Assembly (NCBI RefSeq): GCF_900129785.1 | Contig: NZ_FSRC01000001.1 | Coordinates: 992,001-1,056,000 of the forward strand | DNA length: 64,000 nucleotides | Origin: Algoriphagus halophilus | GTDB lineage: Bacteria > Bacteroidota > Bacteroidia > Cytophagales > Cyclobacteriaceae | Reading direction: 5' to 3' | Part shown: positions 1 to 64,000 of the stretch, piece by piece | Layout: the number at the start of each line of letters is the position of its first letter | Position numbering within the stretch: the stretch's first letter is position 1 | The notes under the pieces: generated by a model | The model's database searches: none | Seen by the model: the letters and a program-made list of their open reading frames with translations, nothing else | What the model was told of the DNA's origin: nothing | Translations under genes and position numbers: made by a program

Positions 1-2
1 TG

Positions 3-1727
3 ATATTTTCATCTTGTAAGGAAGAAGAGACCTCGCCAATACCACCCAATATTTTGGTAATCATTTCTGATGATCAGGGATGGGGTGATTTAGGTGTAAA
101 TGGAAATCCCTCTGTACATACCCCCCGAATTGATGCGATGGCTAAAGCTGGAGTTCAATTTACCCGCTTTTATGTCAGTCCTGTTTGTTCTCCAACCAGA
201 GCAGAATTATTAACTGGGAGATACCATCCAAGAGGAGGAATATATGATACCTCTTCGGGAGGTGAGCGATTGGATTTAGACGAAACTACGGTTGCTGAGA
301 TTTTTCAATCTGAAGGGTATAGAACAGGTGCTTTTGGGAAGTGGCATAATGGCACTCAACCTCCCTATCATCCAAACAATCGTGGATTTGAGGAATATTA
401 TGGCTTCGCTTCCGGGCATTGGGGCAACTATTTCAGTCCCATGCTGGAACGAAATGGAGAAGTAGTTCAAGGAGATGGCTTTATCATTGATGACCTGACC
501 AATCAAACATTAAAATTTATTGAGGAAGAATCCAATCAACCCTTCTTTGCTTGGTTGGCACTAAATACGCCCCATAGTCCCATGCAGGTGCCGGATCTGT
601 GGTGGGATCGCTATAAAAATGATTCTATTCCTCCGCATAGGTATCAAGATTCAGAAAGCCCAGATAAAACACGTGCTGCTTGGGCGCTATGCGAAAATAT
701 CGATTGGAATGTGGGAAGAATTTTAGATCGCCTGGATAGTTTAGGAAAGCTTGAAAACACCATTGTGATTTATATGTCTGATAATGGCCCCAATGGTTGG
801 AGATGGAATGATGGGTTGAAAGGGATTAAAGGCCATACCGATGAAGGAGGAGTACGCTCCCCATTCATTGTTTTTTGGAAGGATCATTTACAGGCAAAAA
901 AAATCCATCAAGTGGCTGCCACCATCGACGTACTACCTTCTTTAGTTGATATGGCTGGGATTTCGATGAAGGAAACCAAGAAATTGGATGGGGTCAGTTT
1001 AAAACCTTTGTTGATGGGAGAGGATCAAGATTGGGAACAACGTTTCATCTTTTCTCATTGGAATGGAGCCGTCAGTGTGAGAAACCAAGACTATCTCCTG
1101 GATAAAGAGGATCGGCTGTTTGATTTGAAAAATGACCCTGGGCAATTGGAACCCATCATAAATCCCTCTGATTCCTTGCGCTCTCTATTTGTTGAGGCAA
1201 AGACCAATTGGAAGAAGAACGTATTGAGTGAGTTGGATCGAAATAGAAGAGAAGTATTTCCTATTGGCTATTCAAAAAGTACATTTACGCATTTACCAGC
1301 GAGAGACGGAATAGCCCATGGATCTATCCAACGATCCAATCGCTTTCCAAATTCCTCTTTTTTTACAAATTGGATTTCGGAGTCGGACAGTATCACCTGG
1401 GATGCTGAGGTCTTAACCAGTGGCAATTACAAGGCAACAATTTATTATACCGCAAAGGAATCTGCGGTGGGGTCTATCGTTTCCTTGGAACAGGGAGAAA
1501 ATCAATTGGAAGCTCCTGTTTTGACAGCTCACGATCCTCCATTTGTAGCCGTGGAATATGATCGATATCCTAGGCAAGAGTCTTATGAAAAGAACTTTAG
1601 ACCCCTAGAACTTGGAGTAATTCATTTAGATGAAGGGGGCCATTCAATCGCCTTGAAGTCTAAGAAGATAAATGGACCAGAATTTATGGAGGTCCGATTA
1701 TTGGTTCTTGAAAAACTAGATGAATAG
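3..1727 (+). CDS. Sulfatase, secreted lipoprotein (5' end outside window)
   Basis: Formylglycine-dependent sulfatase that hydrolyses sulfate esters, probably on sulfated polysaccharides. The reading frame is open to the window edge, so the start is missing. The first visible codons give a lipobox-like FSSC followed by KEE, which suggests a periplasmic or surface lipoprotein. The metal-binding segment IISDDQGWGD is followed by CSPTR (Cys codon at 186-188), the sulfatase signature whose Cys becomes formylglycine, and later by a GKWH motif and SDNGP. A beta-sandwich-like tail of about 150 residues follows the catalytic core. It sits 2 bp before the next gene, so the two are probably co-transcribed. 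The substrate cannot be read from sequence, although the nearby fucosidase fits sulfated fucose-containing glycans. Confidence 0.9.
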   Translation: MFSSCKEEETSPIPPNILVIISDDQGWGDLGVNGNPSVHTPRIDAMAKAGVQFTRFYVSPVCSPTRAELLTGRYHPRGGIYDTSSGGERLDLDETTVAEIFQSEGYRTGAFGKWHNGTQPPYHPNNRGFEEYYGFASGHWGNYFSPMLERNGEVVQGDGFIIDDLTNQTLKFIEEESNQPFFAWLALNTPHSPMQVPDLWWDRYKNDSIPPHRYQDSESPDKTRAAWALCENIDWNVGRILDRLDSLGKLENTIVIYMSDNGPNGWRWNDGLKGIKGHTDEGGVRSPFIVFWKDHLQAKKIHQVAATIDVLPSLVDMAGISMKETKKLDGVSLKPLLMGEDQDWEQRFIFSHWNGAVSVRNQDYLLDKEDRLFDLKNDPGQLEPIINPSDSLRSLFVEAKTNWKKNVLSELDRNRREVFPIGYSKSTFTHLPARDGIAHGSIQRSNRFPNSSFFTNWISESDSITWDAEVLTSGNYKATIYYTAKESAVGSIVSLEQGENQLEAPVLTAHDPPFVAVEYDRYPRQESYEKNFRPLELGVIHLDEGGHSIALKSKKINGPEFMEVRLLVLEKLDE

Positions 1728-1729
1728 AA

Positions 1730-2986
1730 ATGAACGTCTTTTTTAAGGTTTGGAGGATGGGTTTTAAAAGTAAGATTATGGAATTTCTTTTTCTAATCAT
1801 GCTTGGAACCGTATCCTCAATTTTTGCTCAAGAAAAGGGCATTCATACACAGGTGGTTCGACTGAATGACGGAAGAGCCATCATCGACAAAGCTTGGTTT
1901 GAACGTCAAGGGATTGCCGGTTCGGATGCGAAGAATATTAATGGAGCCAGTTTGATTAGGATTCCGGATTGGTTGACAAAAAATGAACGTGCAGATCCTT
2001 CCGCACAGTACTATCTTTATTTTTCCCACCATCAGGGAAATTACATCCGTATGGCATGGTCAAGTTCGATTTTGGGGCCCTATACACTTTTTAATGCAGG
2101 CAATCAGGAAGATCCTAGCTTTCCCGGAAAAGGAGTATTGGATTTAGGTCCAGAGGATAAAATGGAATGGGTAAATGGAGCCAAAATGCAAGGTCATGTG
2201 GCTTCTCCCCATGTTTTGTTAGATTCAATAAATCAGCAATTCATCCTGTTTATACATGCTCCCTCCAATGGAAAAGGAAGTAGTAATTTTTCTACAGAAT
2301 CACAAAAAACCTTTATAGGGGTTTCCCATGATGGATTAAATTTTAATGGGAGCATCTCTGAAGAAGAAATGATTGGAGGAATAGGAGCAGGTCAATCTGG
2401 CTTTGGGATGGTCAATCAAATTTTGGCAAATGCCTATTTGAAGACTTTTGAATACCAGGGTGAACTTTATGGATTTACCAATCACGGGGTCATTTGGAAA
2501 TCACCTTCCAAGGATAAACCTTGGATCACTGCCAATAGCCCTATCCAGGATGCCTGGGAAGAGGGGAAGACTTCCGAAAACCCTGTCTTTTTGAATTTGA
2601 AAGTCATAAAAACAGTCGACTCAACACGTAAGGAAGTTTCTACACCCAGGCATTTTACCACTAGAATGAGGAAAGATGGACATACTTTAGAGGTTTGGTA
2701 CACGAGTAGAGGCGATGCGCCGGAGCGGATTTTTAGAACTACCATGGATTTGAGAGGAAATTGGATGGATTGGAAAACCACACTTCCTCATGAAGAAATG
2801 CTCCGTCCCGAATTAGAATGGGAAGGAGTAAATTTACCGGTTCAGGCCTCAAAAAATGGAGCCGAAAATCATGTGAATCAATTGAGAGACCCGGAATTGT
2901 TTCAGGACGTTGACGGAAAATGGTATTTACTTTATAGTGGTGGAGGGGAAGATGCCATTGGAATTGCAGCGGTGATAGACAATTGA
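1730..2986 (+). CDS. Secreted beta-propeller protein, glycoside-hydrolase-43-like
   Basis: A 418-residue exported protein with an N-terminal signal ending near SSIFAQ. Alternative starts at 1757 (MGFKSK) and 1778 (MEFLFL) would fit a normal-length signal peptide better than 1730. The body has repeated short beta-type segments such as YYLYFSHHQG, ASPHVLLD, WYTSRGDAPERIF and DGKWYLLYSGGGED, as in five-bladed propeller glycosidases of the GH43/GH117 type. I cannot assign catalytic residues with certainty. It starts right after the sulfatase stop and precedes a fucosidase, so a role in trimming algal or host glycans is likely. The fold call is moderate and the substrate is unknown. Confidence 0.6.
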   Translation: MNVFFKVWRMGFKSKIMEFLFLIMLGTVSSIFAQEKGIHTQVVRLNDGRAIIDKAWFERQGIAGSDAKNINGASLIRIPDWLTKNERADPSAQYYLYFSHHQGNYIRMAWSSSILGPYTLFNAGNQEDPSFPGKGVLDLGPEDKMEWVNGAKMQGHVASPHVLLDSINQQFILFIHAPSNGKGSSNFSTESQKTFIGVSHDGLNFNGSISEEEMIGGIGAGQSGFGMVNQILANAYLKTFEYQGELYGFTNHGVIWKSPSKDKPWITANSPIQDAWEEGKTSENPVFLNLKVIKTVDSTRKEVSTPRHFTTRMRKDGHTLEVWYTSRGDAPERIFRTTMDLRGNWMDWKTTLPHEEMLRPELEWEGVNLPVQASKNGAENHVNQLRDPELFQDVDGKWYLLYSGGGEDAIGIAAVIDN

Positions 2987-3132
2987 AGCGAAAGAAATCA
3001 TCATTAATTCAATTTAATAGTAGGCCATAAGAAACTTGAAGCGGATTCTTCTTGCTCTCCCTAACTTTCCATTTTACCTTTAGCCACCGGTAATTTTACC
3101 CTTTATTTTCTTTTGATTATCCTTTAAAACCT

Positions 3133-4572
3133 ATGAACCAAAAATCATTTTGGCTAGTAGTGATTGCCTTGGTGATCACTTTCGGGGCACAGGCCCAAAA
3201 CACATTACATCCAACCTCTTCCGAATACCAATATCCTACAGATCCTAAAGTAATGGAGAAGTTGGAGCATTGGAGAGATCAGAAATTCGGTATTTTAATT
3301 CACTGGGGAATTTATGCGGTGCCTGGGATTGTAGAATCCTGGAGCATTGTCAATGAAGATTGGATTAATAGAAAAGACACGACTCAGAGTTATGAAGACT
3401 ATAAAAAATGGTATTGGGGCCTAAAGGAGGAGTTTAATCCTACAGGTTTTGATCCCTCACAATGGGCTGACGCAGCTGCCAAAGCAGGTATGAAATACGT
3501 GGTGTTTACCACCAAGCACCATGATGGATTCAATATGTTTGATACCCAATTCACCGATTACAAAATCACCAATGGTCCTTTCGGTTCCAACCCAAAAGCA
3601 GATGTGGCTAAACATGTATTTGATGCTTTTAGAGCCAAAGACATGATGATTGGAGCTTATTATTCCAAGCCAGATTGGCATTCCCAATATTTTTGGTGGG
3701 ATTATAGAGCCACTCCAGACCGGAATGTGAATTACGATATCCGGAAACATCCTTGGAGATGGAACCAGTTTGTACAATTTACCCATAACCAGCTCAATGA
3801 AATTACCACCAATTATGGGGACATAGATATCCTTTGGCTAGATGGAGGATGGGTTCGCCCTAAGTCCACAGTAAATGAAGAAGTATTAAGTTGGGGAGCT
3901 CCTATACCAGAATTTAGCCAAGAAATTGATATGCCAAAAGTGGCAGAGATGGTACGAAAAAACCAAGAAGGAATTTTGATCGTGGACCGCACGGTACATG
4001 GGCCATTTGAAAATTATAGAACCCCGGAACAAGGTATTCCCGCTACCATGTCTCCAGATCCCTGGGAAAGCTGTATCACACTTGGAGGCGCTTGGGGATA
4101 TGTACCTAATGATCGATTCAAGCCATCTAGAAAAGTCATTCATTTGTTGATTGAAATTGTGGCAAAGGGAGGAAATCTCCTATTGGGTGTAGGACCAACA
4201 GCGAATGGATTATTCTTGCCCGAGCAAGTTGAAAGACTGGAAGAAATCGGTGCCTGGCTAAAGGTGAATGGAGAAGGGATTTATAATACCAGAGCCATAG
4301 AATCATTTCAAGATGGAGCGTTTTATTTCACCCAAGGAAAAGAAAAAGAACTTTTTGCCCTGTTGCCTTTGGAAGAAGGAGAGGAGCTAGGAGAACGTAT
4401 ATCTTGGTCTGTAAATCCTCCAAAGAAAGGAAGCAAAATCCAGGTCTTGGGAGAAAAAGGTTCCTTAAAGTGGAAGACAGAAAATGGGAAAACGGTTGTT
4501 TCCATTCCAAAAAGCTTGCAAAAGAAATTAGCGGAGGTTCCTGCCTTGGTCTTTAAATATGAAGTGGAATAG
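3133..4572 (+). CDS. Alpha-L-fucosidase, GH29
   Basis: Retaining exo-alpha-L-fucosidase releasing terminal fucose from glycans in the periplasm or outside the cell. Signal peptide at residues 1-22 (cleavage after GAQA). GH29 hallmarks are present: KFGILIHWG (51-59), the KHHDGF motif (128-133), and LWLDGGW with the likely nucleophile Asp237. Length 479 residues is normal for the bacterial family. It follows the sulfatase and propeller genes on the same strand after a 146-bp gap, and a strong hairpin terminator follows it at 4601. The combination with a sulfatase suggests use of sulfated fucose polymers. Confidence 0.93.
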   Translation: MNQKSFWLVVIALVITFGAQAQNTLHPTSSEYQYPTDPKVMEKLEHWRDQKFGILIHWGIYAVPGIVESWSIVNEDWINRKDTTQSYEDYKKWYWGLKEEFNPTGFDPSQWADAAAKAGMKYVVFTTKHHDGFNMFDTQFTDYKITNGPFGSNPKADVAKHVFDAFRAKDMMIGAYYSKPDWHSQYFWWDYRATPDRNVNYDIRKHPWRWNQFVQFTHNQLNEITTNYGDIDILWLDGGWVRPKSTVNEEVLSWGAPIPEFSQEIDMPKVAEMVRKNQEGILIVDRTVHGPFENYRTPEQGIPATMSPDPWESCITLGGAWGYVPNDRFKPSRKVIHLLIEIVAKGGNLLLGVGPTANGLFLPEQVERLEEIGAWLKVNGEGIYNTRAIESFQDGAFYFTQGKEKELFALLPLEEGEELGERISWSVNPPKKGSKIQVLGEKGSLKWKTENGKTVVSIPKSLQKKLAEVPALVFKYEVE

Positions 4573-4600
4573 CTGTTTCTTATTAAAGTATAGAATAGAA

Positions 4601-4630
4601 GTCAGTGAAGATTTTTTCACTGACTTTTTT
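4601..4630 (+). terminator. Rho-independent terminator after fucosidase
   Basis: Arms GTCAGTGAA (4601-4609) and TTCACTGAC (4616-4624) form a perfect 9-bp stem, followed by a run of six T. Confidence 0.85.
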
Positions 4631-4683
4631 AATTTTTAGTCATTCAGGTTTACAATTCATTTTTAGAACTTTAAATTTAATTC

Positions 4684-5262
4684 ATGATCAAAAGCCTCGA
4701 TTTATTTTTCGACAAACCATCCAAGTGGCAGGAAGAATATCTTTTTATGAGAAAGATCCTTCATGAATGTGGCATGCAGGAAGAGCTTAAATGGGGGAAA
4801 CCTTGTTACACTTTCAAAGGAAATAATATCGTGTTGATTCATGGGTTTAAGGAATACTGTGCCTTACTTTTTCACAAAGGAGCTCTACTCCAAGATTCGG
4901 AAGGGATTTTAGTACAGCAGACAGAACATGTGCAGGCTGCTCGACAACTTCGGTTTACATCATTGGAGGAAATAAAAAAGTGGAAGCCTAGTATCAAGCA
5001 CTATGTTATGGAGGCCATAGAAGTAGAAAAGGCAGGTTTGGAGGTGCCTATGAAGAAGACCTCAGAATTTGAAATGGTTTCAGAGTTTAAAGAAAGATTG
5101 GAAGGGGATGCTTCTTTAAAAAGTGCTTTTGAAAATCTGACTCCAGGTAGGCAAAGAGGGTATCTATTATATTTTTCTCAGGCCAAACAATCCAACACCC
5201 GACAAGCCAGAGTGGAGAAATACCTTCTAAAGATTTTAGAGGGTAAAGGCCTGAATGATTGA
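4684..5262 (+). CDS. YdeI/DUF1801-family protein
   Basis: A 192-residue cytoplasmic protein. The N-terminal half (MRKILHECGMQEELKWGKPCYTF...) matches the DUF1801 fold, and the C-terminal segment LTPGRQRGYLLYFSQAKQSNTR is the typical YdeI/OmpD-associated tail. The biochemical function of this family is not established. The gene stands alone between the fucosidase terminator and the SGNH esterase gene. Confidence 0.8.
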   Translation: MIKSLDLFFDKPSKWQEEYLFMRKILHECGMQEELKWGKPCYTFKGNNIVLIHGFKEYCALLFHKGALLQDSEGILVQQTEHVQAARQLRFTSLEEIKKWKPSIKHYVMEAIEVEKAGLEVPMKKTSEFEMVSEFKERLEGDASLKSAFENLTPGRQRGYLLYFSQAKQSNTRQARVEKYLLKILEGKGLND

Positions 5263-5420
5263 TTTTTTGTTTAGCCCTACATTTAAGTAGTCAACCTATT
5301 TCGAATTTCTGCATTCTGCATAAGGAAGATTGACTTTTTATTCATTTTAAGCATTTAAAAAGGATAGTTACTTGAGTAAAAATCCGCATTTTAAGTGTCG
5401 AATAATATGATCCACTTTAT

Positions 5421-7181
5421 ATGAGAAAATTAAGCATACTGATTTTTATTATTTGCCTTAGCTCCCAGGGTTTTTCACAGCAAGTGAATACCCTAAAGTG
5501 GTGGAACCCTGCGGAGAGTGATATTCCTGTGATAGCAGGTCAAGCTTGGGCTGAGGAAGTTCCTTCTATTTACCATAGGCTTCCAGCGAGGTCCGAAAGT
5601 GAAGTAAGAGAAGCAGTTTGGAATCTTTCCAAGCAATCCGCTGGGCTTTCCATCCGCTTTTGGAGTAATTCAGATACCATTGCGGTCAGATACAAGGTTA
5701 CAAGAGGGGTCTCAATGCCACATATGCCCGCGACTGGAGTAAGTGGATTGGATTTATATAGTAAATCTTATGATGGAGAATGGCTGAGGATTTGGGGTAA
5801 ATATTCCATTAAAGAAGAATCGCAATACACTTTTATTCTTAATGAAACCAGTTCAAAGTATGCGCAATATGGGCGCGAATACCAGTTGTTTTTACCCCTT
5901 TATAATGAGGTGACCGAACTGGAGATAGGAGTGGGGCAAGAAGCTACTTTTGAGCCATTACCGGTCAGAAGGGAAAAGCCAATCGTAGCTTATGGAACTT
6001 CCATCTGTCAAGGAGCTTGTGCTTCTAGACCTGGTATGGCCTGGACCAATATTCTGGAAAGAAAGCTGGAAAGACCTGTGCTGAACCTGGGTTTTTCTGG
6101 GAATGGTAGGATGGAGCCAGAAATCATTGAACTGCTGACCGAGATTGATGCCAAAGCTTATATCCTAGATTGCTTACCCAACTTGAGTCCAGATCAACAT
6201 GATGTATATCAATTGACCTTGGATGCGGTCCATCAATTGAAATCCAAACGTCCCAACGTACCTATTATATTGACCGAGCATGTGGGCTATGCAGATGCAT
6301 TGACCAATATGAAAAACTTTGAACATGTAAAAAGGCTCAATGAGCAATATAAAAAAGCTTTTTTGGCATTGAAGGAAGAGGGGATCAAAGGAATTTTCTT
6401 GTTGGAAAAAGAAGCGTTGGGCCTGGGGTTTGACTCATTTGTTGATATTATTCATCCAAATGACTTTGGAATGATTGAGTATGCAAATGCTTATGAAAAA
6501 TTGATCCTGGATATTTTGAGCGAAGAAAAAGGACCCATTTCGACTATGGTATCTACTAGCCAAAGTAGAGATATTGCAGTTTACAAGTGGGAGGAGAGAC
6601 ATCAGGAGATTTTGAGGATGAATCAAGAGCAAGATCCAGAAATCTTACTTTTTGGTAATTCCATTGTGAATTTTTGGGGTGGAGAACCTAAGTCAAAGGC
6701 TGTTAATGGACAAACTTCCTGGGAAGAAATCATTGAACCAGCAGGAATACGAAATTTTGGATTTGGCTGGGATAGAATAGAAAATGTTCTTTGGAGAATT
6801 TACCATGATGAACTGGATGGGTTTGATGCAGAGAAAATTGTCCTGATGATTGGAACCAACAATCTTGGGTTGAACAGTGAGGAGGAGATCGTGAAAGGGC
6901 TGGCAAACCTGCTCCAAGAAATAAAAGAAAGACAGCCGAATAGCGAGCTGATGATGGTAGGAATATTACCAAGGAGAGGAATGATTGAGGAAGTAAATCA
7001 CATCAATCTAAGAATTTCTCAAATGGCAGATTTGGCCAATGTGACCTATATAGGAGTTGGTCAAGGCTTATTGACCGCAGAAGGAGAGCTGAATGAATCG
7101 CTGTTTACAGATGGCTTGCACCCCAATGAGGAAGGGTATCAATTAATCGCAAAGGAATTAATTCAGGGATTAAATAATTGA
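5421..7181 (+). CDS. Secreted double SGNH/GDSL hydrolase
   Basis: A 586-residue exported protein (signal peptide to about residue 20, FSQQ) with two SGNH esterase domains in tandem. Residues about 25-180 form an N-terminal beta domain. Domain one has GTSICQG (192-198) and a DxxH-like DIIHPND (342-348). Domain two has FGNSIVN (411-417, putative nucleophile Ser414), GTNN (478-481) and DGLHPN near residue 570. Family members deacylate or deacetylate carbohydrates. Both catalytic sets look intact, so this is a real fusion and not a decayed copy. A bidirectional terminator follows. Confidence 0.87.
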   Translation: MRKLSILIFIICLSSQGFSQQVNTLKWWNPAESDIPVIAGQAWAEEVPSIYHRLPARSESEVREAVWNLSKQSAGLSIRFWSNSDTIAVRYKVTRGVSMPHMPATGVSGLDLYSKSYDGEWLRIWGKYSIKEESQYTFILNETSSKYAQYGREYQLFLPLYNEVTELEIGVGQEATFEPLPVRREKPIVAYGTSICQGACASRPGMAWTNILERKLERPVLNLGFSGNGRMEPEIIELLTEIDAKAYILDCLPNLSPDQHDVYQLTLDAVHQLKSKRPNVPIILTEHVGYADALTNMKNFEHVKRLNEQYKKAFLALKEEGIKGIFLLEKEALGLGFDSFVDIIHPNDFGMIEYANAYEKLILDILSEEKGPISTMVSTSQSRDIAVYKWEERHQEILRMNQEQDPEILLFGNSIVNFWGGEPKSKAVNGQTSWEEIIEPAGIRNFGFGWDRIENVLWRIYHDELDGFDAEKIVLMIGTNNLGLNSEEEIVKGLANLLQEIKERQPNSELMMVGILPRRGMIEEVNHINLRISQMADLANVTYIGVGQGLLTAEGELNESLFTDGLHPNEEGYQLIAKELIQGLNN

Positions 7182-7182
7182 G

Positions 7183-7207
7183 AAAAAGGCAGAAAACTCT
7201 GCCTTTT
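7183..7207. terminator. Bidirectional terminator
   Basis: AAAAAGGCAGA (7183-7193) pairs with TCTGCCTTTT (7198-7207). A T-rich end exists on both strands, between the convergent SGNH and arsS genes. Confidence 0.85.
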
Positions 7208-7208
7208 C

Positions 7209-8264
7209 TTAGGACACACTACCCTGACAGCTACTTCCAGCTCCGGCTGTACATCCATAGCAATGTTGACTGATGGCAATATCCCGGTCCTGAAGTAACC
7301 CTTCTTGGTAATCTGAAATATGTTTGATGGAACTCTTTACCGGAAGATGAAGCATTTGATTGAAATCGCAATCGTATAAATATCCATCCCAACTTACCGA
7401 AAGCGTGTTGGTACACATCACATTGGCAACGGTAGCAGGATTATAGGCTTCCACTAAGGTATACATGTACTCCTCGTAATTATCGGATGCTATCAAATAG
7501 TCCAAAAACCTACTGATGGGAAGATTGGCCAAGGCAAATAAGTTGTTGAATTCGATACCAAAATCTTCTGAAAGGGCTTTTTTGAAATCAGCTTCCAAAG
7601 CTGCCTGATCCCCTGGTAAAAATGCTCCTGAAGGATTATAAACCAAATCTAATTTTAAATCAGTCCCTACTTTTCCATAACCTACCTCATTCAGGCTTTT
7701 CAATGCCTCTATTGATTGTTCAAAGACGCCATTTCCCCGTTGGGAGTCTGTCTTCCCTTTGGTCCAATGAGGCATGGAGCTGACTACATGAATCTTATGT
7801 TTCTTAAAAAACTCAGGCAAATCATGGTATTTTTTATTGGATCTTAGGATGGTTAGATTGGACCTAACAATAAAATCCTGCACCCCAATTTTACTTGCTT
7901 CCTCTACAAACCAACGAAAATCAGGATTCATCTCAGGGGCTCCACCAGTTAAGTCAAGGGTATGCGCTGAGGTACTTTTTAATACTTCCAGGCATTGGGA
8001 CATGGTTTCGCGGGTCATTATTTCTTTTCGATCTGGTCCCGCGTCTACATGGCAATGTTTACAAACCTGGTTACACATATAGCCCACATTGATCTGAAGA
8101 ATTTCCAGAGATTTTGGACGTAGTGGGAATTGTCCTGATGTGGCGATTTTTTGTTGAAAAGTGGGAAGTTCTCCTTCTGCAAAAGGACCATGGGATAAAA
8201 TCTCCAATTGCTTTTCCGCCTTTGCCAAGTCACTCTTCCTACGATTTAGAGATTGAATCATCAT
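7209..8264 (-). CDS. arsS: Arsenosugar biosynthesis radical SAM protein ArsS
   Basis: Radical SAM enzyme of arsenosugar formation, known to join an adenosyl moiety to methylated arsenic. The CxxxCxxC cluster is at Cys64, Cys68 and Cys71 (CNQVCKHC), within the typical LEILQINVGYMCNQ context. The C-terminal cysteine-rich CYGCTAGAGSSCQGS segment is also characteristic of ArsS. Length 351 is as expected. The upstream peroxidase-like gene ends immediately before the ArsS start, so they are translationally coupled. No arsM-type methyltransferase is seen nearby. Confidence 0.92.
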   Translation of the reverse strand: MMIQSLNRRKSDLAKAEKQLEILSHGPFAEGELPTFQQKIATSGQFPLRPKSLEILQINVGYMCNQVCKHCHVDAGPDRKEIMTRETMSQCLEVLKSTSAHTLDLTGGAPEMNPDFRWFVEEASKIGVQDFIVRSNLTILRSNKKYHDLPEFFKKHKIHVVSSMPHWTKGKTDSQRGNGVFEQSIEALKSLNEVGYGKVGTDLKLDLVYNPSGAFLPGDQAALEADFKKALSEDFGIEFNNLFALANLPISRFLDYLIASDNYEEYMYTLVEAYNPATVANVMCTNTLSVSWDGYLYDCDFNQMLHLPVKSSIKHISDYQEGLLQDRDIAISQHCYGCTAGAGSSCQGSVS

Positions 8265-8600
8265 TTACATTTCCAGTTTATTCACTTTATTCATCATCTG
8301 CACCCCATGAACAAGCGTTGCTCCTCCTCTGATGGCTCCGGCTACATGCAGTGCTTCCATCATCTCGCCTTTGGTAATTCCTCTTTGAAGGCCATCTCCT
8401 GTATATGCATCTATACAATAGGGACATTGGATGGTATGGGCCACCGCTAATGCAATCAAAGATTTTTCTCTTGCAGATAACTCTCCTTCTTCAAAGACGC
8501 TGTTATAATAATCGAAAAATTTGCTTCCCAGTTCTTCATTCCATTCTGAGATTTTTCCAAATTTCTTTAAGTCTGCAGGATCGTAATATGTTTTTTGCAT
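8265..8600 (-). CDS. Arsenosugar-associated AhpD-like peroxidase
   Basis: A 111-residue carboxymuconolactone decarboxylase/AhpD-type protein. The redox motif is CPYC (Cys59, Cys62), preceded by the conserved His55. It is the usual partner of arsS in Bacteroidota, and its stop codon abuts the arsS start. It probably protects or supports the arsenosugar pathway, but its reaction is not established. Regions upstream to 8859 (about 260 bp) hold no recognised gene. Confidence 0.88.
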   Translation of the reverse strand: MQKTYYDPADLKKFGKISEWNEELGSKFFDYYNSVFEEGELSAREKSLIALAVAHTIQCPYCIDAYTGDGLQRGITKGEMMEALHVAGAIRGGATLVHGVQMMNKVNKLEM

Positions 8601-8886
8601 GGTGAGGGGTAGCTTAATTTGAGTTGAATTAATGAGTTTTTACTTTTTTAGGCTATTTCAGGTTCTTTTAATATTCTTTTTGTCTCTTAATTGACATTTG
8701 ATTCATTTAAAACTTCAATTCATAAGACATGATGTGAATTTCAAATCCTTTAAAATGGTTCAATTAGTAATCGAACTTACGAGATTTTTTGATCGGTGGA
8801 CTTATATAAGTTTTATGTTTTAAGAGAGGTACTGAAAGCCAACCCATTTTTCGATAGATTTGTTAGATAACATTTTTCAATTCAAA

Positions 8887-9378
8887 GTGAATAGCATTCG
8901 ACAATCAACTTTCGAACAAGATGAAAATGGAGTTTGGGAGATTTTCTCAAAAGTGATCAAAACTGGGGATACCTATGTTTTTGATCCCAATACACCTAAA
9001 GAAAAATTGAAAGAGTATTGGTTTGCTACTTACATGAAAACCTTCGTTTTGGAAGATGAAAATGGGGGTGTTTTGGCTACTTATATCATTAAACCGAATC
9101 AAATTGGATTAGGAAATCATATTGCAAATTGCAGCTATATGGTCCATCCTGATCACCAAGGGAAAGGTTTAGGCAGAGGTTTGTGTGAACATTCACTTGC
9201 CTTTGCAAAAGCACAAGGTTATCGTGCCATTCAGTTTAATATTGTAATCAGTACCAATCAAGCGGCCGTTCGCCTTTGGAAGAATTTTGGTTTTGAGATC
9301 ATAGGAACGACTCCCAATGGATTTAGACACCAAAAATTTGGTTTGGTAGACACTTATATCATGTATAAAAAATTGTGA
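8887..9378 (+). CDS. GNAT N-acetyltransferase
   Basis: Acetyl-CoA-dependent acetyltransferase of unknown substrate. The acetyl-CoA loop HPDHQGKGLGRGLCEHSL is intact, and the C-terminal RLWKNFGFEIIGTTP motif fits. No in-frame ATG occurs near the N-terminus. The frame is open from a TTG at 8860, and a GTG at 8887 gives the common beginning VNSIRQSTFEQD. I prefer 8887, but the start is uncertain. Monocistronic by appearance. Confidence 0.85.
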   Translation: MNSIRQSTFEQDENGVWEIFSKVIKTGDTYVFDPNTPKEKLKEYWFATYMKTFVLEDENGGVLATYIIKPNQIGLGNHIANCSYMVHPDHQGKGLGRGLCEHSLAFAKAQGYRAIQFNIVISTNQAAVRLWKNFGFEIIGTTPNGFRHQKFGLVDTYIMYKKL

Positions 9379-9486
9379 AAGTTAGATTTTGATGACCTTC
9401 AATTTGAGTTTTAAGCTAGTAAATGAGCTGAAAGGAGATAGGTTCTCATCATTGTTTATCGTGTAAAAAATAAATTCTTAGTGTAT

Positions 9487-10638
9487 ATGCTTTCTTGTCA
9501 AAAACACCTGTTTAATCTAAAGCCTGGGGTTCACTATTTAAACAATGCCTACCGTGCCCCATTACTTGGGAGTTCGGAAGAAGCAGGGATTCAATCTATT
9601 ATCAAGCAAAGAAATCCTTTTGAGTTTACCCAAGATGATTTTTTTGATGGGGTAATGGAAGTAAGAACCTCATTCGGTTCGTTGGTAAATTGTAAAGCCA
9701 ATGAAGTAGCTGTAATTCCGTCTACCTCTTATGGCTTCACTTCTGTGTTGAACAATGTGCCAGGAGGAAAAGGCAAAAAAGCAATTGTAGTGAAAGATGA
9801 GTTTCCAAGTGGGTATTTTTCTTTAGAACGTTGGGTCAAGGAACAAGGTGCAGAATTGGTCATTATAGGTCCTGATCAGAACGAAGCCCAAAAAGGTGCC
9901 TCTTGGAACCAGCGAATTCTGGACAGCATTAATCAGGACACTGCGGTAATATTAATTTCCTCTATTCATTGGATGAGTGGGGTAAAATTTGACTTGAAGG
10001 CCATAGGAGAAAGGTGTCAGGAAGTAGGGGCTTATTTTATTGTCGATGGGACTCAGTCCGTTGGGGCCCTGCCCATGGATGTGAAAGAGTTTAATATTGA
10101 TGCATTGATTTGTGCAACCTATAAATGGCTTCTTGGTCCATATTCCATCGCCTTGGCCTTTATTGGAGAAAAGTTTCAAGATGGTATTCCTTTGGAAGAA
10201 TCCTGGATGAATCGGGTGAATGCTCGAAATTTTAGTTCTTTATCTGATTATGCAGATCAATACCAAGCCGGAGCAGGAAGGTTCAATGTTGGTGAAACTA
10301 GTAATTTCATTATGATGCCTATGTTGAAAGCAAGTTTGAGCCAATTGCTGGTGTGGAAACCTGAAGGAATTCAGGAATATGCTCGGTTGTTAAACCAGCC
10401 GTTGAGACAATTTATGGAAGAAATCGGGGGTGTGGTTGAAAAAGATGCCTATTTAGCCTATCATTTGATTGCTCCCAAATTGCCCCAAAAACTTGATCTG
10501 ATTTCTCTTAAAAATAAACTGGATGAACATCAGGTTTATTTATCTGCGAGAGGAGAAAATTTGAGGATTTCAGTGAATGTCTTCAACACCGAGGAGGATA
10601 TTGCCAAATTGCAAGAGGTTATCAGGGGAGAATTGTAA
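9487..10638 (+). CDS. Aminotransferase class V-fold PLP enzyme
   Basis: PLP-dependent enzyme of the class V/cysteine-desulfurase fold, 383 residues. Visible features are HYLNNAYRAP at the N-terminus, the PLP-contacting VDGTQSVGALP, and CATYKWLLGPYS with the Schiff-base lysine, then RFNVGETSN. The ATG at 9487 is chosen over a GTG six bases upstream. Lacking the active-site Cys context of SufS/IscS, it is more likely a transaminase or racemase-like member. Substrate unknown. Confidence 0.85.
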   Translation: MLSCQKHLFNLKPGVHYLNNAYRAPLLGSSEEAGIQSIIKQRNPFEFTQDDFFDGVMEVRTSFGSLVNCKANEVAVIPSTSYGFTSVLNNVPGGKGKKAIVVKDEFPSGYFSLERWVKEQGAELVIIGPDQNEAQKGASWNQRILDSINQDTAVILISSIHWMSGVKFDLKAIGERCQEVGAYFIVDGTQSVGALPMDVKEFNIDALICATYKWLLGPYSIALAFIGEKFQDGIPLEESWMNRVNARNFSSLSDYADQYQAGAGRFNVGETSNFIMMPMLKASLSQLLVWKPEGIQEYARLLNQPLRQFMEEIGGVVEKDAYLAYHLIAPKLPQKLDLISLKNKLDEHQVYLSARGENLRISVNVFNTEEDIAKLQEVIRGEL

Positions 10639-10723
10639 AATGTATTGTAGGGGGCACCTGAAGCAATTGCCTAAACTTTTCTTTTTATTTAGTAGATTCA
10701 GGTTTACTTTTTTTAAACAATAC

Positions 10724-11083
10724 ATGGAAAAAAGAACCTGTTTAAATTGTGGTGAGCCCATACGAGGTAGAGTAGATAAGAAGTTCTGTGATGATTCCTG
10801 CAGGAATAATTACAACAACCAGCAAAATGCAATCACCACCAATTTGATTCGGAACATTAATTATGCCCTAAAAAAGAATCGGAATATTTTAGAAAGTTTG
10901 ATCCAAGAGGGAGAGAGTTTGGCCAAATCACCAAGGGATAAATTAATGAGAGCAGGTTTCAATTTTAAATATTTCACGCATTTGTACACCAATAAAAAGG
11001 GAAATCAATACCATTACTGCTATGATTATGGGTACTTGGAGTTGGAGGGAGATTGGTTTTTGATTGTAAAAGGAAAAGAATAA
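10724..11083 (+). CDS. Small zinc-ribbon protein, DUF2116-like
   Basis: A 119-residue protein starting MEKRTCLNCGEPIRG. Cys pairs CLNC and CDDSCRNNYNN near the N-terminus form a probable zinc ribbon. The rest is basic and mixed helix/strand, ending in a YCYDYGYLELEGDWFLIVKG segment. The frame is open further upstream, but that part overlaps the aminotransferase gene, so the ATG at 10724 is chosen. Function unknown, possibly nucleic-acid binding. Confidence 0.75.
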   Translation: MEKRTCLNCGEPIRGRVDKKFCDDSCRNNYNNQQNAITTNLIRNINYALKKNRNILESLIQEGESLAKSPRDKLMRAGFNFKYFTHLYTNKKGNQYHYCYDYGYLELEGDWFLIVKGKE

Positions 11084-11099
11084 TCTAATCTAAATAGGG

Positions 11100-11519
11100 A
11101 TGAAAAAGCGCGTTACAGGAGTAGGGGGTATTTTCTTTAAAGTGAAAGACCCAGCAAAAACCAAAGATTGGTACAGAAAACATTTGGGACTTCATACGGA
11201 TGAATATGGGACCACTTTTGAATATAGGAGTGCTGATAACCCAGAACAGAAAGAATTTTTACAATGGTCTCCCATGAAGGACGATACCACCTATTTCAAA
11301 CCTTCGGAAAAAGATTTTATGATCAATTACTGTGTGGAAAATCTAGAGGAATTGGTAGAGGAGTTGAAAAAAGAGGGAGTCACTATTTTAGATAAAATCG
11401 AAACCTATGATTATGGGAAATTTGTCCATATTTTGGATCCGGATGGACATAGCATAGAGCTCTGGGAGCCCAATAATGAGGTCTATGATGACATGGTTGA
11501 AGACAAAACAAAAAGCTAA
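11100..11519 (+). CDS. VOC/glyoxalase-like protein
   Basis: A 139-residue single-module vicinal-oxygen-chelate protein. The pattern GGIFFKVKDPAKTKDWYRKHLGL at the start and KFVHILDPDGHSIELWEP at the end are typical of the fold, with Glu and His as probable metal ligands. Substrate unknown. It begins a tight same-strand run with two acetyltransferase genes. Confidence 0.85.
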   Translation: MKKRVTGVGGIFFKVKDPAKTKDWYRKHLGLHTDEYGTTFEYRSADNPEQKEFLQWSPMKDDTTYFKPSEKDFMINYCVENLEELVEELKKEGVTILDKIETYDYGKFVHILDPDGHSIELWEPNNEVYDDMVEDKTKS

Positions 11520-11533
11520 TTGAAAAATTAACG

Positions 11534-11815
11534 ATGGAAATACAACATCAATTTGATGGTAGAAAAGGATCTTTTTTTGTGGAAGAAGGGGTGAGAAGGT
11601 TCGCTGAGATGGTCTATGTCATGGCTGGGCCAAAAAAGATGATCATCGAACACACAGAAGTAGATGAAACACTAAAAGGACAAGGCATAGGGGAGAAATT
11701 ATTGGAGGCTTTGGTTGAATATGTAAGAAAGGAGGGGATTAAGGTATTACCTCTTTGCCCATTTGCGAAAGCTACTTTTAAGAAACGCGAAGACTTACAA
11801 GACGTTTTAAGTTAA
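11534..11815 (+). CDS. Short GNAT, YjdJ-type
   Basis: A 93-residue minimal GNAT. The acetyl-CoA loop is GQGIGEKLLEALVEY, and LPLCPFAKATFKK is the typical end of the YidJ/GCN5-related short family. Fourteen bases after the VOC gene and 12 bases before the next GNAT, so probably one operon. Substrate unknown. Confidence 0.85.
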   Translation: MEIQHQFDGRKGSFFVEEGVRRFAEMVYVMAGPKKMIIEHTEVDETLKGQGIGEKLLEALVEYVRKEGIKVLPLCPFAKATFKKREDLQDVLS

Positions 11816-11827
11816 TTCATTGCGATA

Positions 11828-12235
11828 ATGATTTCTATCCAACAAGAGCAAATCATCCAATTGGAAGAATTTATCCATGTTTTGGAGGCTTCTACTTTGG
11901 CCAAGCGTAGGCCCATGGATGATGTTACGTTATTGACTCAGATGGTGAAAGGTGCAAATCTTTGGGTGACAGCAAGAGAGGATGGAAAGCTGATCGGTTT
12001 TATGAGAGGGATTTCAGACTTCTGTTACAGGACATTTATCGCGGATTTAGCGGTGACCGAAGCTTATCAAGGAAAAGGGATTGGAACGGAAATACTTGCT
12101 AAAACACGAGAAATTGCACCTACTGCCCGTTTAATTCTGTTTGCTGCAGAAGATGCAGAAGGTTTTTATCAAAAATTGGGCTTTCACTTACATGAGCGAT
12201 GTTATCAATTGAAGACTGGAGAGCCATTCTCCTGA
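11828..12235 (+). CDS. GNAT N-acetyltransferase
   Basis: A 135-residue acetyltransferase with loop VTEAYQGKGIGTEILAKTRE and the C-terminal FYQKLGFHLHERCYQL signature. It resembles small N-acetyltransferases acting on amines or amino acids, but no substrate can be read. Last gene of the VOC-GNAT-GNAT run. Confidence 0.85.
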   Translation: MISIQQEQIIQLEEFIHVLEASTLAKRRPMDDVTLLTQMVKGANLWVTAREDGKLIGFMRGISDFCYRTFIADLAVTEAYQGKGIGTEILAKTREIAPTARLILFAAEDAEGFYQKLGFHLHERCYQLKTGEPFS

Positions 12236-12281
12236 TTTTTTGTTAAACTGCTTCCAAATTTAACCAACCAACCATTCACCC

Positions 12282-13559
12282 ATGAGAAAATTAGTTCTTT
12301 CGGGGTTAGCATTAATGCTATCCCTTGGTGTTTTTGCGCAAAAAACTTACATCCACGCAGGGAAATTAGTGGATGTGAAAACAAAAAAAATCCTGACTGA
12401 GCAGACCATTGTAGTAGAAGGAGATAAAATTGTATCTGTTAGTGCTGGATACCAATCTGGAGGAGGAAGTGATCAAACCATCGATTTGAAGAATAGTACC
12501 GTGATGCCTGGTTTAATGGATATGCACGTGCATATTGAAGGAGAGACAAGTCCGACCAGGTACGTGGATGGCTTTAGAGATAATGAGGCTGACATTGCTT
12601 ACAAAGCGGTCCCTTTTGCGGAAAAAACACTGATGGCTGGTTTTACTACCGTTCGTGATTTAGGAGGTTCTGGAGTGAATATAGCCTTGAGAAATGCCAT
12701 TGCCGCTGGAAGAGTAAATGGCCCTAGAATTTACACGGCAGGAAGATCCATTGCTCCGACAGGTGGTCATGCAGATCCAACGAATGGAGTTAAAAGAGAT
12801 TTAATGGGGGATCCAGGGCCAGATCAAGGGGTGATTAATGGGCCCTATGAAGCAAGAAAAGCGGTGCGCCAAGCTGTGAAATACGGTTCTGATGTCATCA
12901 AAGTAACTGCCACAGGTGGTGTTTTGTCCGTAGCTAGAGATGGTTCAGCTCCACAATTTCAGCAGGACGAATTGGATGCGATTGTTCAAACTGCCAATGA
13001 TTTTGGAATTCATGTGGCAGCACATGCGCATGGAGATGAAGGAATGCAACGGGCAGTGAAAGCTGGGGTTCACTCCATCGAACATGGGACTATGATGACT
13101 GATGAGACCATGGCACTTATGAAAGACAAGGGAACCTGGTATGTGCCTACTATTACTGCAGGGATGACTGCTGCTCAGTTGGCTGAGGTTCCGGGATATT
13201 ATCCTCCTGTTGTGGCTGAAAAAGCAAGAAGAATAGGCCCACAGATTCAAGATACATTTGCTAAAGCCTATAAAAGTGGCGTCAAGATCGCTTTCGGGAC
13301 GGATGCTGCAGTGTACCCACATGGAGACAACTACCGCGAATTTATGTACATGGTGGAGGCAGGAATGCCTCATTTAGAAGCGATTCAAGCAGCCACCATC
13401 ACCAATGCAATATTCATGAATATTGAAGATAAATTAGGCTCTATCGAAGGAGGTAAAATAGCAGATATCATTGCTGTAAATGGAGATCCCGAACAGGATA
13501 TAGCTGTGATGAAAGAAGTGGTATTTGTCATGAAAGAAGGAAAAGTCTACAAACAATAA
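12282..13559 (+). CDS. Secreted amidohydrolase
   Basis: Metal-dependent hydrolase of the imidazolonepropionase-like/prolidase-type amidohydrolase group, 425 residues with a signal peptide (cleavage near GVFAQK). HxH is at His82 and His84 (DMHVHIEGE). A KVTATGG segment carries the likely bridging lysine, followed by HVAAHAHGDEG, IEHG and the metal Asp in FGTDAAVYPHG. Probably cleaves dipeptides or cyclic amides in the periplasm. A hairpin terminator and a secreted carboxypeptidase gene follow. Confidence 0.9.
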   Translation: MRKLVLSGLALMLSLGVFAQKTYIHAGKLVDVKTKKILTEQTIVVEGDKIVSVSAGYQSGGGSDQTIDLKNSTVMPGLMDMHVHIEGETSPTRYVDGFRDNEADIAYKAVPFAEKTLMAGFTTVRDLGGSGVNIALRNAIAAGRVNGPRIYTAGRSIAPTGGHADPTNGVKRDLMGDPGPDQGVINGPYEARKAVRQAVKYGSDVIKVTATGGVLSVARDGSAPQFQQDELDAIVQTANDFGIHVAAHAHGDEGMQRAVKAGVHSIEHGTMMTDETMALMKDKGTWYVPTITAGMTAAQLAEVPGYYPPVVAEKARRIGPQIQDTFAKAYKSGVKIAFGTDAAVYPHGDNYREFMYMVEAGMPHLEAIQAATITNAIFMNIEDKLGSIEGGKIADIIAVNGDPEQDIAVMKEVVFVMKEGKVYKQ

Positions 13560-13562
13560 TTG

Positions 13563-13586
13563 AAAGCTCGAGTATTCGGGCTTTTT
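13563..13586 (+). terminator. Probable terminator after amidohydrolase
   Basis: AAAGCTCGA (13563-13571) pairs with TCGGGCTTT (13576-13584) with one G-T pair, then further T. Confidence 0.7.
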
Positions 13587-13630
13587 ATGTCTTAAATTAA
13601 ATCCTATCAACCAATCTAAATCAAACAATC

Positions 13631-15136
13631 ATGAAGATAAGATTAGTACTAATCCTATTTCTCGTCACCGGTTTTGCTTTTGCACAGGAAAACCCTGAAT
13701 CGGAAAAAGAGACTCCAAAAGCACAGGTGTTTGAATCCAAACAGTCTGTTACGATTGATGGCAAGACCATTAACTTGAATGCGAAGGCGGGGACCTTTGA
13801 ATTGAAGGATGAACAAAATAGGCCGATCGCCCTATTTGGTTTTACCGCCTATTTTAAGGAAAACCCTGAAAAAGATAGACCGATCATCTTTTCTTACAAT
13901 GGAGGTCCAGGTTCATCTTCCTATTGGCTTCATATGGGAATTATGGGTCCAAAACGAATTGTGTTAGATGACCCAAATTACAATCAGGCAGGACCTTATG
14001 AGCTTACCAATAATGAATTCTCCATATTGGATGTAGCAGATGTAGTCATGATGGATCCTGTTGGAACGGGTTTAAGTGTTCCGATCGGTGATGCTACTGG
14101 CAAGGATTTCTGGGGGGTAGATCAGGATATCAGAAGTGTCAGCTTATTCATTATGCAATTTCTAAAGGAATATGACCGATTGAATTCACCAAAATACATT
14201 TTGGGAGAAAGCTATGGAACTTTCAGAAATGCCGGTGTGATGAGCTATTTACTGAACCAAGGATATGCTTTGAATGGGGTGATCATGGTTTCTTCCGTAT
14301 TTGATTTGAGGACTCTGTTTTTTGTTCCAAATGAGGATATTTCAAATATTGCTTATTTACCCACTGTAGCTGTAACGGCAAGATATCATGATAAAATAAC
14401 CAACAAAGGGGCAGATATTGAATCCTTTGTACAGGAAGTAAGAGAGTTTACCGAAAATGAATATGCCCCAGCTTTATTTAAAGGCAATACCATTTCTGAT
14501 ACTGAGAAGAATTCCATTGCGCAAAAACTGGAAGGATATACTGGAATTGATGCGGAGATCTGGAAAAGAGCTGATTTAAAATTGAATGCAGGGGAGACCT
14601 TTCAGGAACTCCTAAGAGATGAAGGAATGACAGTGGGTAGATTGGATTCCAGGTATAAAGGGATCAATTTGGATCCATTGTCAATGTCTGCCTTTACAGA
14701 TCCTCAAAGTGATGCGATTTCTCCAGCGTACACCAGTTTATTCTTGGATTACTTCCACGGAGCTTTGGGAGTAAGTAAGGATTTAATGTATGCTCCTTCT
14801 GCCTATAGTAAAGATGGGTTTAAATGGGATTGGTCCCATAGCGGAAACCAATATTGGGGAACAACCGGTGCGATTACTACCCTTCCTGATATGGCCGATG
14901 CGTTGAGTAAAGATCCAAATATGAAAGTGTTGATCATGAATGGTTACTATGATTTAGCCACAGTTTTTTATGGGGTAGAGCATTCTATTTCTCATTTAGG
15001 ATTGCCAAAATCAGCCGCAGATAGAATTAAAATGACCTATTATGAAGCGGGACATATGATGTATACGCATTTACCCTCCGCAGCAAAATTTAGAGCAGAT
15101 TTAAAGGATTTTATTTCTGATACTTTAAGAAAATAA
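13631..15136 (+). CDS. Secreted serine carboxypeptidase, S10 family
   Basis: Exported peptidase of 501 residues. Signal peptide to about residue 19 (FAFAQE). S10 motifs: SYNGGPGSSS at 88-97 (oxyanion region) and LGESYGTFR with nucleophile Ser194. A late Asp lies in MNGYYDLATVF, and the His in YYEAGHMMYTH. It removes C-terminal residues from peptides, likely in the periplasm. It may work with the preceding amidohydrolase in peptide use. Confidence 0.9.
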   Translation: MKIRLVLILFLVTGFAFAQENPESEKETPKAQVFESKQSVTIDGKTINLNAKAGTFELKDEQNRPIALFGFTAYFKENPEKDRPIIFSYNGGPGSSSYWLHMGIMGPKRIVLDDPNYNQAGPYELTNNEFSILDVADVVMMDPVGTGLSVPIGDATGKDFWGVDQDIRSVSLFIMQFLKEYDRLNSPKYILGESYGTFRNAGVMSYLLNQGYALNGVIMVSSVFDLRTLFFVPNEDISNIAYLPTVAVTARYHDKITNKGADIESFVQEVREFTENEYAPALFKGNTISDTEKNSIAQKLEGYTGIDAEIWKRADLKLNAGETFQELLRDEGMTVGRLDSRYKGINLDPLSMSAFTDPQSDAISPAYTSLFLDYFHGALGVSKDLMYAPSAYSKDGFKWDWSHSGNQYWGTTGAITTLPDMADALSKDPNMKVLIMNGYYDLATVFYGVEHSISHLGLPKSAADRIKMTYYEAGHMMYTHLPSAAKFRADLKDFISDTLRK

Positions 15137-15206
15137 AAATGGAATCCAGCGGCCTGTTTCAATCAACTGTAAAAATGGAATAGGTTGCTGGTTATTTTTT
15201 CTATAA

Positions 15207-15240
15207 AAAACGCAAAATGGAATATCTCCGAATGCGTTTT
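15207..15240 (+). terminator. Possible terminator after S10 peptidase
   Basis: AAAACGCA (15207-15214) and TGCGTTTT (15233-15240) flank an 18-base loop. The stem is short, so the call is weak. Confidence 0.4.
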
Positions 15241-15316
15241 ATCTTAAACCATTGAATAATTACTTTTCAGGGATTAATCAGAGACCAAAACTGGTGGGAC
15301 TGACTGCTGAGATCAA

Positions 15317-15712
15317 TTAACCTTCTTCTTCGTATTGGGTAAGTTGTAGTTTGATTTTGTCAAGTGTAAGAGGCTTTTCAAGAAAGCCTGAGACAATGCT
15401 ATATTCATCTGCTTTTTGCCGATCTTGAAAATCAATGGAGCTGGAAAGTATGACGATTTTATTGTTTCTATCAGGGAATTTTTCTTGATAGATTTCCAGA
15501 AACTCCCAGCCATTCATTACGGGCATATTGATGTCCAGAAAAATCAGTATTTTTTTATGAGAAGGTATTTCCGAGACTCGTTCAATAGCAAATTGACCCT
15601 CAAGAAATTCCTCAATATTGTCCGAAACTTCAACTTTGCTTAATAACCTATTATTGATCAGGTTATTGATGGGGTCATCATCCACGAGAAAAATGGCGTC
15701 GAAGTGAATCAT
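15317..15712 (-). CDS. Stand-alone response regulator receiver protein
   Basis: A 131-residue CheY-like receiver without an output domain. The acidic pocket DDDP lies near the start (AIFLVDDDP), the phosphoacceptor Asp in IFLDINMP, and the conserved Lys in FLEKPLT. The start at 15712 (MIHFDAIF) is preferred to a longer open frame. No kinase is nearby. Such single receivers often act in phosphorelays or as protein-protein switches. Confidence 0.87.
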   Translation of the reverse strand: MIHFDAIFLVDDDPINNLINNRLLSKVEVSDNIEEFLEGQFAIERVSEIPSHKKILIFLDINMPVMNGWEFLEIYQEKFPDRNNKIVILSSSIDFQDRQKADEYSIVSGFLEKPLTLDKIKLQLTQYEEEG

Positions 15713-15833
15713 TGAACGATTTAAAGTAGTCAGTTGGGTATTATCAGCAAAATACAATTATTCCATATCCTAGAAAAAGTATTTTTACCCTTTTTTATAA
15801 TTAAATATGACTAGCCTCTAATTTTCAGATAAA

Positions 15834-15861
15834 TAAAAAAGGAGACTGAATCAGTCTCCTT
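15834..15861 (-). terminator. Terminator after groEL
   Basis: AAGGAGACTGA and TCAGTCTCCTT form an 11-bp stem around one base (15839-15861). An A run at 15834-15840 becomes the U tract on the minus strand. Confidence 0.85.
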
Positions 15862-15881
15862 CCTTATTTGAGGGGTTGGAA

Positions 15882-17531
<1,650 letters not shown>

Positions 17532-17550
17532 TTAACGTTTAGGTGATTGC

Positions 17551-17829
17551 TTAAAGGATAGCGAAAATGTCAGACTCTCTCATGATAAGAAAATCCTTGC
17601 CATCTACATTCAGTTCAGTACCAGAGTATTTTCCGTACAATACGGTATCTCCTACTGAAACAGTCAAGGGCTCATCTTTTTTACCATTACCCACTGCTAC
17701 TACAGTACCTTTTTGAGGCTTTTCTTTAGCAGTATCCGGGATATAAAGTCCGGATGCGGTTTTCTCTTCGGCTGCAGCTGGTTGTACCAAAACCCGATCT
17801 GCAAGAGGTTTGATGTTCACGTTTGACAT
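17551..17829 (-). CDS. groS: Co-chaperonin GroES
   Basis: Ten-kDa lid of the GroEL chamber, 92 residues from [13 protein letters not shown]. Shows the PLADRVLV start, the mobile loop [10 protein letters not shown] and the [13 protein letters not shown] segment. The start at 17829 is chosen over a 12-residue extension without family support. First gene of the groESL operon. Confidence 0.98.
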
Positions 17830-17911
17830 ATTATGTATTTGTTTAAATGTTAGATTAAAATGCATATGGCTATTAGCACTTCCTGTGCCAGTACCAGATA
17901 TTTAAAAAAGG

Positions 17912-18013
17912 CTGACAAATCGGCTGTAAATGTCAGGTAGCATCCTTCTTCAATGCGACAGATTTCAAAAAATTAACTGTCAATTTTTCCAAAACTGTCA
18001 GTTTTTATGTCAG
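17912..18013. promoter_or_regulatory. Cluster of TGTCAG words upstream of groES
   Basis: CTGACA (17912-17917) and TGTCAG (17931-17936) form an inverted pair. Further TGTCA/CTGTCAG words occur at about 17978, 17995 and 18008. No CIRCE inverted repeat is present. Heat-shock control sites are a possible reading, but this is inference. Confidence 0.3.
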
Positions 18014-18044
18014 ATTTTAGTATTTTTTGGTAAACCTATATCCT

Positions 18045-18755
18045 ATGAAGACATTGCCAAAAAACTGGATTGCCGAAGGATTGATTGATTTTGAGTATAA
18101 GAAATATCAACTTCTGGCATACTTACAGGAAACAGATCAACAATTTGACGCTGCCAAGCTTTACCCAGTATTAGGGGAGCTGATTGAGCACCATCGGCTT
18201 TTGGATGATTTGAAAAAGGGAAAATCAGAGATGAAAAGTCTTTTCCCTAAAGCTATTTCATCGATCGATGTCCAAAATGCAAAAATCCATTATCAACCCC
18301 GAGAAAAAGAAGGCGAATTGATGCAGGAAATAGCAAATATCACCGAATACGCACTTCCATTATTTTCTCAGCAAATCCACAAAGGAAAAGAGATTTATCA
18401 GCATGTGGAGAGTCAGGTCAAATTTGAGCCGGTGGGAATTATGCCTATTTACACCCAAGAAGGATTTATCCTGGTTTCCAAAGAAAACAGAGCAGACATC
18501 CATGCTTACCAATACCAATCCAACTTACTTCAACTAGCAGGAGAGAAGTTTAGAAGCGTAAGTATGTGGCTCGTTGGGGTGTTTCAAAAAACCATCGTCA
18601 ACACCTTGGAAAGAATAAAATTGCAATTGATCCGAGAGGTGAAGGAGCTTCCAAACCCAGCAACTTGGAGGGTGCATAGTGCTCAAGATTTCCCAATGGA
18701 GGAAACCTTGATTCCTATTAGTAAAAGGTTGCTTTTACAGCATGTTGCCAAGTAA
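18045..18755 (+). CDS. Conserved protein of unknown function
   Basis: A 236-residue soluble protein starting MKTLPKNWIAEGLIDFEYKK. I recognise no catalytic motif. It is rich in charged helices, without signal or membrane segments. The ATG at 18045 is chosen over a TTG 18 bases earlier. It is divergent from groES and converges on a fatty-acid-hydroxylase-type gene. Confidence 0.7.
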   Translation: MKTLPKNWIAEGLIDFEYKKYQLLAYLQETDQQFDAAKLYPVLGELIEHHRLLDDLKKGKSEMKSLFPKAISSIDVQNAKIHYQPREKEGELMQEIANITEYALPLFSQQIHKGKEIYQHVESQVKFEPVGIMPIYTQEGFILVSKENRADIHAYQYQSNLLQLAGEKFRSVSMWLVGVFQKTIVNTLERIKLQLIREVKELPNPATWRVHSAQDFPMEETLIPISKRLLLQHVAK

Positions 18756-18778
18756 GGGACCTTCAAAGGATGATGTTA

Positions 18779-19705
18779 CTAAGCTAATACCTCCTCTTCT
18801 TCAAGCGGAGCTTTTTCCTGCTTAGGAAGTTCTTCTTTTTCACGGGAAGCAATTACCTCTGCACCAGGTTTGTCGAATAAGATTCTCCAGCCCTCTTTGA
18901 AGTTATTGGCCTTTTTAAGGTCCTTAAAGATGTCTACCCATTCATGAAAGACTAGGTAAATGGGATTGTAGGAAGTGACAGGTTTAGTAATTCCATAAGT
19001 TGGCCTTTCTGCTTCAGGCATAAAGGTCCCAAACATCCTATCCCAAATAATAAATGTAGAACCGTAGTTCTTGTCCAAGTAATGCTCGTCACTGGCATGA
19101 TGTACGCGGTGATGGGAAGGGGTAGTGAATATAAACTCTATGGGCCTAGGTAATTTCTTGATATACTCTGTGTGAATCCAAAATTGGTACAGCACTGCGA
19201 TCTGGTGACAGATAAAGAAGACAAAGGGATTAAATCCCATAAACATAACAGGGAAGAAGAAAATCACTTTGATGTGTTGTGTCCAACCCAACCTGAACGA
19301 AACAGATAAATTGTATTTGGATGAATTATGATGGGTAATATGAGTTGCCCACCAAAAGCGCTGCTCATGAGCTACTCGATGTGCCCAGTATCTGGCAAAG
19401 TCGATGGCTACAAAACATAGAGGAAAAGACCACCAGGTTAAAGGGATGGTAAAAGGAGAAATGTTGTAGAAGAATAAAGCAGACCCAAAGGTCGCTACTT
19501 TTATCAATGCACTGATTCCCACATTGACCAGCCCAATGGTGGAAGCAGCGAAGAAGTCTTTGGTGCTATAGGCATCTTTTTTTTGATAGGCACTGATTCC
19601 CCACTCGATGAATACAAGCAGGAACATAATAGGGGCTGCCCAAAGGATAAGATTAGGCCAATTTTCAAGATGTAAGTCTTCCAGACTTATCGGTTTAGAA
19701 TTCAT
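18779..19705 (-). CDS. Fatty acid hydroxylase / sterol desaturase family membrane enzyme
   Basis: Integral-membrane di-iron oxygenase, about 308 residues from MNSKPISLEDLHL. A longer start at 19753 is possible. Histidine boxes are seen as HRVAH, HITHHNSS and HRVHHASD, the typical HxxxH/HxxHH set. Four to five hydrophobic segments surround them. It hydroxylates or desaturates lipids or carotenoid-like substrates, but the exact substrate is not readable. The C-terminal tail is charged and rich in Glu. Confidence 0.85.
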   Translation of the reverse strand: MNSKPISLEDLHLENWPNLILWAAPIMFLLVFIEWGISAYQKKDAYSTKDFFAASTIGLVNVGISALIKVATFGSALFFYNISPFTIPLTWWSFPLCFVAIDFARYWAHRVAHEQRFWWATHITHHNSSKYNLSVSFRLGWTQHIKVIFFFPVMFMGFNPFVFFICHQIAVLYQFWIHTEYIKKLPRPIEFIFTTPSHHRVHHASDEHYLDKNYGSTFIIWDRMFGTFMPEAERPTYGITKPVTSYNPIYLVFHEWVDIFKDLKKANNFKEGWRILFDKPGAEVIASREKEELPKQEKAPLEEEEVLA

Positions 19706-19820
19706 AAATAATCCGAAAATGAATAGGGTGATTGAATGATTCTGGTAGCTCAAAAACGAATCGGCGAAGACCAGAATTTGGTGACTAGGCTAGAAATTAC
19801 GATTTCTAAAATACTAAAAC

Positions 19821-19850
19821 AAAAAAAGTCTGCCCTTTTGAGGCAGACTT
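19821..19850 (-). terminator. Terminator after secG
   Basis: AAGTCTGCC (19826-19834) pairs with GGCAGACTT (19842-19850). A seven-A run at 19821-19827 gives the U tract on the minus strand. Confidence 0.85.
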
Positions 19851-19870
19851 AACATTTGTTGACGAAAATA

Positions 19871-20233
19871 TTAATTATTTCCAGTTGTGTCTTCGCTTGT
19901 AGCTGGAGTAGACTCAGTAGGGAGTAAGCTCTCATCTTCTCCAAATGCAGGGGCAACAACTTGTTGCTTGGCACTTTCAATGTTTGGGGAAGAAAATTGA
20001 TTGGGTTGGCTTCCTGAATAAAAAGCAGAAGATGCCAATGATAAAACCAAGATAGATACTGCTAAAACCCAAGTAGCTTTTTCTAGCACATTTCCGGTAC
20101 GAGTAACTCCCATGATTTGGGATGCACTGCCTCCAAAAGCTGCTCCAACGCCACCTTTAGAGTTTTGACCTAAGATGACAAGTATTAAAAGCACTGCCAA
20201 AATCAGGATTACGGTGATTAATAAAGTAAACAT
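19871..20233 (-). CDS. secG: Protein translocase subunit SecG
   Basis: Small inner-membrane subunit of SecYEG, 120 residues. Two hydrophobic helices flank the conserved GGVGAAFGGSASQIMG loop. The C-terminal tail is acidic and low-complexity, as in other Bacteroidota. It ends the miaB-activator-lptE-unknown-secG gene run on the minus strand. Confidence 0.93.
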   Translation of the reverse strand: MFTLLITVILILAVLLILVILGQNSKGGVGAAFGGSASQIMGVTRTGNVLEKATWVLAVSILVLSLASSAFYSGSQPNQFSSPNIESAKQQVVAPAFGEDESLLPTESTPATSEDTTGNN

Positions 20234-20243
20234 ATAGTAGTGA

Positions 20244-20993
20244 TTATTCTTTCAGTTTTTCGATCAAGTCCGCAAAGTAAGACCTTTTATCCGGAAATTT
20301 CAACATCAATTTCTCATAAATTTTCTTTGCCTTGGGCTTTTTCCCTTGGTTAACCAACAGCTTTGCAAAGGATTCAGATAATAAGTCGTCATTTATTTCT
20401 GTGCTACTTGCAGCTAAATTCTCATTATTTTGGTTGGCTTCAATCTCTTTGATCGTTGCAAGTTTGATTTCTTTCTTGCTAAATGCTTTGATCAAATCAA
20501 TTTGCTCTCTTTTCTTGGAATCGAGAATCTCTTTTTTTTCCTTTTTCTTGATCGTCTCGATCAAATCATCATTCGGAGATTTTCTTCTTTTCCGAACAGG
20601 TTTCGCTTTAGGCTTTTCTGCCGCTTCAGCTTCTACCTTTTGACCTTTTAGATTTTCTCCTAGCTGTAAAAGGGATTTTGTTCGTTGATTCGGGTCTTTG
20701 GACGTTTTGACATCTTCAGGCAGGAATTCTTCTTTTTGGGAATTCCTTGGGCTAGCATCTGCCTCACGCTCTATTAATTCCTTTAACCAAATCCGATTAG
20801 GACTGGTAATCGCTGCATAGCCTAAGGATTCAGAAGGAGCTTTCGGGTCTTTGCAATATTCATAACGGGCTGCCAGTACATGAGGAATCTGGAAATACGG
20901 GAAATTCTCCTGAATTTTTTTCAGAGACAATAAGTCACTTCTGCTAGGAGTTCCTGATTTATTGATTAATTCTATAAACTGTGCCGCGTTCAA
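20244..20993 (-). CDS. Bacteroidota conserved protein with TPR-like tail
   Basis: A 249-residue soluble protein. Residues 1-75 form a conserved helical region (MNAAQFIELINKSG). The middle is Lys/Glu-rich and probably disordered, with KKKEKKE and RKRRKSPND. The last 45 residues (LLSESFAKLLVNQGKKPKAKKIYEKLMLKFPDK) look like a single TPR. It always seems to lie between lptE and secG in relatives, by memory. Function unknown. Confidence 0.75.
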   Translation of the reverse strand: MNAAQFIELINKSGTPSRSDLLSLKKIQENFPYFQIPHVLAARYEYCKDPKAPSESLGYAAITSPNRIWLKELIEREADASPRNSQKEEFLPEDVKTSKDPNQRTKSLLQLGENLKGQKVEAEAAEKPKAKPVRKRRKSPNDDLIETIKKKEKKEILDSKKREQIDLIKAFSKKEIKLATIKEIEANQNNENLAASSTEINDDLLSESFAKLLVNQGKKPKAKKIYEKLMLKFPDKRSYFADLIEKLKE

Positions 20994-21024
20994 TCTGCCT
21001 AATTTTGGGTTTAATATAGGAAAT

Positions 21025-21564
21025 TTACCAGTTAGCTACCGTTGCCGTAAAGATATCCTGAATAATATTTTCAAATATTTCTTCAACTAGTTGGCTTTCA
21101 ACATCCAGCAAGGTGGTCGTCCTGGGATCATAGTCTTGGAAGAATGAAAACGTTCTTCTCAAATTTTCCTCTTCGTTGGTCAGGTTAATGTATTCCACTT
21201 CCACCGCGATGGTCAGCCTCATTTGTCCGGCTCGATCTGGAAGGTTAGGATCATTACTGGAAACCGCCGACTGAGGAGTAAGAGAGTAACGATTAATAGC
21301 TCCAGCAAATTGTAAATCACCATTACTTCTCACCAGTTCCAGCTGAGTGTTTCGCTGATAATATTCTTTTAATGATTCGGTGAAAAGCTGCTCCATATTG
21401 GCAGGACCACCTCCGGAATCGTTAAAGAAATTCTCCACAGTAAAGGTCTTCACCAAGTCGTAATTGATATTCGTTCCAGTGAAGCTGTATTTTACCGAAC
21501 ATGCCTGTAATCCGAAGAATAAACAGCAAATGAGAAGAACTGGTAATCTACTGGTCAATTTCAT
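21025..21564 (-). CDS. lptE: LPS assembly lipoprotein LptE family
   Basis: Outer-membrane lipoprotein helping LptD insert LPS. Signal with lipobox GLQAC (Cys at about residue 22), then SVKYSFTGTNI, the usual Bacteroidota LptE beginning. 179 residues, normal length. Its start overlaps the end of the upstream sigma54 activator gene by 17 bases. Confidence 0.88.
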   Translation of the reverse strand: MKLTSRLPVLLICCLFFGLQACSVKYSFTGTNINYDLVKTFTVENFFNDSGGGPANMEQLFTESLKEYYQRNTQLELVRSNGDLQFAGAINRYSLTPQSAVSSNDPNLPDRAGQMRLTIAVEVEYINLTNEEENLRRTFSFFQDYDPRTTTLLDVESQLVEEIFENIIQDIFTATVANW

Positions 21565-22840
21565 ATTGCTTGATCTTCCTATACAAGGTTCGTTCTGAAA
21601 TCCCTAAGTCACTCGCAGCATATTTTCTTTTGTTATTATGCTTCCGCAAGGCTTTTAGGATCATCTCTTTTTCTTTTCTTTCCAAAGAAAGTGAATTATC
21701 ATCTTCCTCATGGTAAATATCTTCAATTACATCGTCCTCGTAATTGCTGTCAGGTTCATTCTGGTTTTTTTGAGGCGCAATAACCAAGGGAACAGAATAA
21801 TTCGGATTGCTTTCACTTGGTTCATTTTTAGGCGCAGAACTATCCATATCCTCAAATAAACCTTGATGCTTTTGAATGATACTTTGGCTCAAACCACCGT
21901 TTTGATAGGATTCCAGAACAAGCTTTTTAAGATCGTTCATGTCTTTTTTCATATCAAAAAGAACCTTGTAAAGTAAATCCCTTTCCGAGAAATCAGTGGT
22001 TTCAGACTTGCTGCTCTGATTACCTAACGTCATCGGTAGTCTAGAATTATCTGCGGGTAAATACTTTGACAAAGTTTCTGCATCTACCTCACGTGAATCT
22101 TCCAATAAGGAAATCTGCTCGGCCAAGTTTTTTAACTGTCTGATGTTACCAGGAAATGGATATCTTTTTAATAAGGCTTGAGCATCCAAATCCAGAGAAA
22201 TGGGTTTTACATGGTATTTTTCAGAAAAGTCTGAGGTGAACTTTCTAAATAACAGCACCATGTCATCTCCACGTTCACGGAGTGGAGGAACATAGATCGG
22301 TACTGTATTTAAACGGTAATACAGATCCTCTCTAAACTTCCCTTTTTCCACTGCATTGAGCAGTTTGACATTTGTAGCAGTAATTACCCGTACATTGGTT
22401 TTTTGTACTTTAGAAGAGCCTACTTTAATGAATTCTCCATTCTCCAAAACTCTTAATAAGCGAGCTTGGGTTCCAAGGGGCATTTCACCTATTTCATCCA
22501 GGAAAATAGATCCGCCATCTGTTACTTCAAAATATCCTTTTCTTGCCTCATGGGCACCTGTAAAAGATCCCTTCTCATGCCCGAACAATTCTGAATCAAT
22601 GGTACCCTCCGGAATGGCTCCGCAGTTGATTGCTATAAATTTCCCATGCTTCCTTAGGCTTAAGGAATGGATAATCTTGGAAAAGCTTTCTTTCCCACTT
22701 CCACTTTCTCCCGTAATCAAGACAGTCATGTCCGTAGGAGCAGCCTGCATCGCCACTTGAATGGCATGATTCAGCAAAGGACTATTGCCAATTATTCCAA
22801 ACCGCTGCTTGACACTTTGTATTTCGGAATCTGTAATCAT
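21548..22840 (-). CDS. Sigma54-dependent transcriptional activator
   Basis: AAA+ enhancer-binding protein, 430 residues from MITDSEI, without an N-terminal receiver domain. Walker A is GESGSGKE, the sigma54 contact loop is GSFTGA (a variant of GAFTGA), Walker B is [12 protein letters not shown], and a Fis-type helix-turn-helix ([18 protein letters not shown]) is at the C-terminus. Its ATG overlaps the miaB stop as ATGA, which fixes the start. It probably controls envelope genes, but the target is not visible. Confidence 0.92.
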
Positions 22841-24315
22841 TGAAGAGTTGGGTTCACTGTAATAATTTCTCCAAACAGAGTTGCAGTGGTACAATCAGTC
22901 ACTTTAACTAAAACGTAATCTCCTGGCTGGTAGTCTCCCGCTGGAATAATTACCACTTTATTGGCTGAATTTCTTCCGCGGTATTCCTGATCAGATTTTT
23001 TGGAGGTCCCTTCGATCAAAATCAACTGTTCTTTTCCAATGTCCAATTTGTTTCTCTCCAAGGAAAGTTGGCTCTGCTTAGAAATGATTTCAGAAAGTCT
23101 TCTCTTTTTCACTTCCAAGGGGATGTCATCCTCATATTTCTTCGCAGCCAAAGTACCCGGTCTTTCTGAATAGAAGAACATATAACTGAAGTCATACTTC
23201 ACCAAGTCCATTAAGGTCAAAGTATCTTGATGCTCTTCTTCTGTTTCTGTACAAAAACCAGCGATCATATCAGAAGAAATACCACATTCTTCTCCCAGAA
23301 TATCTCGAATGGCTTGTACTCGGTTTAAGTACCATTCCCGGTCATAGGTTCTATTCATCAATTCAAGTACTCGGCTATTGCCGCTCTGTACAGGAAGGTG
23401 AATGTATTTACAAATGTTATCGTACTTCTTCATGGTATAAAGTACTTCATCTGTAATGTCTTTGGGGTGAGAAGTAGAAAACCTAACTCGCAAATAAGGA
23501 GATACCTGCGCCACCATTTCCAATAAATTGGCAAAATTAACGACTGTACTTACTTCCCCTTCTTTTTTGCTTAATCGGGCTTTGTTGTTTTCCTCCGGAG
23601 ACCATTTGTAGCTGTCTACGTTTTGGCCAAGGAGGGTTACTTCCTTATATCCTTTTGCAAATAAATCCTGGGCTTCCGCTACAATAGAATGGGGGTCTCT
23701 ACTTCGCTCTCTTCCTCTGGTAAAAGGTACCACGCAAAAAGAACACATGTTGTCACAACCTCTCATAATGGAGATAAATGCAGTAATCCCATTTGAGTTT
23801 AGCCGAACAGGAGCAATATCCGCATAAGTTTCTTCTCTGGACAGAAAGGTATTGACTCCTTTATTCCCTTCTTCAGCAGAAGCGATGAGGTTAGGAAGAT
23901 CACGATAAGCATCCGGTCCAACCACCACGTCAACAATTTTCTCTTCTTCCAGAAGTTTTTCTTTCAGCCGCTCTGCCATACATCCTAAAACGCCAATGGT
24001 CATTTCCGGCTTGCTTTTTTTAGCTTTATTGAAGTCGGTTAATCTCTTCCTGACGGTTTGTTCTGCTTTTTCACGAATCGAACAGGTATTTAGAAAGATC
24101 ACGTCTGCTTGGTTGAAGTCAGAAGTAGTGTCAAACCCATTTTCTTTCATAATGGAAGCCACAATCTCTGAATCAGAGAAATTCATTTGGCAACCATAAC
24201 TCTCGATGTATAGTTTTCTGGATTTACCAGTATTCTCATCTACAGTGGTTTTAAAGTCACATGCTTGTGCTTCCTCACCGGAGATGATGTCAATGTCTTT
24301 AATTAGATTATCCAT
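22837..24315 (-). CDS. miaB: tRNA 2-methylthio-N6-isopentenyladenosine synthase MiaB
   Basis: Radical SAM methylthiotransferase acting on isopentenyl-A37 of tRNAs. Three domains are visible: UPF0004 with [13 protein letters not shown], the radical SAM cluster in [17 protein letters not shown], and a C-terminal TRAM domain. Length 492 with an N-terminal extension, common in Bacteroidota. First gene of the run that leads to secG. Confidence 0.96.
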
Positions 24316-24407
24316 GTATAGAAATACTTTCGGGATGCGAAATTAATAAAATGCAGACAAAATGGCAGATTATCTTACTCTTTTTCTTTGCTAATTAGGA
24401 AAGCTTA

Positions 24408-25514
24408 TCAAGAGGAGCTCATTTTGGTAAAAGGAATCTTAAGCTGCTCACCAAAATGTTGGTGTTCCTCTGTGATATTCAAGTTTGAAATACCCAATCC
24501 GAGCAATCGAATGGCCTTTGGAAGACTTTCTTGAAAAAGCAGCTCTTGGGCAATTTCCCAAATCGTGTCATTTTCGGGGTATTGGTCTAAGGTCTTGCTT
24601 CTAGTCTGTTGGGTAAAGTCTGCGAATTTGATCTTTAAGGTTACAGTCCTTCCTTTTACTCCACTTCTTTCTATCCGCTTTGCAAGTTCCAAATAGATCG
24701 CATGCAATGCCTCAATTAATTCAGAATCGGTAATTAAGTCTCTTTCAAAGGTGTTTTCAGCACTTAAAGATTTTCGGACCCGGTGAGGTTGAACCTCAGA
24801 AAGGTGAATACCTCTAACAATATTGAAGTAGTGAAGTCCGGATTTCCCAAATTTTTTGGATAAGAACTGTAGTGAAAACTGCTTTAGATCCGCCCCGTTA
24901 TGAATACCGATTTTACGCATTTTTTCAGCAGTTACTTTTCCGATGCCAAAAAACTTACCAATTGGAAGTTTCTCCAGAAATGCTTCTGCCTCCTCCGGAA
25001 GGATATACGCCTGACCATTGGGTTTGTTAAGGTCGGAGGCAATCTTGGCTAGGAATTTATTGTAGGAGACCCCTGCCGAGGCATTGAGCCCAGTTTTTTC
25101 TTTGATTTTGGCCCGGATTTGTTTCGCAATAAGAATGGCTGAAGTCAGGCCTTTTTTATTCTCTGTGACATCCAAAAATGCTTCATCCAGAGATAGGGGT
25201 TCAACCAGATCGGTATATTCGTAAAACACTTCTCTAATTTGCATGGAGAGCTCTTTGTACCGATCAAATCGAGGTTTGGCAAAAATAAGATTGGGGCATT
25301 TTCTAGCTGCTATACTGGATGCCATAGCAGAATAAACACCAAATTTTCTGGCTTCATAACTTGCCGCTGCTACTACTCCCCGGGATTCGTTTCCACCTAC
25401 TACTAATGGTTTGCCCCTCCATTCAGGATGATCCATTTGTTCGACCGAAGCATAGAACGCATCCATGTCTACATGAATGATTTTTCGGTACACATTAGGA
25501 CTGATTTCTTCCAT
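24408..25514 (-). CDS. dinB: DNA polymerase IV
   Basis: Y-family translesion polymerase, 368 residues. HVDMDAFYASVEQ, the YEARKFGV region and EPLSLDEAFLDVTE carry the catalytic acidic residues, followed by little-finger sequences. It overlaps the end of pabB by 20 bases. SOS control cannot be judged from the sequence. Confidence 0.96.
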   Translation of the reverse strand: MEEISPNVYRKIIHVDMDAFYASVEQMDHPEWRGKPLVVGGNESRGVVAAASYEARKFGVYSAMASSIAARKCPNLIFAKPRFDRYKELSMQIREVFYEYTDLVEPLSLDEAFLDVTENKKGLTSAILIAKQIRAKIKEKTGLNASAGVSYNKFLAKIASDLNKPNGQAYILPEEAEAFLEKLPIGKFFGIGKVTAEKMRKIGIHNGADLKQFSLQFLSKKFGKSGLHYFNIVRGIHLSEVQPHRVRKSLSAENTFERDLITDSELIEALHAIYLELAKRIERSGVKGRTVTLKIKFADFTQQTRSKTLDQYPENDTIWEIAQELLFQESLPKAIRLLGLGISNLNITEEHQHFGEQLKIPFTKMSSS

Positions 25515-26751
25515 TTAACACCTCTCTGATGGCTTGGGATTTAAGTTCGCATTCCTCGTACTCTTGAACGGGGTCAGAGTCGATGGTAATGGCACTTCCT
25601 ACTCCAAAATAGAGTTTTTTGTGTTCAAAGTCTGCAATGATACTTCGAATTACTACCGAGAAATCAAAATCTCCTGATTCATTGATCCATCCAATTGCAC
25701 CGGAAAACCATCCTCTTTTGAATGATTCCAGTTGTTCAATCAGTTTCATAGTTCTGATTTTAGGGGCGCCGGTCATGGACCCCATGGGAAATGTCGCATG
25801 AATAATCTCTTTCAAAGAGGCTTCTTCCTTTAGGGTTGAACTCACGGTAGTGATCATCTGAAAGACCCTGGGAAGCGCATAGACTCCAAATAATTCATCT
25901 ACTTTAACAGAACCAATTTCTGATACCTTAGATAGGTCATTCCTAGTCAAATCTGTAATCATGAGATTTTCAGCTCTTTCTTTTTCGCTGGCCAGTAACC
26001 TTTCCTTATTTAATCGATCATCTTCTTCAGTGGCACCTCTTCGGATTGTGCCTTTAATGGGTTGTCCGATCAATCGAAGATGGTTTCTTTTGATGAACCT
26101 CTCAGGAGAGGCTGAAACTAGCCATTGGTGTTTTGCTTTAAATAAGGAAGCAAAAGGCATAGGAGAAGTGGCTTGTAATCTGAAAAATGCAGTCAAAGGG
26201 TCCCATTGTTCAAAAGATCCTTCAAAAGATTGACAATAATTCATTTCATAAGTTTCTCCTTCGATGATATACTCTTGAATTTTCTTGACAGTAGCGATGT
26301 ACTCCTCTTTTGTAGTTTGTCTCTTGAATGAACAAGAGGTACTCCCTTCTTCTATAGTGGTGTTTTCAACCTGTTTCCAAAAGGTATTTGGTAATGTTGT
26401 TTTACTTTTTATCAGATTACCTTGAAATGAAAAACTGAGTTCTGGAGTAAAAAAACACAGGTCAGGTAAATTAAAGGGGGCAAGATTTTCACTATCCAGC
26501 TTTTCAATTTGATTTTTTAAATCATACCCCAAGATTCCGACTTTGGTAATGTTCCTTTGATCATTCCAGAGCTCCTCTTCTGTCAATTGGGTATTGCCTA
26601 CAAACAAAGAATCTTGGAAGGGTTTCTCAGGATATTCATAACCGTTCCCCTGAAAAAGTGCTAAATAATCGAAGTGGTTATTTGCCCAAGAGATTAATTT
26701 TTGTTTCCAGTTTGGGAATTCAGGGCGATATGAAAAAGAGTATTCATTCAT
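25495..26751 (-). CDS. pabB: Aminodeoxychorismate synthase component I / anthranilate synthase I-like
   Basis: Chorismate-binding enzyme, 418 residues from MNEYSFSY. Conserved stretches are GQPIKGTIRRG, ENLMITDLTRNDLSK, FPMGSMTGAPKIR and YFGVGSAITIDSDP. The short length and lone position support PabB (folate branch) over TrpE. The start at 26751 is chosen over a 15-residue extension running into the yceI terminator. Confidence 0.88.
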   Translation of the reverse strand: MNEYSFSYRPEFPNWKQKLISWANNHFDYLALFQGNGYEYPEKPFQDSLFVGNTQLTEEELWNDQRNITKVGILGYDLKNQIEKLDSENLAPFNLPDLCFFTPELSFSFQGNLIKSKTTLPNTFWKQVENTTIEEGSTSCSFKRQTTKEEYIATVKKIQEYIIEGETYEMNYCQSFEGSFEQWDPLTAFFRLQATSPMPFASLFKAKHQWLVSASPERFIKRNHLRLIGQPIKGTIRRGATEEDDRLNKERLLASEKERAENLMITDLTRNDLSKVSEIGSVKVDELFGVYALPRVFQMITTVSSTLKEEASLKEIIHATFPMGSMTGAPKIRTMKLIEQLESFKRGWFSGAIGWINESGDFDFSVVIRSIIADFEHKKLYFGVGSAITIDSDPVQEYEECELKSQAIREVLNGRNQS

Positions 26752-26760
26752 GGAAGGACA

Positions 26761-26791
26761 AAAAAAAGAGGAATTCTTATGAATTCCTCTT
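26761..26791 (-). terminator. Terminator after yceI-like gene
   Basis: AAGAGGAATTC (26766-26776) and GAATTCCTCTT (26781-26791) form an 11-bp stem, with a seven-A run at 26761-26767 for the minus-strand U tract. Confidence 0.88.
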
Positions 26792-26810
26792 ATCAATTTA
26801 ATAATACTGA

Positions 26811-27536
26811 TTATTCTGAAGCTTTTACATCTAAAGAAAGAGAAACAGTATTGTAAATAAACTTATCTTTTGCTTTGTCGACTGCTGTAGCTTCATCACC
26901 ATAAGCAAGTCCCCAAGCAGTTCTATCGATGTTAAAACCAGCTTTCGCAACTACAGCACCATTTTCTAAGCTTACTGCAGCAGGGAATTTAATGTTTTTA
27001 GTAGTTCCTCTCATGGTTAAGTTTCCGCTGATCCAGTGAGTTGGGTTTTCTGGAGAAAGTTCAGAAGAAGAAAGAGGCGTGTTGTCTGTCTCAAACTGCT
27101 CAACATCTGCAATCACGTCACCACTATTGAATGGCTCTACTGAAGTGATTTCAAACGTAGCGTTTGGATGGTTTTCGGCATCAAAGAAATCTGCAGATTG
27201 CAAGTGACCATAAAGCTTACCGTAGCTCTCGTCTGTTTCTTCCATATCTTCGATCTTAAGACCGGTAATATCAAAAGTAAATTTACCTCCGGTGATTTCT
27301 TCTCCTTTCACAGCTAAAGTTCCTTCTACTGCTGGGATTTTACCGAAATGCTGTCCAGCTGGCTTGTAGCCTCTCCAAGCAATGGTAGTAGCATCTGGAA
27401 CAATTTCTAAAGTTTTACCTTCTGCTGCAGCAACTTCCTGAGCTTCTGAAGTTTCTACGGTGTCAGCAGGTTTGCTACATGAGAAAGCGATCAATGCTGT
27501 AGCAATAAATAATCCTGATAGTTTAATAGTTTTCAT
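26811..27536 (-). CDS. YceI-family lipoprotein
   Basis: Lipocalin-like YceI domain protein, 241 residues. Lipobox IAFSC at about residue 20. Then TTIAWRGYKPAGQHFGKI, TFDITGLKIED, the HPNATFEITSVE strand and GNLTMRGTTKNIKFP are typical. It likely binds isoprenoid or other lipid-like molecules in the periplasm, but its ligand is unknown. Confidence 0.9.
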   Translation of the reverse strand: MKTIKLSGLFIATALIAFSCSKPADTVETSEAQEVAAAEGKTLEIVPDATTIAWRGYKPAGQHFGKIPAVEGTLAVKGEEITGGKFTFDITGLKIEDMEETDESYGKLYGHLQSADFFDAENHPNATFEITSVEPFNSGDVIADVEQFETDNTPLSSSELSPENPTHWISGNLTMRGTTKNIKFPAAVSLENGAVVAKAGFNIDRTAWGLAYGDEATAVDKAKDKFIYNTVSLSLDVKASE

Positions 27537-27687
27537 TGGTTGTTTTATTTGATAAGGGTTGAATACGTTGCAAATTTATGTGTATATACATGTAAACTCA
27601 AAATTTTTAGAAAAGTTTCATATAAATAATTTTATGTCGCAAAATTTATCTACTTAGATTTGAGTGAAACCTAATTGTAAATACGTG

Positions 27688-28203
27688 ATGGCATTAATTA
27701 TTCCAGTGAATTCAAAAGAACCGTCTTTTGGTGAAAATTGTTGGCTCGCACCTAATTCAACAGTAGTAGGTGAGGTTATGATGGGTAAAAACTGCACAGT
27801 TTGGTTTAACGCAGTTATCAGGGGAGATGTTCATAAAATTGAAATTGGGGATGATACCAACATACAAGATGGGGCGGTAATCCACTGTACTTATCAGAAG
27901 TATCCTACGATCATTGGAAATAAAGTTTCGATCGCTCATAATGCCGTAGTTCATGGCTGTACCATTCATGACCGAGTGTTAATTGGAATGGGAGCTATTG
28001 TAATGGATGGGGCAGTGGTTCATTCCGGTGCAGTCATCGCTGCTGGAGCAGTGGTTTTGGCTGGAACTGTGGTGGAGGCGAATTCGATTTATGCAGGTAT
28101 GCCTGCAAAAAAAGTGAAGGATACAGGGGACGCTATGCAGGAGGTCATTGATAGGACTGCTAAAAATTACCCGATGTATGCCTCATGGTTTGAAAAAGAA
28201 TAA
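27688..28203 (+). CDS. Gamma carbonic anhydrase / hexapeptide-repeat protein
   Basis: Left-handed beta-helix trimer, 171 residues from MALIIPVNSK. Shows NAVIRGDVHKIEIGDDTNIQDGAVIHC and SIAHNAVVHGCTIHDRVLIGMGAIVMDGA, with the metal-ligand His residues of the gamma-CA (YrdA/PaaY) group. Carbonic anhydrase activity is possible but not certain. ATG at 27688 is preferred over GTG at 27664. Confidence 0.9.
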   Translation: MALIIPVNSKEPSFGENCWLAPNSTVVGEVMMGKNCTVWFNAVIRGDVHKIEIGDDTNIQDGAVIHCTYQKYPTIIGNKVSIAHNAVVHGCTIHDRVLIGMGAIVMDGAVVHSGAVIAAGAVVLAGTVVEANSIYAGMPAKKVKDTGDAMQEVIDRTAKNYPMYASWFEKE

Positions 28204-28303
28204 ATATTTCTAAAATTTATCTGAAGTACCATAAAAAAATAGCTAGCATTTAATGGTTTAAATTATATTTTTTTGTAAATTTCTATTGTCAAATACATTT
28301 TTT

Positions 28304-28840
28304 ATGATTCCTAAAGCAATTTTTTTATCGCTTAGTAGGAGGGCAGTTTTGATATCTTTAACGCTCCTCTTTTTAGTATTCAATTTTCTATTGAATTATT
28401 TTCTACCTTCTGAGTATGCCTTAGATCTCAAATTTGCCTACACGGTGGAACAAGCTTATATCGCTATTGGAAATCTTTCTAAGCCAGACAGGGACTTATA
28501 TCGAGTTGGAATTTTAGCATTGGACTTCCCTTATATGTTTGTCTATGGTATGCTTGCAAGCGGCTTACTGTTTTTAGTTTGGAAAAAACCTAAAGTATTA
28601 CTCATTCCTTTAGGAATCGTACTTTTTGACTTAATTGAAAATATACTGATCATCCATATTTTAGATTCTTATCCGGTAGAAAAGCCCATTATGGTAACTT
28701 GGGCTTCCATAATCACTACATGTAAATGGTTGTTAGTATGCCTACTAGCATTATTCCTACTTGTAGGAACGGTGAGGTTGTATTTGACTAAAAATTTTTC
28801 CATCCTACAGCACCAGAATTCTGAAGCGAAGGAAATCTAA
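28304..28840 (+). CDS. Membrane protein of unknown function
   Basis: A 178-residue protein with about four hydrophobic helices (residues around 12-30, 70-90, 95-115, 135-155). No known catalytic motif is seen. Starts MIPKAIFLSLSRR at 28304. A TTG 18 bases upstream is less likely. Confidence 0.7.
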   Translation: MIPKAIFLSLSRRAVLISLTLLFLVFNFLLNYFLPSEYALDLKFAYTVEQAYIAIGNLSKPDRDLYRVGILALDFPYMFVYGMLASGLLFLVWKKPKVLLIPLGIVLFDLIENILIIHILDSYPVEKPIMVTWASIITTCKWLLVCLLALFLLVGTVRLYLTKNFSILQHQNSEAKEI

Positions 28841-28875
28841 TATTGGAAGAAGCCCTAACGGATTTTATACGCTAT

Positions 28876-28915
28876 TAAAAAATCCCTCACTATAGAATTG
28901 ATATAATGAGGGATT
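28876..28915. terminator. Bidirectional terminator
   Basis: AATCCCTCA (28881-28889) pairs with TGAGGGATT (28907-28915) between convergent genes. An A run on the left suits pyrE on the minus strand. Confidence 0.7.
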
Positions 28916-28927
28916 GATGTTTATAAT

Positions 28928-29572
28928 TTAGGGAGTCCAACTACTTGGGTCTTTTCTCCAGGCGGATAGGGACTTTAAAGTTTCATCCGTAATATAATTT
29001 TTTAGGATCGCTCTAGGAAGAAGAGCTTCGTAGTGGCTTAAACAGATCAACTTGGTGTTTGAATTTTTAAAATTCTGATCTGCTATATCAAAACCATAAG
29101 TGAAAATGGCAACCATTCCAAGAACTTCAAATCCAGCTTTCCTTAAGTCTTCTACTGCTTTTAATGAACTACCTCCAGTTGAAACTAGATCTTCTACTAC
29201 TACTACTTTTTGGCCTGGAGAAACTTTTCCTTCAATCATATTTTCCATTCCATGACCTTTGGCCTTGGAACGAACATAAATGAAAGGGAGCTCTAGATCA
29301 TTGGCAATTAAAGCGCCCTGAGGAATACCTGCAGTGGCAACACCGGCAATGGCTTCTGCATCCGGGAAATAATGCATCACACTTCTTACCAATTGTTCTT
29401 TGATAAGATTACGGACTTTTGGAAAAGATAAAGACAGTCGATTATCACAATAGATAGGGGATTTCCATCCAGAAGCCCAAGTAAATGGGTTTTCTGGTTG
29501 AAGGCGAATGGCTTGTATTTCCAGTAATTTATCAGCTACTTCTGCAGCTACACTCGAGTCTAAGATTTCCAT
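28928..29572 (-). CDS. pyrE: Orotate phosphoribosyltransferase
   Basis: Converts orotate and PRPP to OMP in pyrimidine synthesis, 214 residues. PRPP loop VVVVEDLVSTGGSSLKAVEDLR is intact, with the FTWASGWKSPIYCDNR N-terminal substrate segment. Divergent from a Nudix gene. Confidence 0.96.
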   Translation of the reverse strand: MEILDSSVAAEVADKLLEIQAIRLQPENPFTWASGWKSPIYCDNRLSLSFPKVRNLIKEQLVRSVMHYFPDAEAIAGVATAGIPQGALIANDLELPFIYVRSKAKGHGMENMIEGKVSPGQKVVVVEDLVSTGGSSLKAVEDLRKAGFEVLGMVAIFTYGFDIADQNFKNSNTKLICLSHYEALLPRAILKNYITDETLKSLSAWRKDPSSWTP

Positions 29573-29669
29573 ACCCCAAAAATAAGTGATAAACTTTGCG
29601 GAAGGTTGTTGCTGCTGATTTTTTTATGCATTTTTGGCTCATTCTGTAAATTAAAGACTCAGTATTTCT

Positions 29670-30359
29670 ATGAGAATTTTTGTAAACGACAAGCCTTTGG
29701 AACTCCTTTCATATGAAGAGTTGGATGCAAAGAAATCTTATGAGTCGATTTACCGCCAACCAGATGAATTGTTAAACCAAGTTTCTTGGAATGATGATAT
29801 TCTTTTTCATGAGCCTTCCCATGATCTGGTTATCAAGTTATTATATGTGCTGAGAACACGGAAGCTTAAAAATCTGGATTCCATTACCTTGGTGACCAAT
29901 GATAAATCTGCGCTGAAAAAGTTTGTGAAAAGTAGGTTTATGATCATTAAAGCCGCGGGAGGGGTGGTGACCAACAAGAAGAAAAAAGTTCTATTAATTT
30001 ATAGATTGGGTAAATGGGACTTTCCTAAAGGAAAATTTGAGAAGGGTGAGACTCCTGAACAATGTGCTGTGCGTGAAGTAGAAGAAGAATGCGCCATCAA
30101 AGTGAAATCAAAAAAACACTTATACAACACCTGGCATACTTATACCCAGAACAGAAAGAGCATTCTTAAAAAGACTTTTTGGTATGAAATGGAATGTTTG
30201 GATGATAAAGGTATGACACCTCAAAAAGAGGAGGGTATTGATGATATTCGGTGGTTTTATGAAACAGATGCCAAAATTGCCTTGGTCAATTCCTATCCAT
30301 CCATGCGCTACCTGTTTAAGCAATTCATAAAAAATCGACCTAAGGTTCAGATTTTGTAA
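29670..30359 (+). CDS. Nudix hydrolase
   Basis: A 229-residue protein with an about 90-residue N-terminal extension and a Nudix box GKFEKGETPEQCAVREVEEECAI. Substrate unknown, perhaps a nucleoside diphosphate derivative. The 3' end overlaps the convergent coaD end by 13 bases. Confidence 0.9.
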   Translation: MRIFVNDKPLELLSYEELDAKKSYESIYRQPDELLNQVSWNDDILFHEPSHDLVIKLLYVLRTRKLKNLDSITLVTNDKSALKKFVKSRFMIIKAAGGVVTNKKKKVLLIYRLGKWDFPKGKFEKGETPEQCAVREVEEECAIKVKSKKHLYNTWHTYTQNRKSILKKTFWYEMECLDDKGMTPQKEEGIDDIRWFYETDAKIALVNSYPSMRYLFKQFIKNRPKVQIL

Positions 30360-30802
30360 GGAAGGAATTCGGAAATATCTCCTCCATAACGATGTACTTC
30401 CCGGATTACTGTCGAACTGATTGCCGCGAAAGGCGGAGAAGTAATCAAGAATACGGTTTCAAGGTCTTCGTTTAAATACCGGTTCATCTGACTGATTGTA
30501 TTTTCATATTCAAAATCAGTCGTATTTCTAAGCCCTCTTACCAAATAAGATGCATGATGTTTTTTAGCTAGGGTAGAGGTCAGCTCATTGTAAACAATTA
30601 CTTTTACCGAGTCTATTCCTTTATAAACATCTTCGATCTTGCTGACCATCACATCGATGTCGAAGTAGCGATTTTGTTTGGTGGAGTTGTAGCCGATCCC
30701 GATGATTACCTCATCAAAAAGTTTCAAACTTCGGATTACTATGTCATGATGTCCCATGGTAAATGGGTCAAATGAACCTGGAAATATGGCTACTTTTTTC
30801 AT
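30347..30802 (-). CDS. coaD: Phosphopantetheine adenylyltransferase
   Basis: Penultimate step of coenzyme A synthesis, 151 residues. FPGSFDPFTMGHHDI (HxGH-like) at the N-terminus and ISSTVIREVHRYGGDISEFLP at the C-terminus are diagnostic. It follows DUF3822 and a small membrane protein gene on the same strand with 3-bp and 12-bp gaps. Confidence 0.97.
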   Translation of the reverse strand: MKKVAIFPGSFDPFTMGHHDIVIRSLKLFDEVIIGIGYNSTKQNRYFDIDVMVSKIEDVYKGIDSVKVIVYNELTSTLAKKHHASYLVRGLRNTTDFEYENTISQMNRYLNEDLETVFLITSPPFAAISSTVIREVHRYGGDISEFLPYKI

Positions 30803-30805
30803 GGG

Positions 30806-31624
30806 TTAATCGAATTGCCAGTAAGTTTCAAATAATCCTCTGGATTTCAAATGTTTAAATCCATGGGGATAATTTTGATTGGAATGAGGAGTCATCATTC
30901 GGAAATGGTGGAAATAACTTTTTCCCCAATCTTCTGAGATTCCATTCTGCTCGGTTGCCCCAAATAAACTGATGCGAACATAATTCTTATCAAAATTTAG
31001 CTGGGCGATAAGGATGCTCACATATTTGAGGATATCTGCCTTATCTTGAATTTCAAAAATATTGAATACGCTTAGTTCCTGATCAGTAAATGCAGCAAGG
31101 TAGATGTACTGATCAAATACACATACCAGGATTTCCTGTCCTATCAAATTAAACCGCTCCTTGAAAAGGTAGGAAAGAAAGGAAGTACCTCCGTGATAAA
31201 AGCTTAAATCAGAAAATCTTGCTTCTAAGGATTTTTTCGCTTTTCCATTCAAATAAGAAACCAACTGGATGTTATTGCTATCTAGCGGCGTGGAAAAGTA
31301 AAAGTTATCCTTTTTCAGATCTCCAATAAATGATAAGTAAGTTTCTTCTTTTCCAGGTTGGAATAAAACCCCCGGAACCAAACAAAAGTCAGGTTGATGA
31401 AGGTAGATTTTGGTCGGAAGGTCCAACTTCAATAAAGGGTCCGTGACAAGAAGTCCATCTAACTTATCCCAACTAAACGTCGTGTAAAAGTGTATGCCAA
31501 TATTCGCCTGATTGTTATCCTTGGCAAAAACAGCAAGGGAATTGGGATATAAAAAAAGTGATAAGCTCGTTGTGTCTTCCACATCAAACTTATCACTTTT
31601 GAATACTTTAAGATTGTTTTCCAA
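30806..31624 (-). CDS. DUF3822 family protein
   Basis: A 272-residue protein of the Bacteroidota-specific DUF3822 group, with an actin/ASKHA-like pattern (GGTSFLSYLFKERF, QEILVCVFDQYIYLAAF). No function is established. It sits immediately upstream of coaD, as usually seen in this phylum. Confidence 0.82.
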   Translation of the reverse strand: MENNLKVFKSDKFDVEDTTSLSLFLYPNSLAVFAKDNNQANIGIHFYTTFSWDKLDGLLVTDPLLKLDLPTKIYLHQPDFCLVPGVLFQPGKEETYLSFIGDLKKDNFYFSTPLDSNNIQLVSYLNGKAKKSLEARFSDLSFYHGGTSFLSYLFKERFNLIGQEILVCVFDQYIYLAAFTDQELSVFNIFEIQDKADILKYVSILIAQLNFDKNYVRISLFGATEQNGISEDWGKSYFHHFRMMTPHSNQNYPHGFKHLKSRGLFETYWQFD

Positions 31625-31636
31625 AATCCGTAGGGA

Positions 31637-32218
31637 TTATTTCCAGTTTCCTTCAGTAGAAGCGTCAGTTCTGGAACCCACTTTAAGGGCTTTTTCGTTA
31701 TTGTTTAGTCTTCTTTCAGGATTGATTGGAGCAGGGTCTCTGATCTCGAATACCGCAACTTCATAGCTGTTTCTTTCGATTTTGTCTGCAAAGAACTCGA
31801 ATTGCTTTCCGCCTGAACCTGGAACCACAGCAAGTGCTTCTAAGTTGAAGTCTGGGTATTTTCTATCGTTGAATAAAGAGTCTAATACATTGACAGAACC
31901 CAAGGTGTCAAAAGTAACGGTGGTTTCTTCTTTACCGTATTCTAACAATTTAGTAGTTTCTGTTCTTTGTACTAACCATATTTTACCTTCCTTGATAAAT
32001 TGCTTCAAGGAGTCCCAGTTGTCTGCATATTTCCCGTTGGCTGCTTGGTATGCTAATTCAGCATCACGTAGCATTTGGAGCTTTTCGATAATGGCAGCTT
32101 CTGTTGCAGCAATTCTCTTTTCAGTTTCCACTACATCATCTACGCCTTTCCAAAGAAGGTAACCAAGACCTAGAGCAGCTAAAAGGAAGACAAAGGATAA
32201 TACTTTCGTTAGATTCAT
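31637..32218 (-). CDS. Single-pass membrane protein, unknown
   Basis: A 193-residue protein with one N-terminal transmembrane helix (residues 5-22), then a coiled-coil-like stretch (ETEKRIAATEAAIIEKLQMLRDAE) and a globular part. N-terminal helix plus AELAYQAANGKYADNWDSL resembles type II pseudopilin cores, but no prepilin peptidase site is visible. Upstream of DUF3822-coaD, probably one transcript. Confidence 0.75.
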   Translation of the reverse strand: MNLTKVLSFVFLLAALGLGYLLWKGVDDVVETEKRIAATEAAIIEKLQMLRDAELAYQAANGKYADNWDSLKQFIKEGKIWLVQRTETTKLLEYGKEETTVTFDTLGSVNVLDSLFNDRKYPDFNLEALAVVPGSGGKQFEFFADKIERNSYEVAVFEIRDPAPINPERRLNNNEKALKVGSRTDASTEGNWK

Positions 32219-32266
32219 TTTGATTAAATTTTAAATCAAGGTAAGGTTGAAGGTTTTTAAAACGTG

Positions 32267-32776
32267 CTATTTTATGGAAATATTTCCAAAATTAAAATAT
32301 CCTTTCCACAAACCTAGGTCTTCAAGTGAATTTATTCGCCAAAAGATTTGATGAAGGGAGTCCTGAGGCAGTGAACGGATATCTTCCAGGCTCATCCATG
32401 CCAATTCATTTAGAATCTGGAATTCCTTACTAAGTTCGGGATCTTCTCCGAGTTTCAAAGAACCTCCTGTGGATTTTACGTTAAAAAAATGCTCCATGGC
32501 ATGTAATGGAGGGTCTAAATACTCATGAACGAACAAATATTTAGTAATTTTAACATTTAGGCCTGTTTCTTCTTCGAATTCACGGATGAGATTTTGTGCT
32601 GCATTTTCTCCGTAATGCATCCCACCTCCTGGGACAGACCACAAAATCTTTCCATTTCCCATCAAATGTTTGACCATTAATAATTTATTGTCCTCGATTA
32701 GGATTCCATTTACCCGTACCCGTAAATGATTTCCAAATTTTGATTCGATTTCTTTGCTGATTTCGTTTTTTGACAT
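32267..32776 (-). CDS. Nudix hydrolase
   Basis: A 169-residue Nudix protein with box GGGMHYGENAAQNLIREFEEETGL. The family removes NDP-linked moieties. Its start region overlaps by a few bases the open frame of the divergent helicase, whose real ATG is at 32791. Confidence 0.9.
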   Translation of the reverse strand: MSKNEISKEIESKFGNHLRVRVNGILIEDNKLLMVKHLMGNGKILWSVPGGGMHYGENAAQNLIREFEEETGLNVKITKYLFVHEYLDPPLHAMEHFFNVKSTGGSLKLGEDPELSKEFQILNELAWMSLEDIRSLPQDSLHQIFWRINSLEDLGLWKGYFNFGNISIK

Positions 32777-32790
32777 TTACATTCGTTTCT

Positions 32791-34236
32791 ATGGCTAAAG
32801 ATAATCAGCACTTGCCGAAGCCTTCGGATTTATTGATCAAAAATTTCCCATTTCCTCCCACATCGGGACAATCCAGCTTTTTTAAGAAAATGGATCAGTT
32901 CCTGTTAATGGACTCCGGTTCCAAACCCACCTTTGTATTGCGGGGATATGCAGGTACAGGGAAGACATCTGTAATTTCAGCCTTGGTGAAAAGTTTACCT
33001 CGATTGAATATGAGGGCCCTGTTGCTTGCTCCAACAGGAAGAGCGGCCAAAGTGATGGGGAATTATAGCAATAGAGCTGCCTATACCATTCACAAAATCA
33101 TCTATAAGCCCAAAGGAGAAGATGGGAACCTGGGAATGGGCTTTATCCTTCAGAAAAATTACTATAAGGATACTGTTTTCATCATTGATGAATCTTCCAT
33201 GCTTGCTGATGATGGAGGGATGTCTGGGACCTTACTGGGGGATCTGATCCGATTTACCTTTCAAGGAACCGGAAATCGATTGATCTTGGTTGGGGATACC
33301 GCGCAATTGCCACCAGTTGGAAGTGATTATAGCCCTGCCTTAGAGTCCGGGTATTTGCTTAGGCATTTTCGTCTAGATGCAGACCAAATTGAATTGACAG
33401 AAGTCATGCGTCAGAAATTGGAATCTGGTATTCTGTACAATGCGACCAACCTGAGGGATCAATTAAAAAAAGAGCAACCGGAAATACAGATTACTACCAA
33501 TCGATTCAAGGATACCTTCAAGATGACCGGAGAAAGGCTGGAAGATGGGTTAAGATATGCCTATGATAAATATGGGACGGAAAACACCACCATCGTCACT
33601 AGATCGAATAAAGCAGCAGTTCAGTATAATCTATACATCCGGAAAGTGATACATTTTTTTGAAGATGAGATCAGTACCGGTGATTTGTTGATGATCGTAA
33701 AAAATAACTATACCTACATGACTGACTCGGATCGGGTGAATTTCTTGGCCAATGGGGACATGGCAGAAGTGATGAAAATCAGATCCTTTGAAGAATTATA
33801 TGGATTCAGGTTTGCTACCTTGGAACTTCGGCTGTTGGATTATCCAGATGAACCTCACTTTGAGGCAAAAGTACTCTTGGACACCCTGTATTCTCCGAGT
33901 CCCTCTTTGACCAGAGATCAATATAGGAGTCTTTACCAGCAAGTTTCAGAAGATTATGCAGATGTCGCCAGCAAAGTAGAACGGCAAGAACTCATTCGAA
34001 AGGATCCTTATTTAAATGCCTTGCAAGTGAAGTTTGCCTATGCTTTGACCTGTCATAAGGCCCAAGGAGGGCAGTGGAAGGCGGTTTTTGTGGATCAAGG
34101 ATATCTGAAAGAAGATCAAGTAGACAAGGACTTTACCAGGTGGTTGTATACAGCTGTCACAAGGGCTACGGAGGAATTGTATTTGGTGAATTTTAATCCA
34201 CTATTTTTTGTTAAATCACCAGAAAGTGAAGATTAA
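32791..34236 (+). CDS. RecD-like ATP-dependent DNA helicase
   Basis: Superfamily 1B helicase, 481 residues from MAKDNQHLP. Walker A GYAGTGKTS, Walker B FIIDESSM, motif III GDTAQLPPVG, and the UvrD-type C-terminal motif ALTCHKAQGGQWKAV are all seen. Related to the short RecD2/Dda-like helicases. No RecBC partner genes nearby. Confidence 0.93.
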   Translation: MAKDNQHLPKPSDLLIKNFPFPPTSGQSSFFKKMDQFLLMDSGSKPTFVLRGYAGTGKTSVISALVKSLPRLNMRALLLAPTGRAAKVMGNYSNRAAYTIHKIIYKPKGEDGNLGMGFILQKNYYKDTVFIIDESSMLADDGGMSGTLLGDLIRFTFQGTGNRLILVGDTAQLPPVGSDYSPALESGYLLRHFRLDADQIELTEVMRQKLESGILYNATNLRDQLKKEQPEIQITTNRFKDTFKMTGERLEDGLRYAYDKYGTENTTIVTRSNKAAVQYNLYIRKVIHFFEDEISTGDLLMIVKNNYTYMTDSDRVNFLANGDMAEVMKIRSFEELYGFRFATLELRLLDYPDEPHFEAKVLLDTLYSPSPSLTRDQYRSLYQQVSEDYADVASKVERQELIRKDPYLNALQVKFAYALTCHKAQGGQWKAVFVDQGYLKEDQVDKDFTRWLYTAVTRATEELYLVNFNPLFFVKSPESED

Positions 34237-34358
34237 AGTGAAGTATTCAAGCATTTTTGGCAAGGTATTTTCAATTTAAAAAACCATTAGTAGTCAATTT
34301 CGTTGTTTGATGCTATTCGAAAAAATTGAATATTTGGAAACTAAAAAATAGATTAACC

Positions 34359-34754
34359 ATGAAAAAAATAGCGATTCTATTTAGCCTTTTTGCATTTGCC
34401 TTGGTCTTTCATGCCCATGCACAAGAAGCTTCTGGAGCAGCAATTACCTTTAAGGAAAAGTCAATTGACTTTGGAGATATTACTCAAGGTGATAAAGTTT
34501 CACATACGTTTGAATTAACCAACACTGGAAAAGCTCCCTTGATCATTTCCAATGTAGCGGCAACTTGTGGATGTACAGTTCCTAGCTGGCCAAAGGAGCC
34601 GATTGCTCCAGGTACATCTGCTGAAATTAAAGTCTCTTTTAACTCAGCAGGAAAAATGGGTAAGCAAAATTCAGTTGTTAGAATTTATTCCAACGCTTCT
34701 GAGCCAATAGAGAAGATTTCTTTGATCTCCAATGTATTGCCTAAGACCAAGTAA
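34359..34754 (+). CDS. DUF1573 secreted protein
   Basis: A 131-residue exported protein with an Ig-like/ASPM-SPD-2-Hydin fold. Signal to AHAQ, then IDFGDITQGDKVSHTFELTNTG and AATCGCTVPSWP typical of DUF1573. Function unknown. Start at 34359 gives a normal signal peptide. Confidence 0.9.
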   Translation: MKKIAILFSLFAFALVFHAHAQEASGAAITFKEKSIDFGDITQGDKVSHTFELTNTGKAPLIISNVAATCGCTVPSWPKEPIAPGTSAEIKVSFNSAGKMGKQNSVVRIYSNASEPIEKISLISNVLPKTK

Positions 34755-34786
34755 TTAAGAGTTTAATACGAATTAAATCAAAATAT

Positions 34787-34814
34787 ACCTCTCGGATTTC
34801 CGAGAGGTTTTTTT
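34787..34814 (+). terminator. Terminator after DUF1573 gene
   Basis: ACCTCTCGGA (34787-34796) and TCCGAGAGGT (34799-34808) form a perfect 10-bp stem followed by T residues. Confidence 0.9.
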
Positions 34815-34846
34815 GTGGGATAAAAATTAGGAATGAGCGTTTTTGG

Positions 34847-35932
34847 CTATTTAAACTTGTTCTGATCTTTTTTAAAGTTCTTCATCATCTTTCCAAAATG
34901 CTTGTCCCGTTTCCGTTTTTCTGCTATGGTGGATTCGAAATGGGCCTTTTCCCGCTCCATTTTGAGGTAGTTTTCATAGGAAGATTGATCCAATTCTCCT
35001 TTTTCCAAAGCGTTTAGGACGCTACAACCCAGTTCACTAGTGTGGGTGCAATCCTTGAATTTACATTCCTTAGCCAAGGCAATAATCTGTTCAAAAGTTT
35101 GATCTAAGCCTTCACTGGTATCTGTCATTCCAACTTCCCTCATACCGGGATTATCAATCAGGATTCCTCCATTTTCTAAAATCAATAATTCCCGATGGCT
35201 GGTCACATGTTTTCCACGGTTTGTACTGGTGCTGATGGCATCCGTTTTCATGGATTGTTTGCCTGAAAGGATATTGGATAGGCTGGATTTACCAACCCCA
35301 GAGGACCCCAGTAAGCAATAGGATTTACCTTTTTGAATGATCTTTTTAATCTCCTCAATACCAATGAAACTTTCATTACTTATTGTAAACAAAGGAACAT
35401 CTGTGATTCTATTCCGAACTTTTGCTACCAAGGATTGCAACTCTGAATCTTCAATTAAATCTATTTTAGTGAGGATGATCATAGGGATTACCTTGGCAGC
35501 ATAGCAAATACTGAGGTATCGTTCGATCCGATTGATGCTGAAATCCCGGTCTACTGCCAAAACAATAAAAGCGTAATCAATATTGGTGGCAATAATTTGT
35601 TTTTCCCCGTGTTTTCCAACTGCCTGTCGTTCGATGATCGTTTTTCTGGGAAATACAGCGTGTATCAACGCATCCTTTTCATTGAAAGGAGAAATGGCCA
35701 CCCAGTCCCCGACAGCGGGGAAATCAGCCCGGCTATTGGCAGTGAATCTTAAATTGCCGATAATTTCACTGTCGTATTCCGAGTCAGCCGTTCTAACTAG
35801 GTACCGTTCTTTGTGTTCGGATATTACTCTTCCCACCAAAAAAGAATCAAGATGATGCTCTTTTTGATAAGTAGCCAGCGATTCGGTATATCCTAATTCT
35901 TCCAGAGTCATTTCAGTTACTAACGTAGTCAA
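34847..35932 (-). CDS. rsgA: Ribosome biogenesis GTPase RsgA
   Basis: Circularly permuted GTPase that checks 30S maturation, 361 residues. N-terminal OB fold, G4 motif TKIDL, P loop GSSGVGKSS, DNPGMRE, and a zinc-binding Cys/His cluster ECKFKDCTHTSELGC. Start may be the ATG at 35932 or the second Met eight residues later. Confidence 0.95.
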   Translation of the reverse strand: MTTLVTEMTLEELGYTESLATYQKEHHLDSFLVGRVISEHKERYLVRTADSEYDSEIIGNLRFTANSRADFPAVGDWVAISPFNEKDALIHAVFPRKTIIERQAVGKHGEKQIIATNIDYAFIVLAVDRDFSINRIERYLSICYAAKVIPMIILTKIDLIEDSELQSLVAKVRNRITDVPLFTISNESFIGIEEIKKIIQKGKSYCLLGSSGVGKSSLSNILSGKQSMKTDAISTSTNRGKHVTSHRELLILENGGILIDNPGMREVGMTDTSEGLDQTFEQIIALAKECKFKDCTHTSELGCSVLNALEKGELDQSSYENYLKMEREKAHFESTIAEKRKRDKHFGKMMKNFKKDQNKFK

Positions 35933-36050
35933 ACGGGAGTATAAAAATTCAACAGACTAATTCCAGTAGGTAAAAGCAAATTAATTTACCAAAATCCTTT
36001 AAATCTTGGGTGGATTCGGTTTGAAGATTTAGCTAAATGTGATCAGGGGT

Positions 36051-36845
36051 TTATTTTCCTAATTTCAATATCCTGAGCGCTCCTTGCACCACCAAAACAA
36101 AAACGATGCTCCCAATAATCAAATCAGGCTTATTGGAGTTTAGCCAATGCACCAAAATTCCAGCTATAATGACTCCTAAATTGATGATGACATCATTGGA
36201 AGTGAAAATCATGCTGGCTTTCATATGCGCTTCTTCCTTCCCTTTGGATTGTTGTAATAAATAGAGGCATATTCCATTTGCAATCAATGCCATGACAGAA
36301 ACATAAATCATGGTGGTAAAGTGGGGAAGGCTTTCATTTCCAAAAAATCTTCTCAATACTTCCAAGAATCCAAATGCAGCCAATAGAATTTGAAAATAGC
36401 CTGCCAGCTTTGCAATTTTCTTTTTCCGAACCAGTGTTCCACCTACAGCAAAGAGGCTGATTCCATAAACAAAAGCATCGGCAAGCATATCCAGACTATC
36501 TGCCACCAATCCCATGGATTTTGAGATCAGACCAGTGGAAAGTTCAATGATGAAAAAGGAAAAGTTGATCGCAAGGACTACCCAGAGTAATTTTTTCTGT
36601 TGGGAAATTTCTTCAAAATCGAATTGTTCTATTTTTTCAGTTCTCAACCTATTCCCGCCCAAATTCAAATCCAAAATGGATCCTTCAATTTTTTCAGTCC
36701 CTCCATGATGGTAAACAGTTAATTTCCTGTTAGGAATATCAAATTTCAATTGTTTAATACATGCTAATCCATCTAGCTTCATCCGGATTAAATTTTCCTC
36801 AGAAGGACAATCCATTTTTGGAATTTCAAAGGTTGATTTTTCCAT
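36051..36845 (-). CDS. Cation diffusion facilitator-like transporter
   Basis: Inner-membrane transporter, 264 residues. Residues 1-75 form an HMA-like fold (EIPKMDCPSEENLI) with a single Cys in place of the usual CxxC. About six transmembrane helices follow, with the metal-site pattern SMGLVADSLDMLADA and SNDVIINLG. Likely exports zinc or a similar metal. The specificity is unclear because the second site has Asn-Asp. Confidence 0.8.
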   Translation of the reverse strand: MEKSTFEIPKMDCPSEENLIRMKLDGLACIKQLKFDIPNRKLTVYHHGGTEKIEGSILDLNLGGNRLRTEKIEQFDFEEISQQKKLLWVVLAINFSFFIIELSTGLISKSMGLVADSLDMLADAFVYGISLFAVGGTLVRKKKIAKLAGYFQILLAAFGFLEVLRRFFGNESLPHFTTMIYVSVMALIANGICLYLLQQSKGKEEAHMKASMIFTSNDVIINLGVIIAGILVHWLNSNKPDLIIGSIVFVLVVQGALRILKLGK

Positions 36846-37194
36846 TCAGGGGGAAGCTTTGCAAGTGGTTTATAAATGTTATATAGGCTTTGTTTTTAGC
36901 CCACGGAACACCTTAGATGTAAGTTTATTATTTAGATGTTAATGATTCCCGTTTTATTATTAAAATAAATTAAGGTTGAGAGCATAATGCTCGAATGAAG
37001 GGGAAAAGTAGTTTGCTTTCGGGTAGGGAATTGTTTGAAATGGGAGATAGGGACATCCAGGCTTTATTAATTTTGGTCATAAGCTACCTAATCCACTTGT
37101 ATGATCAAGTAGTAGAATCCTATTTTTAATTTCTCGGGAAAAGGAATTTCCTATGCTTATTTGGGCCTAAAACATTCAAGAAGCCCTCTTTTGT
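36846..37194. other. Intergenic stretch, no gene seen
   Basis: About 350 bp without a convincing reading frame, hairpin terminator or repeat. AT-rich promoter-like sequence only. Confidence 0.5.
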
Positions 37195-37437
37195 TCAAGA
37201 AACCTTCGGAGCCCAACTTGCACATAGCATTCCATCAGCAGCCAAATCGGGATGTTCGCAATCTGCCCGATTCATTCGTTGGCAGCTTTTGCAGTGCATG
37301 GATTTGTTTAATTGCTGAAGAATAGAAAATTGGTCACATGTGTATTCTTCACTGACTTTCAAATCATGTGTTTTGCACATGTGGGATTCGGAAAAAGAGT
37401 TGCAATGGTTGCAGCTGGACGCGATTCGGATAGACAT
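37195..37437 (-). CDS. Small cysteine-rich protein
   Basis: An 80-residue protein with about ten cysteines in CNHC, CKSC and single positions plus several His, so probably a metal-binding protein. I do not recognise a named family. It stands alone between the cation transporter gene and a secreted small protein gene. Confidence 0.6.
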   Translation of the reverse strand: MSIRIASSCNHCNSFSESHMCKTHDLKVSEEYTCDQFSILQQLNKSMHCKSCQRMNRADCEHPDLAADGMLCASWAPKVS

Positions 37438-37651
37438 GGCTTTAAGATTTTAATGTCTATGAATTTACTTTAAAAAACATATAAAACCTTGTTAACCAGT
37501 AAATATGGAATTGTAATAAATAAAAATAGGGAAGGGACTAGAAAACCTAATTGGAGGTATTCCACTTAAATCCTCCTCATAAATCATGTTTATATTATAG
37601 ACACTACTTTAACAGGATTTAAAAATATCGCTTGCAATAAACATTCACTTA

Positions 37652-38005
37652 CTACTTAATTTTTTCATAATCCACACTCGCTTTTGCAGTTCCTTTGGGG
37701 TTGGGGTCCAGGTAAAGTTCTTGTTCTTTTAAAAGTTTGATCTTTTTTGATTCCCCTTTAAGAATGGTGATTTCATTGATGATTTTTCCGTCTTGTTGAA
37801 TTCTAACCGTAAATTGCCTGTCCCCAATATTTTCAACAATTGCAAAGCAATCCTGTCCTTGGTAAGGATTAATCGTCGCGTCTTGACCAGGTCCTTTTCC
37901 TGTCATAATCATACTTTGAGAGGGTTCGAGTACAAATGTTGTTTGCGCATGGACTTCATACGCGGAGACAAAAGTCAAGCAGAATAATAAAAACAAGCGA
38001 TTCAT
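37652..38005 (-). CDS. Small secreted protein, unknown
   Basis: A 117-residue exported protein from MNRLFLLFCLTFVSA, cleaved near VHAQ. The rest is a short beta-rich domain (QFTVRIQQDGKIINEITILKGESKKIKL). The start at 38005 is preferred over a 20-residue extension. It is the first gene outside the cassette array, separated from it by a hairpin. Confidence 0.7.
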   Translation of the reverse strand: MNRLFLLFCLTFVSAYEVHAQTTFVLEPSQSMIMTGKGPGQDATINPYQGQDCFAIVENIGDRQFTVRIQQDGKIINEITILKGESKKIKLLKEQELYLDPNPKGTAKASVDYEKIK

Positions 38006-38060
38006 AGTATGAAATAGTTTGTAGTTGGGTTTCAACAAATAGACAAGGATTAAGAAAAAT

Positions 38061-38091
38061 GCCACTGGTTTTATATAGTACTTACAGTGGC
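38061..38091. terminator. Hairpin at the distal edge of the array
   Basis: GCCACTG (38061-38067) and CAGTGGC (38085-38091) with T-rich flanks on both strands. It could stop transcription leaving the array toward the 37.6-kb gene. Confidence 0.6.
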
Positions 38092-38131
38092 TTGTTTTTG
38101 TTTTAACTAAAAAAATCTGGAAATATTATTT

Positions 38132-38246
38132 GCTAACGTCCAGATATGGCACATGCCTCTGGGCTTTCAAATATCGGTAAATTTTCTTAGTTGCGTTTCA
38201 CTGTCAGGTAACTAAGGTGATGCATGTGGTATATCGTTTGTTACCC
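38132..38246 (-). repeat. attC-like site 1
   Basis: Left core GCTAACG (38132-38138), right core GTTACCC (38240-38246). The arms share GATAT, CACATGC and TC in palindromic register. Distal end of the array, 3' of the S9 peptidase gene. Confidence 0.7.
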
Positions 38247-38286
38247 GGTGTTCCTTAACCCCTAGAAACAAGAGACCTACAAGCAT

Positions 38287-40446
38287 CTACTTAGACGGAA
38301 CGGCTAGGTGTCGGTCAAAGTATTCGATTATCTTACCAAACAGGTAGCGATCGTAATTTTGCTCACGGCTCCATCCATGTGTTGCACCCGGTGCAAACGC
38401 AAAGTCGAAGTCCTTTCCCTGTTTAATCAGTTCTTCAGCTAACACGGTCACTGTCTTGAAGGGGACCACATGGTCTTGCATACCGTGGATAAACAGGAGT
38501 TTATCCTGCAGATTTGATGCATACTTGAGTGCTTTTCTATCGAAGATCTCCGGGTGTGTCTGTGGGGTACGGACAATCGCAACATCGTCCGTGCCAAAGA
38601 ACATCGGGTCAACAGCCGCTGCTGCAGCAACCCCTACCTGGAATAAGCCCGGCTTCATCAACAGCGAATAAACGGAGAGTGTGCCACCGTAACTGCTGCC
38701 CCAAATACCGATGCGATCGGGATCGACATAATCCAGTGACTCCATGTAGGCAACGGCACTTGCATAATCCTCAATGTCCTGGTCCGCAAAACCCAGCAGG
38801 AACTCTTCACGGAATGCTCTACCATAACCGTCGCTACCTCGTGAATCCACCTGCATGATAATATATCCCTTCTTGACCAACAGTTGCTGCACGAGGCTGT
38901 AGTTACCGGCCCAGCGGTTTCTCGCTGTATTCGAATACACGGGCCCAAACAGCACTGGATACTTCTTACCGGGCTGCATATTTGTAGGTTTCAGAATCCG
39001 TGCATGCAGCGTGTATTCATCTACAAGACTGGGGAAACTAACGTATTCCGCAGCCGCCCAGGTTCGCTCCGTGAAGGCGGGCAACGGGGAATTGGTTACT
39101 CGCGTAGCGTCACCACCCTCGCTGCTTACCACATAAAGCTCGGGCGGTGATGTGTCATTGCTGTGCATGAACACCAAGTGCCGGCCATCCGGTGAGGGGT
39201 AGCCATCGTTCCTGCCCGAAAGACGTGTCACCTGCTCTGGATCGCCACCGGACATCTTCAGGCGATACACGTGTTGTTCGTACGGATTGACGCCGTTGCC
39301 TGGATAAAACAGTGCATCACCAGCAATACTTGGAGCGGACAGTACATCGTAGGACGGATCTGTCAGGAGCTGCGGAAGATCCCCAGACGGTGAGGCATCG
39401 ATCGTGTACAGGCCGTAGCGATCACCCATATCGCTTAAGAAAACAACCTTCTTTCCATCCGGATGCCAGGTAGACCCAAACGATGTATACATGCGGCTCT
39501 CTCGAACACCTCGCCAAATCTCGCGCAGTTGGCTTTCTCCGGGTGCACCTACAAACAACTTACGTTCAACCGCCGTGTCGGATGCGATATCCACCAGCAG
39601 CGCACCGCTTGGTGACCAGTTGAAGTCGATGACCTGGTTGGCATGCGGATCTGGCAAATCTAGGTATATAATGTTACCACTTTCTACATCGAGCAGTCCA
39701 ACCCTACGAATCTCATTTGGATCGCCCGGGTAACTTCTGCGTACTACGTTGGGATTCGTTTCATCAGCGAGGTAATCCGGGAACGGTACCTTTCGCATCT
39801 CACGTCTGTCAACGATGTGAAATGCAATTGTTTTGCCATCCGGGGACCATTTGTACGTTGGTCCACTCCAGATGCCTGGACCGATTTCACGTTCCGGTCG
39901 ACTGTAGCGCCCCTTCTGTAAGCTCGAGAGACTGGCGATGCCGATCTTGGTGAGCTGGCGATTCTGTTTGGAAGGGAAGTCAGCAAGCCAAAGGTCACCG
40001 TTCCGTATATATGCCGCTTGCTTGCCGTTTGGCGATATCGACAGGTTATGTGCATCTGCCTGGACGGGCATCAACTGGAGGTCGTTTCTCTGGCTCAGCG
40101 AAGTCTGCCATAAGTTGTTACCTCGCAGGCTGACGATTGTGTTCGCGTCGGTCCATGCAATATCGCGCACTGATGCGGATGCCGTATCGGAATTAAGGCG
40201 CACTTGCTTCCCATCGCTTGTGAATACCCAGAGGCCACGCCTAGGATTTCCTGGTTCACTCCAGGAAAAGGCGAAGTGCTTGCTGTTTGGTGCCCAAGTG
40301 GGTTGGGACGGGGTTGTTCCCGTCAATTTTGGCGTTGCGAATAGGTCATCAAGAGTGAGCTCACCTTCCTGTGCTGTTACTATTGAGGGCAACATCATCA
40401 GTAAGCCTGCCACTACCCATGTTTGCCAAAAAGAGATCTGTTGCAT
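38287..40446 (-). CDS. S9 family prolyl oligopeptidase (cassette gene)
   Basis: Exported serine peptidase, 719 residues, with signal peptide to SIVTAQ. A beta-propeller with WD40/PD40-like repeats (KWSPDGKTIAFH, NWSPSGALLVD, TWHPDGKKVVFLSD) precedes a C-terminal alpha/beta hydrolase with nucleophile motif WGSSYGG, Asp near MQDHVVP and His in GATHGW. It cleaves short peptides, likely with DPP-like action. Its base composition is visibly GC-richer than the surrounding host genes and the other cassettes, which suggests recent transfer, perhaps from a proteobacterium. It is the most distal cassette. Confidence 0.92.
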   Translation of the reverse strand: MQQISFWQTWVVAGLLMMLPSIVTAQEGELTLDDLFATPKLTGTTPSQPTWAPNSKHFAFSWSEPGNPRRGLWVFTSDGKQVRLNSDTASASVRDIAWTDANTIVSLRGNNLWQTSLSQRNDLQLMPVQADAHNLSISPNGKQAAYIRNGDLWLADFPSKQNRQLTKIGIASLSSLQKGRYSRPEREIGPGIWSGPTYKWSPDGKTIAFHIVDRREMRKVPFPDYLADETNPNVVRRSYPGDPNEIRRVGLLDVESGNIIYLDLPDPHANQVIDFNWSPSGALLVDIASDTAVERKLFVGAPGESQLREIWRGVRESRMYTSFGSTWHPDGKKVVFLSDMGDRYGLYTIDASPSGDLPQLLTDPSYDVLSAPSIAGDALFYPGNGVNPYEQHVYRLKMSGGDPEQVTRLSGRNDGYPSPDGRHLVFMHSNDTSPPELYVVSSEGGDATRVTNSPLPAFTERTWAAAEYVSFPSLVDEYTLHARILKPTNMQPGKKYPVLFGPVYSNTARNRWAGNYSLVQQLLVKKGYIIMQVDSRGSDGYGRAFREEFLLGFADQDIEDYASAVAYMESLDYVDPDRIGIWGSSYGGTLSVYSLLMKPGLFQVGVAAAAAVDPMFFGTDDVAIVRTPQTHPEIFDRKALKYASNLQDKLLFIHGMQDHVVPFKTVTVLAEELIKQGKDFDFAFAPGATHGWSREQNYDRYLFGKIIEYFDRHLAVPSK

Positions 40447-40456
40447 GTGTTTGTTT

Positions 40457-40712
40457 TAGTAATTGTCTAGTGAAATAATCTTATACTGCTCAAATAGCGC
40501 TCTCGCCAATGAAGCGTACGTTTTCTGAAGGTTTTCCAAGTCGGATTTTTTTGGTTTTCTCCTTACCTCTTCCCTGGAATATAACAGCTTGGAGTAAAGA
40601 AGCTTGGGGCCTTTCAGAGTACTTTTCTATTCGTCTGTAACAAAGAAGGCCACGAAGAACGAACCTTGCGGGAACCACTGTCCGACTCATGTTTTCTTAG
40701 GTGTTGTTAGCC
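40457..40712 (-). repeat. attC-like site 2, degenerate on one side
   Basis: Right core GTTAGCC (40706-40712) is complementary to the end of the esterase cassette at 41999-42005 (GGCTAAC), so it is well supported. The left arm near 40457-40480 is weak (GTAATTG in place of TAACG). The interior, 40490-40690, holds no convincing gene. Confidence 0.45.
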
Positions 40713-40716
40713 TCTA

Positions 40717-41973
40717 TTATTTATTTGATTCAAGCTTTTTTATTCTATCCTTATAGTAGTCTTCGCCACTAATTTCATATGCTATTCTTGCATACTTTAA
40801 TGCGTTTTCTTTGTCTTTTTCAGATTCAAAATAATCTGCCATAGAATCATATACATTAGGACTTTTGGGATAATAGTCAATGTTTATTTTAAAGAAAGCA
40901 TATGATTTTTCACTCTGACCCATCGATAATAATTGATAACCAAGTCGATTTATTACTTGTTCTTCCGGCATAACAGTATACCCAAAATGACTACTTAGTT
41001 CTTTATTTCGTTTATTAAAAATGTTGAGTGCTTCGTCTACAGGCGTATCAGCGTTTTTAATTTTCATCAAATCATTTTTATTTTCTGGGTACCAACTAAA
41101 GAGAAAACATAAAGCATCATAGGTTGATCTTAGAACAACACTATTATGGTCTTCATTGTCATAATACTTCCAATCAAAATTTAGTTTATTTTGATTAGTT
41201 TCACTTGCTGTCTTTGCAAAGGTCAAAATATGACGAATATGTTCTGTTGCTCTTGAGTTATCTTTTAAAACAGAAGTCGTGTCAAGATTTAAATTTAATC
41301 TTGACATCGTATTAGCAACTCCTACAAAAAGTGATTTTTGAAAAAATTGAGTGTTCTTTAAATAAGTCGAATACTCTTTTAAATAATCGTAATCGCCACC
41401 CCTCCATAGACTGGGTTCAATTGCTATATAGTTATTAAAACTAGCGGAATTTAAAAATAATGAATTTAATACAAGTAAACCCCCAATTGAATGTCCAAAA
41501 AAGGTGCGATAAGGTGTTGTAGGATATTTGCTATCTACATAAGGAAGCAATTCATTTTGAATAAACTGAGTAAATTTCTCCCCACCACCAGGTAAAGGGG
41601 AAGCAGGACTTGGATTGTGGGGTTTTGTTGGTGTTAAATCTCTTAGTCTGTTAGTATTATTATCTACTCCAATAATAATCATTTCGGGTACTTTAACCCC
41701 TTCAAGTTGCTGCAGAATTGCTCTAATTTTAAGTAGCTGTGTATCTCCATCTAAAACGATGAGAACCGGATATTTTTTGTTCTTGTCAGATGTTACACTT
41801 TCCGGTACATGTACCCAGATCTTTCTGTATTCACCTAATGTTTTTGAATATAAACTATCAACAAGCCCTATTTCAAATAAATACTGTTGGTCCTTTTTTG
41901 ATTGAGAAAATAATGAATTATGAATAATCATTATTAGTGAGATTGTAAGTATTATTAGTGGCTTATTAATCAT
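40717..41973 (-). CDS. Esterase-like alpha/beta hydrolase with TPR tail (cassette gene)
   Basis: A 418-residue exported protein with an N-terminal hydrophobic signal. Residues about 50-300 form an esterase of the Fes/IroE (esterase D) type: KKYPVLIVLDGD, nucleophile motif FFGHSIGGLL, and HNSVV for the His. The last 80 residues look like TPR-type helices (ENALKYARIAYEISGEDYY). It may hydrolyse siderophore or sugar esters, but the substrate is unknown. AT-rich, unlike the neighbouring S9 gene. The stop lies just inside the site 2 boundary. Confidence 0.85.
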   Translation of the reverse strand: MINKPLIILTISLIMIIHNSLFSQSKKDQQYLFEIGLVDSLYSKTLGEYRKIWVHVPESVTSDKNKKYPVLIVLDGDTQLLKIRAILQQLEGVKVPEMIIIGVDNNTNRLRDLTPTKPHNPSPASPLPGGGEKFTQFIQNELLPYVDSKYPTTPYRTFFGHSIGGLLVLNSLFLNSASFNNYIAIEPSLWRGGDYDYLKEYSTYLKNTQFFQKSLFVGVANTMSRLNLNLDTTSVLKDNSRATEHIRHILTFAKTASETNQNKLNFDWKYYDNEDHNSVVLRSTYDALCFLFSWYPENKNDLMKIKNADTPVDEALNIFNKRNKELSSHFGYTVMPEEQVINRLGYQLLSMGQSEKSYAFFKINIDYYPKSPNVYDSMADYFESEKDKENALKYARIAYEISGEDYYKDRIKKLESNK

Positions 41974-42000
41974 ATAATTTATTTTTTTTTAGTATTTGAG

Positions 42001-42279
42001 GCTAACGGTTTGGCTATGCGTAGTGCGGGATTAGGATGTACTCCATTCTCAGCCAACCAATATGTTTGTTAATTTTCACCGACTTTCATTTCAATACTAC
42101 AACCTATATTACGTATTGGTTTTGTGGTAAAAGGTTTTTTATATTTTATTTTTTATGTTTATCCTCTGTTAATGATGATTATTTTATTTTAGAATAAGAG
42201 CGATTTTATCAGAATTACGCCATTTAGTTGTTATCTAGTTATAAGAATACTAAAGCTTCATTAAGCTAATCAGTTTACC
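42001..42279 (-). repeat. attC-like site 3
   Basis: Left core GCTAACG (42001-42007) with arm GGTTTGGCTATG. Right core GTTTACC (42273-42279), with arm reading AAACTGATTAGCTTAATG on the other strand, aligns to it. The sigma54 gene stop (42275-42277) lies inside the right core. The loop is long (about 240 bp). Confidence 0.55.
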
Positions 42280-44182
42280 CAATAGCTACTTGCTTTATTC
42301 CAAATTTTTTAATTTTAGAAGTTAAGGTAGTTCTAGGAAGGTTCAGTAAATGGGCAGCGCCATCTTCACCTGAAATTCTCCAGTTTGTAAGATTTAAAGC
42401 ATTTATAATATTGTTTTTTTCTATTTCTATAATATCATCATTAGTAAGTATGCTGGGACTTTTAGAGTTTTCAGGGGTTTTATTTTCTGAATTAGGCAAA
42501 ATGGAATCAAGATTAAAATTTCCATCCTTGGAAGTGATAACACCTCGTTCAATAATATTTTGAAGCTCTCTGACATTTCCCGGCCAATGATATAACGATA
42601 GTTTATTCAAATCCCTTTTCGTTAATGGCATTACATACAGGGCTTTGTTTTTGGTGAATTTTTCAAAAAAGGCATTAGCAATCAGTGTAATGTCATCTCC
42701 TCTTTCTCTTAGAGGCGGTATATTGATGGGAAAAACATTAAGTCTGTAAAAGAGATCTTCTCTAAATTTACCTTCTTCAATTTGTTTTTGAAGATTTCTA
42801 TGGGTTGCTGCAATTATTCTAACGTCCACTTTTTTGGTTTCCGAACTTCCAACAGGCTCGAAAGTACCTTCTTGAATCACCCGTAATAATTTTGCTTGTA
42901 ATGGCAATGGAAGCTCGGCTATTTCATCAAGAAATATGCTTCCTTGATCTGCTAATGAAAACCGGCCTTCTCTTGCTGTTAATGCTCCAGTAAAAGCCCC
43001 TTTAACATGTCCAAAGAGTTCACTTTCGATTAATTCAGCAGGTAGCGCGGCGCAATTTAATGTGATCATAGGTTTAGAACTTCGATCACTTGACTCATGT
43101 ACCGCTTTAGCAAATAATTCCTTTCCTGTGCCAGTTTCACCAAGAATCAATACATTGGCATTAGTCCTTGCAACCTGTATTACTTGTTCAAGACATTTTT
43201 TGATAGGCTCACTGTCACCAATAATATAATTGAATTGTTGTGCATTTACTTTTTCTTTGAGCATGGCAGTTTCAGCATGTAATTCTTTAATTTTCATATT
43301 GCTGGATACCTCATCTTTAATGTTTCTTATAAATAATGCATAGTATAGATTATTCTCAAATAGGTAGGAGGATAGATTTATTTTGGTGGGAAAGGACTCG
43401 CCCTTACAATTGAGACATACAAAAGGTTCTTCGAAATTTAGTGAGCCATTTGTGTCACATAAATTGTTGTAATTTAGAATTGATAATTCAAAGGTTTTGG
43501 AGGAATGAGCATCAAATAGATTCTTAACATCTATACCTAAAAATACAAGGTCTTTAAATTCGAATAGTTGATTAGCAGCATCATTAGCTTGAGTAATTTT
43601 AAACTCTGAATTGAATTCAATGATAGCATCGGTTGTGCCATTCACTAATCTGTATAATTTAGATTCACTTTCAATTACTTTTTTTTGGATTAGTTCACGC
43701 CTTAACTCTGCAGCTGCTCTTGATGCAAATATTTTAAAAATCGCAAATACTTCAGGAATTTCAGGCATGGGTTTATTGTCTAATAAGGCCAAATGGCCAA
43801 GTATTTTCCCATCTATATCTCTTAAGGAAATGCCCATATAACTAACTGCTCCTAAAGGCTTAAGATCAGGGTCTTTTGGGTAGAGATCAATTACTTTATT
43901 AGGTATATGACAAATGTCGTGACCATTTAAAACGGGTTCACACGGGGTATTGGGTACGGAATACTCATATTTATCTACGTATGCCCCGTCCAACCAAAAA
44001 GCCAGGGCATTCAATTTATTTTGGTCCTCCCAGTATTCTGTGACCCATACGCCATAGACATCTAAAATTTCAGCTAAATGCTTTACCAAAGCTTCAAAAA
44101 ATTCTTTCCCTGTAAATTGAGAGGTACTTTCTACAATTTGTTTTAAAGCAATTATTGAGGGTGTGCTTTTTTGTGGTTGCAT
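42275..44182 (-). CDS. Sigma54-dependent activator with GAF and PAS domains (cassette gene)
   Basis: Enhancer-binding protein, 635 residues. GAF-like sensor at about 15-165, PAS at about 170-300, AAA+ core with Walker A GETGTGKE and the intact GAFTGA loop, and a C-terminal Fis-type HTH (INALNLTNWRISGEDGAAHLLNLPRTTLTSKIKK). It probably activates the divergent OsmC gene, and palindromes lie between them. Both genes share one cassette. Regulatory genes with a divergent partner are unusual cassette cargo. Confidence 0.92.
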   Translation of the reverse strand: MQPQKSTPSIIALKQIVESTSQFTGKEFFEALVKHLAEILDVYGVWVTEYWEDQNKLNALAFWLDGAYVDKYEYSVPNTPCEPVLNGHDICHIPNKVIDLYPKDPDLKPLGAVSYMGISLRDIDGKILGHLALLDNKPMPEIPEVFAIFKIFASRAAAELRRELIQKKVIESESKLYRLVNGTTDAIIEFNSEFKITQANDAANQLFEFKDLVFLGIDVKNLFDAHSSKTFELSILNYNNLCDTNGSLNFEEPFVCLNCKGESFPTKINLSSYLFENNLYYALFIRNIKDEVSSNMKIKELHAETAMLKEKVNAQQFNYIIGDSEPIKKCLEQVIQVARTNANVLILGETGTGKELFAKAVHESSDRSSKPMITLNCAALPAELIESELFGHVKGAFTGALTAREGRFSLADQGSIFLDEIAELPLPLQAKLLRVIQEGTFEPVGSSETKKVDVRIIAATHRNLQKQIEEGKFREDLFYRLNVFPINIPPLRERGDDITLIANAFFEKFTKNKALYVMPLTKRDLNKLSLYHWPGNVRELQNIIERGVITSKDGNFNLDSILPNSENKTPENSKSPSILTNDDIIEIEKNNIINALNLTNWRISGEDGAAHLLNLPRTTLTSKIKKFGIKQVAIG

Positions 44183-44230
44183 GATGAAAAATAATTACTG
44201 ACGAATTTAAGTTACCTGAAAAATGAATTA

Positions 44231-44290
44231 TGACGAAATATCGTCAACACTATTTGATAATATTTATTTTAAAACACTGATAATCAGTGT
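44231..44290. promoter_or_regulatory. Two palindromes between activator and OsmC gene
   Basis: TGACGAAATATCGTCA (44231-44246, 6-bp arms) and ACACTGATAATCAGTGT (44274-44290, 8-bp arms around one base). They are candidate binding sites for the sigma54 activator. I do not see a convincing -24/-12 element. Confidence 0.55.
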
Positions 44291-44353
44291 ATTGTGTTTT
44301 AGGTATGAGGCATGTTTATTCCTAAACATTATAAACAAAAAAATATTTTAAAA

Positions 44354-44914
44354 ATGGAAACATTACAAAAAACAGTAAACGGATTCAAATCTCAAGATAT
44401 TATGGATACCGTTGGAGCAATTCAATCTAACCCTGAAATTGCAAAATTTAAATTTAGAGCTAGAAACAAATGGATTTCTGGAGGACACAACAGAAGTACT
44501 ATTCAAGATTTTTATGGTGCTTGTAGAGAAGACGAAACCAGAAAGGAACCATTTGTTTTTGACAACAGTGAACCACCAATTTTATTGGGAAACAACGAAG
44601 GTGCTAACCCTGTAGAATTTATTCTTCATGGTTTGGCTGGTTGTATGACCACAACCATGATGCTTCATGCTGCTGCCAACGGAATTTCTGTGGATCATGT
44701 AGAGTCAAGTTTAGAAGGAGATCTCGATGTTCAAGGTTTTTTAGGATTGGACGAAACTATTAGAAATGGGTATCAGAAGATCAAAGTGAACTTCAAGATA
44801 GAAGGAGACCTTACAGAGGAAGAAAAGCAAAAATTAATTTCCTTTGCATATATGTCACCTGTTTTTGACATTGTTACGAACAAAGTTCCAGTGTCCTTAT
44901 CACTTAATGCGTAA
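44354..44914 (+). CDS. OsmC/Ohr-family protein (cassette gene)
   Basis: Thiol-dependent peroxidase-like protein, 186 residues from METLQKTV. FILHGLAGCMTTTMMLHAAANGI carries the second conserved Cys. The first Cys is seen in DFYGACRED. It may remove organic hydroperoxides or be a stress protein of unknown chemistry. It is the only clear plus-strand gene inside the array, followed by its own strong terminator. Confidence 0.88.
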   Translation: METLQKTVNGFKSQDIMDTVGAIQSNPEIAKFKFRARNKWISGGHNRSTIQDFYGACREDETRKEPFVFDNSEPPILLGNNEGANPVEFILHGLAGCMTTTMMLHAAANGISVDHVESSLEGDLDVQGFLGLDETIRNGYQKIKVNFKIEGDLTEEEKQKLISFAYMSPVFDIVTNKVPVSLSLNA

Positions 44915-44940
44915 AGGAAGAGTTGCATTTTGTAACTTAT

Positions 44941-44980
44941 ATTAAATAATAAAGGACCATAAGGGCCTTTATTATTTAAT
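44941..44980 (+). terminator. Terminator after OsmC gene
   Basis: 15-bp perfect inverted repeat ATTAAATAATAAAGG (44941-44955) and CCTTTATTATTTAAT (44966-44980) with a 10-base loop. Confidence 0.8.
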
Positions 44981-44995
44981 ATTAATTTGTCTTTT

Positions 44996-45046
44996 GTAAA
45001 CGTTCAGTATATGCCGTGTTTTACTACGCTATATACATTGTTGGCA
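44996..45046 (-). repeat. attC-like site 4 (short)
   Basis: Left core GTAAACG (44996-45002), right core GTTGGCA (45040-45046). The arms share GTATAT and GC. About 51 bp, the shortest site. Confidence 0.6.
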
Positions 45047-45055
45047 TTTCGTAAA

Positions 45056-45652
45056 TTATTTTTTCATGTTTTCTAATTTGATTTTGAAGCCATAATAAGC
45101 ATTAATTAGAAAAAGTAAATTTGTGAGAGGCCCTATTATTAATGCTTGTTTCCAGCCGATAAAACCCATGAATGATATGGAAAAAGCAATAAGTGCAATA
45201 CTTGCAAAGCCAACAGCAGAAAATCGAATCCATTTATTTAATAACAAGTCATAGAGATATAGATGTATCAGACCTCCAAGGAAAACTATATTTCCAAATA
45301 CAAAAACGACGATAGCCATTTGATTAGCCATTTCTGCAATTTCAAAAGGCGTATTTTGATAACCGCCAAGCATAATTGGATATAAACTGAGTGAAATTAA
45401 TTGGCCAACAGAAACTAACGTCCAACTAATCTTTTTAAAGTTAATAGCGAAATAAATTGCTCCAATTGCAATCATAGTCATAAAAACAAATTCGGCTTTC
45501 CAATGGCCTGCATAAATATCCCAATTCTCGTTTATATAATTATGTCTTTCAAGGGGATCTAATGGCGCTTTACTCGAAAGATAGATATAAATTCCAATGG
45601 TAATGTTTATAAACAAATTTCCTAGTATCCAAAGTGTTTTTGCTAATTTCAT
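45056..45652 (-). CDS. Multi-pass membrane protein, unknown (cassette gene)
   Basis: A 198-residue protein with about six hydrophobic helices and no recognisable motif. The N-terminus is MKLAKTLWILGNLFINITIGIY. Flanked by attC-like sites 4 and 5. Function unknown, typical of sedentary-array cargo. Confidence 0.75.
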   Translation of the reverse strand: MKLAKTLWILGNLFINITIGIYIYLSSKAPLDPLERHNYINENWDIYAGHWKAEFVFMTMIAIGAIYFAINFKKISWTLVSVGQLISLSLYPIMLGGYQNTPFEIAEMANQMAIVVFVFGNIVFLGGLIHLYLYDLLLNKWIRFSAVGFASIALIAFSISFMGFIGWKQALIIGPLTNLLFLINAYYGFKIKLENMKK

Positions 45653-45673
45653 ATCTTATTATTTATAATGAAT

Positions 45674-45835
45674 ACCAACGTTTTGGCTATGATGAGTGGG
45701 GATTAGAAAGCACTAACCTTTCCTCTCGCACATAGCCACGCCTTTATTTAAATTTAAAACTTGTTGCGGACTTTCCAATCCCCACCAAAGTATCCTGACC
45801 GTTAAAACCCCATTCATTTATAGCATTTGTTAGCA
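45674..45835 (-). repeat. attC-like site 5
   Basis: Left core ACCAACG (45674-45680), right core GTTAGCA (45829-45835). Its interior is nearly identical to site 12, including GTGGGGATTAGAAAGCACTA and the segment CACATAGCCACGCC. The arms pair through GCTAT, TGA and TGGGG. Confidence 0.8.
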
Positions 45836-45840
45836 ATATT

Positions 45841-46410
45841 TTAATCAGTTAGTATTTTAACATTCAATAATTTGGCAATATCCTTGGCCGAATTCTTAGA
45901 CAATTCAATTAGTTCACCGTTCGCATTCTTCTTGGAAGTTCTCACTCCCTTCAGAGGAATTAATTTGATCAATTTTCCGCTCTTGAGTTGTAAGTGGATT
46001 GAGCTTGCGATAGTATCGGATCCTTGAATTGCTCCGTTGGAATTTTTTAGTCCTGAATTCCTTTTATTCTTTATCAAGACGTGACTTATATCGTCAATTT
46101 GAATGAATTTTTTACCTGTGAATTTATTCAACACAGCCATTCCAGTCTGATTATTGATTATCAATGTTCGAAAATTAAGTGCTATTAAATCTATAAATCC
46201 AAAGAAAAGTAAAAGCCCGAATGCTCCAAGTATGGATATTAGAATGTTAGCTATAAAAGTATTGGACATTTTCATATTAAGAAAAGCTAATACAATTAAA
46301 GCCATCCCAAGAATAAAAAGGAAAAGGAATTCGAACATGGTTATTGGGAATTTAAAGCTCACCTTCGTTTGCCCATTTCCTATTCGTTCTACTTCAGTAA
46401 TTTTCTTCAA
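45841..46410 (-). CDS. Membrane protein with PH-like C-terminal part, unknown (cassette gene)
   Basis: A 189-residue protein with two hydrophobic helices near residues 25-80, and a beta-rich part (GMAVLNKFTGKKFIQIDDISHVLIKN), suggesting a bPH-like domain. Its 3' end lies beside site 5. Function unknown. Confidence 0.72.
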   Translation of the reverse strand: MKKITEVERIGNGQTKVSFKFPITMFEFLFLFILGMALIVLAFLNMKMSNTFIANILISILGAFGLLLFFGFIDLIALNFRTLIINNQTGMAVLNKFTGKKFIQIDDISHVLIKNKRNSGLKNSNGAIQGSDTIASSIHLQLKSGKLIKLIPLKGVRTSKKNANGELIELSKNSAKDIAKLLNVKILTD

Positions 46411-46429
46411 TTGTGAATTTTCAATTATT

Positions 46430-46605
46430 GCTAACGTTTGTGTATTAGCCTGTGCGTTTAGTTGCCACGAAGCTACACATTTGGATAAAAATAAAGCATT
46501 CTGAGGTAAAGCGTAATTCGTTTTTAGGAAGCTTTGTTTGGTGATTTGGGTGAGGTGGGGGATTCTGAACCGAAACGGCTAGCATGGCTTAACACCGTGT
46601 TAGGC
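46430..46605 (-). repeat. attC-like site 6
   Basis: Left core GCTAACG (46430-46436), right core GTTAGGC (46599-46605). The arms share GTGT, TTAGCC or TAAGCC, and TGC. The ancestral HepT stop falls in the right core. Confidence 0.72.
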
Positions 46606-46953
46606 AACGTGATATTTAAGGAGTAAATCCACTTCCGTTTTTAATTTCGGAAGATGATTGATCAAAATCGACCAAATGTTTTCATCTGATATACTATCGT
46701 AAGCGTGAATCACTTAATTTCTTAATCCTACAATTGCACGAGCATTTTTTATTTTCTCTTCAAATAAATCATCCCTTTTTAAGATTCGATTAACTGCTTC
46801 TCCAATGATTTCAAGGTTACGTTCAACCGCTCTTTTCAACATTGTATTTTCCTTATAATCGAAAAAGTTAAACTCTTCTTCTGGAAAAAATGATTCAATT
46901 TCCTCAATTGATAGTTTGATGTCAAACAACCACTTTTCAATTCTCTCATCCAT
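46600..46953 (-). pseudogene. hepT: HepT-like HEPN toxin with internal ochre stop (cassette gene)
   Basis: HEPN ribonuclease partner of MntA. The first 79 codons read MDERIEKWLFDIKLSIEEIES... and stop at TAA (46714-46716). The frame then continues for 37 more codons, VIHAYDSISDENIWSILINH..., ending with TAA at 46600-46602 inside the attC-like right core. The stop replaces one residue in RN*VIHAY, which is the Rx4-6H catalytic motif of HEPN toxins. Read through, the protein would have 117 residues, normal for the family. So the toxin looks inactivated by a single CAA-to-TAA type change, or needs readthrough. The start overlaps the mntA end by 8 bases. Confidence 0.82.
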
Positions 46954-47245
46954 AGATCAACTGTTTTGTTCTTTCTATAGAGCGGATCAAAACAGGGTTT
47001 TTTAAAGTTTGTTCTTCAACTAAATCGACTTTCCGTTTCAATAAGCCCTCAAGCTTACTTTTAAAGTCCATGTAGTTTTCAAAATAACGACCTAAATCAA
47101 ACTTACGGAAGCTAACAAGCAAGTCCACATCACTTGATTCTGTAAAAGCATCAGTTTCAGCAGAACCAAAAAGGTATAGCTTATCCACTTCGTGCGAAGA
47201 GCATAATTGAATGATTTTATCAATATTGTTTTTTACTATACCCAT
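46946..47245 (-). CDS. mntA: MntA-like minimal nucleotidyltransferase antitoxin (cassette gene)
   Basis: A 99-residue nucleotidyltransferase. The GSx10DxD signature is Gly27-Ser28 and Asp39-x-Asp41 (GSAETDAFTESSDVD). Such proteins AMPylate and neutralise the HepT HEPN toxin. It is upstream of hepT on the same strand and overlaps its start. Cassette ends GTTAGGCAAC and GTTGCCTAAC flank the pair exactly. Confidence 0.9.
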   Translation of the reverse strand: MGIVKNNIDKIIQLCSSHEVDKLYLFGSAETDAFTESSDVDLLVSFRKFDLGRYFENYMDFKSKLEGLLKRKVDLVEEQTLKNPVLIRSIERTKQLIYG

Positions 47246-47299
47246 ATCTCATAAATACGAAAATGATTGAAAAAGGAAACTAAGGCTATGATAATGTTG

Positions 47300-47384
47300 C
47301 CTAACGCCAAGATGAATTTGGTTTGAAAGATAATATGTGAATGTTTACCGTTCCCCGAGCATGTTTGCTTTGCCTTTGTTAGGT
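47300..47384 (-). repeat. attC-like site 7
   Basis: Left core CCTAACG (47300-47306), right core GTTAGGT (47378-47384). Arms are short and weaker than in other sites. The end of the next gene reaches into the site. Confidence 0.55.
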
Positions 47385-47830
47385 ACAGGCTTTTTTATTT
47401 TTAAGTCCTTTATTTCAGTGAATTTTGAAAAGTAGTTCTCCTGACTGTCGAAGGTGTAGCCATTGGTTTCGAGTCCAAGTTTAAAATCTCGGGTTTCGAT
47501 TTCTAGAACTGTTGGATCTATTGAATACTCTCCAACTCTCATTCTGAAGTATCTCGCAATTTCAATACGAACTCCAAGTTTCAAGAGTATCCACATAGGA
47601 TAAAGCCAAATAGGTTCAACAATCTCTTGACCTTTTCTAAGTTCAAGTTTACTGATGTCTGAGAAAGGAATGGGGATGGAAATAGATTGATTGTTCTTGA
47701 ATACTCTTAGCAGAAGTCCATTCGTGAATGTTTGAAGGATTCCTTTCGCATTCTCCATCAACTCTATTCGCTCCACTGAATCAAAGGACTTAATGAAATA
47801 AGTGGTGCTTCCGATCAAACCATTTTTCAC
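47345..47830 (-). CDS. Cassette protein of unknown function
   Basis: A 161-residue protein of mixed strand/helix, without signal or membrane segment except a short hydrophobic stretch near VEPIWLYPMWILLKLG. Its last residues (NKGKANMLGER) are encoded inside attC-like site 7, beyond the right core, so the gene has taken over part of the recombination site. No family recognised. Confidence 0.65.
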   Translation of the reverse strand: MKNGLIGSTTYFIKSFDSVERIELMENAKGILQTFTNGLLLRVFKNNQSISIPIPFSDISKLELRKGQEIVEPIWLYPMWILLKLGVRIEIARYFRMRVGEYSIDPTVLEIETRDFKLGLETNGYTFDSQENYFSKFTEIKDLKIKKPVPNKGKANMLGER

Positions 47831-47910
47831 TTCTTCTCCAATTATCTGAAGAAGTTTGTATTACGGGACGTCATGTGAATTGAAGTACGTCATTTCATTT
47901 TCAGCTTGCA

Positions 47911-48038
47911 CCTAACGGTTTGCATATGGCTTTTGGCGGTTTCGGAACACTTTCTCCCCCCTGAAACCAAAGCCTGCTTAGGAGCGAAAACCTTATTTTA
48001 AGACGTTCAACCGGCATAAGCTATATGTGATGTTATGT
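47911..48038 (-). repeat. attC-like site 8
   Basis: Left core CCTAACG (47911-47917), right core GTTATGT (48032-48038). The arms share GCATATGGCTT or ACATATAGCTT in reverse-complement register. Confidence 0.75.
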
Positions 48039-48046
48039 GGTGTTTA

Positions 48047-48844
48047 TTATTCTTTCGCAAAAAATATCCTAACATTATTATCGGTTTTAACCGGGATACC
48101 TTTGATTTTTCCGGGTATCCATCTTGAATAATTAGTTTTTAGTTCCTTTACCGCAATTTTGAATAAATAATCTCTAAATTTCTTATTCTCTTCCAAATGA
48201 GGCACAAAATTGCTTATATAAAAGTCTGAGATTGTGCTGTCTTTTTCTATTATAAAGCCTATGTCAAAAAAAGGCCAACCTCCGTATTCAGTTTTATCTT
48301 CCACGATATTTAGATTATTTACTTTTATAGTTGTTAAATAATCTCCATTTCTTTCTAATTCTTTTGGTAGTCTTGGCCTTTCGTCACAATCCCAATATCT
48401 CACAAGTATATTTTCTGATTGAGTACGAAATAAGAAAAGACTATCAGCTTTTTCATGCAGATCTTCTTTGAAGCCTATTCCATATTTCTCAATAATTACT
48501 TTATCCATGAAATCCCCATAACAACCCTGTGTTTGACCTTCATAAATTACATCACTTATTAAGTCAAAATCGAATGTCAATCCATATTCTTTGCAAAGTT
48601 TCCTTAACTCACTTTCATATCGAATATCTCCAAAAAGAAACCCAATAGGTTGGGTGAATACAACCCTTCCATTTTCTATATCTTTTTTAGCTCTTTCTAT
48701 TTCAAAAATGCAGAGTGTATCATTTGAATTAGGGTTATTTAAATATTGAATTCTCTCAAGTAATTCATCTACATAAAATTTCTGCTCGTCCTGTGAATAA
48801 CCATCAATTGAAATTAGTAAGAAAATTAGGAATAGGTACCTCAT
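48047..48844 (-). CDS. Secreted protein with TonB-C-like tail (cassette gene)
   Basis: A 265-residue exported protein (MRYLFLIFLLISIDGYSQ signal). The C-terminal 75 residues, FFDIGFIIEKDSTISDFY... and SRWIPGKIKGIPVK, resemble the TonB C-terminal fold often found in Bacteroidota exported proteins. Middle part is unknown. Flanked by sites 8 and 9. Confidence 0.72.
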   Translation of the reverse strand: MRYLFLIFLLISIDGYSQDEQKFYVDELLERIQYLNNPNSNDTLCIFEIERAKKDIENGRVVFTQPIGFLFGDIRYESELRKLCKEYGLTFDFDLISDVIYEGQTQGCYGDFMDKVIIEKYGIGFKEDLHEKADSLFLFRTQSENILVRYWDCDERPRLPKELERNGDYLTTIKVNNLNIVEDKTEYGGWPFFDIGFIIEKDSTISDFYISNFVPHLEENKKFRDYLFKIAVKELKTNYSRWIPGKIKGIPVKTDNNVRIFFAKE

Positions 48845-48859
48845 ATTATTTCAATGCCA

Positions 48860-48988
48860 CATAACGTCCCGTATAAAAAATTGTGCTAGCTGGCGAGCTG
48901 GATTGTCCGCAGGACAATCCGCTAAGCAAGAGAGAAGGGAGTTTCGATTCGAGACAGGCTTAAGCATTGTTTTTATATATTGTTGGCA
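48860..48988 (-). repeat. attC-like site 9 with internal hairpin
   Basis: Left core CATAACG (48860-48866), right core GTTGGCA (48982-48988). The arms share GTATAAAAAATTGTGCT against ATATAAAAACAATGCTT. The interior has a separate perfect 9-bp hairpin GGATTGTCC/GGACAATCC (48900-48920). Confidence 0.75.
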
Positions 48989-48993
48989 CACGT

Positions 48994-49617
48994 TTATTTT
49001 CCAGTCCGATAGTCCGTATTGGAGAAGTCAAAACCAGAAAAATCTTTAAAAAGTAAAATATTTTTCTCCTGTGTTAAGTAATCTTTTAAAACTTCATGCT
49101 TCCCTTTTGGAAAATTGATTTGTTCACCTGTAGTTAAATATGTGTTTCCCCCAAATTCACACGTACACAATTTGCCTCGTATCGCTGTTGCGTAAACTCT
49201 TACTTCTTCACGGTAGCCTTCTTGCCATTCCTTTTTAATTTCCTGGATCTTCTTCCTATTCTTTTTAACTAATACTCGCAATTCAGTAAGATATTCGCTG
49301 TAATTATCAGGAAAATTGAATTCCGTATCAGTAGTCATTGTATAAGGATAAGAAACCTTTCCAAGACAACAAGATTCCAATTGTTCGCTCCCATAAAATT
49401 CGTGTAGAAAAAGGGAAGAGATTTTAGGTTCTTTATATTCATCTACTTTCTCATACTTTTCCAATTCCGCAATCCAATAGTAAATAAAAGTTCCGTGAGA
49501 ATCTTTATTTCTGTCCATTTCAAAAGTCAGAATCACGAATTCTTTTTCAGTCAGATTTTGAGTAAATCCGCTGAATGAAATTAGTAGTAGAAATATTAAA
49601 ATTACCTTATTTTTCAA
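48994..49617 (-). CDS. Secreted protein, unknown (cassette gene)
   Basis: A 207-residue exported protein with signal MKNKVILIFLLLISFSGFTQ. Contains a CC pair (ESCCLGKVSYP) and a later CTC. No family recognised. Cassette ends GTTGGCACAC and GTGTGCCAAC match exactly. Confidence 0.7.
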   Translation of the reverse strand: MKNKVILIFLLLISFSGFTQNLTEKEFVILTFEMDRNKDSHGTFIYYWIAELEKYEKVDEYKEPKISSLFLHEFYGSEQLESCCLGKVSYPYTMTTDTEFNFPDNYSEYLTELRVLVKKNRKKIQEIKKEWQEGYREEVRVYATAIRGKLCTCEFGGNTYLTTGEQINFPKGKHEVLKDYLTQEKNILLFKDFSGFDFSNTDYRTGK

Positions 49618-49642
49618 TTTAGAAACGTTTTTTTATATGTGT

Positions 49643-49773
49643 GCCAACGGGATTCAGCTTGGAGACGGCGGGCAATCGGAGCCGTTCTCTTACAGCCTAC
49701 TCCTAACTCATATAAGATCCTAAACTTTCTATTTACTCGGAACCGCCCGCTGTCTTCCAAGGTGATGTTAGCA
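49643..49773 (-). repeat. attC-like site 10
   Basis: Left core GCCAACG (49643-49649), right core GTTAGCA (49767-49773). Arms pair through CTTGGA, GAC and GCGGGC. Most of its sequence is shared with site 11. Confidence 0.8.
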
Positions 49774-49782
49774 GAATTCATT

Positions 49783-50433
49783 TTATCCCTTCCTGTAATA
49801 CTTAATTTCCTTAACCCTCCACTTACTTTTATCTTTTTCAATCAGAATTAATGTAGATGTACCAGTTTTTTGAAAACCACCATCTTTCCAAATGGTAATG
49901 TAGTAAAAACCTTGAGTAAGGCTGTCGTTGAAACTCACTCTACTAATTTCAGATCTAAACTTGAAATTTTCATTGGTATAATTTTCTTTAAAATCTATCG
50001 GTTCAATTCTGTATTTTTCATTTAAGTAAAGACTATTAAAACCAATATATCTTGACTTAAGTGTTGCAAAGTTCTTTGTGGTAGTCAAATCAAAGTAAAC
50101 AATATCACTAGTATCATAGATATTAATTAACCAATGATTTTGCTTAATAACTTCAGGTAACGAAATCAAATTACCATCAAATTCTGCAATATGACTAATT
50201 CTACATTTCTTTTCTACAAGCTCCTTGAAAATCAATTCCGATGAATTATCGTCTTCATTGAATGGAATTGTATCATAAAAACTACTTAAATCATCTTCAA
50301 TCCACTTACAGTAGTTTGAATAATAAAATGATTCAAATACCTCTGGAAGAGTTTTTGAAAGCGAGGTAATTTCCTCATTTTCATACACATAATTACCTTT
50401 ACAACTAAGTAAAAGTATCATCTTTAAAATCAT
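49783..50433 (-). CDS. Lipoprotein of unknown function (cassette gene)
   Basis: A 216-residue lipoprotein starting MILKMILLLSCKGN, with the lipidated Cys at position 11. The frame is open upstream to 50505, but that part lies in attC-like site 11, so the internal ATG at 50433 is chosen. No family recognised. Ends GTTAGCAGAA and TTCTGCTAAC of the cassette match exactly. Confidence 0.68.
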   Translation of the reverse strand: MILKMILLLSCKGNYVYENEEITSLSKTLPEVFESFYYSNYCKWIEDDLSSFYDTIPFNEDDNSSELIFKELVEKKCRISHIAEFDGNLISLPEVIKQNHWLINIYDTSDIVYFDLTTTKNFATLKSRYIGFNSLYLNEKYRIEPIDFKENYTNENFKFRSEISRVSFNDSLTQGFYYITIWKDGGFQKTGTSTLILIEKDKSKWRVKEIKYYRKG

Positions 50434-50472
50434 GAATTTCCTCGGTCTCAACTTTTCTTTTTTTGATTTTCT

Positions 50473-50603
50473 GCTAACGGTCCTCAGCTTGGAGACGGTG
50501 GGCATTCGGAGCCCTTCGCTTCCAGCCTACAACTAACTTGTTAAAGGGATAGATTTTCATTTTTACTCGGTTCAGCCCGTTGTCCTCTAAGGTGGTGTTA
50601 TAG
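50473..50603 (-). repeat. attC-like site 11
   Basis: Left core GCTAACG (50473-50479), right core GTTATAG (50597-50603). Strongly similar to site 10 (CTCAGCTTGGAGACGG, CGGAGCC, TTTTTACTCGG). Confidence 0.8.
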
Positions 50604-50618
50604 CGCGTATTTCCTTTT

Positions 50619-50909
50619 TTAGAGTTCAATGGAGATTTTTACCTTCCCACCTAATCCTTTTTCAACAATTTCATAGAGGGTTTTCAGTGTCAAGTTACTT
50701 CCGTTGTTCTCCACCCTTGAAATGTAGGTTCTTTTCTTATCCACCAATTCCGCTAATTGCTCTTGGGTGAGATTTTTGTCCTCTCTTGCCTTCTTTAATT
50801 GCAAGCCAATTTTGAATGACTCAACATCCCTTTCTAATTCATCCCTGCGTTCGGTTCCTTTGACCCCGTACACATCATCTTTGATATCTTTCCAGCTCTT
50901 TGTATTCAT
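50619..50909 (-). CDS. higA: HigA-like antitoxin, XRE-type HTH (cassette gene)
   Basis: A 96-residue antitoxin with helix-turn-helix LTQEQLAELVDKKRTYISRVEN. Overlaps the end of the upstream toxin gene by 4 bases. It neutralises HigB and represses the operon. Order toxin-antitoxin is typical for HigBA. Confidence 0.88.
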   Translation of the reverse strand: MNTKSWKDIKDDVYGVKGTERRDELERDVESFKIGLQLKKAREDKNLTQEQLAELVDKKRTYISRVENNGSNLTLKTLYEIVEKGLGGKVKISIEL

Positions 50910-51274
50910 TTTCCTTTCTTTTTTCCTTTTTTAACTTCCTTTTCAGCATAATATTCATCCATCAGTTTGGCAGCCTTTTCGATTTCCTTGGTTGGTGTTT
51001 TTTGGGTTTTCTTTTGAAAGCCATTGAGAAGTATCACTAGCTTTCCTTCATCGAAAAAACAAAACACCCTCCATATATTAGATGCCAACTGAACCCTGGC
51101 TTCATATAGCCCTTTCTTTGTTTTGATAGCTTTCAGGTAAGTTTCTGGAACTCTTTCCAAAGTTTCAATCGCTTCAATGACCTTAAAAACCTTGTTTTGA
51201 ACTTTTTCTGTTTGGGCTTTTAAAAAGTTCTCAAAATGGTCCTGATAAGCAATGACCTCCCTTACTTTTTCCAT
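50906..51274 (-). CDS. higB: HigB/Gp49-like RNase toxin (cassette gene)
   Basis: A 122-residue RelE-superfamily mRNA interferase of the phage-Gp49-like group: LYEARVQLASNIWRVFCFFDEGKLVILLNGFQKKTQKTP is the family core, with a Lys-rich tail. Located directly upstream of higA. Toxin-antitoxin cassettes are known to stabilise large integron arrays. Confidence 0.88.
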   Translation of the reverse strand: MEKVREVIAYQDHFENFLKAQTEKVQNKVFKVIEAIETLERVPETYLKAIKTKKGLYEARVQLASNIWRVFCFFDEGKLVILLNGFQKKTQKTPTKEIEKAAKLMDEYYAEKEVKKGKKKGK

Positions 51275-51283
51275 AACGTAAAT

Positions 51284-51299
51284 GTAACTTAAAAGTTAC
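51284..51299. promoter_or_regulatory. Probable HigBA operator
   Basis: Inverted repeat GTAACTT-AA-AAGTTAC, 10 bases upstream of the higB start. Position suits autoregulation by HigA (inference). Confidence 0.55.
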
Positions 51300-51416
51300 T
51301 AATCTCAAATTGCGAAAGCCTATTATTTGAGTAATTGACTTTCAAAAACATCTTAGGTTAGTTTGAAATCCATTAATTCAATAGATTAAAATTAGGACAT
51401 TACAATCCTCCTTTTT

Positions 51417-51962
51417 TCAATTTCTCAACAAGCCAAAAATTAAAATTGGCAAATAACTTACCAGAATATTTAACAAAGCTATGCTATACTTAAATTTTTG
51501 AATTTTAGCTACTCCAATAATTAGGAGACCAAATGACTAAAGCCAGAGCAAATAAATTATCCCATAATTTATATTTTCCAACTTTGGTTCTACCCCGAAA
51601 ATAAAAATTGAAATTTGATAGATTAGGACAATATTCAATGGGAAAAACGAAAGGGAGCAAATATTGGACATTTTTCTTAGAGTGGATTCTCCTTTCCAAA
51701 TCTTGCCACAAAATTTAATAAGTCCTGGTATAATTAAGCCAAGCATCAAGAAAGATAATCCAATACCTAAAGGCAATGCAAAAAAGAAAGCCCAAATCCT
51801 TCCTCCTTCATCAAAAATAGAGGCTATATCTGGATATGCATCTAACCCGAAGATTAAACCGTTTCCTATTATTGGCAGTATCAGAAAAGGTTGTTTTTCT
51901 CTACTTGCTAATTCTTCAAAAGTAACTCTAGGGTTAATCCAAATGCTTTTGTATGGATTCAT
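51417..51962 (-). pseudogene. Yip1-like membrane protein with internal amber stop (cassette gene)
   Basis: Membrane protein starting MNPYKSIWINPRVTFEEL, a Yip1-domain beginning common in Bacteroidota. After 141 residues an in-frame TAG (51537-51539) follows LLWL. The same frame then continues SFGLLIIGVAKIQKFKYSIALLNILV... for about 39 codons to TGA (51417-51419), and those residues complete the expected last helices. Read through, 181 residues. A TGG-to-TAG change is the simplest explanation. It shares the cassette 50478-51981 with higBA, with no clear attC-like site between. Confidence 0.72.
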
Positions 51963-51976
51963 GTTCTAGTATGCGC

Positions 51977-52137
51977 TATAACGACCAGCTATGATGAGTG
52001 GGGATTAGAAAGCACTAATCTCTCGTCTCGCACATAGCCACGCCTTGATTTAAATTTAAAACTTGTGGCGGCCTTTCCAAGTGCCGCCAAACTATCCTGA
52101 CCGATAAAACCCCATTCATTCATAGCAAATGTTATGC
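51977..52137 (-). repeat. attC-like site 12
   Basis: Left core TATAACG (51977-51983), right core GTTATGC (52131-52137). Near copy of site 5 over about 150 bp. The next gene's stop (52132-52134) is inside the right core. Confidence 0.8.
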
Positions 52138-52962
52138 ACCTTTACCCTCTTCGTTCTTGCTATGTTGGGCAATAATGTTCGCCATTTTCTCATCTTGAGC
52201 CTGTTCCTTCTCCTTCTGAAATTTCTTAATCCAGAAAGCAATAGCAAAAACAGGAACTGAAAATGTTAAGAACCAAGGAGCAACTAAACCCGACTTAGAA
52301 AAGCCAGCTCCCAGAAGTTGAAAACTGATGAGTTGAAAGTCAAATTCGCTAGTTGTCCAGTTCAGTTTGAACTTGATAAATGTAAACAAGATTCCTATAA
52401 TCCAAAGCCATTTACGTTTCATTGGTGTTCGAATAGCCGCTACTAAAGTGAAAATGACAAAACCAACGGAGGCAATAGCCAGGATGAAAAATATGTAGTT
52501 AATAGCAGGCTTTCCAGAAAACGTAAAGGCATGGATTTTCGACAAGGGTGCTTCCATCCATCTTGCGTCAAATCCTGTTACTGTTAGTTTGTTCCCTTCT
52601 TTTAAGATGTTGAAGAAGAAATAGATTGACTGTTCATCAAGTTCTTGTTCGTACTCAACAATATAGTTTGTTGTTGGATTGTCGCCCATGAAAGAAGTAT
52701 ATCGACCATTTATCATGTTCAGCGAGTCCAACTGTAGTGAACTGATTCCAGATGCAATGTTAGACATGAAGGTTCGGCCTTCTTCGTTCTGCATGTTCTC
52801 AGCGACTTTGGTTAGACATTCGTCAATTTGATTTTGTTGAATATCTGTGATGAATGTTCTTGCAAACTGATCTACTTCGGTTGGGACAATCTTGCTCAGT
52901 TCAATGTTCGGATTGCAGGAAATGAGAGTTCCGAGCATTAGGGCGGTTAGTATTCTTTTCAT
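52132..52962 (-). CDS. Lipoprotein with two transmembrane segments, unknown (cassette gene)
   Basis: A 276-residue protein. Lipobox LISC at about residue 16 (MKRILTALMLGTLISC), a soluble part to about 145, then two or three hydrophobic helices and a charged tail (KKFQKEKEQAQDEK). No family recognised. Cassette ends GTTATGCACC and GGTGCATAAC are exact complements. Confidence 0.7.
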   Translation of the reverse strand: MKRILTALMLGTLISCNPNIELSKIVPTEVDQFARTFITDIQQNQIDECLTKVAENMQNEEGRTFMSNIASGISSLQLDSLNMINGRYTSFMGDNPTTNYIVEYEQELDEQSIYFFFNILKEGNKLTVTGFDARWMEAPLSKIHAFTFSGKPAINYIFFILAIASVGFVIFTLVAAIRTPMKRKWLWIIGILFTFIKFKLNWTTSEFDFQLISFQLLGAGFSKSGLVAPWFLTFSVPVFAIAFWIKKFQKEKEQAQDEKMANIIAQHSKNEEGKGA

Positions 52963-52985
52963 TAATTCGTCTTGTATTTATGGTG

Positions 52986-53121
52986 CATAACGGTTAGGCT
53001 ATGCCCAGTAAGGGATTTCTAAGAGAAAACCTTTTGGATTGCACTGAGCCAAAGCGTTGCATTTTGTTTTTATCTTATTTATTTTAAAAGCCAAATCAAC
53101 GATTTGGCGGGTATGTTATGA
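52986..53121 (-). repeat. attC-like site 13 with internal hairpin
   Basis: Left core CATAACG (52986-52992), right core GTTATGA (53115-53121). The arms pair poorly. The interior has a perfect 8-bp hairpin GCCAAATC/GATTTGGC (53090-53108). Possibly a hybrid site. Confidence 0.6.
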
Positions 53122-53847
53122 CAGCCAACTTTTCAATTTAGCAATGAAACCCTTTTTGGGTATAGCCATTGTTGTATGCTGGCTTTTTTTAATTTTCAGA
53201 TTGTCCTTTGACTCGATTATCGTTTTCTCTGTATCACCCCATTCCCATCTGTAAACGCAGATATCATCACTTTCACATTTAGGGCAAGTCTTTAACCAAC
53301 TTTGGAATTTTGAAACTTCAATTTCGGATGTAGTCAAATACTTTTTAATTCTTATGCGTACAGATTCAATTTCTTCTGTATCTATCCAATTAGAAATTGG
53401 TAAGAGGTTTTCCAGTTCGTCTTTCTTAATCAAATCCGTTATCAGTTCTGGTAAAAATTTAAAAGAAAGATATTGTTCAATTTGATTTTCATCTAGCCTT
53501 GAATGTCCGCAATTTCTGCATCGCCATCCACTCATTTGCCCAGTTCCGTATTGGTAAAATTTTAATGATGTTGGTGCAGTGTCAATCCGGTGTTTCGCTA
53601 AACTCCAACATAGGTTTTTGATTGTGTCAAATACTTGGTTGTTCCAAATACCCAGTTTGTCAGTTCCACCAACATATAAGTCATTTATCGACCCCATTCC
53701 ACCGTACGCACCTAGATGATGTTTTACATCTTTTTTAGACTCCCACAGTTCAATATCCGTACTTATCCAATTAGCCCAATGTGAATTATCAGACTCTTCC
53801 AAAAGTCGTTTTAATATTCTTAATGATATTTTATAATGGTCTGTCAT
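53116..53847 (-). CDS. Zinc-ribbon protein, unknown (cassette gene)
   Basis: A 243-residue protein from MTDHYKISLRILKRLL. Residues 1-70 contain WHYGGMG-like AYGGMGSINDL seen in a small DUF family. Two Cys pairs follow, CRNC and CPKC...CVYRWEWGDTE, for probable zinc binding. The frame is open to 53892, but the first 15 codons overlap attC-like site 14, so the start at 53847 is chosen. Stop lies in site 13. Confidence 0.72.
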   Translation of the reverse strand: MTDHYKISLRILKRLLEESDNSHWANWISTDIELWESKKDVKHHLGAYGGMGSINDLYVGGTDKLGIWNNQVFDTIKNLCWSLAKHRIDTAPTSLKFYQYGTGQMSGWRCRNCGHSRLDENQIEQYLSFKFLPELITDLIKKDELENLLPISNWIDTEEIESVRIRIKKYLTTSEIEVSKFQSWLKTCPKCESDDICVYRWEWGDTEKTIIESKDNLKIKKSQHTTMAIPKKGFIAKLKSWLS

Positions 53848-53857
53848 TCTGCTTGCA

Positions 53858-53923
53858 TACAACGGTTTGTGTATGGTGTCGTAGCATCCCACAGGGTGCT
53901 ATGCACCATACACATTGTTGTGT
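53858..53923 (-). repeat. attC-like site 14
   Basis: Left core TACAACG (53858-53864), right core GTTGTGT (53917-53923). One of the best palindromes: TGTGTATGGTG, TAGCA and CCC pair across the centre. About 66 bp. Confidence 0.8.
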
Positions 53924-53970
53924 TTTCGTGCTTTATTTTCAGGTGTTATTTCAACTCTAGTTGATTCCAA

Positions 53971-55554
53971 TTACAGCCCAATGTTTTTTGGTGGATACTT
54001 TTTGAATGTTGCCGCATGCGATTTCAACTGTGCACCTAAAGAAGCTAACCAGGCATTTCTACGATGCCCTACAGGCATTTCTTCTTTTGGGTCTATGTAT
54101 AAATTGAACAGCCAAGGTGCTAGGCCAACATCCTGAATAGTTGCATAGTCAATCCACATATGAGGTGCTTGTGGGATAATGACTTTAATGTGTTCTTTGT
54201 ATTCTCGCATTCGAATGCCCATCAGTTCAGTACCCCACCAAAAATAAACCGATTCCCGATTCCCCTTTCCATTATCGTGAAACAGGAAACTTGATTGGTC
54301 AATAAAATCATAATATCTGTCATCAGGGAGTTCGTCTTGAGAAATGCCTGCAAGGCGTAGGCTAGTGCCGAACAGATCCATTAAATCAAAAACATCATCA
54401 CTTGCTCTTCCAGGGCTTATCATTCCTTTCCAATAGGCAATACCCGGTACGCGAACACCACCTTCGAATGTTGTTCCTTTAGCTCCTCTAAACGGAGTAT
54501 ATCCACCATCTGGCCAGGCATCCATTTGCGGGCCGTTGTCTGAAGTGACGAAGACAAAAGTGTTTTCTAATTCACCTGCTTCTTCCAATGCTTTAAGAAT
54601 TCGACCAATATGCATGTCTACTTCAACAACAGCATTTTTATAGGGGTATTTGGCAGCACTAAGCCCTGGATAATCAGGGTTGTCAAAATTATCGGCATGC
54701 ACTTTCATAAAGCAATGCTCAATAAAGAAGGGCTTATCCGATCCAGACAATTCCTTAATCTTAGAAATGGTAAAATCGGCCAATTTATGGTCAGCACGTC
54801 CCATGTCTCCCAGGCTTTTGATTTCCTCCAGTTCGTTGGTTGTCCCGTCTTTAAAGCCATGCGTCAAGTGATTAGCTGGACGAATAGTTTCAAACGCTTT
54901 AATAAGTTCTTCATTAAGCACCAAATCAGGGAAACGTCTTGGGTCAATTCCTTGAGTAATCTCTTTTTGGGCCGGATAATAGCCGTAATATTCATCAAAA
55001 CCTACATCGTGCGGGCGCATGCCTTCAGCTTCACCCACATGCCATTTTCCTGTAAGCAGGGTATAATAGCCGTTGTCGCTCAGTAGTTTGGGTAGGCTTA
55101 CTTCATCGGCCCATGGATTCTTAGTTATCTTATCGCCTGCCAATATAGGACGAGTTAATCCCGTGCGAACAGGAAGCCTTCCTGTTAAAATGGCTGACCG
55201 TGTTGGGGTACAGGTTTGTTGGGAATAACAGGAGGTCAATTTTAAACCTTCAGCAGCCAGTTTATCCATTGCTGGTGTCGCGGCACCAATAGCAGCTCCA
55301 CCTCCATAAGCGCCAGGTTCTCCATACCCCAAATCATCAATAATGATCCATACTATATTTGGTTTCTTACCCGTTTTTTTCTCAAGCTCAGCTAGTTTTT
55401 GAGTTATGTCTTTATCTTGTTCAGGGTGAGGAATCGAGGGTTCAAAATTCTCGACCGTCTTAATCGCTCGATTAAAACTTTGGGCGTTTGATTCAAAATA
55501 TCCTATAACCAGAAAGAGTCCGATTAACGTTAAATGGAGAGCTTTTCTTTTCAT
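53971..55554 (-). CDS. Secreted arylsulfatase (cassette gene)
   Basis: Full-length sulfatase, 527 residues, signal MKRKALHLTLIGLFLVIG...SNAQ. IIIDDLGYGEPG for metal binding, TCTPTRSAILTGR with the formylglycine Cys, GKWHVGEAEGM, and TSDNGPQMDAW. It hydrolyses sulfate esters in the periplasm. As a cassette gene it shows that the array carries metabolic genes matching the host lifestyle. It is unlike the sulfatase at 3-1727 in sequence detail. Cassette ends GTTGTGTTT and AAACACAAC match. Confidence 0.93.
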   Translation of the reverse strand: MKRKALHLTLIGLFLVIGYFESNAQSFNRAIKTVENFEPSIPHPEQDKDITQKLAELEKKTGKKPNIVWIIIDDLGYGEPGAYGGGAAIGAATPAMDKLAAEGLKLTSCYSQQTCTPTRSAILTGRLPVRTGLTRPILAGDKITKNPWADEVSLPKLLSDNGYYTLLTGKWHVGEAEGMRPHDVGFDEYYGYYPAQKEITQGIDPRRFPDLVLNEELIKAFETIRPANHLTHGFKDGTTNELEEIKSLGDMGRADHKLADFTISKIKELSGSDKPFFIEHCFMKVHADNFDNPDYPGLSAAKYPYKNAVVEVDMHIGRILKALEEAGELENTFVFVTSDNGPQMDAWPDGGYTPFRGAKGTTFEGGVRVPGIAYWKGMISPGRASDDVFDLMDLFGTSLRLAGISQDELPDDRYYDFIDQSSFLFHDNGKGNRESVYFWWGTELMGIRMREYKEHIKVIIPQAPHMWIDYATIQDVGLAPWLFNLYIDPKEEMPVGHRRNAWLASLGAQLKSHAATFKKYPPKNIGL

Positions 55555-55588
55555 ATTATTACCATTTTATATTTAATCTTGCATGAAA

Positions 55589-55719
55589 CACAACGTTTTG
55601 CAGCTACCCGAAGGTGGTGATTTCGAAGCACTTCACTGTCATGCAGGCAGAAACTTTGATAGAAGCACAAAGCTTGATTTAACCACTGAACCGCCACTTT
55701 TGGGTAGGTGCTGTTATGC
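55589..55719 (-). repeat. attC-like site 15
   Basis: Left core CACAACG (55589-55595), right core GTTATGC (55713-55719). Arms share GCA, CTACCC, AA, GTGG. Stop of the following gene is inside the right core. Confidence 0.8.
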
Positions 55720-56583
55720 ACAGTAGCTTTTGATTATTGTTTCTGATTCTCTTTTCATTTCTTCGAATGTCCTTACAAATTCGTCACACCGTTCTTTTGC
55801 AATTGGGCTATTCTTTTTTACAAATCCTGCTCGTTTGCCTAAAAATTCAAAATTGTCCTGATAATCCCAACATAAGTCCCACGAACAGCCTTCAAAGTTC
55901 GGAAAAGCTGCTTGAAGAAAGGCATATTCATTTGTCTTAAATGTTGCCCGTCCAATTTTAATTTTCTTTAATTTTTTCAAATGTAGTATTGGTAGAAATG
56001 AAGGAAATTCTGTCTTGCTAATAATAAAACCTAATGAGAAAACTTCAAGGTTTGGAAGTCCCTTTAAGAACTCAAAGTTTTCTATCGGTTGATTCCAGTC
56101 AAGTGTTCCGTCAATATGTAAATACCTTAAACTATTAAGTCCTTTTAATCCGTCAAAATTTGAAACTCTACGCAGATTCTCAAAATGCAAAGATTTTAAT
56201 TTTGTCAATTTAATTAATGGTGTCAAGTCTGAAAAGCCAGAAACGTATTCAAGTATAACTTCTTCTAAATTTATTAGGTCACCAAGAAATTCAATGTCCT
56301 TAGCTCGGAAAAATGTTACCCTAATTCTTTTGAGATTTGTCAATTTACGAATTGCTTGAACTTGTTCTTTACTTGGGTCGTGTAGAGTCATTTCTTCAAG
56401 ATTTTGACATTCAAAAACTTGTTCCCAATGCTCTTTTTCTTGAGTCTTACTTATGGTTAAGATTTTCACTTCGTCTTTGTTTGCAATTTCAAAGTCCGCT
56501 ATAAATGCAAATCTTTCTCTATTTGGAATTGTCGTCCAATAGTCGCCCGTCCTGTCTAAAAAATCTCCAAAATGATGTTTCAT
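55714..56583 (-). CDS. Leucine-rich-repeat-like protein (cassette gene)
   Basis: A 289-residue cytoplasmic protein with about five degenerate LRR-type units (NLEEMTLHDPSKEQ, NLKRIRVTFFRAKDIEFL, LKSLHFENLRRVSNF, LRYLHIDGTL, NLEVFSLGF). Likely a protein-binding solenoid, function unknown. Cassette ends GTTATGCACA and TGTGCATAAC are exact complements. Confidence 0.75.
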   Translation of the reverse strand: MKHHFGDFLDRTGDYWTTIPNRERFAFIADFEIANKDEVKILTISKTQEKEHWEQVFECQNLEEMTLHDPSKEQVQAIRKLTNLKRIRVTFFRAKDIEFLGDLINLEEVILEYVSGFSDLTPLIKLTKLKSLHFENLRRVSNFDGLKGLNSLRYLHIDGTLDWNQPIENFEFLKGLPNLEVFSLGFIISKTEFPSFLPILHLKKLKKIKIGRATFKTNEYAFLQAAFPNFEGCSWDLCWDYQDNFEFLGKRAGFVKKNSPIAKERCDEFVRTFEEMKRESETIIKSYCA

Positions 56584-56603
56584 TGTCGTGTCTTGCTATT
56601 GTG

Positions 56604-56729
56604 CATAACGGTTTGGCTAAAGCTAGTGCGGCTTTGCGTGAATTCTTAAAGAACCGAGATCGACATTGTCAACCGTATCATAGTCTGCCGAAGGCGAAAT
56701 GACCGCATTAGCTTTAGGTATTGTTAGCG
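56604..56729 (-). repeat. attC-like site 16
   Basis: Left core CATAACG (56604-56610), right core GTTAGCG (56723-56729). Strong palindrome: CTAAAGCTA and TGCGG on both arms. About 126 bp. Confidence 0.85.
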
Positions 56730-56742
56730 CCAGTGTTTGTAT

Positions 56743-57204
56743 TCATTTTTTGATTTTCAAGTCGCCTGAAATTGGATAGGTTTTAGTTATATCGTTAAGC
56801 TGTCTTACCATTTCGGAAATAATTGTCTGGTCAAAATTTATCTCAAAATCAAGTTTGTTTCCTATTCCTGCATCGTCCATTACAGAGCAGTCAGCTTCAA
56901 AATGTCCGATCCCATCTCCTTTAATTTTTATTTCAACCTGTCCTTCCATTGTATTAAAGGATGCCGTTCCGTCCAACTTGTCATAAAGCTGCGAAAGACT
57001 TTTTTTGAATCTTTCAAAGTCAGTAGTCATTAAGTCACACTCAAATTGTCCTGAGAAACCACCTGCCTTGACGATCACATTTGATTTAATCCAATTCCTG
57101 TCCCAGTCGAGTTCAGCGTTTGGATAATTCAAATTCATCAATTCAATTCTAATGAAGTCTCCGCTGTCCTTTAGTTCAAAATATATTGTTTCGTTGTCGG
57201 TCAT
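56743..57204 (-). CDS. Cassette protein of unknown function, proximal cassette
   Basis: A 153-residue soluble beta-rich protein: MTDNETIYFELKDSGDFIRIELM..., ending EMVRQLNDITKTYPISGDLKIKK. It resembles the WapI-like immunity-type fold only loosely. It lies in the cassette next to the recombinase (ends GTTAGCGCCA and TGGCGCTAAC match exactly), the place of most recent insertion in an integron. Confidence 0.68.
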   Translation of the reverse strand: MTDNETIYFELKDSGDFIRIELMNLNYPNAELDWDRNWIKSNVIVKAGGFSGQFECDLMTTDFERFKKSLSQLYDKLDGTASFNTMEGQVEIKIKGDGIGHFEADCSVMDDAGIGNKLDFEINFDQTIISEMVRQLNDITKTYPISGDLKIKK

Positions 57205-57215
57205 TTTACATTGGC

Positions 57216-57306
57216 GCTAACGTTTGTATATCCCCAATTGGGTATATCATCCGAAATAGGATCGGTATCCACAGGTAGTTGGTGATATTTCTCATTTATG
57301 TTAACT
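57216..57306 (-). repeat. Candidate attI-like site beside the recombinase
   Basis: Left core GCTAACG (57216-57222) comes from the first cassette. The rest lacks the usual right arm and contains a small hairpin TATATCCC-CAATT-GGGTATA. A GTTAACT at 57300 may be the far core. Position between cassette one and the recombinase gene suits an attI. Confidence 0.45.
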
Positions 57307-57318
57307 TAGTAAACTTAG

Positions 57319-58695
57319 TTAAATGTCCAATTTATCCAAGGGACTTTGTATTTGATCAAATCCTTTTGTGGTAATATGGGTGTAAATTTGTGTTGTTTTT
57401 GGGCTTTCATGCCCCAACAAACTTTGGATGTATCTGAGATCAGTACCATTCTCCAAAAGATGGGTAGCGAAGGAATGCCTTAGTGTATGAGGTGTTACTT
57501 TTTTTCTGATGTTGGTTTTTGATACTGCTGCCTTTACAATGGATTCAATACTGGTAGTGGAATATTTTATTGGTTTCTCTTTTGTACTCCCTTGTCCCTC
57601 GAAAAGGTAATATATAGGTCTTTCTCTTTTGATGTATTCCCTTAAAATTGTTAATGTTCTTTTTGATAATATCGTGTACCTGTCTTTTTTACCTTTGGCT
57701 TGTTTGATGAATATCTGCATTCTCTTGGAATCTATGTCATTGATCGTTAAATCAATTAATTCGGATACTCTCAATCCTGCAGAATAGATGGTCATCAAAA
57801 TTGCTTTGTGCTTTAAGTTTTTCGTTGCATTAAAAATGGATATGATTTCTTCCTGACTGCAGACTGTGGGTAATTTTTTTTCTCTGATTGGCCGATCCAC
57901 ATGGTAGAATTTACGCTCGCCACCTTTTACTTTTTCAAAATAAAATTTAATTGCATTGATCGCTTGATTTTGTAATGAGCTTGAAACTTTCCGCTCCGTT
58001 ACCAAATATCTTGAAAATTCCAATATTTCTTTCTCGCCTAAACTGTCTATTTCAAGATCTGGAAAGTGGTTTATAAACTCTTCAAAAAGGGGGATGTAAG
58101 CTCTTATAGTACTTGGGCTATATCTCCTTTCTTTAAGCTTGTTCACATAGGCCTCTGGACATTTTTTATAATCTGGAATAGATAAAGGACTGGTTTTTGG
58201 TTTTATTTTATTCGCTTTTTCCTGCTTAAAGATGAGTTTTAAACCTAATTCTTCAATTTTCTTTTTTACTTCTGCTTCATACTGCTTGGAATAAGGAATT
58301 GTCCACCATTTGTTTTGAGTGTCCCATTTGTAATAGGGTATTGTTTTGAGATACCTAATTAGTTCAATTTTAAAACCAAAAATCAATTTGATGCGTCCAC
58401 TGTTGGCATGCACCATTACTACCTCATTTTCCTGAATGACGCCTTTTTTGGTAACTGGGCTTGATATTTCTAAGTGGATTTGTAGTATTGAAATCCTGTT
58501 ACCAAAATACCCCTTTACCTTTTCCAGATTCCCAGGATAATGGGGGATTTCCCAAAGAAAAAGATCTTTATTCCAACGTGAATAAAGAATGCCTCTCACA
58601 AAGCTGATATCAGCTTCATTTTTTGGCATTTTCAAGAGAATCTTTCTCCCCTTTACTTCTATTTCAACTGCTTTATTCATTAAAAAAATATTCAA
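57319..58695 (-). CDS. Tyrosine recombinase, putative integron-type integrase with N-terminal HARP-like repeats
   Basis: A 458-residue recombinase. Core-binding SAM-like domain at about 178-265, catalytic domain 275-450 with Arg309 (GLRVSE), Lys at 334-337 (AKGKKDR), His403-x-x-Arg406 (HTLRH), His429 (LLGH) and nucleophile Tyr438 (IYTH). The ending GFDQIQSPLDKL matches the GAGVRSPLD-type end of IntI proteins. The stretch between 345 and 400 seems too short for the IntI-specific helix insertion. Residues 9-72 and 99-154 are two related modules with a W...W.IPY pattern resembling HARP domains, known from SMARCAL1 to bind forked or single-strand/double-strand junction DNA. It reads in the same direction as the cassettes, unlike class 1 integrons. 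Confidence 0.85.
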   Translation of the reverse strand: MNIFLMNKAVEIEVKGRKILLKMPKNEADISFVRGILYSRWNKDLFLWEIPHYPGNLEKVKGYFGNRISILQIHLEISSPVTKKGVIQENEVVMVHANSGRIKLIFGFKIELIRYLKTIPYYKWDTQNKWWTIPYSKQYEAEVKKKIEELGLKLIFKQEKANKIKPKTSPLSIPDYKKCPEAYVNKLKERRYSPSTIRAYIPLFEEFINHFPDLEIDSLGEKEILEFSRYLVTERKVSSSLQNQAINAIKFYFEKVKGGERKFYHVDRPIREKKLPTVCSQEEIISIFNATKNLKHKAILMTIYSAGLRVSELIDLTINDIDSKRMQIFIKQAKGKKDRYTILSKRTLTILREYIKRERPIYYLFEGQGSTKEKPIKYSTTSIESIVKAAVSKTNIRKKVTPHTLRHSFATHLLENGTDLRYIQSLLGHESPKTTQIYTHITTKGFDQIQSPLDKLDI

Positions 58696-58888
58696 AAGTT
58701 GCGTATATACAGCTATATGGTAAATATGCGAAATAATTCTAAATAATTAGTTCATCTATTAATTATTGTATTATTGATATCGTAGTTATTCCTTGAGTAG
58801 TTAATTCGAGATTTATGTTCTTAGATTTAAATTACAAGCTGAACTGAATTCCCTGAATTCAGGTTTACCAATCTTAACGCACTATTTC
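58696..58888. promoter_or_regulatory. Divergent promoter region of recombinase and ABC exporter
   Basis: 193 bp, very AT-rich, between divergent starts. No clear operator or LexA-like palindrome was recognised by eye. Confidence 0.3.
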
Positions 58889-60634
58889 ATGGCTAAAAAA
58901 GCAGCACGCAAAGTGACCATGGGTCAGGTATTTAAAACCATCATCTGGCCCAGAAGAAAGCATTTATTTTTAGGTCTTTTTTTGATCATTATCAGTAGAC
59001 TCGCCAGCCTAGTGCTCCCAGGAGCCAGTAAATACCTGATAGATGATGTGATACCCAGCAATGACCTGACCATGCTCAAATGGTTGATTATTGCCGTTGT
59101 GACCGCCATCGTGATCCAGTCGGTCACCTCTTATGCCCTGACTCAAATCCTGAGCGTGGAAGCACAAAACCTGATCGCCAAGTTAAGGTCCCAGGTCCAA
59201 AGTCACATCATCAAACTTCCTATCCGATTCTTTGATAATACTAAAACTGGAGAATTGGTGTCCAGAATCATGTCGGATGTGGAAGGAGTGAGGAACCTGG
59301 TCGGAACGGGCTTTGCCCAAATGGTAGGGGGGATCTTGACGGCTATCATTTCGCTGTTTTTACTGATCAGCATATCTCCTAAAATGACCTTGTTTGTGCT
59401 GCTTCCTGTGGTGATTTTCGGTTTGGTGTCCTTAAAAGCCTTTGGAAGAATCCGACCGATATTCAGGGAAAGAGGAAAGATTAATGCGCAGGTGACAGGA
59501 AGGCTTACCGAAACCTTGGGAGGAATACGAGTGATCAAAGGATTTAATGCCGAGCAACAGGAAATCAAAACCTTTGCCAGAGGGGTAGAAGAGCTGTTTT
59601 TGAATGTAAAGGCAAGTTTGACGGCTACCAGCTTTGTGACTTCTGCAGGAGCCTTATTGCTTGGGCTAGCTTCTGCAGGGATCATGGGTTTGGGCGGTTA
59701 TATGATCATGCAAGAGCAATTGACATTTGGGGATTTCCTGGCTTTTACCCTTTACTTGGGATTTATGATTGCTCCGATTGTTCAGATGTCAAACATTGGA
59801 AGCCAGTTGACTGAAGCTTTTGCAGGATTAGATAGAACTGAGGAAATCATGAATACTCCTTTGGAGGCAGACGATAACCTGAGAACTTTGTCTTTGGCCA
59901 AAATTAAAGGAGATATGGTTTTTGACCGAGTTTCTTTTTCTTATGAAGAAGGAAAAGAGGTGGTGAAAGAGGTAAGTTTTGAAGCACCTGCTGGATCTGT
60001 GACTGCCTTGGTAGGGACTTCAGGTTCAGGAAAGACTACTATTGCCGGACTGGCAGCTACGTTCTTAACTCCAGACTCTGGTAGTATTTACCTGGATGGA
60101 AATGATTTGGCTACGGTGACGCTGGACTCTTTCAGGGCCCAATTGGGTGTGGTATTGCAGGATGATTTCCTCTTTGAAGGGACTATTCGGGAAAATATTC
60201 TGTTCCCAAGACCTGATGCCTCGGAGGAACGATTGCTTCAGGCAGTTCATGCAGCACATGTACAGGAATTTACAGATCGCTTTGAAGATGGTTTGGAAAC
60301 CTTGATAGGAGAACGAGGGGTGAAGCTTTCCGGCGGACAGCGACAAAGAATTGCCATTGCACGAGCCATCTTGGCTGATCCAAGAATATTGATTTTGGAC
60401 GAGGCTACTTCAAATTTGGATACGGAATCAGAAACTTTGATTCAAGCGAGTTTAAAAGACTTGATGAAGGGAAGAACCACCTTTGTGATTGCACACCGAT
60501 TGAGCACGATCAGACAGGCAGACCAGATTTTGGTGATCGAACAAGGCAAGATTGTAGAAAGAGGGAAGCACGAAGAATTGATTGCTTTGGAAGGAAGGTA
60601 TTATCAATTGTATACTTATCAGGCGAGAATATAG
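58889..60634 (+). CDS. ABC exporter, fused permease and ATPase
   Basis: Half-transporter of the MsbA/type I exporter class, 581 residues. Six-helix membrane domain at about 20-310, ATPase with Walker A GTSGSGKTT, signature LSGGQRQR, Walker B ILILDEATS and H-loop IAHRLST. Exports lipids or drugs as a homodimer; substrate unknown. First normal gene after the array. Confidence 0.93.
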   Translation: MAKKAARKVTMGQVFKTIIWPRRKHLFLGLFLIIISRLASLVLPGASKYLIDDVIPSNDLTMLKWLIIAVVTAIVIQSVTSYALTQILSVEAQNLIAKLRSQVQSHIIKLPIRFFDNTKTGELVSRIMSDVEGVRNLVGTGFAQMVGGILTAIISLFLLISISPKMTLFVLLPVVIFGLVSLKAFGRIRPIFRERGKINAQVTGRLTETLGGIRVIKGFNAEQQEIKTFARGVEELFLNVKASLTATSFVTSAGALLLGLASAGIMGLGGYMIMQEQLTFGDFLAFTLYLGFMIAPIVQMSNIGSQLTEAFAGLDRTEEIMNTPLEADDNLRTLSLAKIKGDMVFDRVSFSYEEGKEVVKEVSFEAPAGSVTALVGTSGSGKTTIAGLAATFLTPDSGSIYLDGNDLATVTLDSFRAQLGVVLQDDFLFEGTIRENILFPRPDASEERLLQAVHAAHVQEFTDRFEDGLETLIGERGVKLSGGQRQRIAIARAILADPRILILDEATSNLDTESETLIQASLKDLMKGRTTFVIAHRLSTIRQADQILVIEQGKIVERGKHEELIALEGRYYQLYTYQARI

Positions 60635-60639
60635 GATAT

Positions 60640-60844
60640 AAGATGTATGATGTAAGAAGTCATAAATCAGTTTAGAGTGTTCAGGTCCCAGTATTCAGAA
60701 CTAAAAGTTAAGAGTAAGACTGCCAACTCCCCCTTTGAAAAGGGGGTAGGGGGATTGATAGTTGAAGTGAGAAGTAGGTAGTACGAAATAGGAAATCTGA
60801 AGTATTGAGAACTGCCAACTGAATACCGACCACTAACCACTGAT
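60640..60844. repeat. Intergenic repeat stretch with CCCCCTTT hairpin
   Basis: Contains the hairpin CCCCCTTT/AAAGGGGG (60729-60746) followed by TAGGGGGATT, and repeated words such as ACTGCCAACT at about 60719 and 60811. Such GC-rich palindromic words are common dispersed intergenic repeats in Bacteroidota. Confidence 0.5.
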
Positions 60845-61534
60845 TCACATTTCCTTGATCAAAGGGATTATATCTGAAATCTGTTCGGCTTGATAAAAGT
60901 GTTCGTGTTCAATTTCATGGTGGATCATTTCATGCTTCCACGTCACATGAAATGGGATATGAATGGCATGACCCCCGAGTTTTAATACAGGGAGTATATC
61001 TGATTTTAAGCTGTTTCCCACCATTAAAAATTCGGATGGATAAACATCCAAATGCTTGATGAGCTTTAGGAAATCAGTTTCCTTTTTTTCGCTCATGATT
61101 TCTATATGATGGAAATAAGCCTCTAAACCTGATTTCTTGAGTTTCCTTTCCTGATCTACCAAGTCGCCTTTGGTAGCCATTACCAGTCTATAATCCGAAC
61201 TCAGTTCTTTTAAGACCTGCTCTACTTCGGGAAGCATTTCCACTGGTTTACTCATCATTTCTTTTCCAATATCCATGATTCGCTCTATCATGCTTAATGG
61301 AATGTTCTTTTCAGATACCCGAATGGCGGTTTCAATCATAGATAGCATGAAGCCTTTGATGCCATAGCCATAGATGTTAATGTTTTCAATCTCAGTATGA
61401 TATAATTCCTTTAAAGAGCTGTGTTGAGGCATGAAATCCTCTAACATCTCCGTGAATTTTTCTTCAGCCTCCCGAAAAAATGGCTCATTGACCCAAAGGG
61501 TATCATCTGCGTCGAAAGCGATAACTTTAATCAT
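60845..61534 (-). CDS. HAD-family hydrolase
   Basis: A 229-residue phosphatase-like protein. Motif I AFDADDTLW, motif II around VMATKGD, motif III/IV MVGNSLKSDILPVLKLGG. Resembles phosphoglycolate-phosphatase-type or sugar-phosphate phosphatases. Substrate unknown. Confidence 0.88.
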   Translation of the reverse strand: MIKVIAFDADDTLWVNEPFFREAEEKFTEMLEDFMPQHSSLKELYHTEIENINIYGYGIKGFMLSMIETAIRVSEKNIPLSMIERIMDIGKEMMSKPVEMLPEVEQVLKELSSDYRLVMATKGDLVDQERKLKKSGLEAYFHHIEIMSEKKETDFLKLIKHLDVYPSEFLMVGNSLKSDILPVLKLGGHAIHIPFHVTWKHEMIHHEIEHEHFYQAEQISDIIPLIKEM

Positions 61535-61865
61535 GAAATTTTAAAATTGAGATGTTGTAAAAATTGAGGATTAGGGAATAAAATGATTAGTTCCATTTTA
61601 AAAATAAAGATACTTTAAAACCAAAAAATCATTCGATTGTTCAAAATAGATAGCTTTTGATTAAAATTGCTTTCTAGCCCTCCTCTTGTGATCACGATTC
61701 ATCTCCTACCAAGGTTCAGGGCAGGTGGCAATGGACTTCGAAATTGTTTACACAGGGTTACGAGCTTCGTTCCTCTGCTTTTCACCCTGTGCCAATGACA
61801 TTTAATCCCGAAGAGGTTTTGTTGCCAACGATTGATTAATTGGTATAACTACCCACTGTGATTGC
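61535..61865. other. Intergenic region with inverted CACAGGGT repeat
   Basis: 331 bp without a gene. CACAGGGT (61751-61758) and ACCCTGTG (61784-61791) form a hairpin, with GGCAATGGAC and GCCAATGACA-like words outside. It looks like a dispersed Bacteroidota intergenic repeat. Confidence 0.45.
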
Positions 61866-62789
61866 CTACTGCCCACTTTCCAAAGACTGCATCCAATCCA
61901 ACAACACCTCTCTCCATCCAGAAACAGGGCCTTTACCTAGGCCAAAGCCGAAACCATGTCCACCGGTAGGATAGATATGCAGTGAAGCAGGAACTCCCTT
62001 GGCATGAAGGGCTTTGTAATATAAAAAGCTGTTTTCGATCGGAACCCCTTTGTCATCCTGTGCATGTACCAAGAACGTAGGAGGGGTGTCTTCAGTGACG
62101 TTCAGTTCACCCGAAAAACGATCGATCAACTCTTGTGGAGCGTTTTCTCCGATTAAGTTTCTTCTAGATCCTGAATGGGCACTGGCATCCCTGAATGAAA
62201 TAACCGGGTAAGCTAAAATTGAAAAGTCTGGACGTGCCGGTAATGCATCGATCGCATCTTTTGGTCTATCCACCTCATGCTCATATTGGGTACTTGCTGT
62301 CGAGGCTAAATGTCCACCAGCAGAGAATCCCAAGACACCGATTTTGTCTGGATCTATTTGCCAGTCGTTTGCATGATGTCTTGCCAGTCGAATAGCTCTT
62401 TGTGCGTCGAGTAAGGGAACCTCCTTCCCATCTGTCAGTGATTTGGAATCGGGGAGTCTGTATTTAACGACAATTCCAACTATTCCTTGGGTGTTTAGCC
62501 ATTTGGCAAAATCCCTTCCTTCCCAGTCATAAGCTAGAATATGGTATCCACCTCCAGGAAAAATGACTACTGCTTGTCCTGTTCGTGATTGCTTACTTGG
62601 TAAAAAGACTTCAATCTGAGGAATCTGAACATTTTCAATTCGAATAATTCCTTGCTCCACGGCTTTTTCTTCCAAACCCATATCCGTTTGAAGGGGTGGA
62701 GTGCCTTCCCATAGTGGTAAAACGATTTCTTGAGCAAAAGAACTGCTAAAGGTCATACTGAGTAAGAGACCGAAAAATAGTGATTTCAT
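61866..62789 (-). CDS. Secreted alpha/beta hydrolase, esterase/lipase BD-FAE type
   Basis: A 307-residue exported esterase (signal ending SSSFAQ). HGGG-type oxyanion motif IFPGGGYHIL, nucleophile GFSAGGHLAS, Asp in LVHAQDDKGVP, His in GGHGFGF. Probably an acetylxylan-type or feruloyl-type esterase; the exact ester is unknown. Confidence 0.9.
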   Translation of the reverse strand: MKSLFFGLLLSMTFSSSFAQEIVLPLWEGTPPLQTDMGLEEKAVEQGIIRIENVQIPQIEVFLPSKQSRTGQAVVIFPGGGYHILAYDWEGRDFAKWLNTQGIVGIVVKYRLPDSKSLTDGKEVPLLDAQRAIRLARHHANDWQIDPDKIGVLGFSAGGHLASTASTQYEHEVDRPKDAIDALPARPDFSILAYPVISFRDASAHSGSRRNLIGENAPQELIDRFSGELNVTEDTPPTFLVHAQDDKGVPIENSFLYYKALHAKGVPASLHIYPTGGHGFGFGLGKGPVSGWREVLLDWMQSLESGQ

Positions 62790-62864
62790 AGGTTCATTTA
62801 TTGGGCTTCAATTGGAAAGATAAACTCTCCAAACAATTTGGTTTTGAGGGTTTAAAATACTCAT

Positions 62865-63152
62865 TTATTTGAGTTCTTTGGTAGTTTTTGGTCCCGCTAT
62901 TTTGAAAGAGTTAGTTTTTGTATCTATTTCTAATCCCCATCTTTCCAAATTGGGTAGTTCCAAACTTTTTTCCCGGTATTCATCTGGAGTCATAATGGGA
63001 ATCCCATAGATGATCGGAAAATACCGTTGGCAGGATTCGCAAGTGAGTAATCCTTCTATGATTTCCTGATACTCAGTTTCTTGGATGACTTGGATCTTTA
63101 AGTCGCTTTTGTCAAAAGGACAACAAAGTTTATCTACTAATTTTCGATTCAT
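62865..63152 (-). CDS. Trm112-like zinc-binding protein
   Basis: A 95-residue protein with LCCPFDKSDL and LTCESCQRYFPIIYGIPIM, the Trm112/YcaR fold with a zinc site. It may be an activator of a methyltransferase, but no partner is visible. It precedes the ThiE-like gene region on the same strand. Confidence 0.85.
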   Translation of the reverse strand: MNRKLVDKLCCPFDKSDLKIQVIQETEYQEIIEGLLTCESCQRYFPIIYGIPIMTPDEYREKSLELPNLERWGLEIDTKTNSFKIAGPKTTKELK

Positions 63153-63159
63153 GTAAATG

Positions 63160-63783
63160 CTATTTAAGTTGTTGGAGATAGGTTTGGACAGCCATTTCAG
63201 GGTCTGTAGAGTTTAAGATTCCGGAAATAACCGCAATTCCTTCGAAGGAGAAATGGCTAAGTTTTTCCAGGTTCTCTGGGTTGATTCCGCCTGAAAGGAA
63301 GATCGGCAATGAAGTCAATTTCCTGGCTTGCTGGATACTTTCAGGGTGAACTAACTCACAGGTATCAACTGAGGAAGAAGGGAATACTGAACAAAAGCTG
63401 ATGTATGATAATTGATTTTCCTCCGCCCATAAGATCAGTTCCTCTTGATTGCCTACAGTTAGTCCAATGATTTTACTTTTTAAAGATTCCCTTATTAGCT
63501 CAAATTCTTCTGGTACTTTGTCTAAATGTACCCCATCCAAATTGCACTTTTCGGCTAATTTCCAATCCTCATTGATCAGTACTGGAACTTGATAAGTCTG
63601 TGCAATTTTTTTGATATCCTGACAGAATTTGATCTTGTCTTGTTCGGTGACTTGTTCAGGCCAGTGATTCCAAATTTGAAGTAGTTGAACCCCTCCTTTG
63701 AGTGCTTGTTGGGTTTTTTCAAGTAGTTCTAGCCAGGGTTGATTTGGATCCAGAACCAAATATATTCCTTCTAGTTTTTTCAT
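63160..63783 (-). CDS. Thiamine phosphate synthase-like protein
   Basis: TIM-barrel protein, 207 residues from MKKLEGIYLVLDPNQ. GVHLDKVPEEF, SFCSVFPSSS and LSGGINPENL resemble ThiE. The usual GVQLREK stretch reads GGVQLLQIWNHW, so the pyrophosphate-binding Lys is missing and the protein may not be a true ThiE. Its ATG overlaps the preceding stop (ATGA). Confidence 0.75.
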   Translation of the reverse strand: MKKLEGIYLVLDPNQPWLELLEKTQQALKGGVQLLQIWNHWPEQVTEQDKIKFCQDIKKIAQTYQVPVLINEDWKLAEKCNLDGVHLDKVPEEFELIRESLKSKIIGLTVGNQEELILWAEENQLSYISFCSVFPSSSVDTCELVHPESIQQARKLTSLPIFLSGGINPENLEKLSHFSFEGIAVISGILNSTDPEMAVQTYLQQLK

Positions 63784-64000
63784 GTCATACCTTGTTGTAA
63801 AGCTTTGAAGAATGCTCCCCAATAAGGGTCAATTCCATTGAATTCAAAATTTGATGATCCACCGGACTTATCTAGTAAGGTATTCTTAGGACTATTTGTG
63901 AAAGTACCAATGGAAACGGCCGGAATTCCTTCATCTTTTAATCGGTTGATGAGTTTATTTTCACTTTCCGGGGTAACCGCCATAATCATAGATCCTGCTC
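63780..64000 (-). CDS. AIR-synthase-related protein, C-terminal part (5' end outside window)
   Basis: The visible C-terminal 73 residues, GSMIMAVTPESENKLINRLKDEG..., fit the ATP-grasp-like PurM/HypE/SelD C-terminal domain. The frame is open to the window edge, so the start is missing. Ends in an ATGA overlap with the ThiE-like gene. Confidence 0.65.
   Translation of the reverse strand, partial: AGSMIMAVTPESENKLINRLKDEGIPAVSIGTFTNSPKNTLLDKSGGSSNFEFNGIDPYWGAFFKALQQGMT

What the first reader, a model, noticed from the sequence alone, without database searches (positions are those of the whole stretch)
38132..58695. Integron-like cassette array in a Bacteroidota chromosome with its own recombinase
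Seen: about 16 gene segments (one to three genes each, mostly minus strand) separated by imperfect palindromes that all start AACG and end GTT on the plus strand. No transposase is present, and a tyrosine recombinase sits at one end. Known: integrons use this geometry (attC sites, cassettes, IntI). Inference: this is a chromosomal integron-like system of Bacteroidota, whose sites differ from the classical GTTRRRY consensus (they fit GTTNNNN), so standard tools may miss it. Whether it has been described before I cannot tell.
Basis: partly seen in the sequence, partly recalled or inferred. Interest (0 to 1): 0.95.

Follow-up and report, generated by a model that had tools for sequence, protein, structure and literature searches.

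The report
Integron run by a HARP-domain recombinase
This Algoriphagus-like chromosome carries a row of at least 13 gene cassettes, each ending in a DNA site predicted to fold into a hairpin, beside a recombinase that lacks the domain defining integron integrases and has a predicted HARP-type domain instead; it is likely a second kind of integron, and its recombinase family is common in this bacterial class, so it would mean that gene capture by cassettes does not need the classical enzyme.

Summary
Thirteen consecutive segments (57221 down to 44999) begin GTTN7 and end with the complementary N7AAC (mean 6.6 of 7; 0 of 100,000 permutations as high), all coding away from the recombinase and ending in predicted hairpin sites. 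The recombinase (57319-58695) is followed by an attI-like element; in many relatives different cassettes follow it. Against Algoriphagus lutimaris the flank is 94-97% identical while the 10 kb of array held share nothing; single cassettes turn up about 91% identical in other genera, ending at or near the sites. So it very likely works as an integron.

It is not a canonical one. The recombinase forms a clade apart from IntI and lacks the IntI-specific insert (61-66 versus 103 residues); its N-terminus is predicted to be two HARP-like repeats, a junction-binding domain in SMARCAL1. GTTRRRY fits only 9 of 96 cassettes, and the pairing of cassette ends resumes beyond a fixed mismatch at position 8, unlike in 21 canonical cassettes compared. 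Relatives occur in 180 of 395 class genomes. A truncated copy with an attI-like site stands before tet(X3) on an Acinetobacter plasmid. Recombination itself is untested.

The parts
57319..58695 (-). tyrosine recombinase, 458 aa (start TTG as called), the likely cassette integrase
   Evidence: Phage_integrase 3.2e-39; conserved motif strings with R, K, HxxR and H...Y located; closest solved structure IntI4 2a3v by sequence and by fold
58201..58695 (-). N-terminal region, two predicted b-b-a-b-b-a-b repeats, HARP-like
   Evidence: profile A3 hits SMARCAL1 HARP 4o66 at E 3.8e-4; HARP in 36 of 40 relatives, best 5.8e-4; window alone E 0.13, below cut-off; the two repeats align to each other, hhalign probability 90, E 1.6e-6; model pLDDT 87.9
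57370..57855 (-). catalytic domain without the IntI-specific insert
   Evidence: 66 residues between the columns of window residues 332 and 398 against 103 in 15 of 15 IntI (whose printed labels K332/H398 are five too low for this protein)
57219..57247 (-). attI-like element: 20-nt imperfect inverted repeat, 6 nt, then GTT junction with cassette 1
56607..57221 (-). cassette 1: WapI-like immunity gene 56743-57204 plus site 56607-56725
55592..56609 (-). cassette 2: leucine-rich-repeat gene 55714-56583 plus site 55592-55715
53861..55594 (-). cassette 3: sulfatase gene 53971-55554 plus site 53861-53919
52989..53863 (-). cassette 4: DUF6966 gene 53116-53892 (ORF as called starts 29 nt before the boundary) plus site 52989-53173
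   Evidence: the model matches only part of this site, 53094-53177
51980..52991 (-). cassette 5: unknown gene 52132-52962 plus site 51980-52133
50476..51982 (-). cassette 6: Yip1-like gene 51537-51962, Gp49/HTH toxin-antitoxin-like pair 50619-51274, plus site 50476-50599
   Evidence: pair recurs in other genera
49646..50478 (-). cassette 7: unknown gene 49783-50505 (ORF as called starts 27 nt before the boundary) plus site 49646-49769
   Evidence: 91% identical in another genus, L156
48863..49648 (-). cassette 8: unknown gene 48994-49617 plus site 48863-48984
47914..48865 (-). cassette 9: unknown gene 48047-48844 plus site 47914-48034
   Evidence: whole cassette 91.5% identical in another genus, L155
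47303..47916 (-). cassette 10: unknown gene 47345-47830 plus site 47303-47380 (weakest inner stem, 2.4; no model hit)
46433..47305 (-). cassette 11: nucleotidyltransferase and HepT-like pair 46714-47245 plus site 46433-46601 (no model hit)
45677..46435 (-). cassette 12: unknown gene 45841-46410 plus site 45677-45831
44999..45679 (-). cassette 13: unknown gene 45056-45652 plus short site 44999-45042
40579..42130 (-). isolated cassette: site 42000-42130, esterase gene 40717-41973, degenerate site 40579-40712 (TGTT end, read by eye)
   Evidence: covariance model hits; 6 of 7 end complementarity; esterase
38135..38242 (-). degenerate distal palindrome without cassette-end match or model hit

Best explanation
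The recombinase at 57319-58695 likely builds and reshuffles the adjacent cassette array as an integron integrase would, by joining a double-stranded attI-like site that follows its own stop codon to cassette-end sites predicted to fold as single-stranded hairpins. Shown from sequence: cassette ends are mutually complementary, the attI-like junction is followed by different cassettes in different species, single cassettes recur in other genera bounded by the sites, and the enzyme lacks the IntI-specific insert. Inferred: that the enzyme acts on these sites; that the bottom strand is the one used (it is predicted to fold more stably in 86 of 96 cassettes, probably because fixed A.C mismatches of the top strand become T.G wobbles); that the two HARP-like N-terminal repeats recognise the folded site and so take the place of the IntI I2 domain. 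On this reading it is a second kind of integron of Bacteroidia.
For: Cassette ends: window; 96 cassettes: positions 1-6 paired in 93-95, which 83 of the 96 were selected for; positions 8-12, not selected for: 8 paired in 2, 9-11 in 71-79. Structure: 49-site alignment, 83.8% of cells paired against 58.0 shuffled and 28-37 slid, covariation 0.423 against 0.102. attI-like junction in relatives. Cassette chains from the junction: 44 of 74 family loci give at least 1, control strand 18; at least 2: 20 against 1. 93 of 94 cassettes with an ORF of 60 aa or more read away from the recombinase. Genomes: at least 2 sites in 28 of 29 with a family recombinase, 9 of 29 without. All 44 model hits in 11 named recombinase loci lie on the recombinase strand, one of them upstream of it. 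Site-bounded exchange. Enzyme. Canonical IntI arrays of the same phylum, run through a near-identical procedure, pair at position 8 in 13 of 21 cassettes.
Against: No recombination, circular cassette or binding was observed. The 49 model sites were preselected for an inner stem, which inflates (the 13 window sites were not). 9 of 32 family loci with 4 kb or more downstream gave no chain (one of them, L041, has a matching end 8 kb away); some members, such as the copies in G039, may do something else. 9 of 29 genomes without a full recombinase still have 2 or more sites. Two of the 13 window sites have no model hit. HARP is below the Pfam cut-off in the window protein itself, none of ten shorter relatives scanned matched HARP at E up to 1 (their kind's N-termini align to one repeat of this protein with hhalign probability 56-97 in four groups), and Foldseek gave nothing under E 0.06 for that region. 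Bottom-strand preference holds in only 9 of 13 window sites.
Confidence: 0.85

Rival explanations
1. A canonical integron with an ordinary but divergent IntI integrase.
For: Closest solved structure is IntI4; TIGR02249 matches with 215 bits; site logic is the same.
Against: Below the TIGR02249 cut-off; 61-66 residues against 103 where IntI has its insert, in 42 of 42 family rows against 15 of 15 IntI; separate clades (IntI 100/100, family 89/63); N-terminal HARP-like repeats; array co-directional with the integrase; GTTRRRY in 9 of 96.
Confidence: 0.08
2. The array is moved by the host XerC/XerD and the neighbouring recombinase is unrelated.
For: The genome has two other tyrosine recombinases, and XerCD is known to act in the integration of a phage whose site is a hairpin without extrahelical bases (PMC4792948, passages).
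Against: Sites go with the family recombinase across genomes (28 of 29 against 9 of 29), on its strand and mostly after its stop codon; the loci of the two Xer genes have no chain within the 1.5 kb held.
Confidence: 0.04
3. The palindromes are transcription terminators or dispersed repeats (REP-like) between unrelated genes, and the array is a static gene cluster.
For: Some sites are alike (45686-45832 and 51988-52134, 90%).
Against: Complementarity links the two ends of each gene segment, not only the two arms of one palindrome; the array stretches held differ between relatives with 94-97% identical flanks; shared segments end at or near the sites.
Confidence: 0.02
4. The array is a relic: cassettes were captured by such an enzyme but the system is now inactive here.
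For: Distal sites are degenerate and a non-cassette block sits among them; the recombinase is a mosaic relative to A. lutimaris.
Against: Thirteen proximal cassettes have matching ends, the recombinase frame is open with its catalytic motifs, and cassettes about 91% identical in other genera point to exchange that is not ancient.
Confidence: 0.15

Closest known systems
Integrons with IntI integrases (for example the Vibrio cholerae superintegron, class 1 integrons)
   Same: attI-like site at the integrase, array of mostly single-gene cassettes in one direction, cassette-end sites with complementary R and L arms, unpaired spacer and variable loop, GTT core, site-bounded exchange between genera
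   Different: integrase lacks the I2 insert and is a separate clade; HARP-like N-terminus; array downstream of and co-directional with the integrase; GTTRRRY rarely met; R arm pairs on to about position 11 past a fixed mismatch at position 8; fixed 1x1 mismatches rather than a seen fixed bulge
Integron-like subgroup of simple tyrosine recombinases (PMC8138268, passages read)
   Different: the passages I read describe no cassette arrays or sites for such members, and the text does not hold the word HARP
XerCD with folded single-stranded phage DNA (CTX phage)
   Same: tyrosine recombinases without I2 acting on a hairpin
   Different: no cassettes, no own attI, host enzyme (PMC4792948, passages)
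HARP domains of SMARCAL1 and phage T4 UvsW
   Same: sequence profile match to the SMARCAL1 HARP crystal 4o66; described as junction-specific DNA binding (PMC4666394, passages)
   Different: there fused to a translocase motor, here to a tyrosine recombinase

Membership tests
Canonical integron (IntI) | integrase with the IntI-specific I2 insertion | tested here: not met
   61-66 against 103 residues between two fixed alignment columns, 42 of 42 family rows against 15 of 15 IntI; alignment
Canonical integron (IntI) | integrase over the TIGR02249 cut-off | tested here: not met
   215.3 bits, cut-off 265; own genome without a stretch at E 1e-40
Canonical integron (IntI) | attC-type cassette ends: inverted complementary R boxes and paired L boxes | tested here: met
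Canonical integron (IntI) | core site GTTRRRY | tested here: not met
   9 of 96 cassettes, 2 of 13 in the window
Canonical integron (IntI) | attI site next to the integrase gene as insertion point | tested here: met
   position and variable first cassette; use as insertion point not tested
Canonical integron (IntI) | extrahelical bases that choose the bottom strand | tested here: inconclusive
   no fixed bulge seen in alignment A1; fixed 1x1 mismatch at columns 23/158 in 36 of 40; bottom strand more stable in 86 of 96
Canonical integron (IntI) | cassettes in one orientation | tested here: met
   93 of 94 with an ORF of 60 aa or more, 13 of 13 in the window
Canonical integron (IntI) | integrase-dependent excision and insertion of cassettes | not testable with these tools
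   needs a recombination assay; only site-bounded sharing seen
Canonical integron (IntI) | common promoter Pc and SOS control of the integrase | not tested
   no promoter or LexA analysis made
HARP domain (PF07443) | match above the Pfam gathering score | tested here: inconclusive
   window 12.3 bits, cut-off 25; longer relatives P0109 37.8, P0110 28.0, P0114 28.2; none of ten shorter relatives at E up to 1
XerC/XerD equivalog | over the TIGR02224 (XerC) and TIGR02225 (XerD) cut-offs | tested here: not met
   174 and 179.5 bits, cut-offs 335.15 and 329.6

The most novel reading that the evidence does not exclude
A second class of integrons, 'HARP integrons', is the native gene-capture system of Bacteroidia: a tyrosine recombinase without the I2 domain reads folded cassette sites through HARP repeats that recognise the hairpin and its fixed wobble positions, so hairpin-site recombination arose or persisted without the I2 domain, which would bear on how integrons began; the tet(X3) gene of Acinetobacter plasmids stepped out of such a platform as a first cassette.
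Probability: 0.48. Interest if true: 0.95.

Novelty: new variant of a known kind. Interest (0 to 1): 0.88.

Why it matters
Integron integrases carry the I2 insert, and it was argued that the insert and the folded sites pose a chicken-and-egg problem (PMC4792948, passages). A cassette system with folded sites, an attI-like site and a recombinase without that insert makes the question testable: does another structure-reading module (HARP) do the job, and is the insert needed at all? It also points to a large little-read reservoir of cassettes: relatives of the recombinase in 180 of 395 genomes of the host's class (Bacteroidia, by recalled taxonomy), up to 52 sites found in one genome. And the xerD-tet(X3) unit known from Acinetobacter plasmids contains, in the two records I looked at, a truncated member of this family before tet(X3), with an attI-like site between them in the one whose letters I read, which gives a concrete idea of how that gene may have left Bacteroidota.
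Full report
Where it is. The window lies in a 4.98-Mb genome (G000) whose msbA-like neighbour protein (58889-60634) is 100% identical to that of Algoriphagus lutimaris L041 and whose flank is 94-97% identical in DNA over the long stretches aligned, so the host is an Algoriphagus close to that species (inference). The genome has three tyrosine recombinases, of which only this one stands by the array.

The cassettes. Read away from the recombinase, each segment begins GTTNNNNNNN and ends with the complement followed by AAC. The 13 consecutive segments from 57221 to 44999 score 5.5 to 7 of 7 (mean 6.6); starts paired with the wrong ends average 2.6, and 0 of 100,000 permutations reach the observed sum. 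The end had been chosen as the best AAC within about 240 nt, with no other candidate shown above 5 of 7. The two arms of each site also pair inside (mean 7.05 against 3.7; 0 of 1000 permutations), the weakest being 47303-47380 with 2.4. This is the logic of integron cassettes, where the end site of a circular cassette closes on its own start. A fourteenth cassette (esterase 40717-41973) lies apart, between two sites found by the model. A block with a sigma-54 regulator and an OsmC gene (42275-44914) and the S9 peptidase 38287-40446 do not obey the rule. All 13 cassettes have their longest ORF in the same direction. Contents: a WapI-like immunity protein, leucine-rich repeats, a sulfatase, two toxin-antitoxin-like pairs (Gp49/HTH and nucleotidyltransferase/HepT-like) and mostly unknown proteins.

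The junction. In about 25 of 37 named recombinase loci printed (judged by eye; one search had found 40) the recombinase stop is followed by an element of the form inverted repeat, several nt, GTT, after which the sequence differs from genome to genome. In 41 loci with a chain, the inverted repeat reaches the 95th percentile of control stretches in 24, most often 5-8 nt before the GTT. I call it attI-like.

Other genomes. A chain search for cassettes from this junction gave at least one cassette in 44 of 74 non-duplicate family loci and at least two in 20; the opposite strand of the same stretches gave 18 and 1. Nine of the 32 loci with at least 4 kb downstream gave none; in one, A. lutimaris, the matching end lies 8 kb away and three model hits stand there and beyond. 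Of 94 cassettes with an ORF of at least 60 aa, 93 point away from the recombinase. A covariance model from 49 sites (R1) found 13 hits in the window at E up to 1, all minus strand; in the whole own genome 7 of 11 hits fall in this array, 3 in a second cluster 390 kb away and 1 alone, with only 150 of 1357 candidates scored. In 58 genomes (own and relatives), 28 of 29 with a family recombinase (E up to 1e-55) have 2 or more hits, against 9 of 29 without (Fisher 1.8e-7). In 11 named loci all 44 hits lie on the recombinase strand, one of them upstream of it; several of those loci supplied training sites, while L037, L038, L040 and L041 did not. Family relatives occur in 180 of 395 genomes of the class at E up to 1e-55. 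Canonical IntI is over its cut-off in 84 of 296 genomes of the phylum, of which only one (G094) is listed as same class.

Site-bounded exchange. Against A. lutimaris the flank is 94-97% identical over several kilobases (90.8% in the piece at the start of the recombinase), the 3' part of the recombinase only 68.6%, and the 10 kb held beyond its stop share nothing with the window at E 1e-10. Cognataquiflexum rubidum and nitidum are about 89.5% identical through the recombinase and the attI-like element and lose all similarity about 30 nt after the GTT. A search of 118 genomes of the family with the window array (83 with a match) shows the reverse: single cassettes shared between genera. Cassette 9 is 91.5% identical over 950 columns in L155, from 4 nt after the cassette start to the last base of the site; cassette 7 is 91.4% in L156, starting 14 nt before the cassette start and ending 21 nt before the site end; the Gp49/HTH part of cassette 6 is 76-93% in nine fetched loci and 68-69% in seven more, and in L157 ends on the last base of the site. 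Sites alone, up to 96% identical, match in many genera without the gene that they follow here.

The sites. Over 96 cassettes the arm formed by cassette start and end pairs at positions 1-6 in 93-95, at 7 in 61, at 8 in 2, and again at 9-11 in 71-79; 83 of the 96 had been selected for a match over positions 1-7, none for positions beyond. The mismatch at 8 is A.C in 69. In 21 canonical cassettes from four IntI loci of other Bacteroidota (12 loci fetched), found by a near-identical procedure (any base before GTT, end match of 6 or more), position 8 pairs in 13 and positions 9-11 in 17 of 63 cells (Fisher 3e-10 and 1e-14). In the inner stem of 49 aligned sites, 83.8% of cells pair (58.0 shuffled; 28-37 when slid), with a covariation score of 0.423 against 0.102, and one position (columns 23/158) is unpaired in 36 of 40; these sites had been preselected for an inner stem, which favours that count. 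A.C mismatches on the top strand are T.G on the bottom strand: predicted DNA folding is more stable for the bottom strand in 86 of 96 (control stretches 228 of 480; window sites 9 of 13; canonical 13 of 21). In canonical integrons the bottom strand is chosen through extrahelical bases (PMC2727003, passages read); I saw no fixed bulge here. That the mismatches do this job is inference.

The enzyme. Its core is closest to IntI4 and archaeal XerA among solved structures but lacks the stretch that makes IntI: between two fixed columns (window residues 332 and 398; the labels printed are five too low for this protein) it has 66 residues, relatives 61-66 (42 of 42 rows with the window), Xer 67-68 (3 of 3), IntI 103 (15 of 15). 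In the tree IntI is one clade (100/100), the family another (89/63), with three Xer rows outside, one of them on a long branch; other recombinase families were not sampled, so a sister relation is not shown. The N-terminal 165 residues are predicted as two b-b-a-b-b-a-b repeats that align to each other (hhalign probability 90). HARP (PF07443) matches 36 of 40 relatives weakly (best 5.8e-4; window 0.13, below the cut-off) and longer relatives above the cut-off; a profile of the region finds the SMARCAL1 HARP crystal 4o66 at E 3.8e-4. Ten shorter relatives (351-406 aa) gave no HARP hit at E up to 1; four groups of such N-termini align to one repeat of this protein with probabilities 56, 97, 82 and 78, so the short forms probably keep one repeat, less surely. 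[quoted passage not shown] No paper in the library holds both 'HARP domain' and 'tyrosine recombinase'. That HARP reads the folded site is my inference.

Membership and novelty. By function it is very likely an integron; by the defining enzyme feature, which was tested and not met, it is not a canonical one. [quoted passage not shown] I therefore call it a new variant of a known kind, and a strong candidate for a second class.

A lead with medical bearing. Sixty-seven plasmid records match the enzyme at E up to 1e-50, 50 of them Acinetobacter. In the one whose letters I read, the C-terminal half of a family recombinase (65% identical over residues 214-458) ends 189 bp before tet(X3); between them stands an attI-like element, a 9-bp inverted repeat, 7 nt and GTT, and after tet(X3) what looks by eye like the left half of a cassette site. 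A second record has the same gene order. The xerD-tet(X3) arrangement itself is known (PMC7494873, passage read). The two ends do not match each other by my reading, so this is suggestive only.

Noticed in passing
L184 4058-6079 (Acinetobacter indicus p80-1-2-tetX3): truncated family recombinase, attI-like element and tet(X3) in first-cassette position; suggests a Bacteroidota integron-like platform as the source of the xerD-tet(X3) unit
   Followed up: partly
G000:C1:637334-645742 (L152): second cluster of three model hits on one strand, 390 kb from the array and with none of the genome's three tyrosine recombinases nearby; a CALIN-like cluster
   Followed up: partly
L070 9767-10819 (Runella sp. 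CRIBMP): family recombinase core fused to a single-strand binding protein (SSB 1.3e-30) in place of the HARP region, followed by a 5-cassette chain; real fusion or deletion product unknown
   Followed up: partly
L041 5924-9789 (A. lutimaris): about 3.9 kb inserted between the msbA-like gene and the recombinase, with a 104-bp stretch duplicated at both edges and a cassette-site hit at 7323-7450; the recombinase itself is a mosaic (90.8% then 68.6% identical to the window)
   Followed up: partly
45686-45832 and 51988-52134: two sites of the same array 90% identical over 147 nt after unrelated genes, as among repeats of superintegrons
   Followed up: no
42275-44914: sigma-54 regulator and OsmC gene inside the site-bearing stretch but without cassette ends; 44934-44987 after OsmC is an inverted repeat with 25-nt arms, 88% complementary
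   Followed up: no
38287-40446: S9 peptidase gene at the distal end, no intact cassette ends; looks richer in G+C than its neighbours by eye
   Followed up: no
G039:C1 (several places): several recombinase copies with equal scores (39% to the query, 297-326 aa frames) across one genome, transposon-like, and few cassette sites there
   Followed up: no
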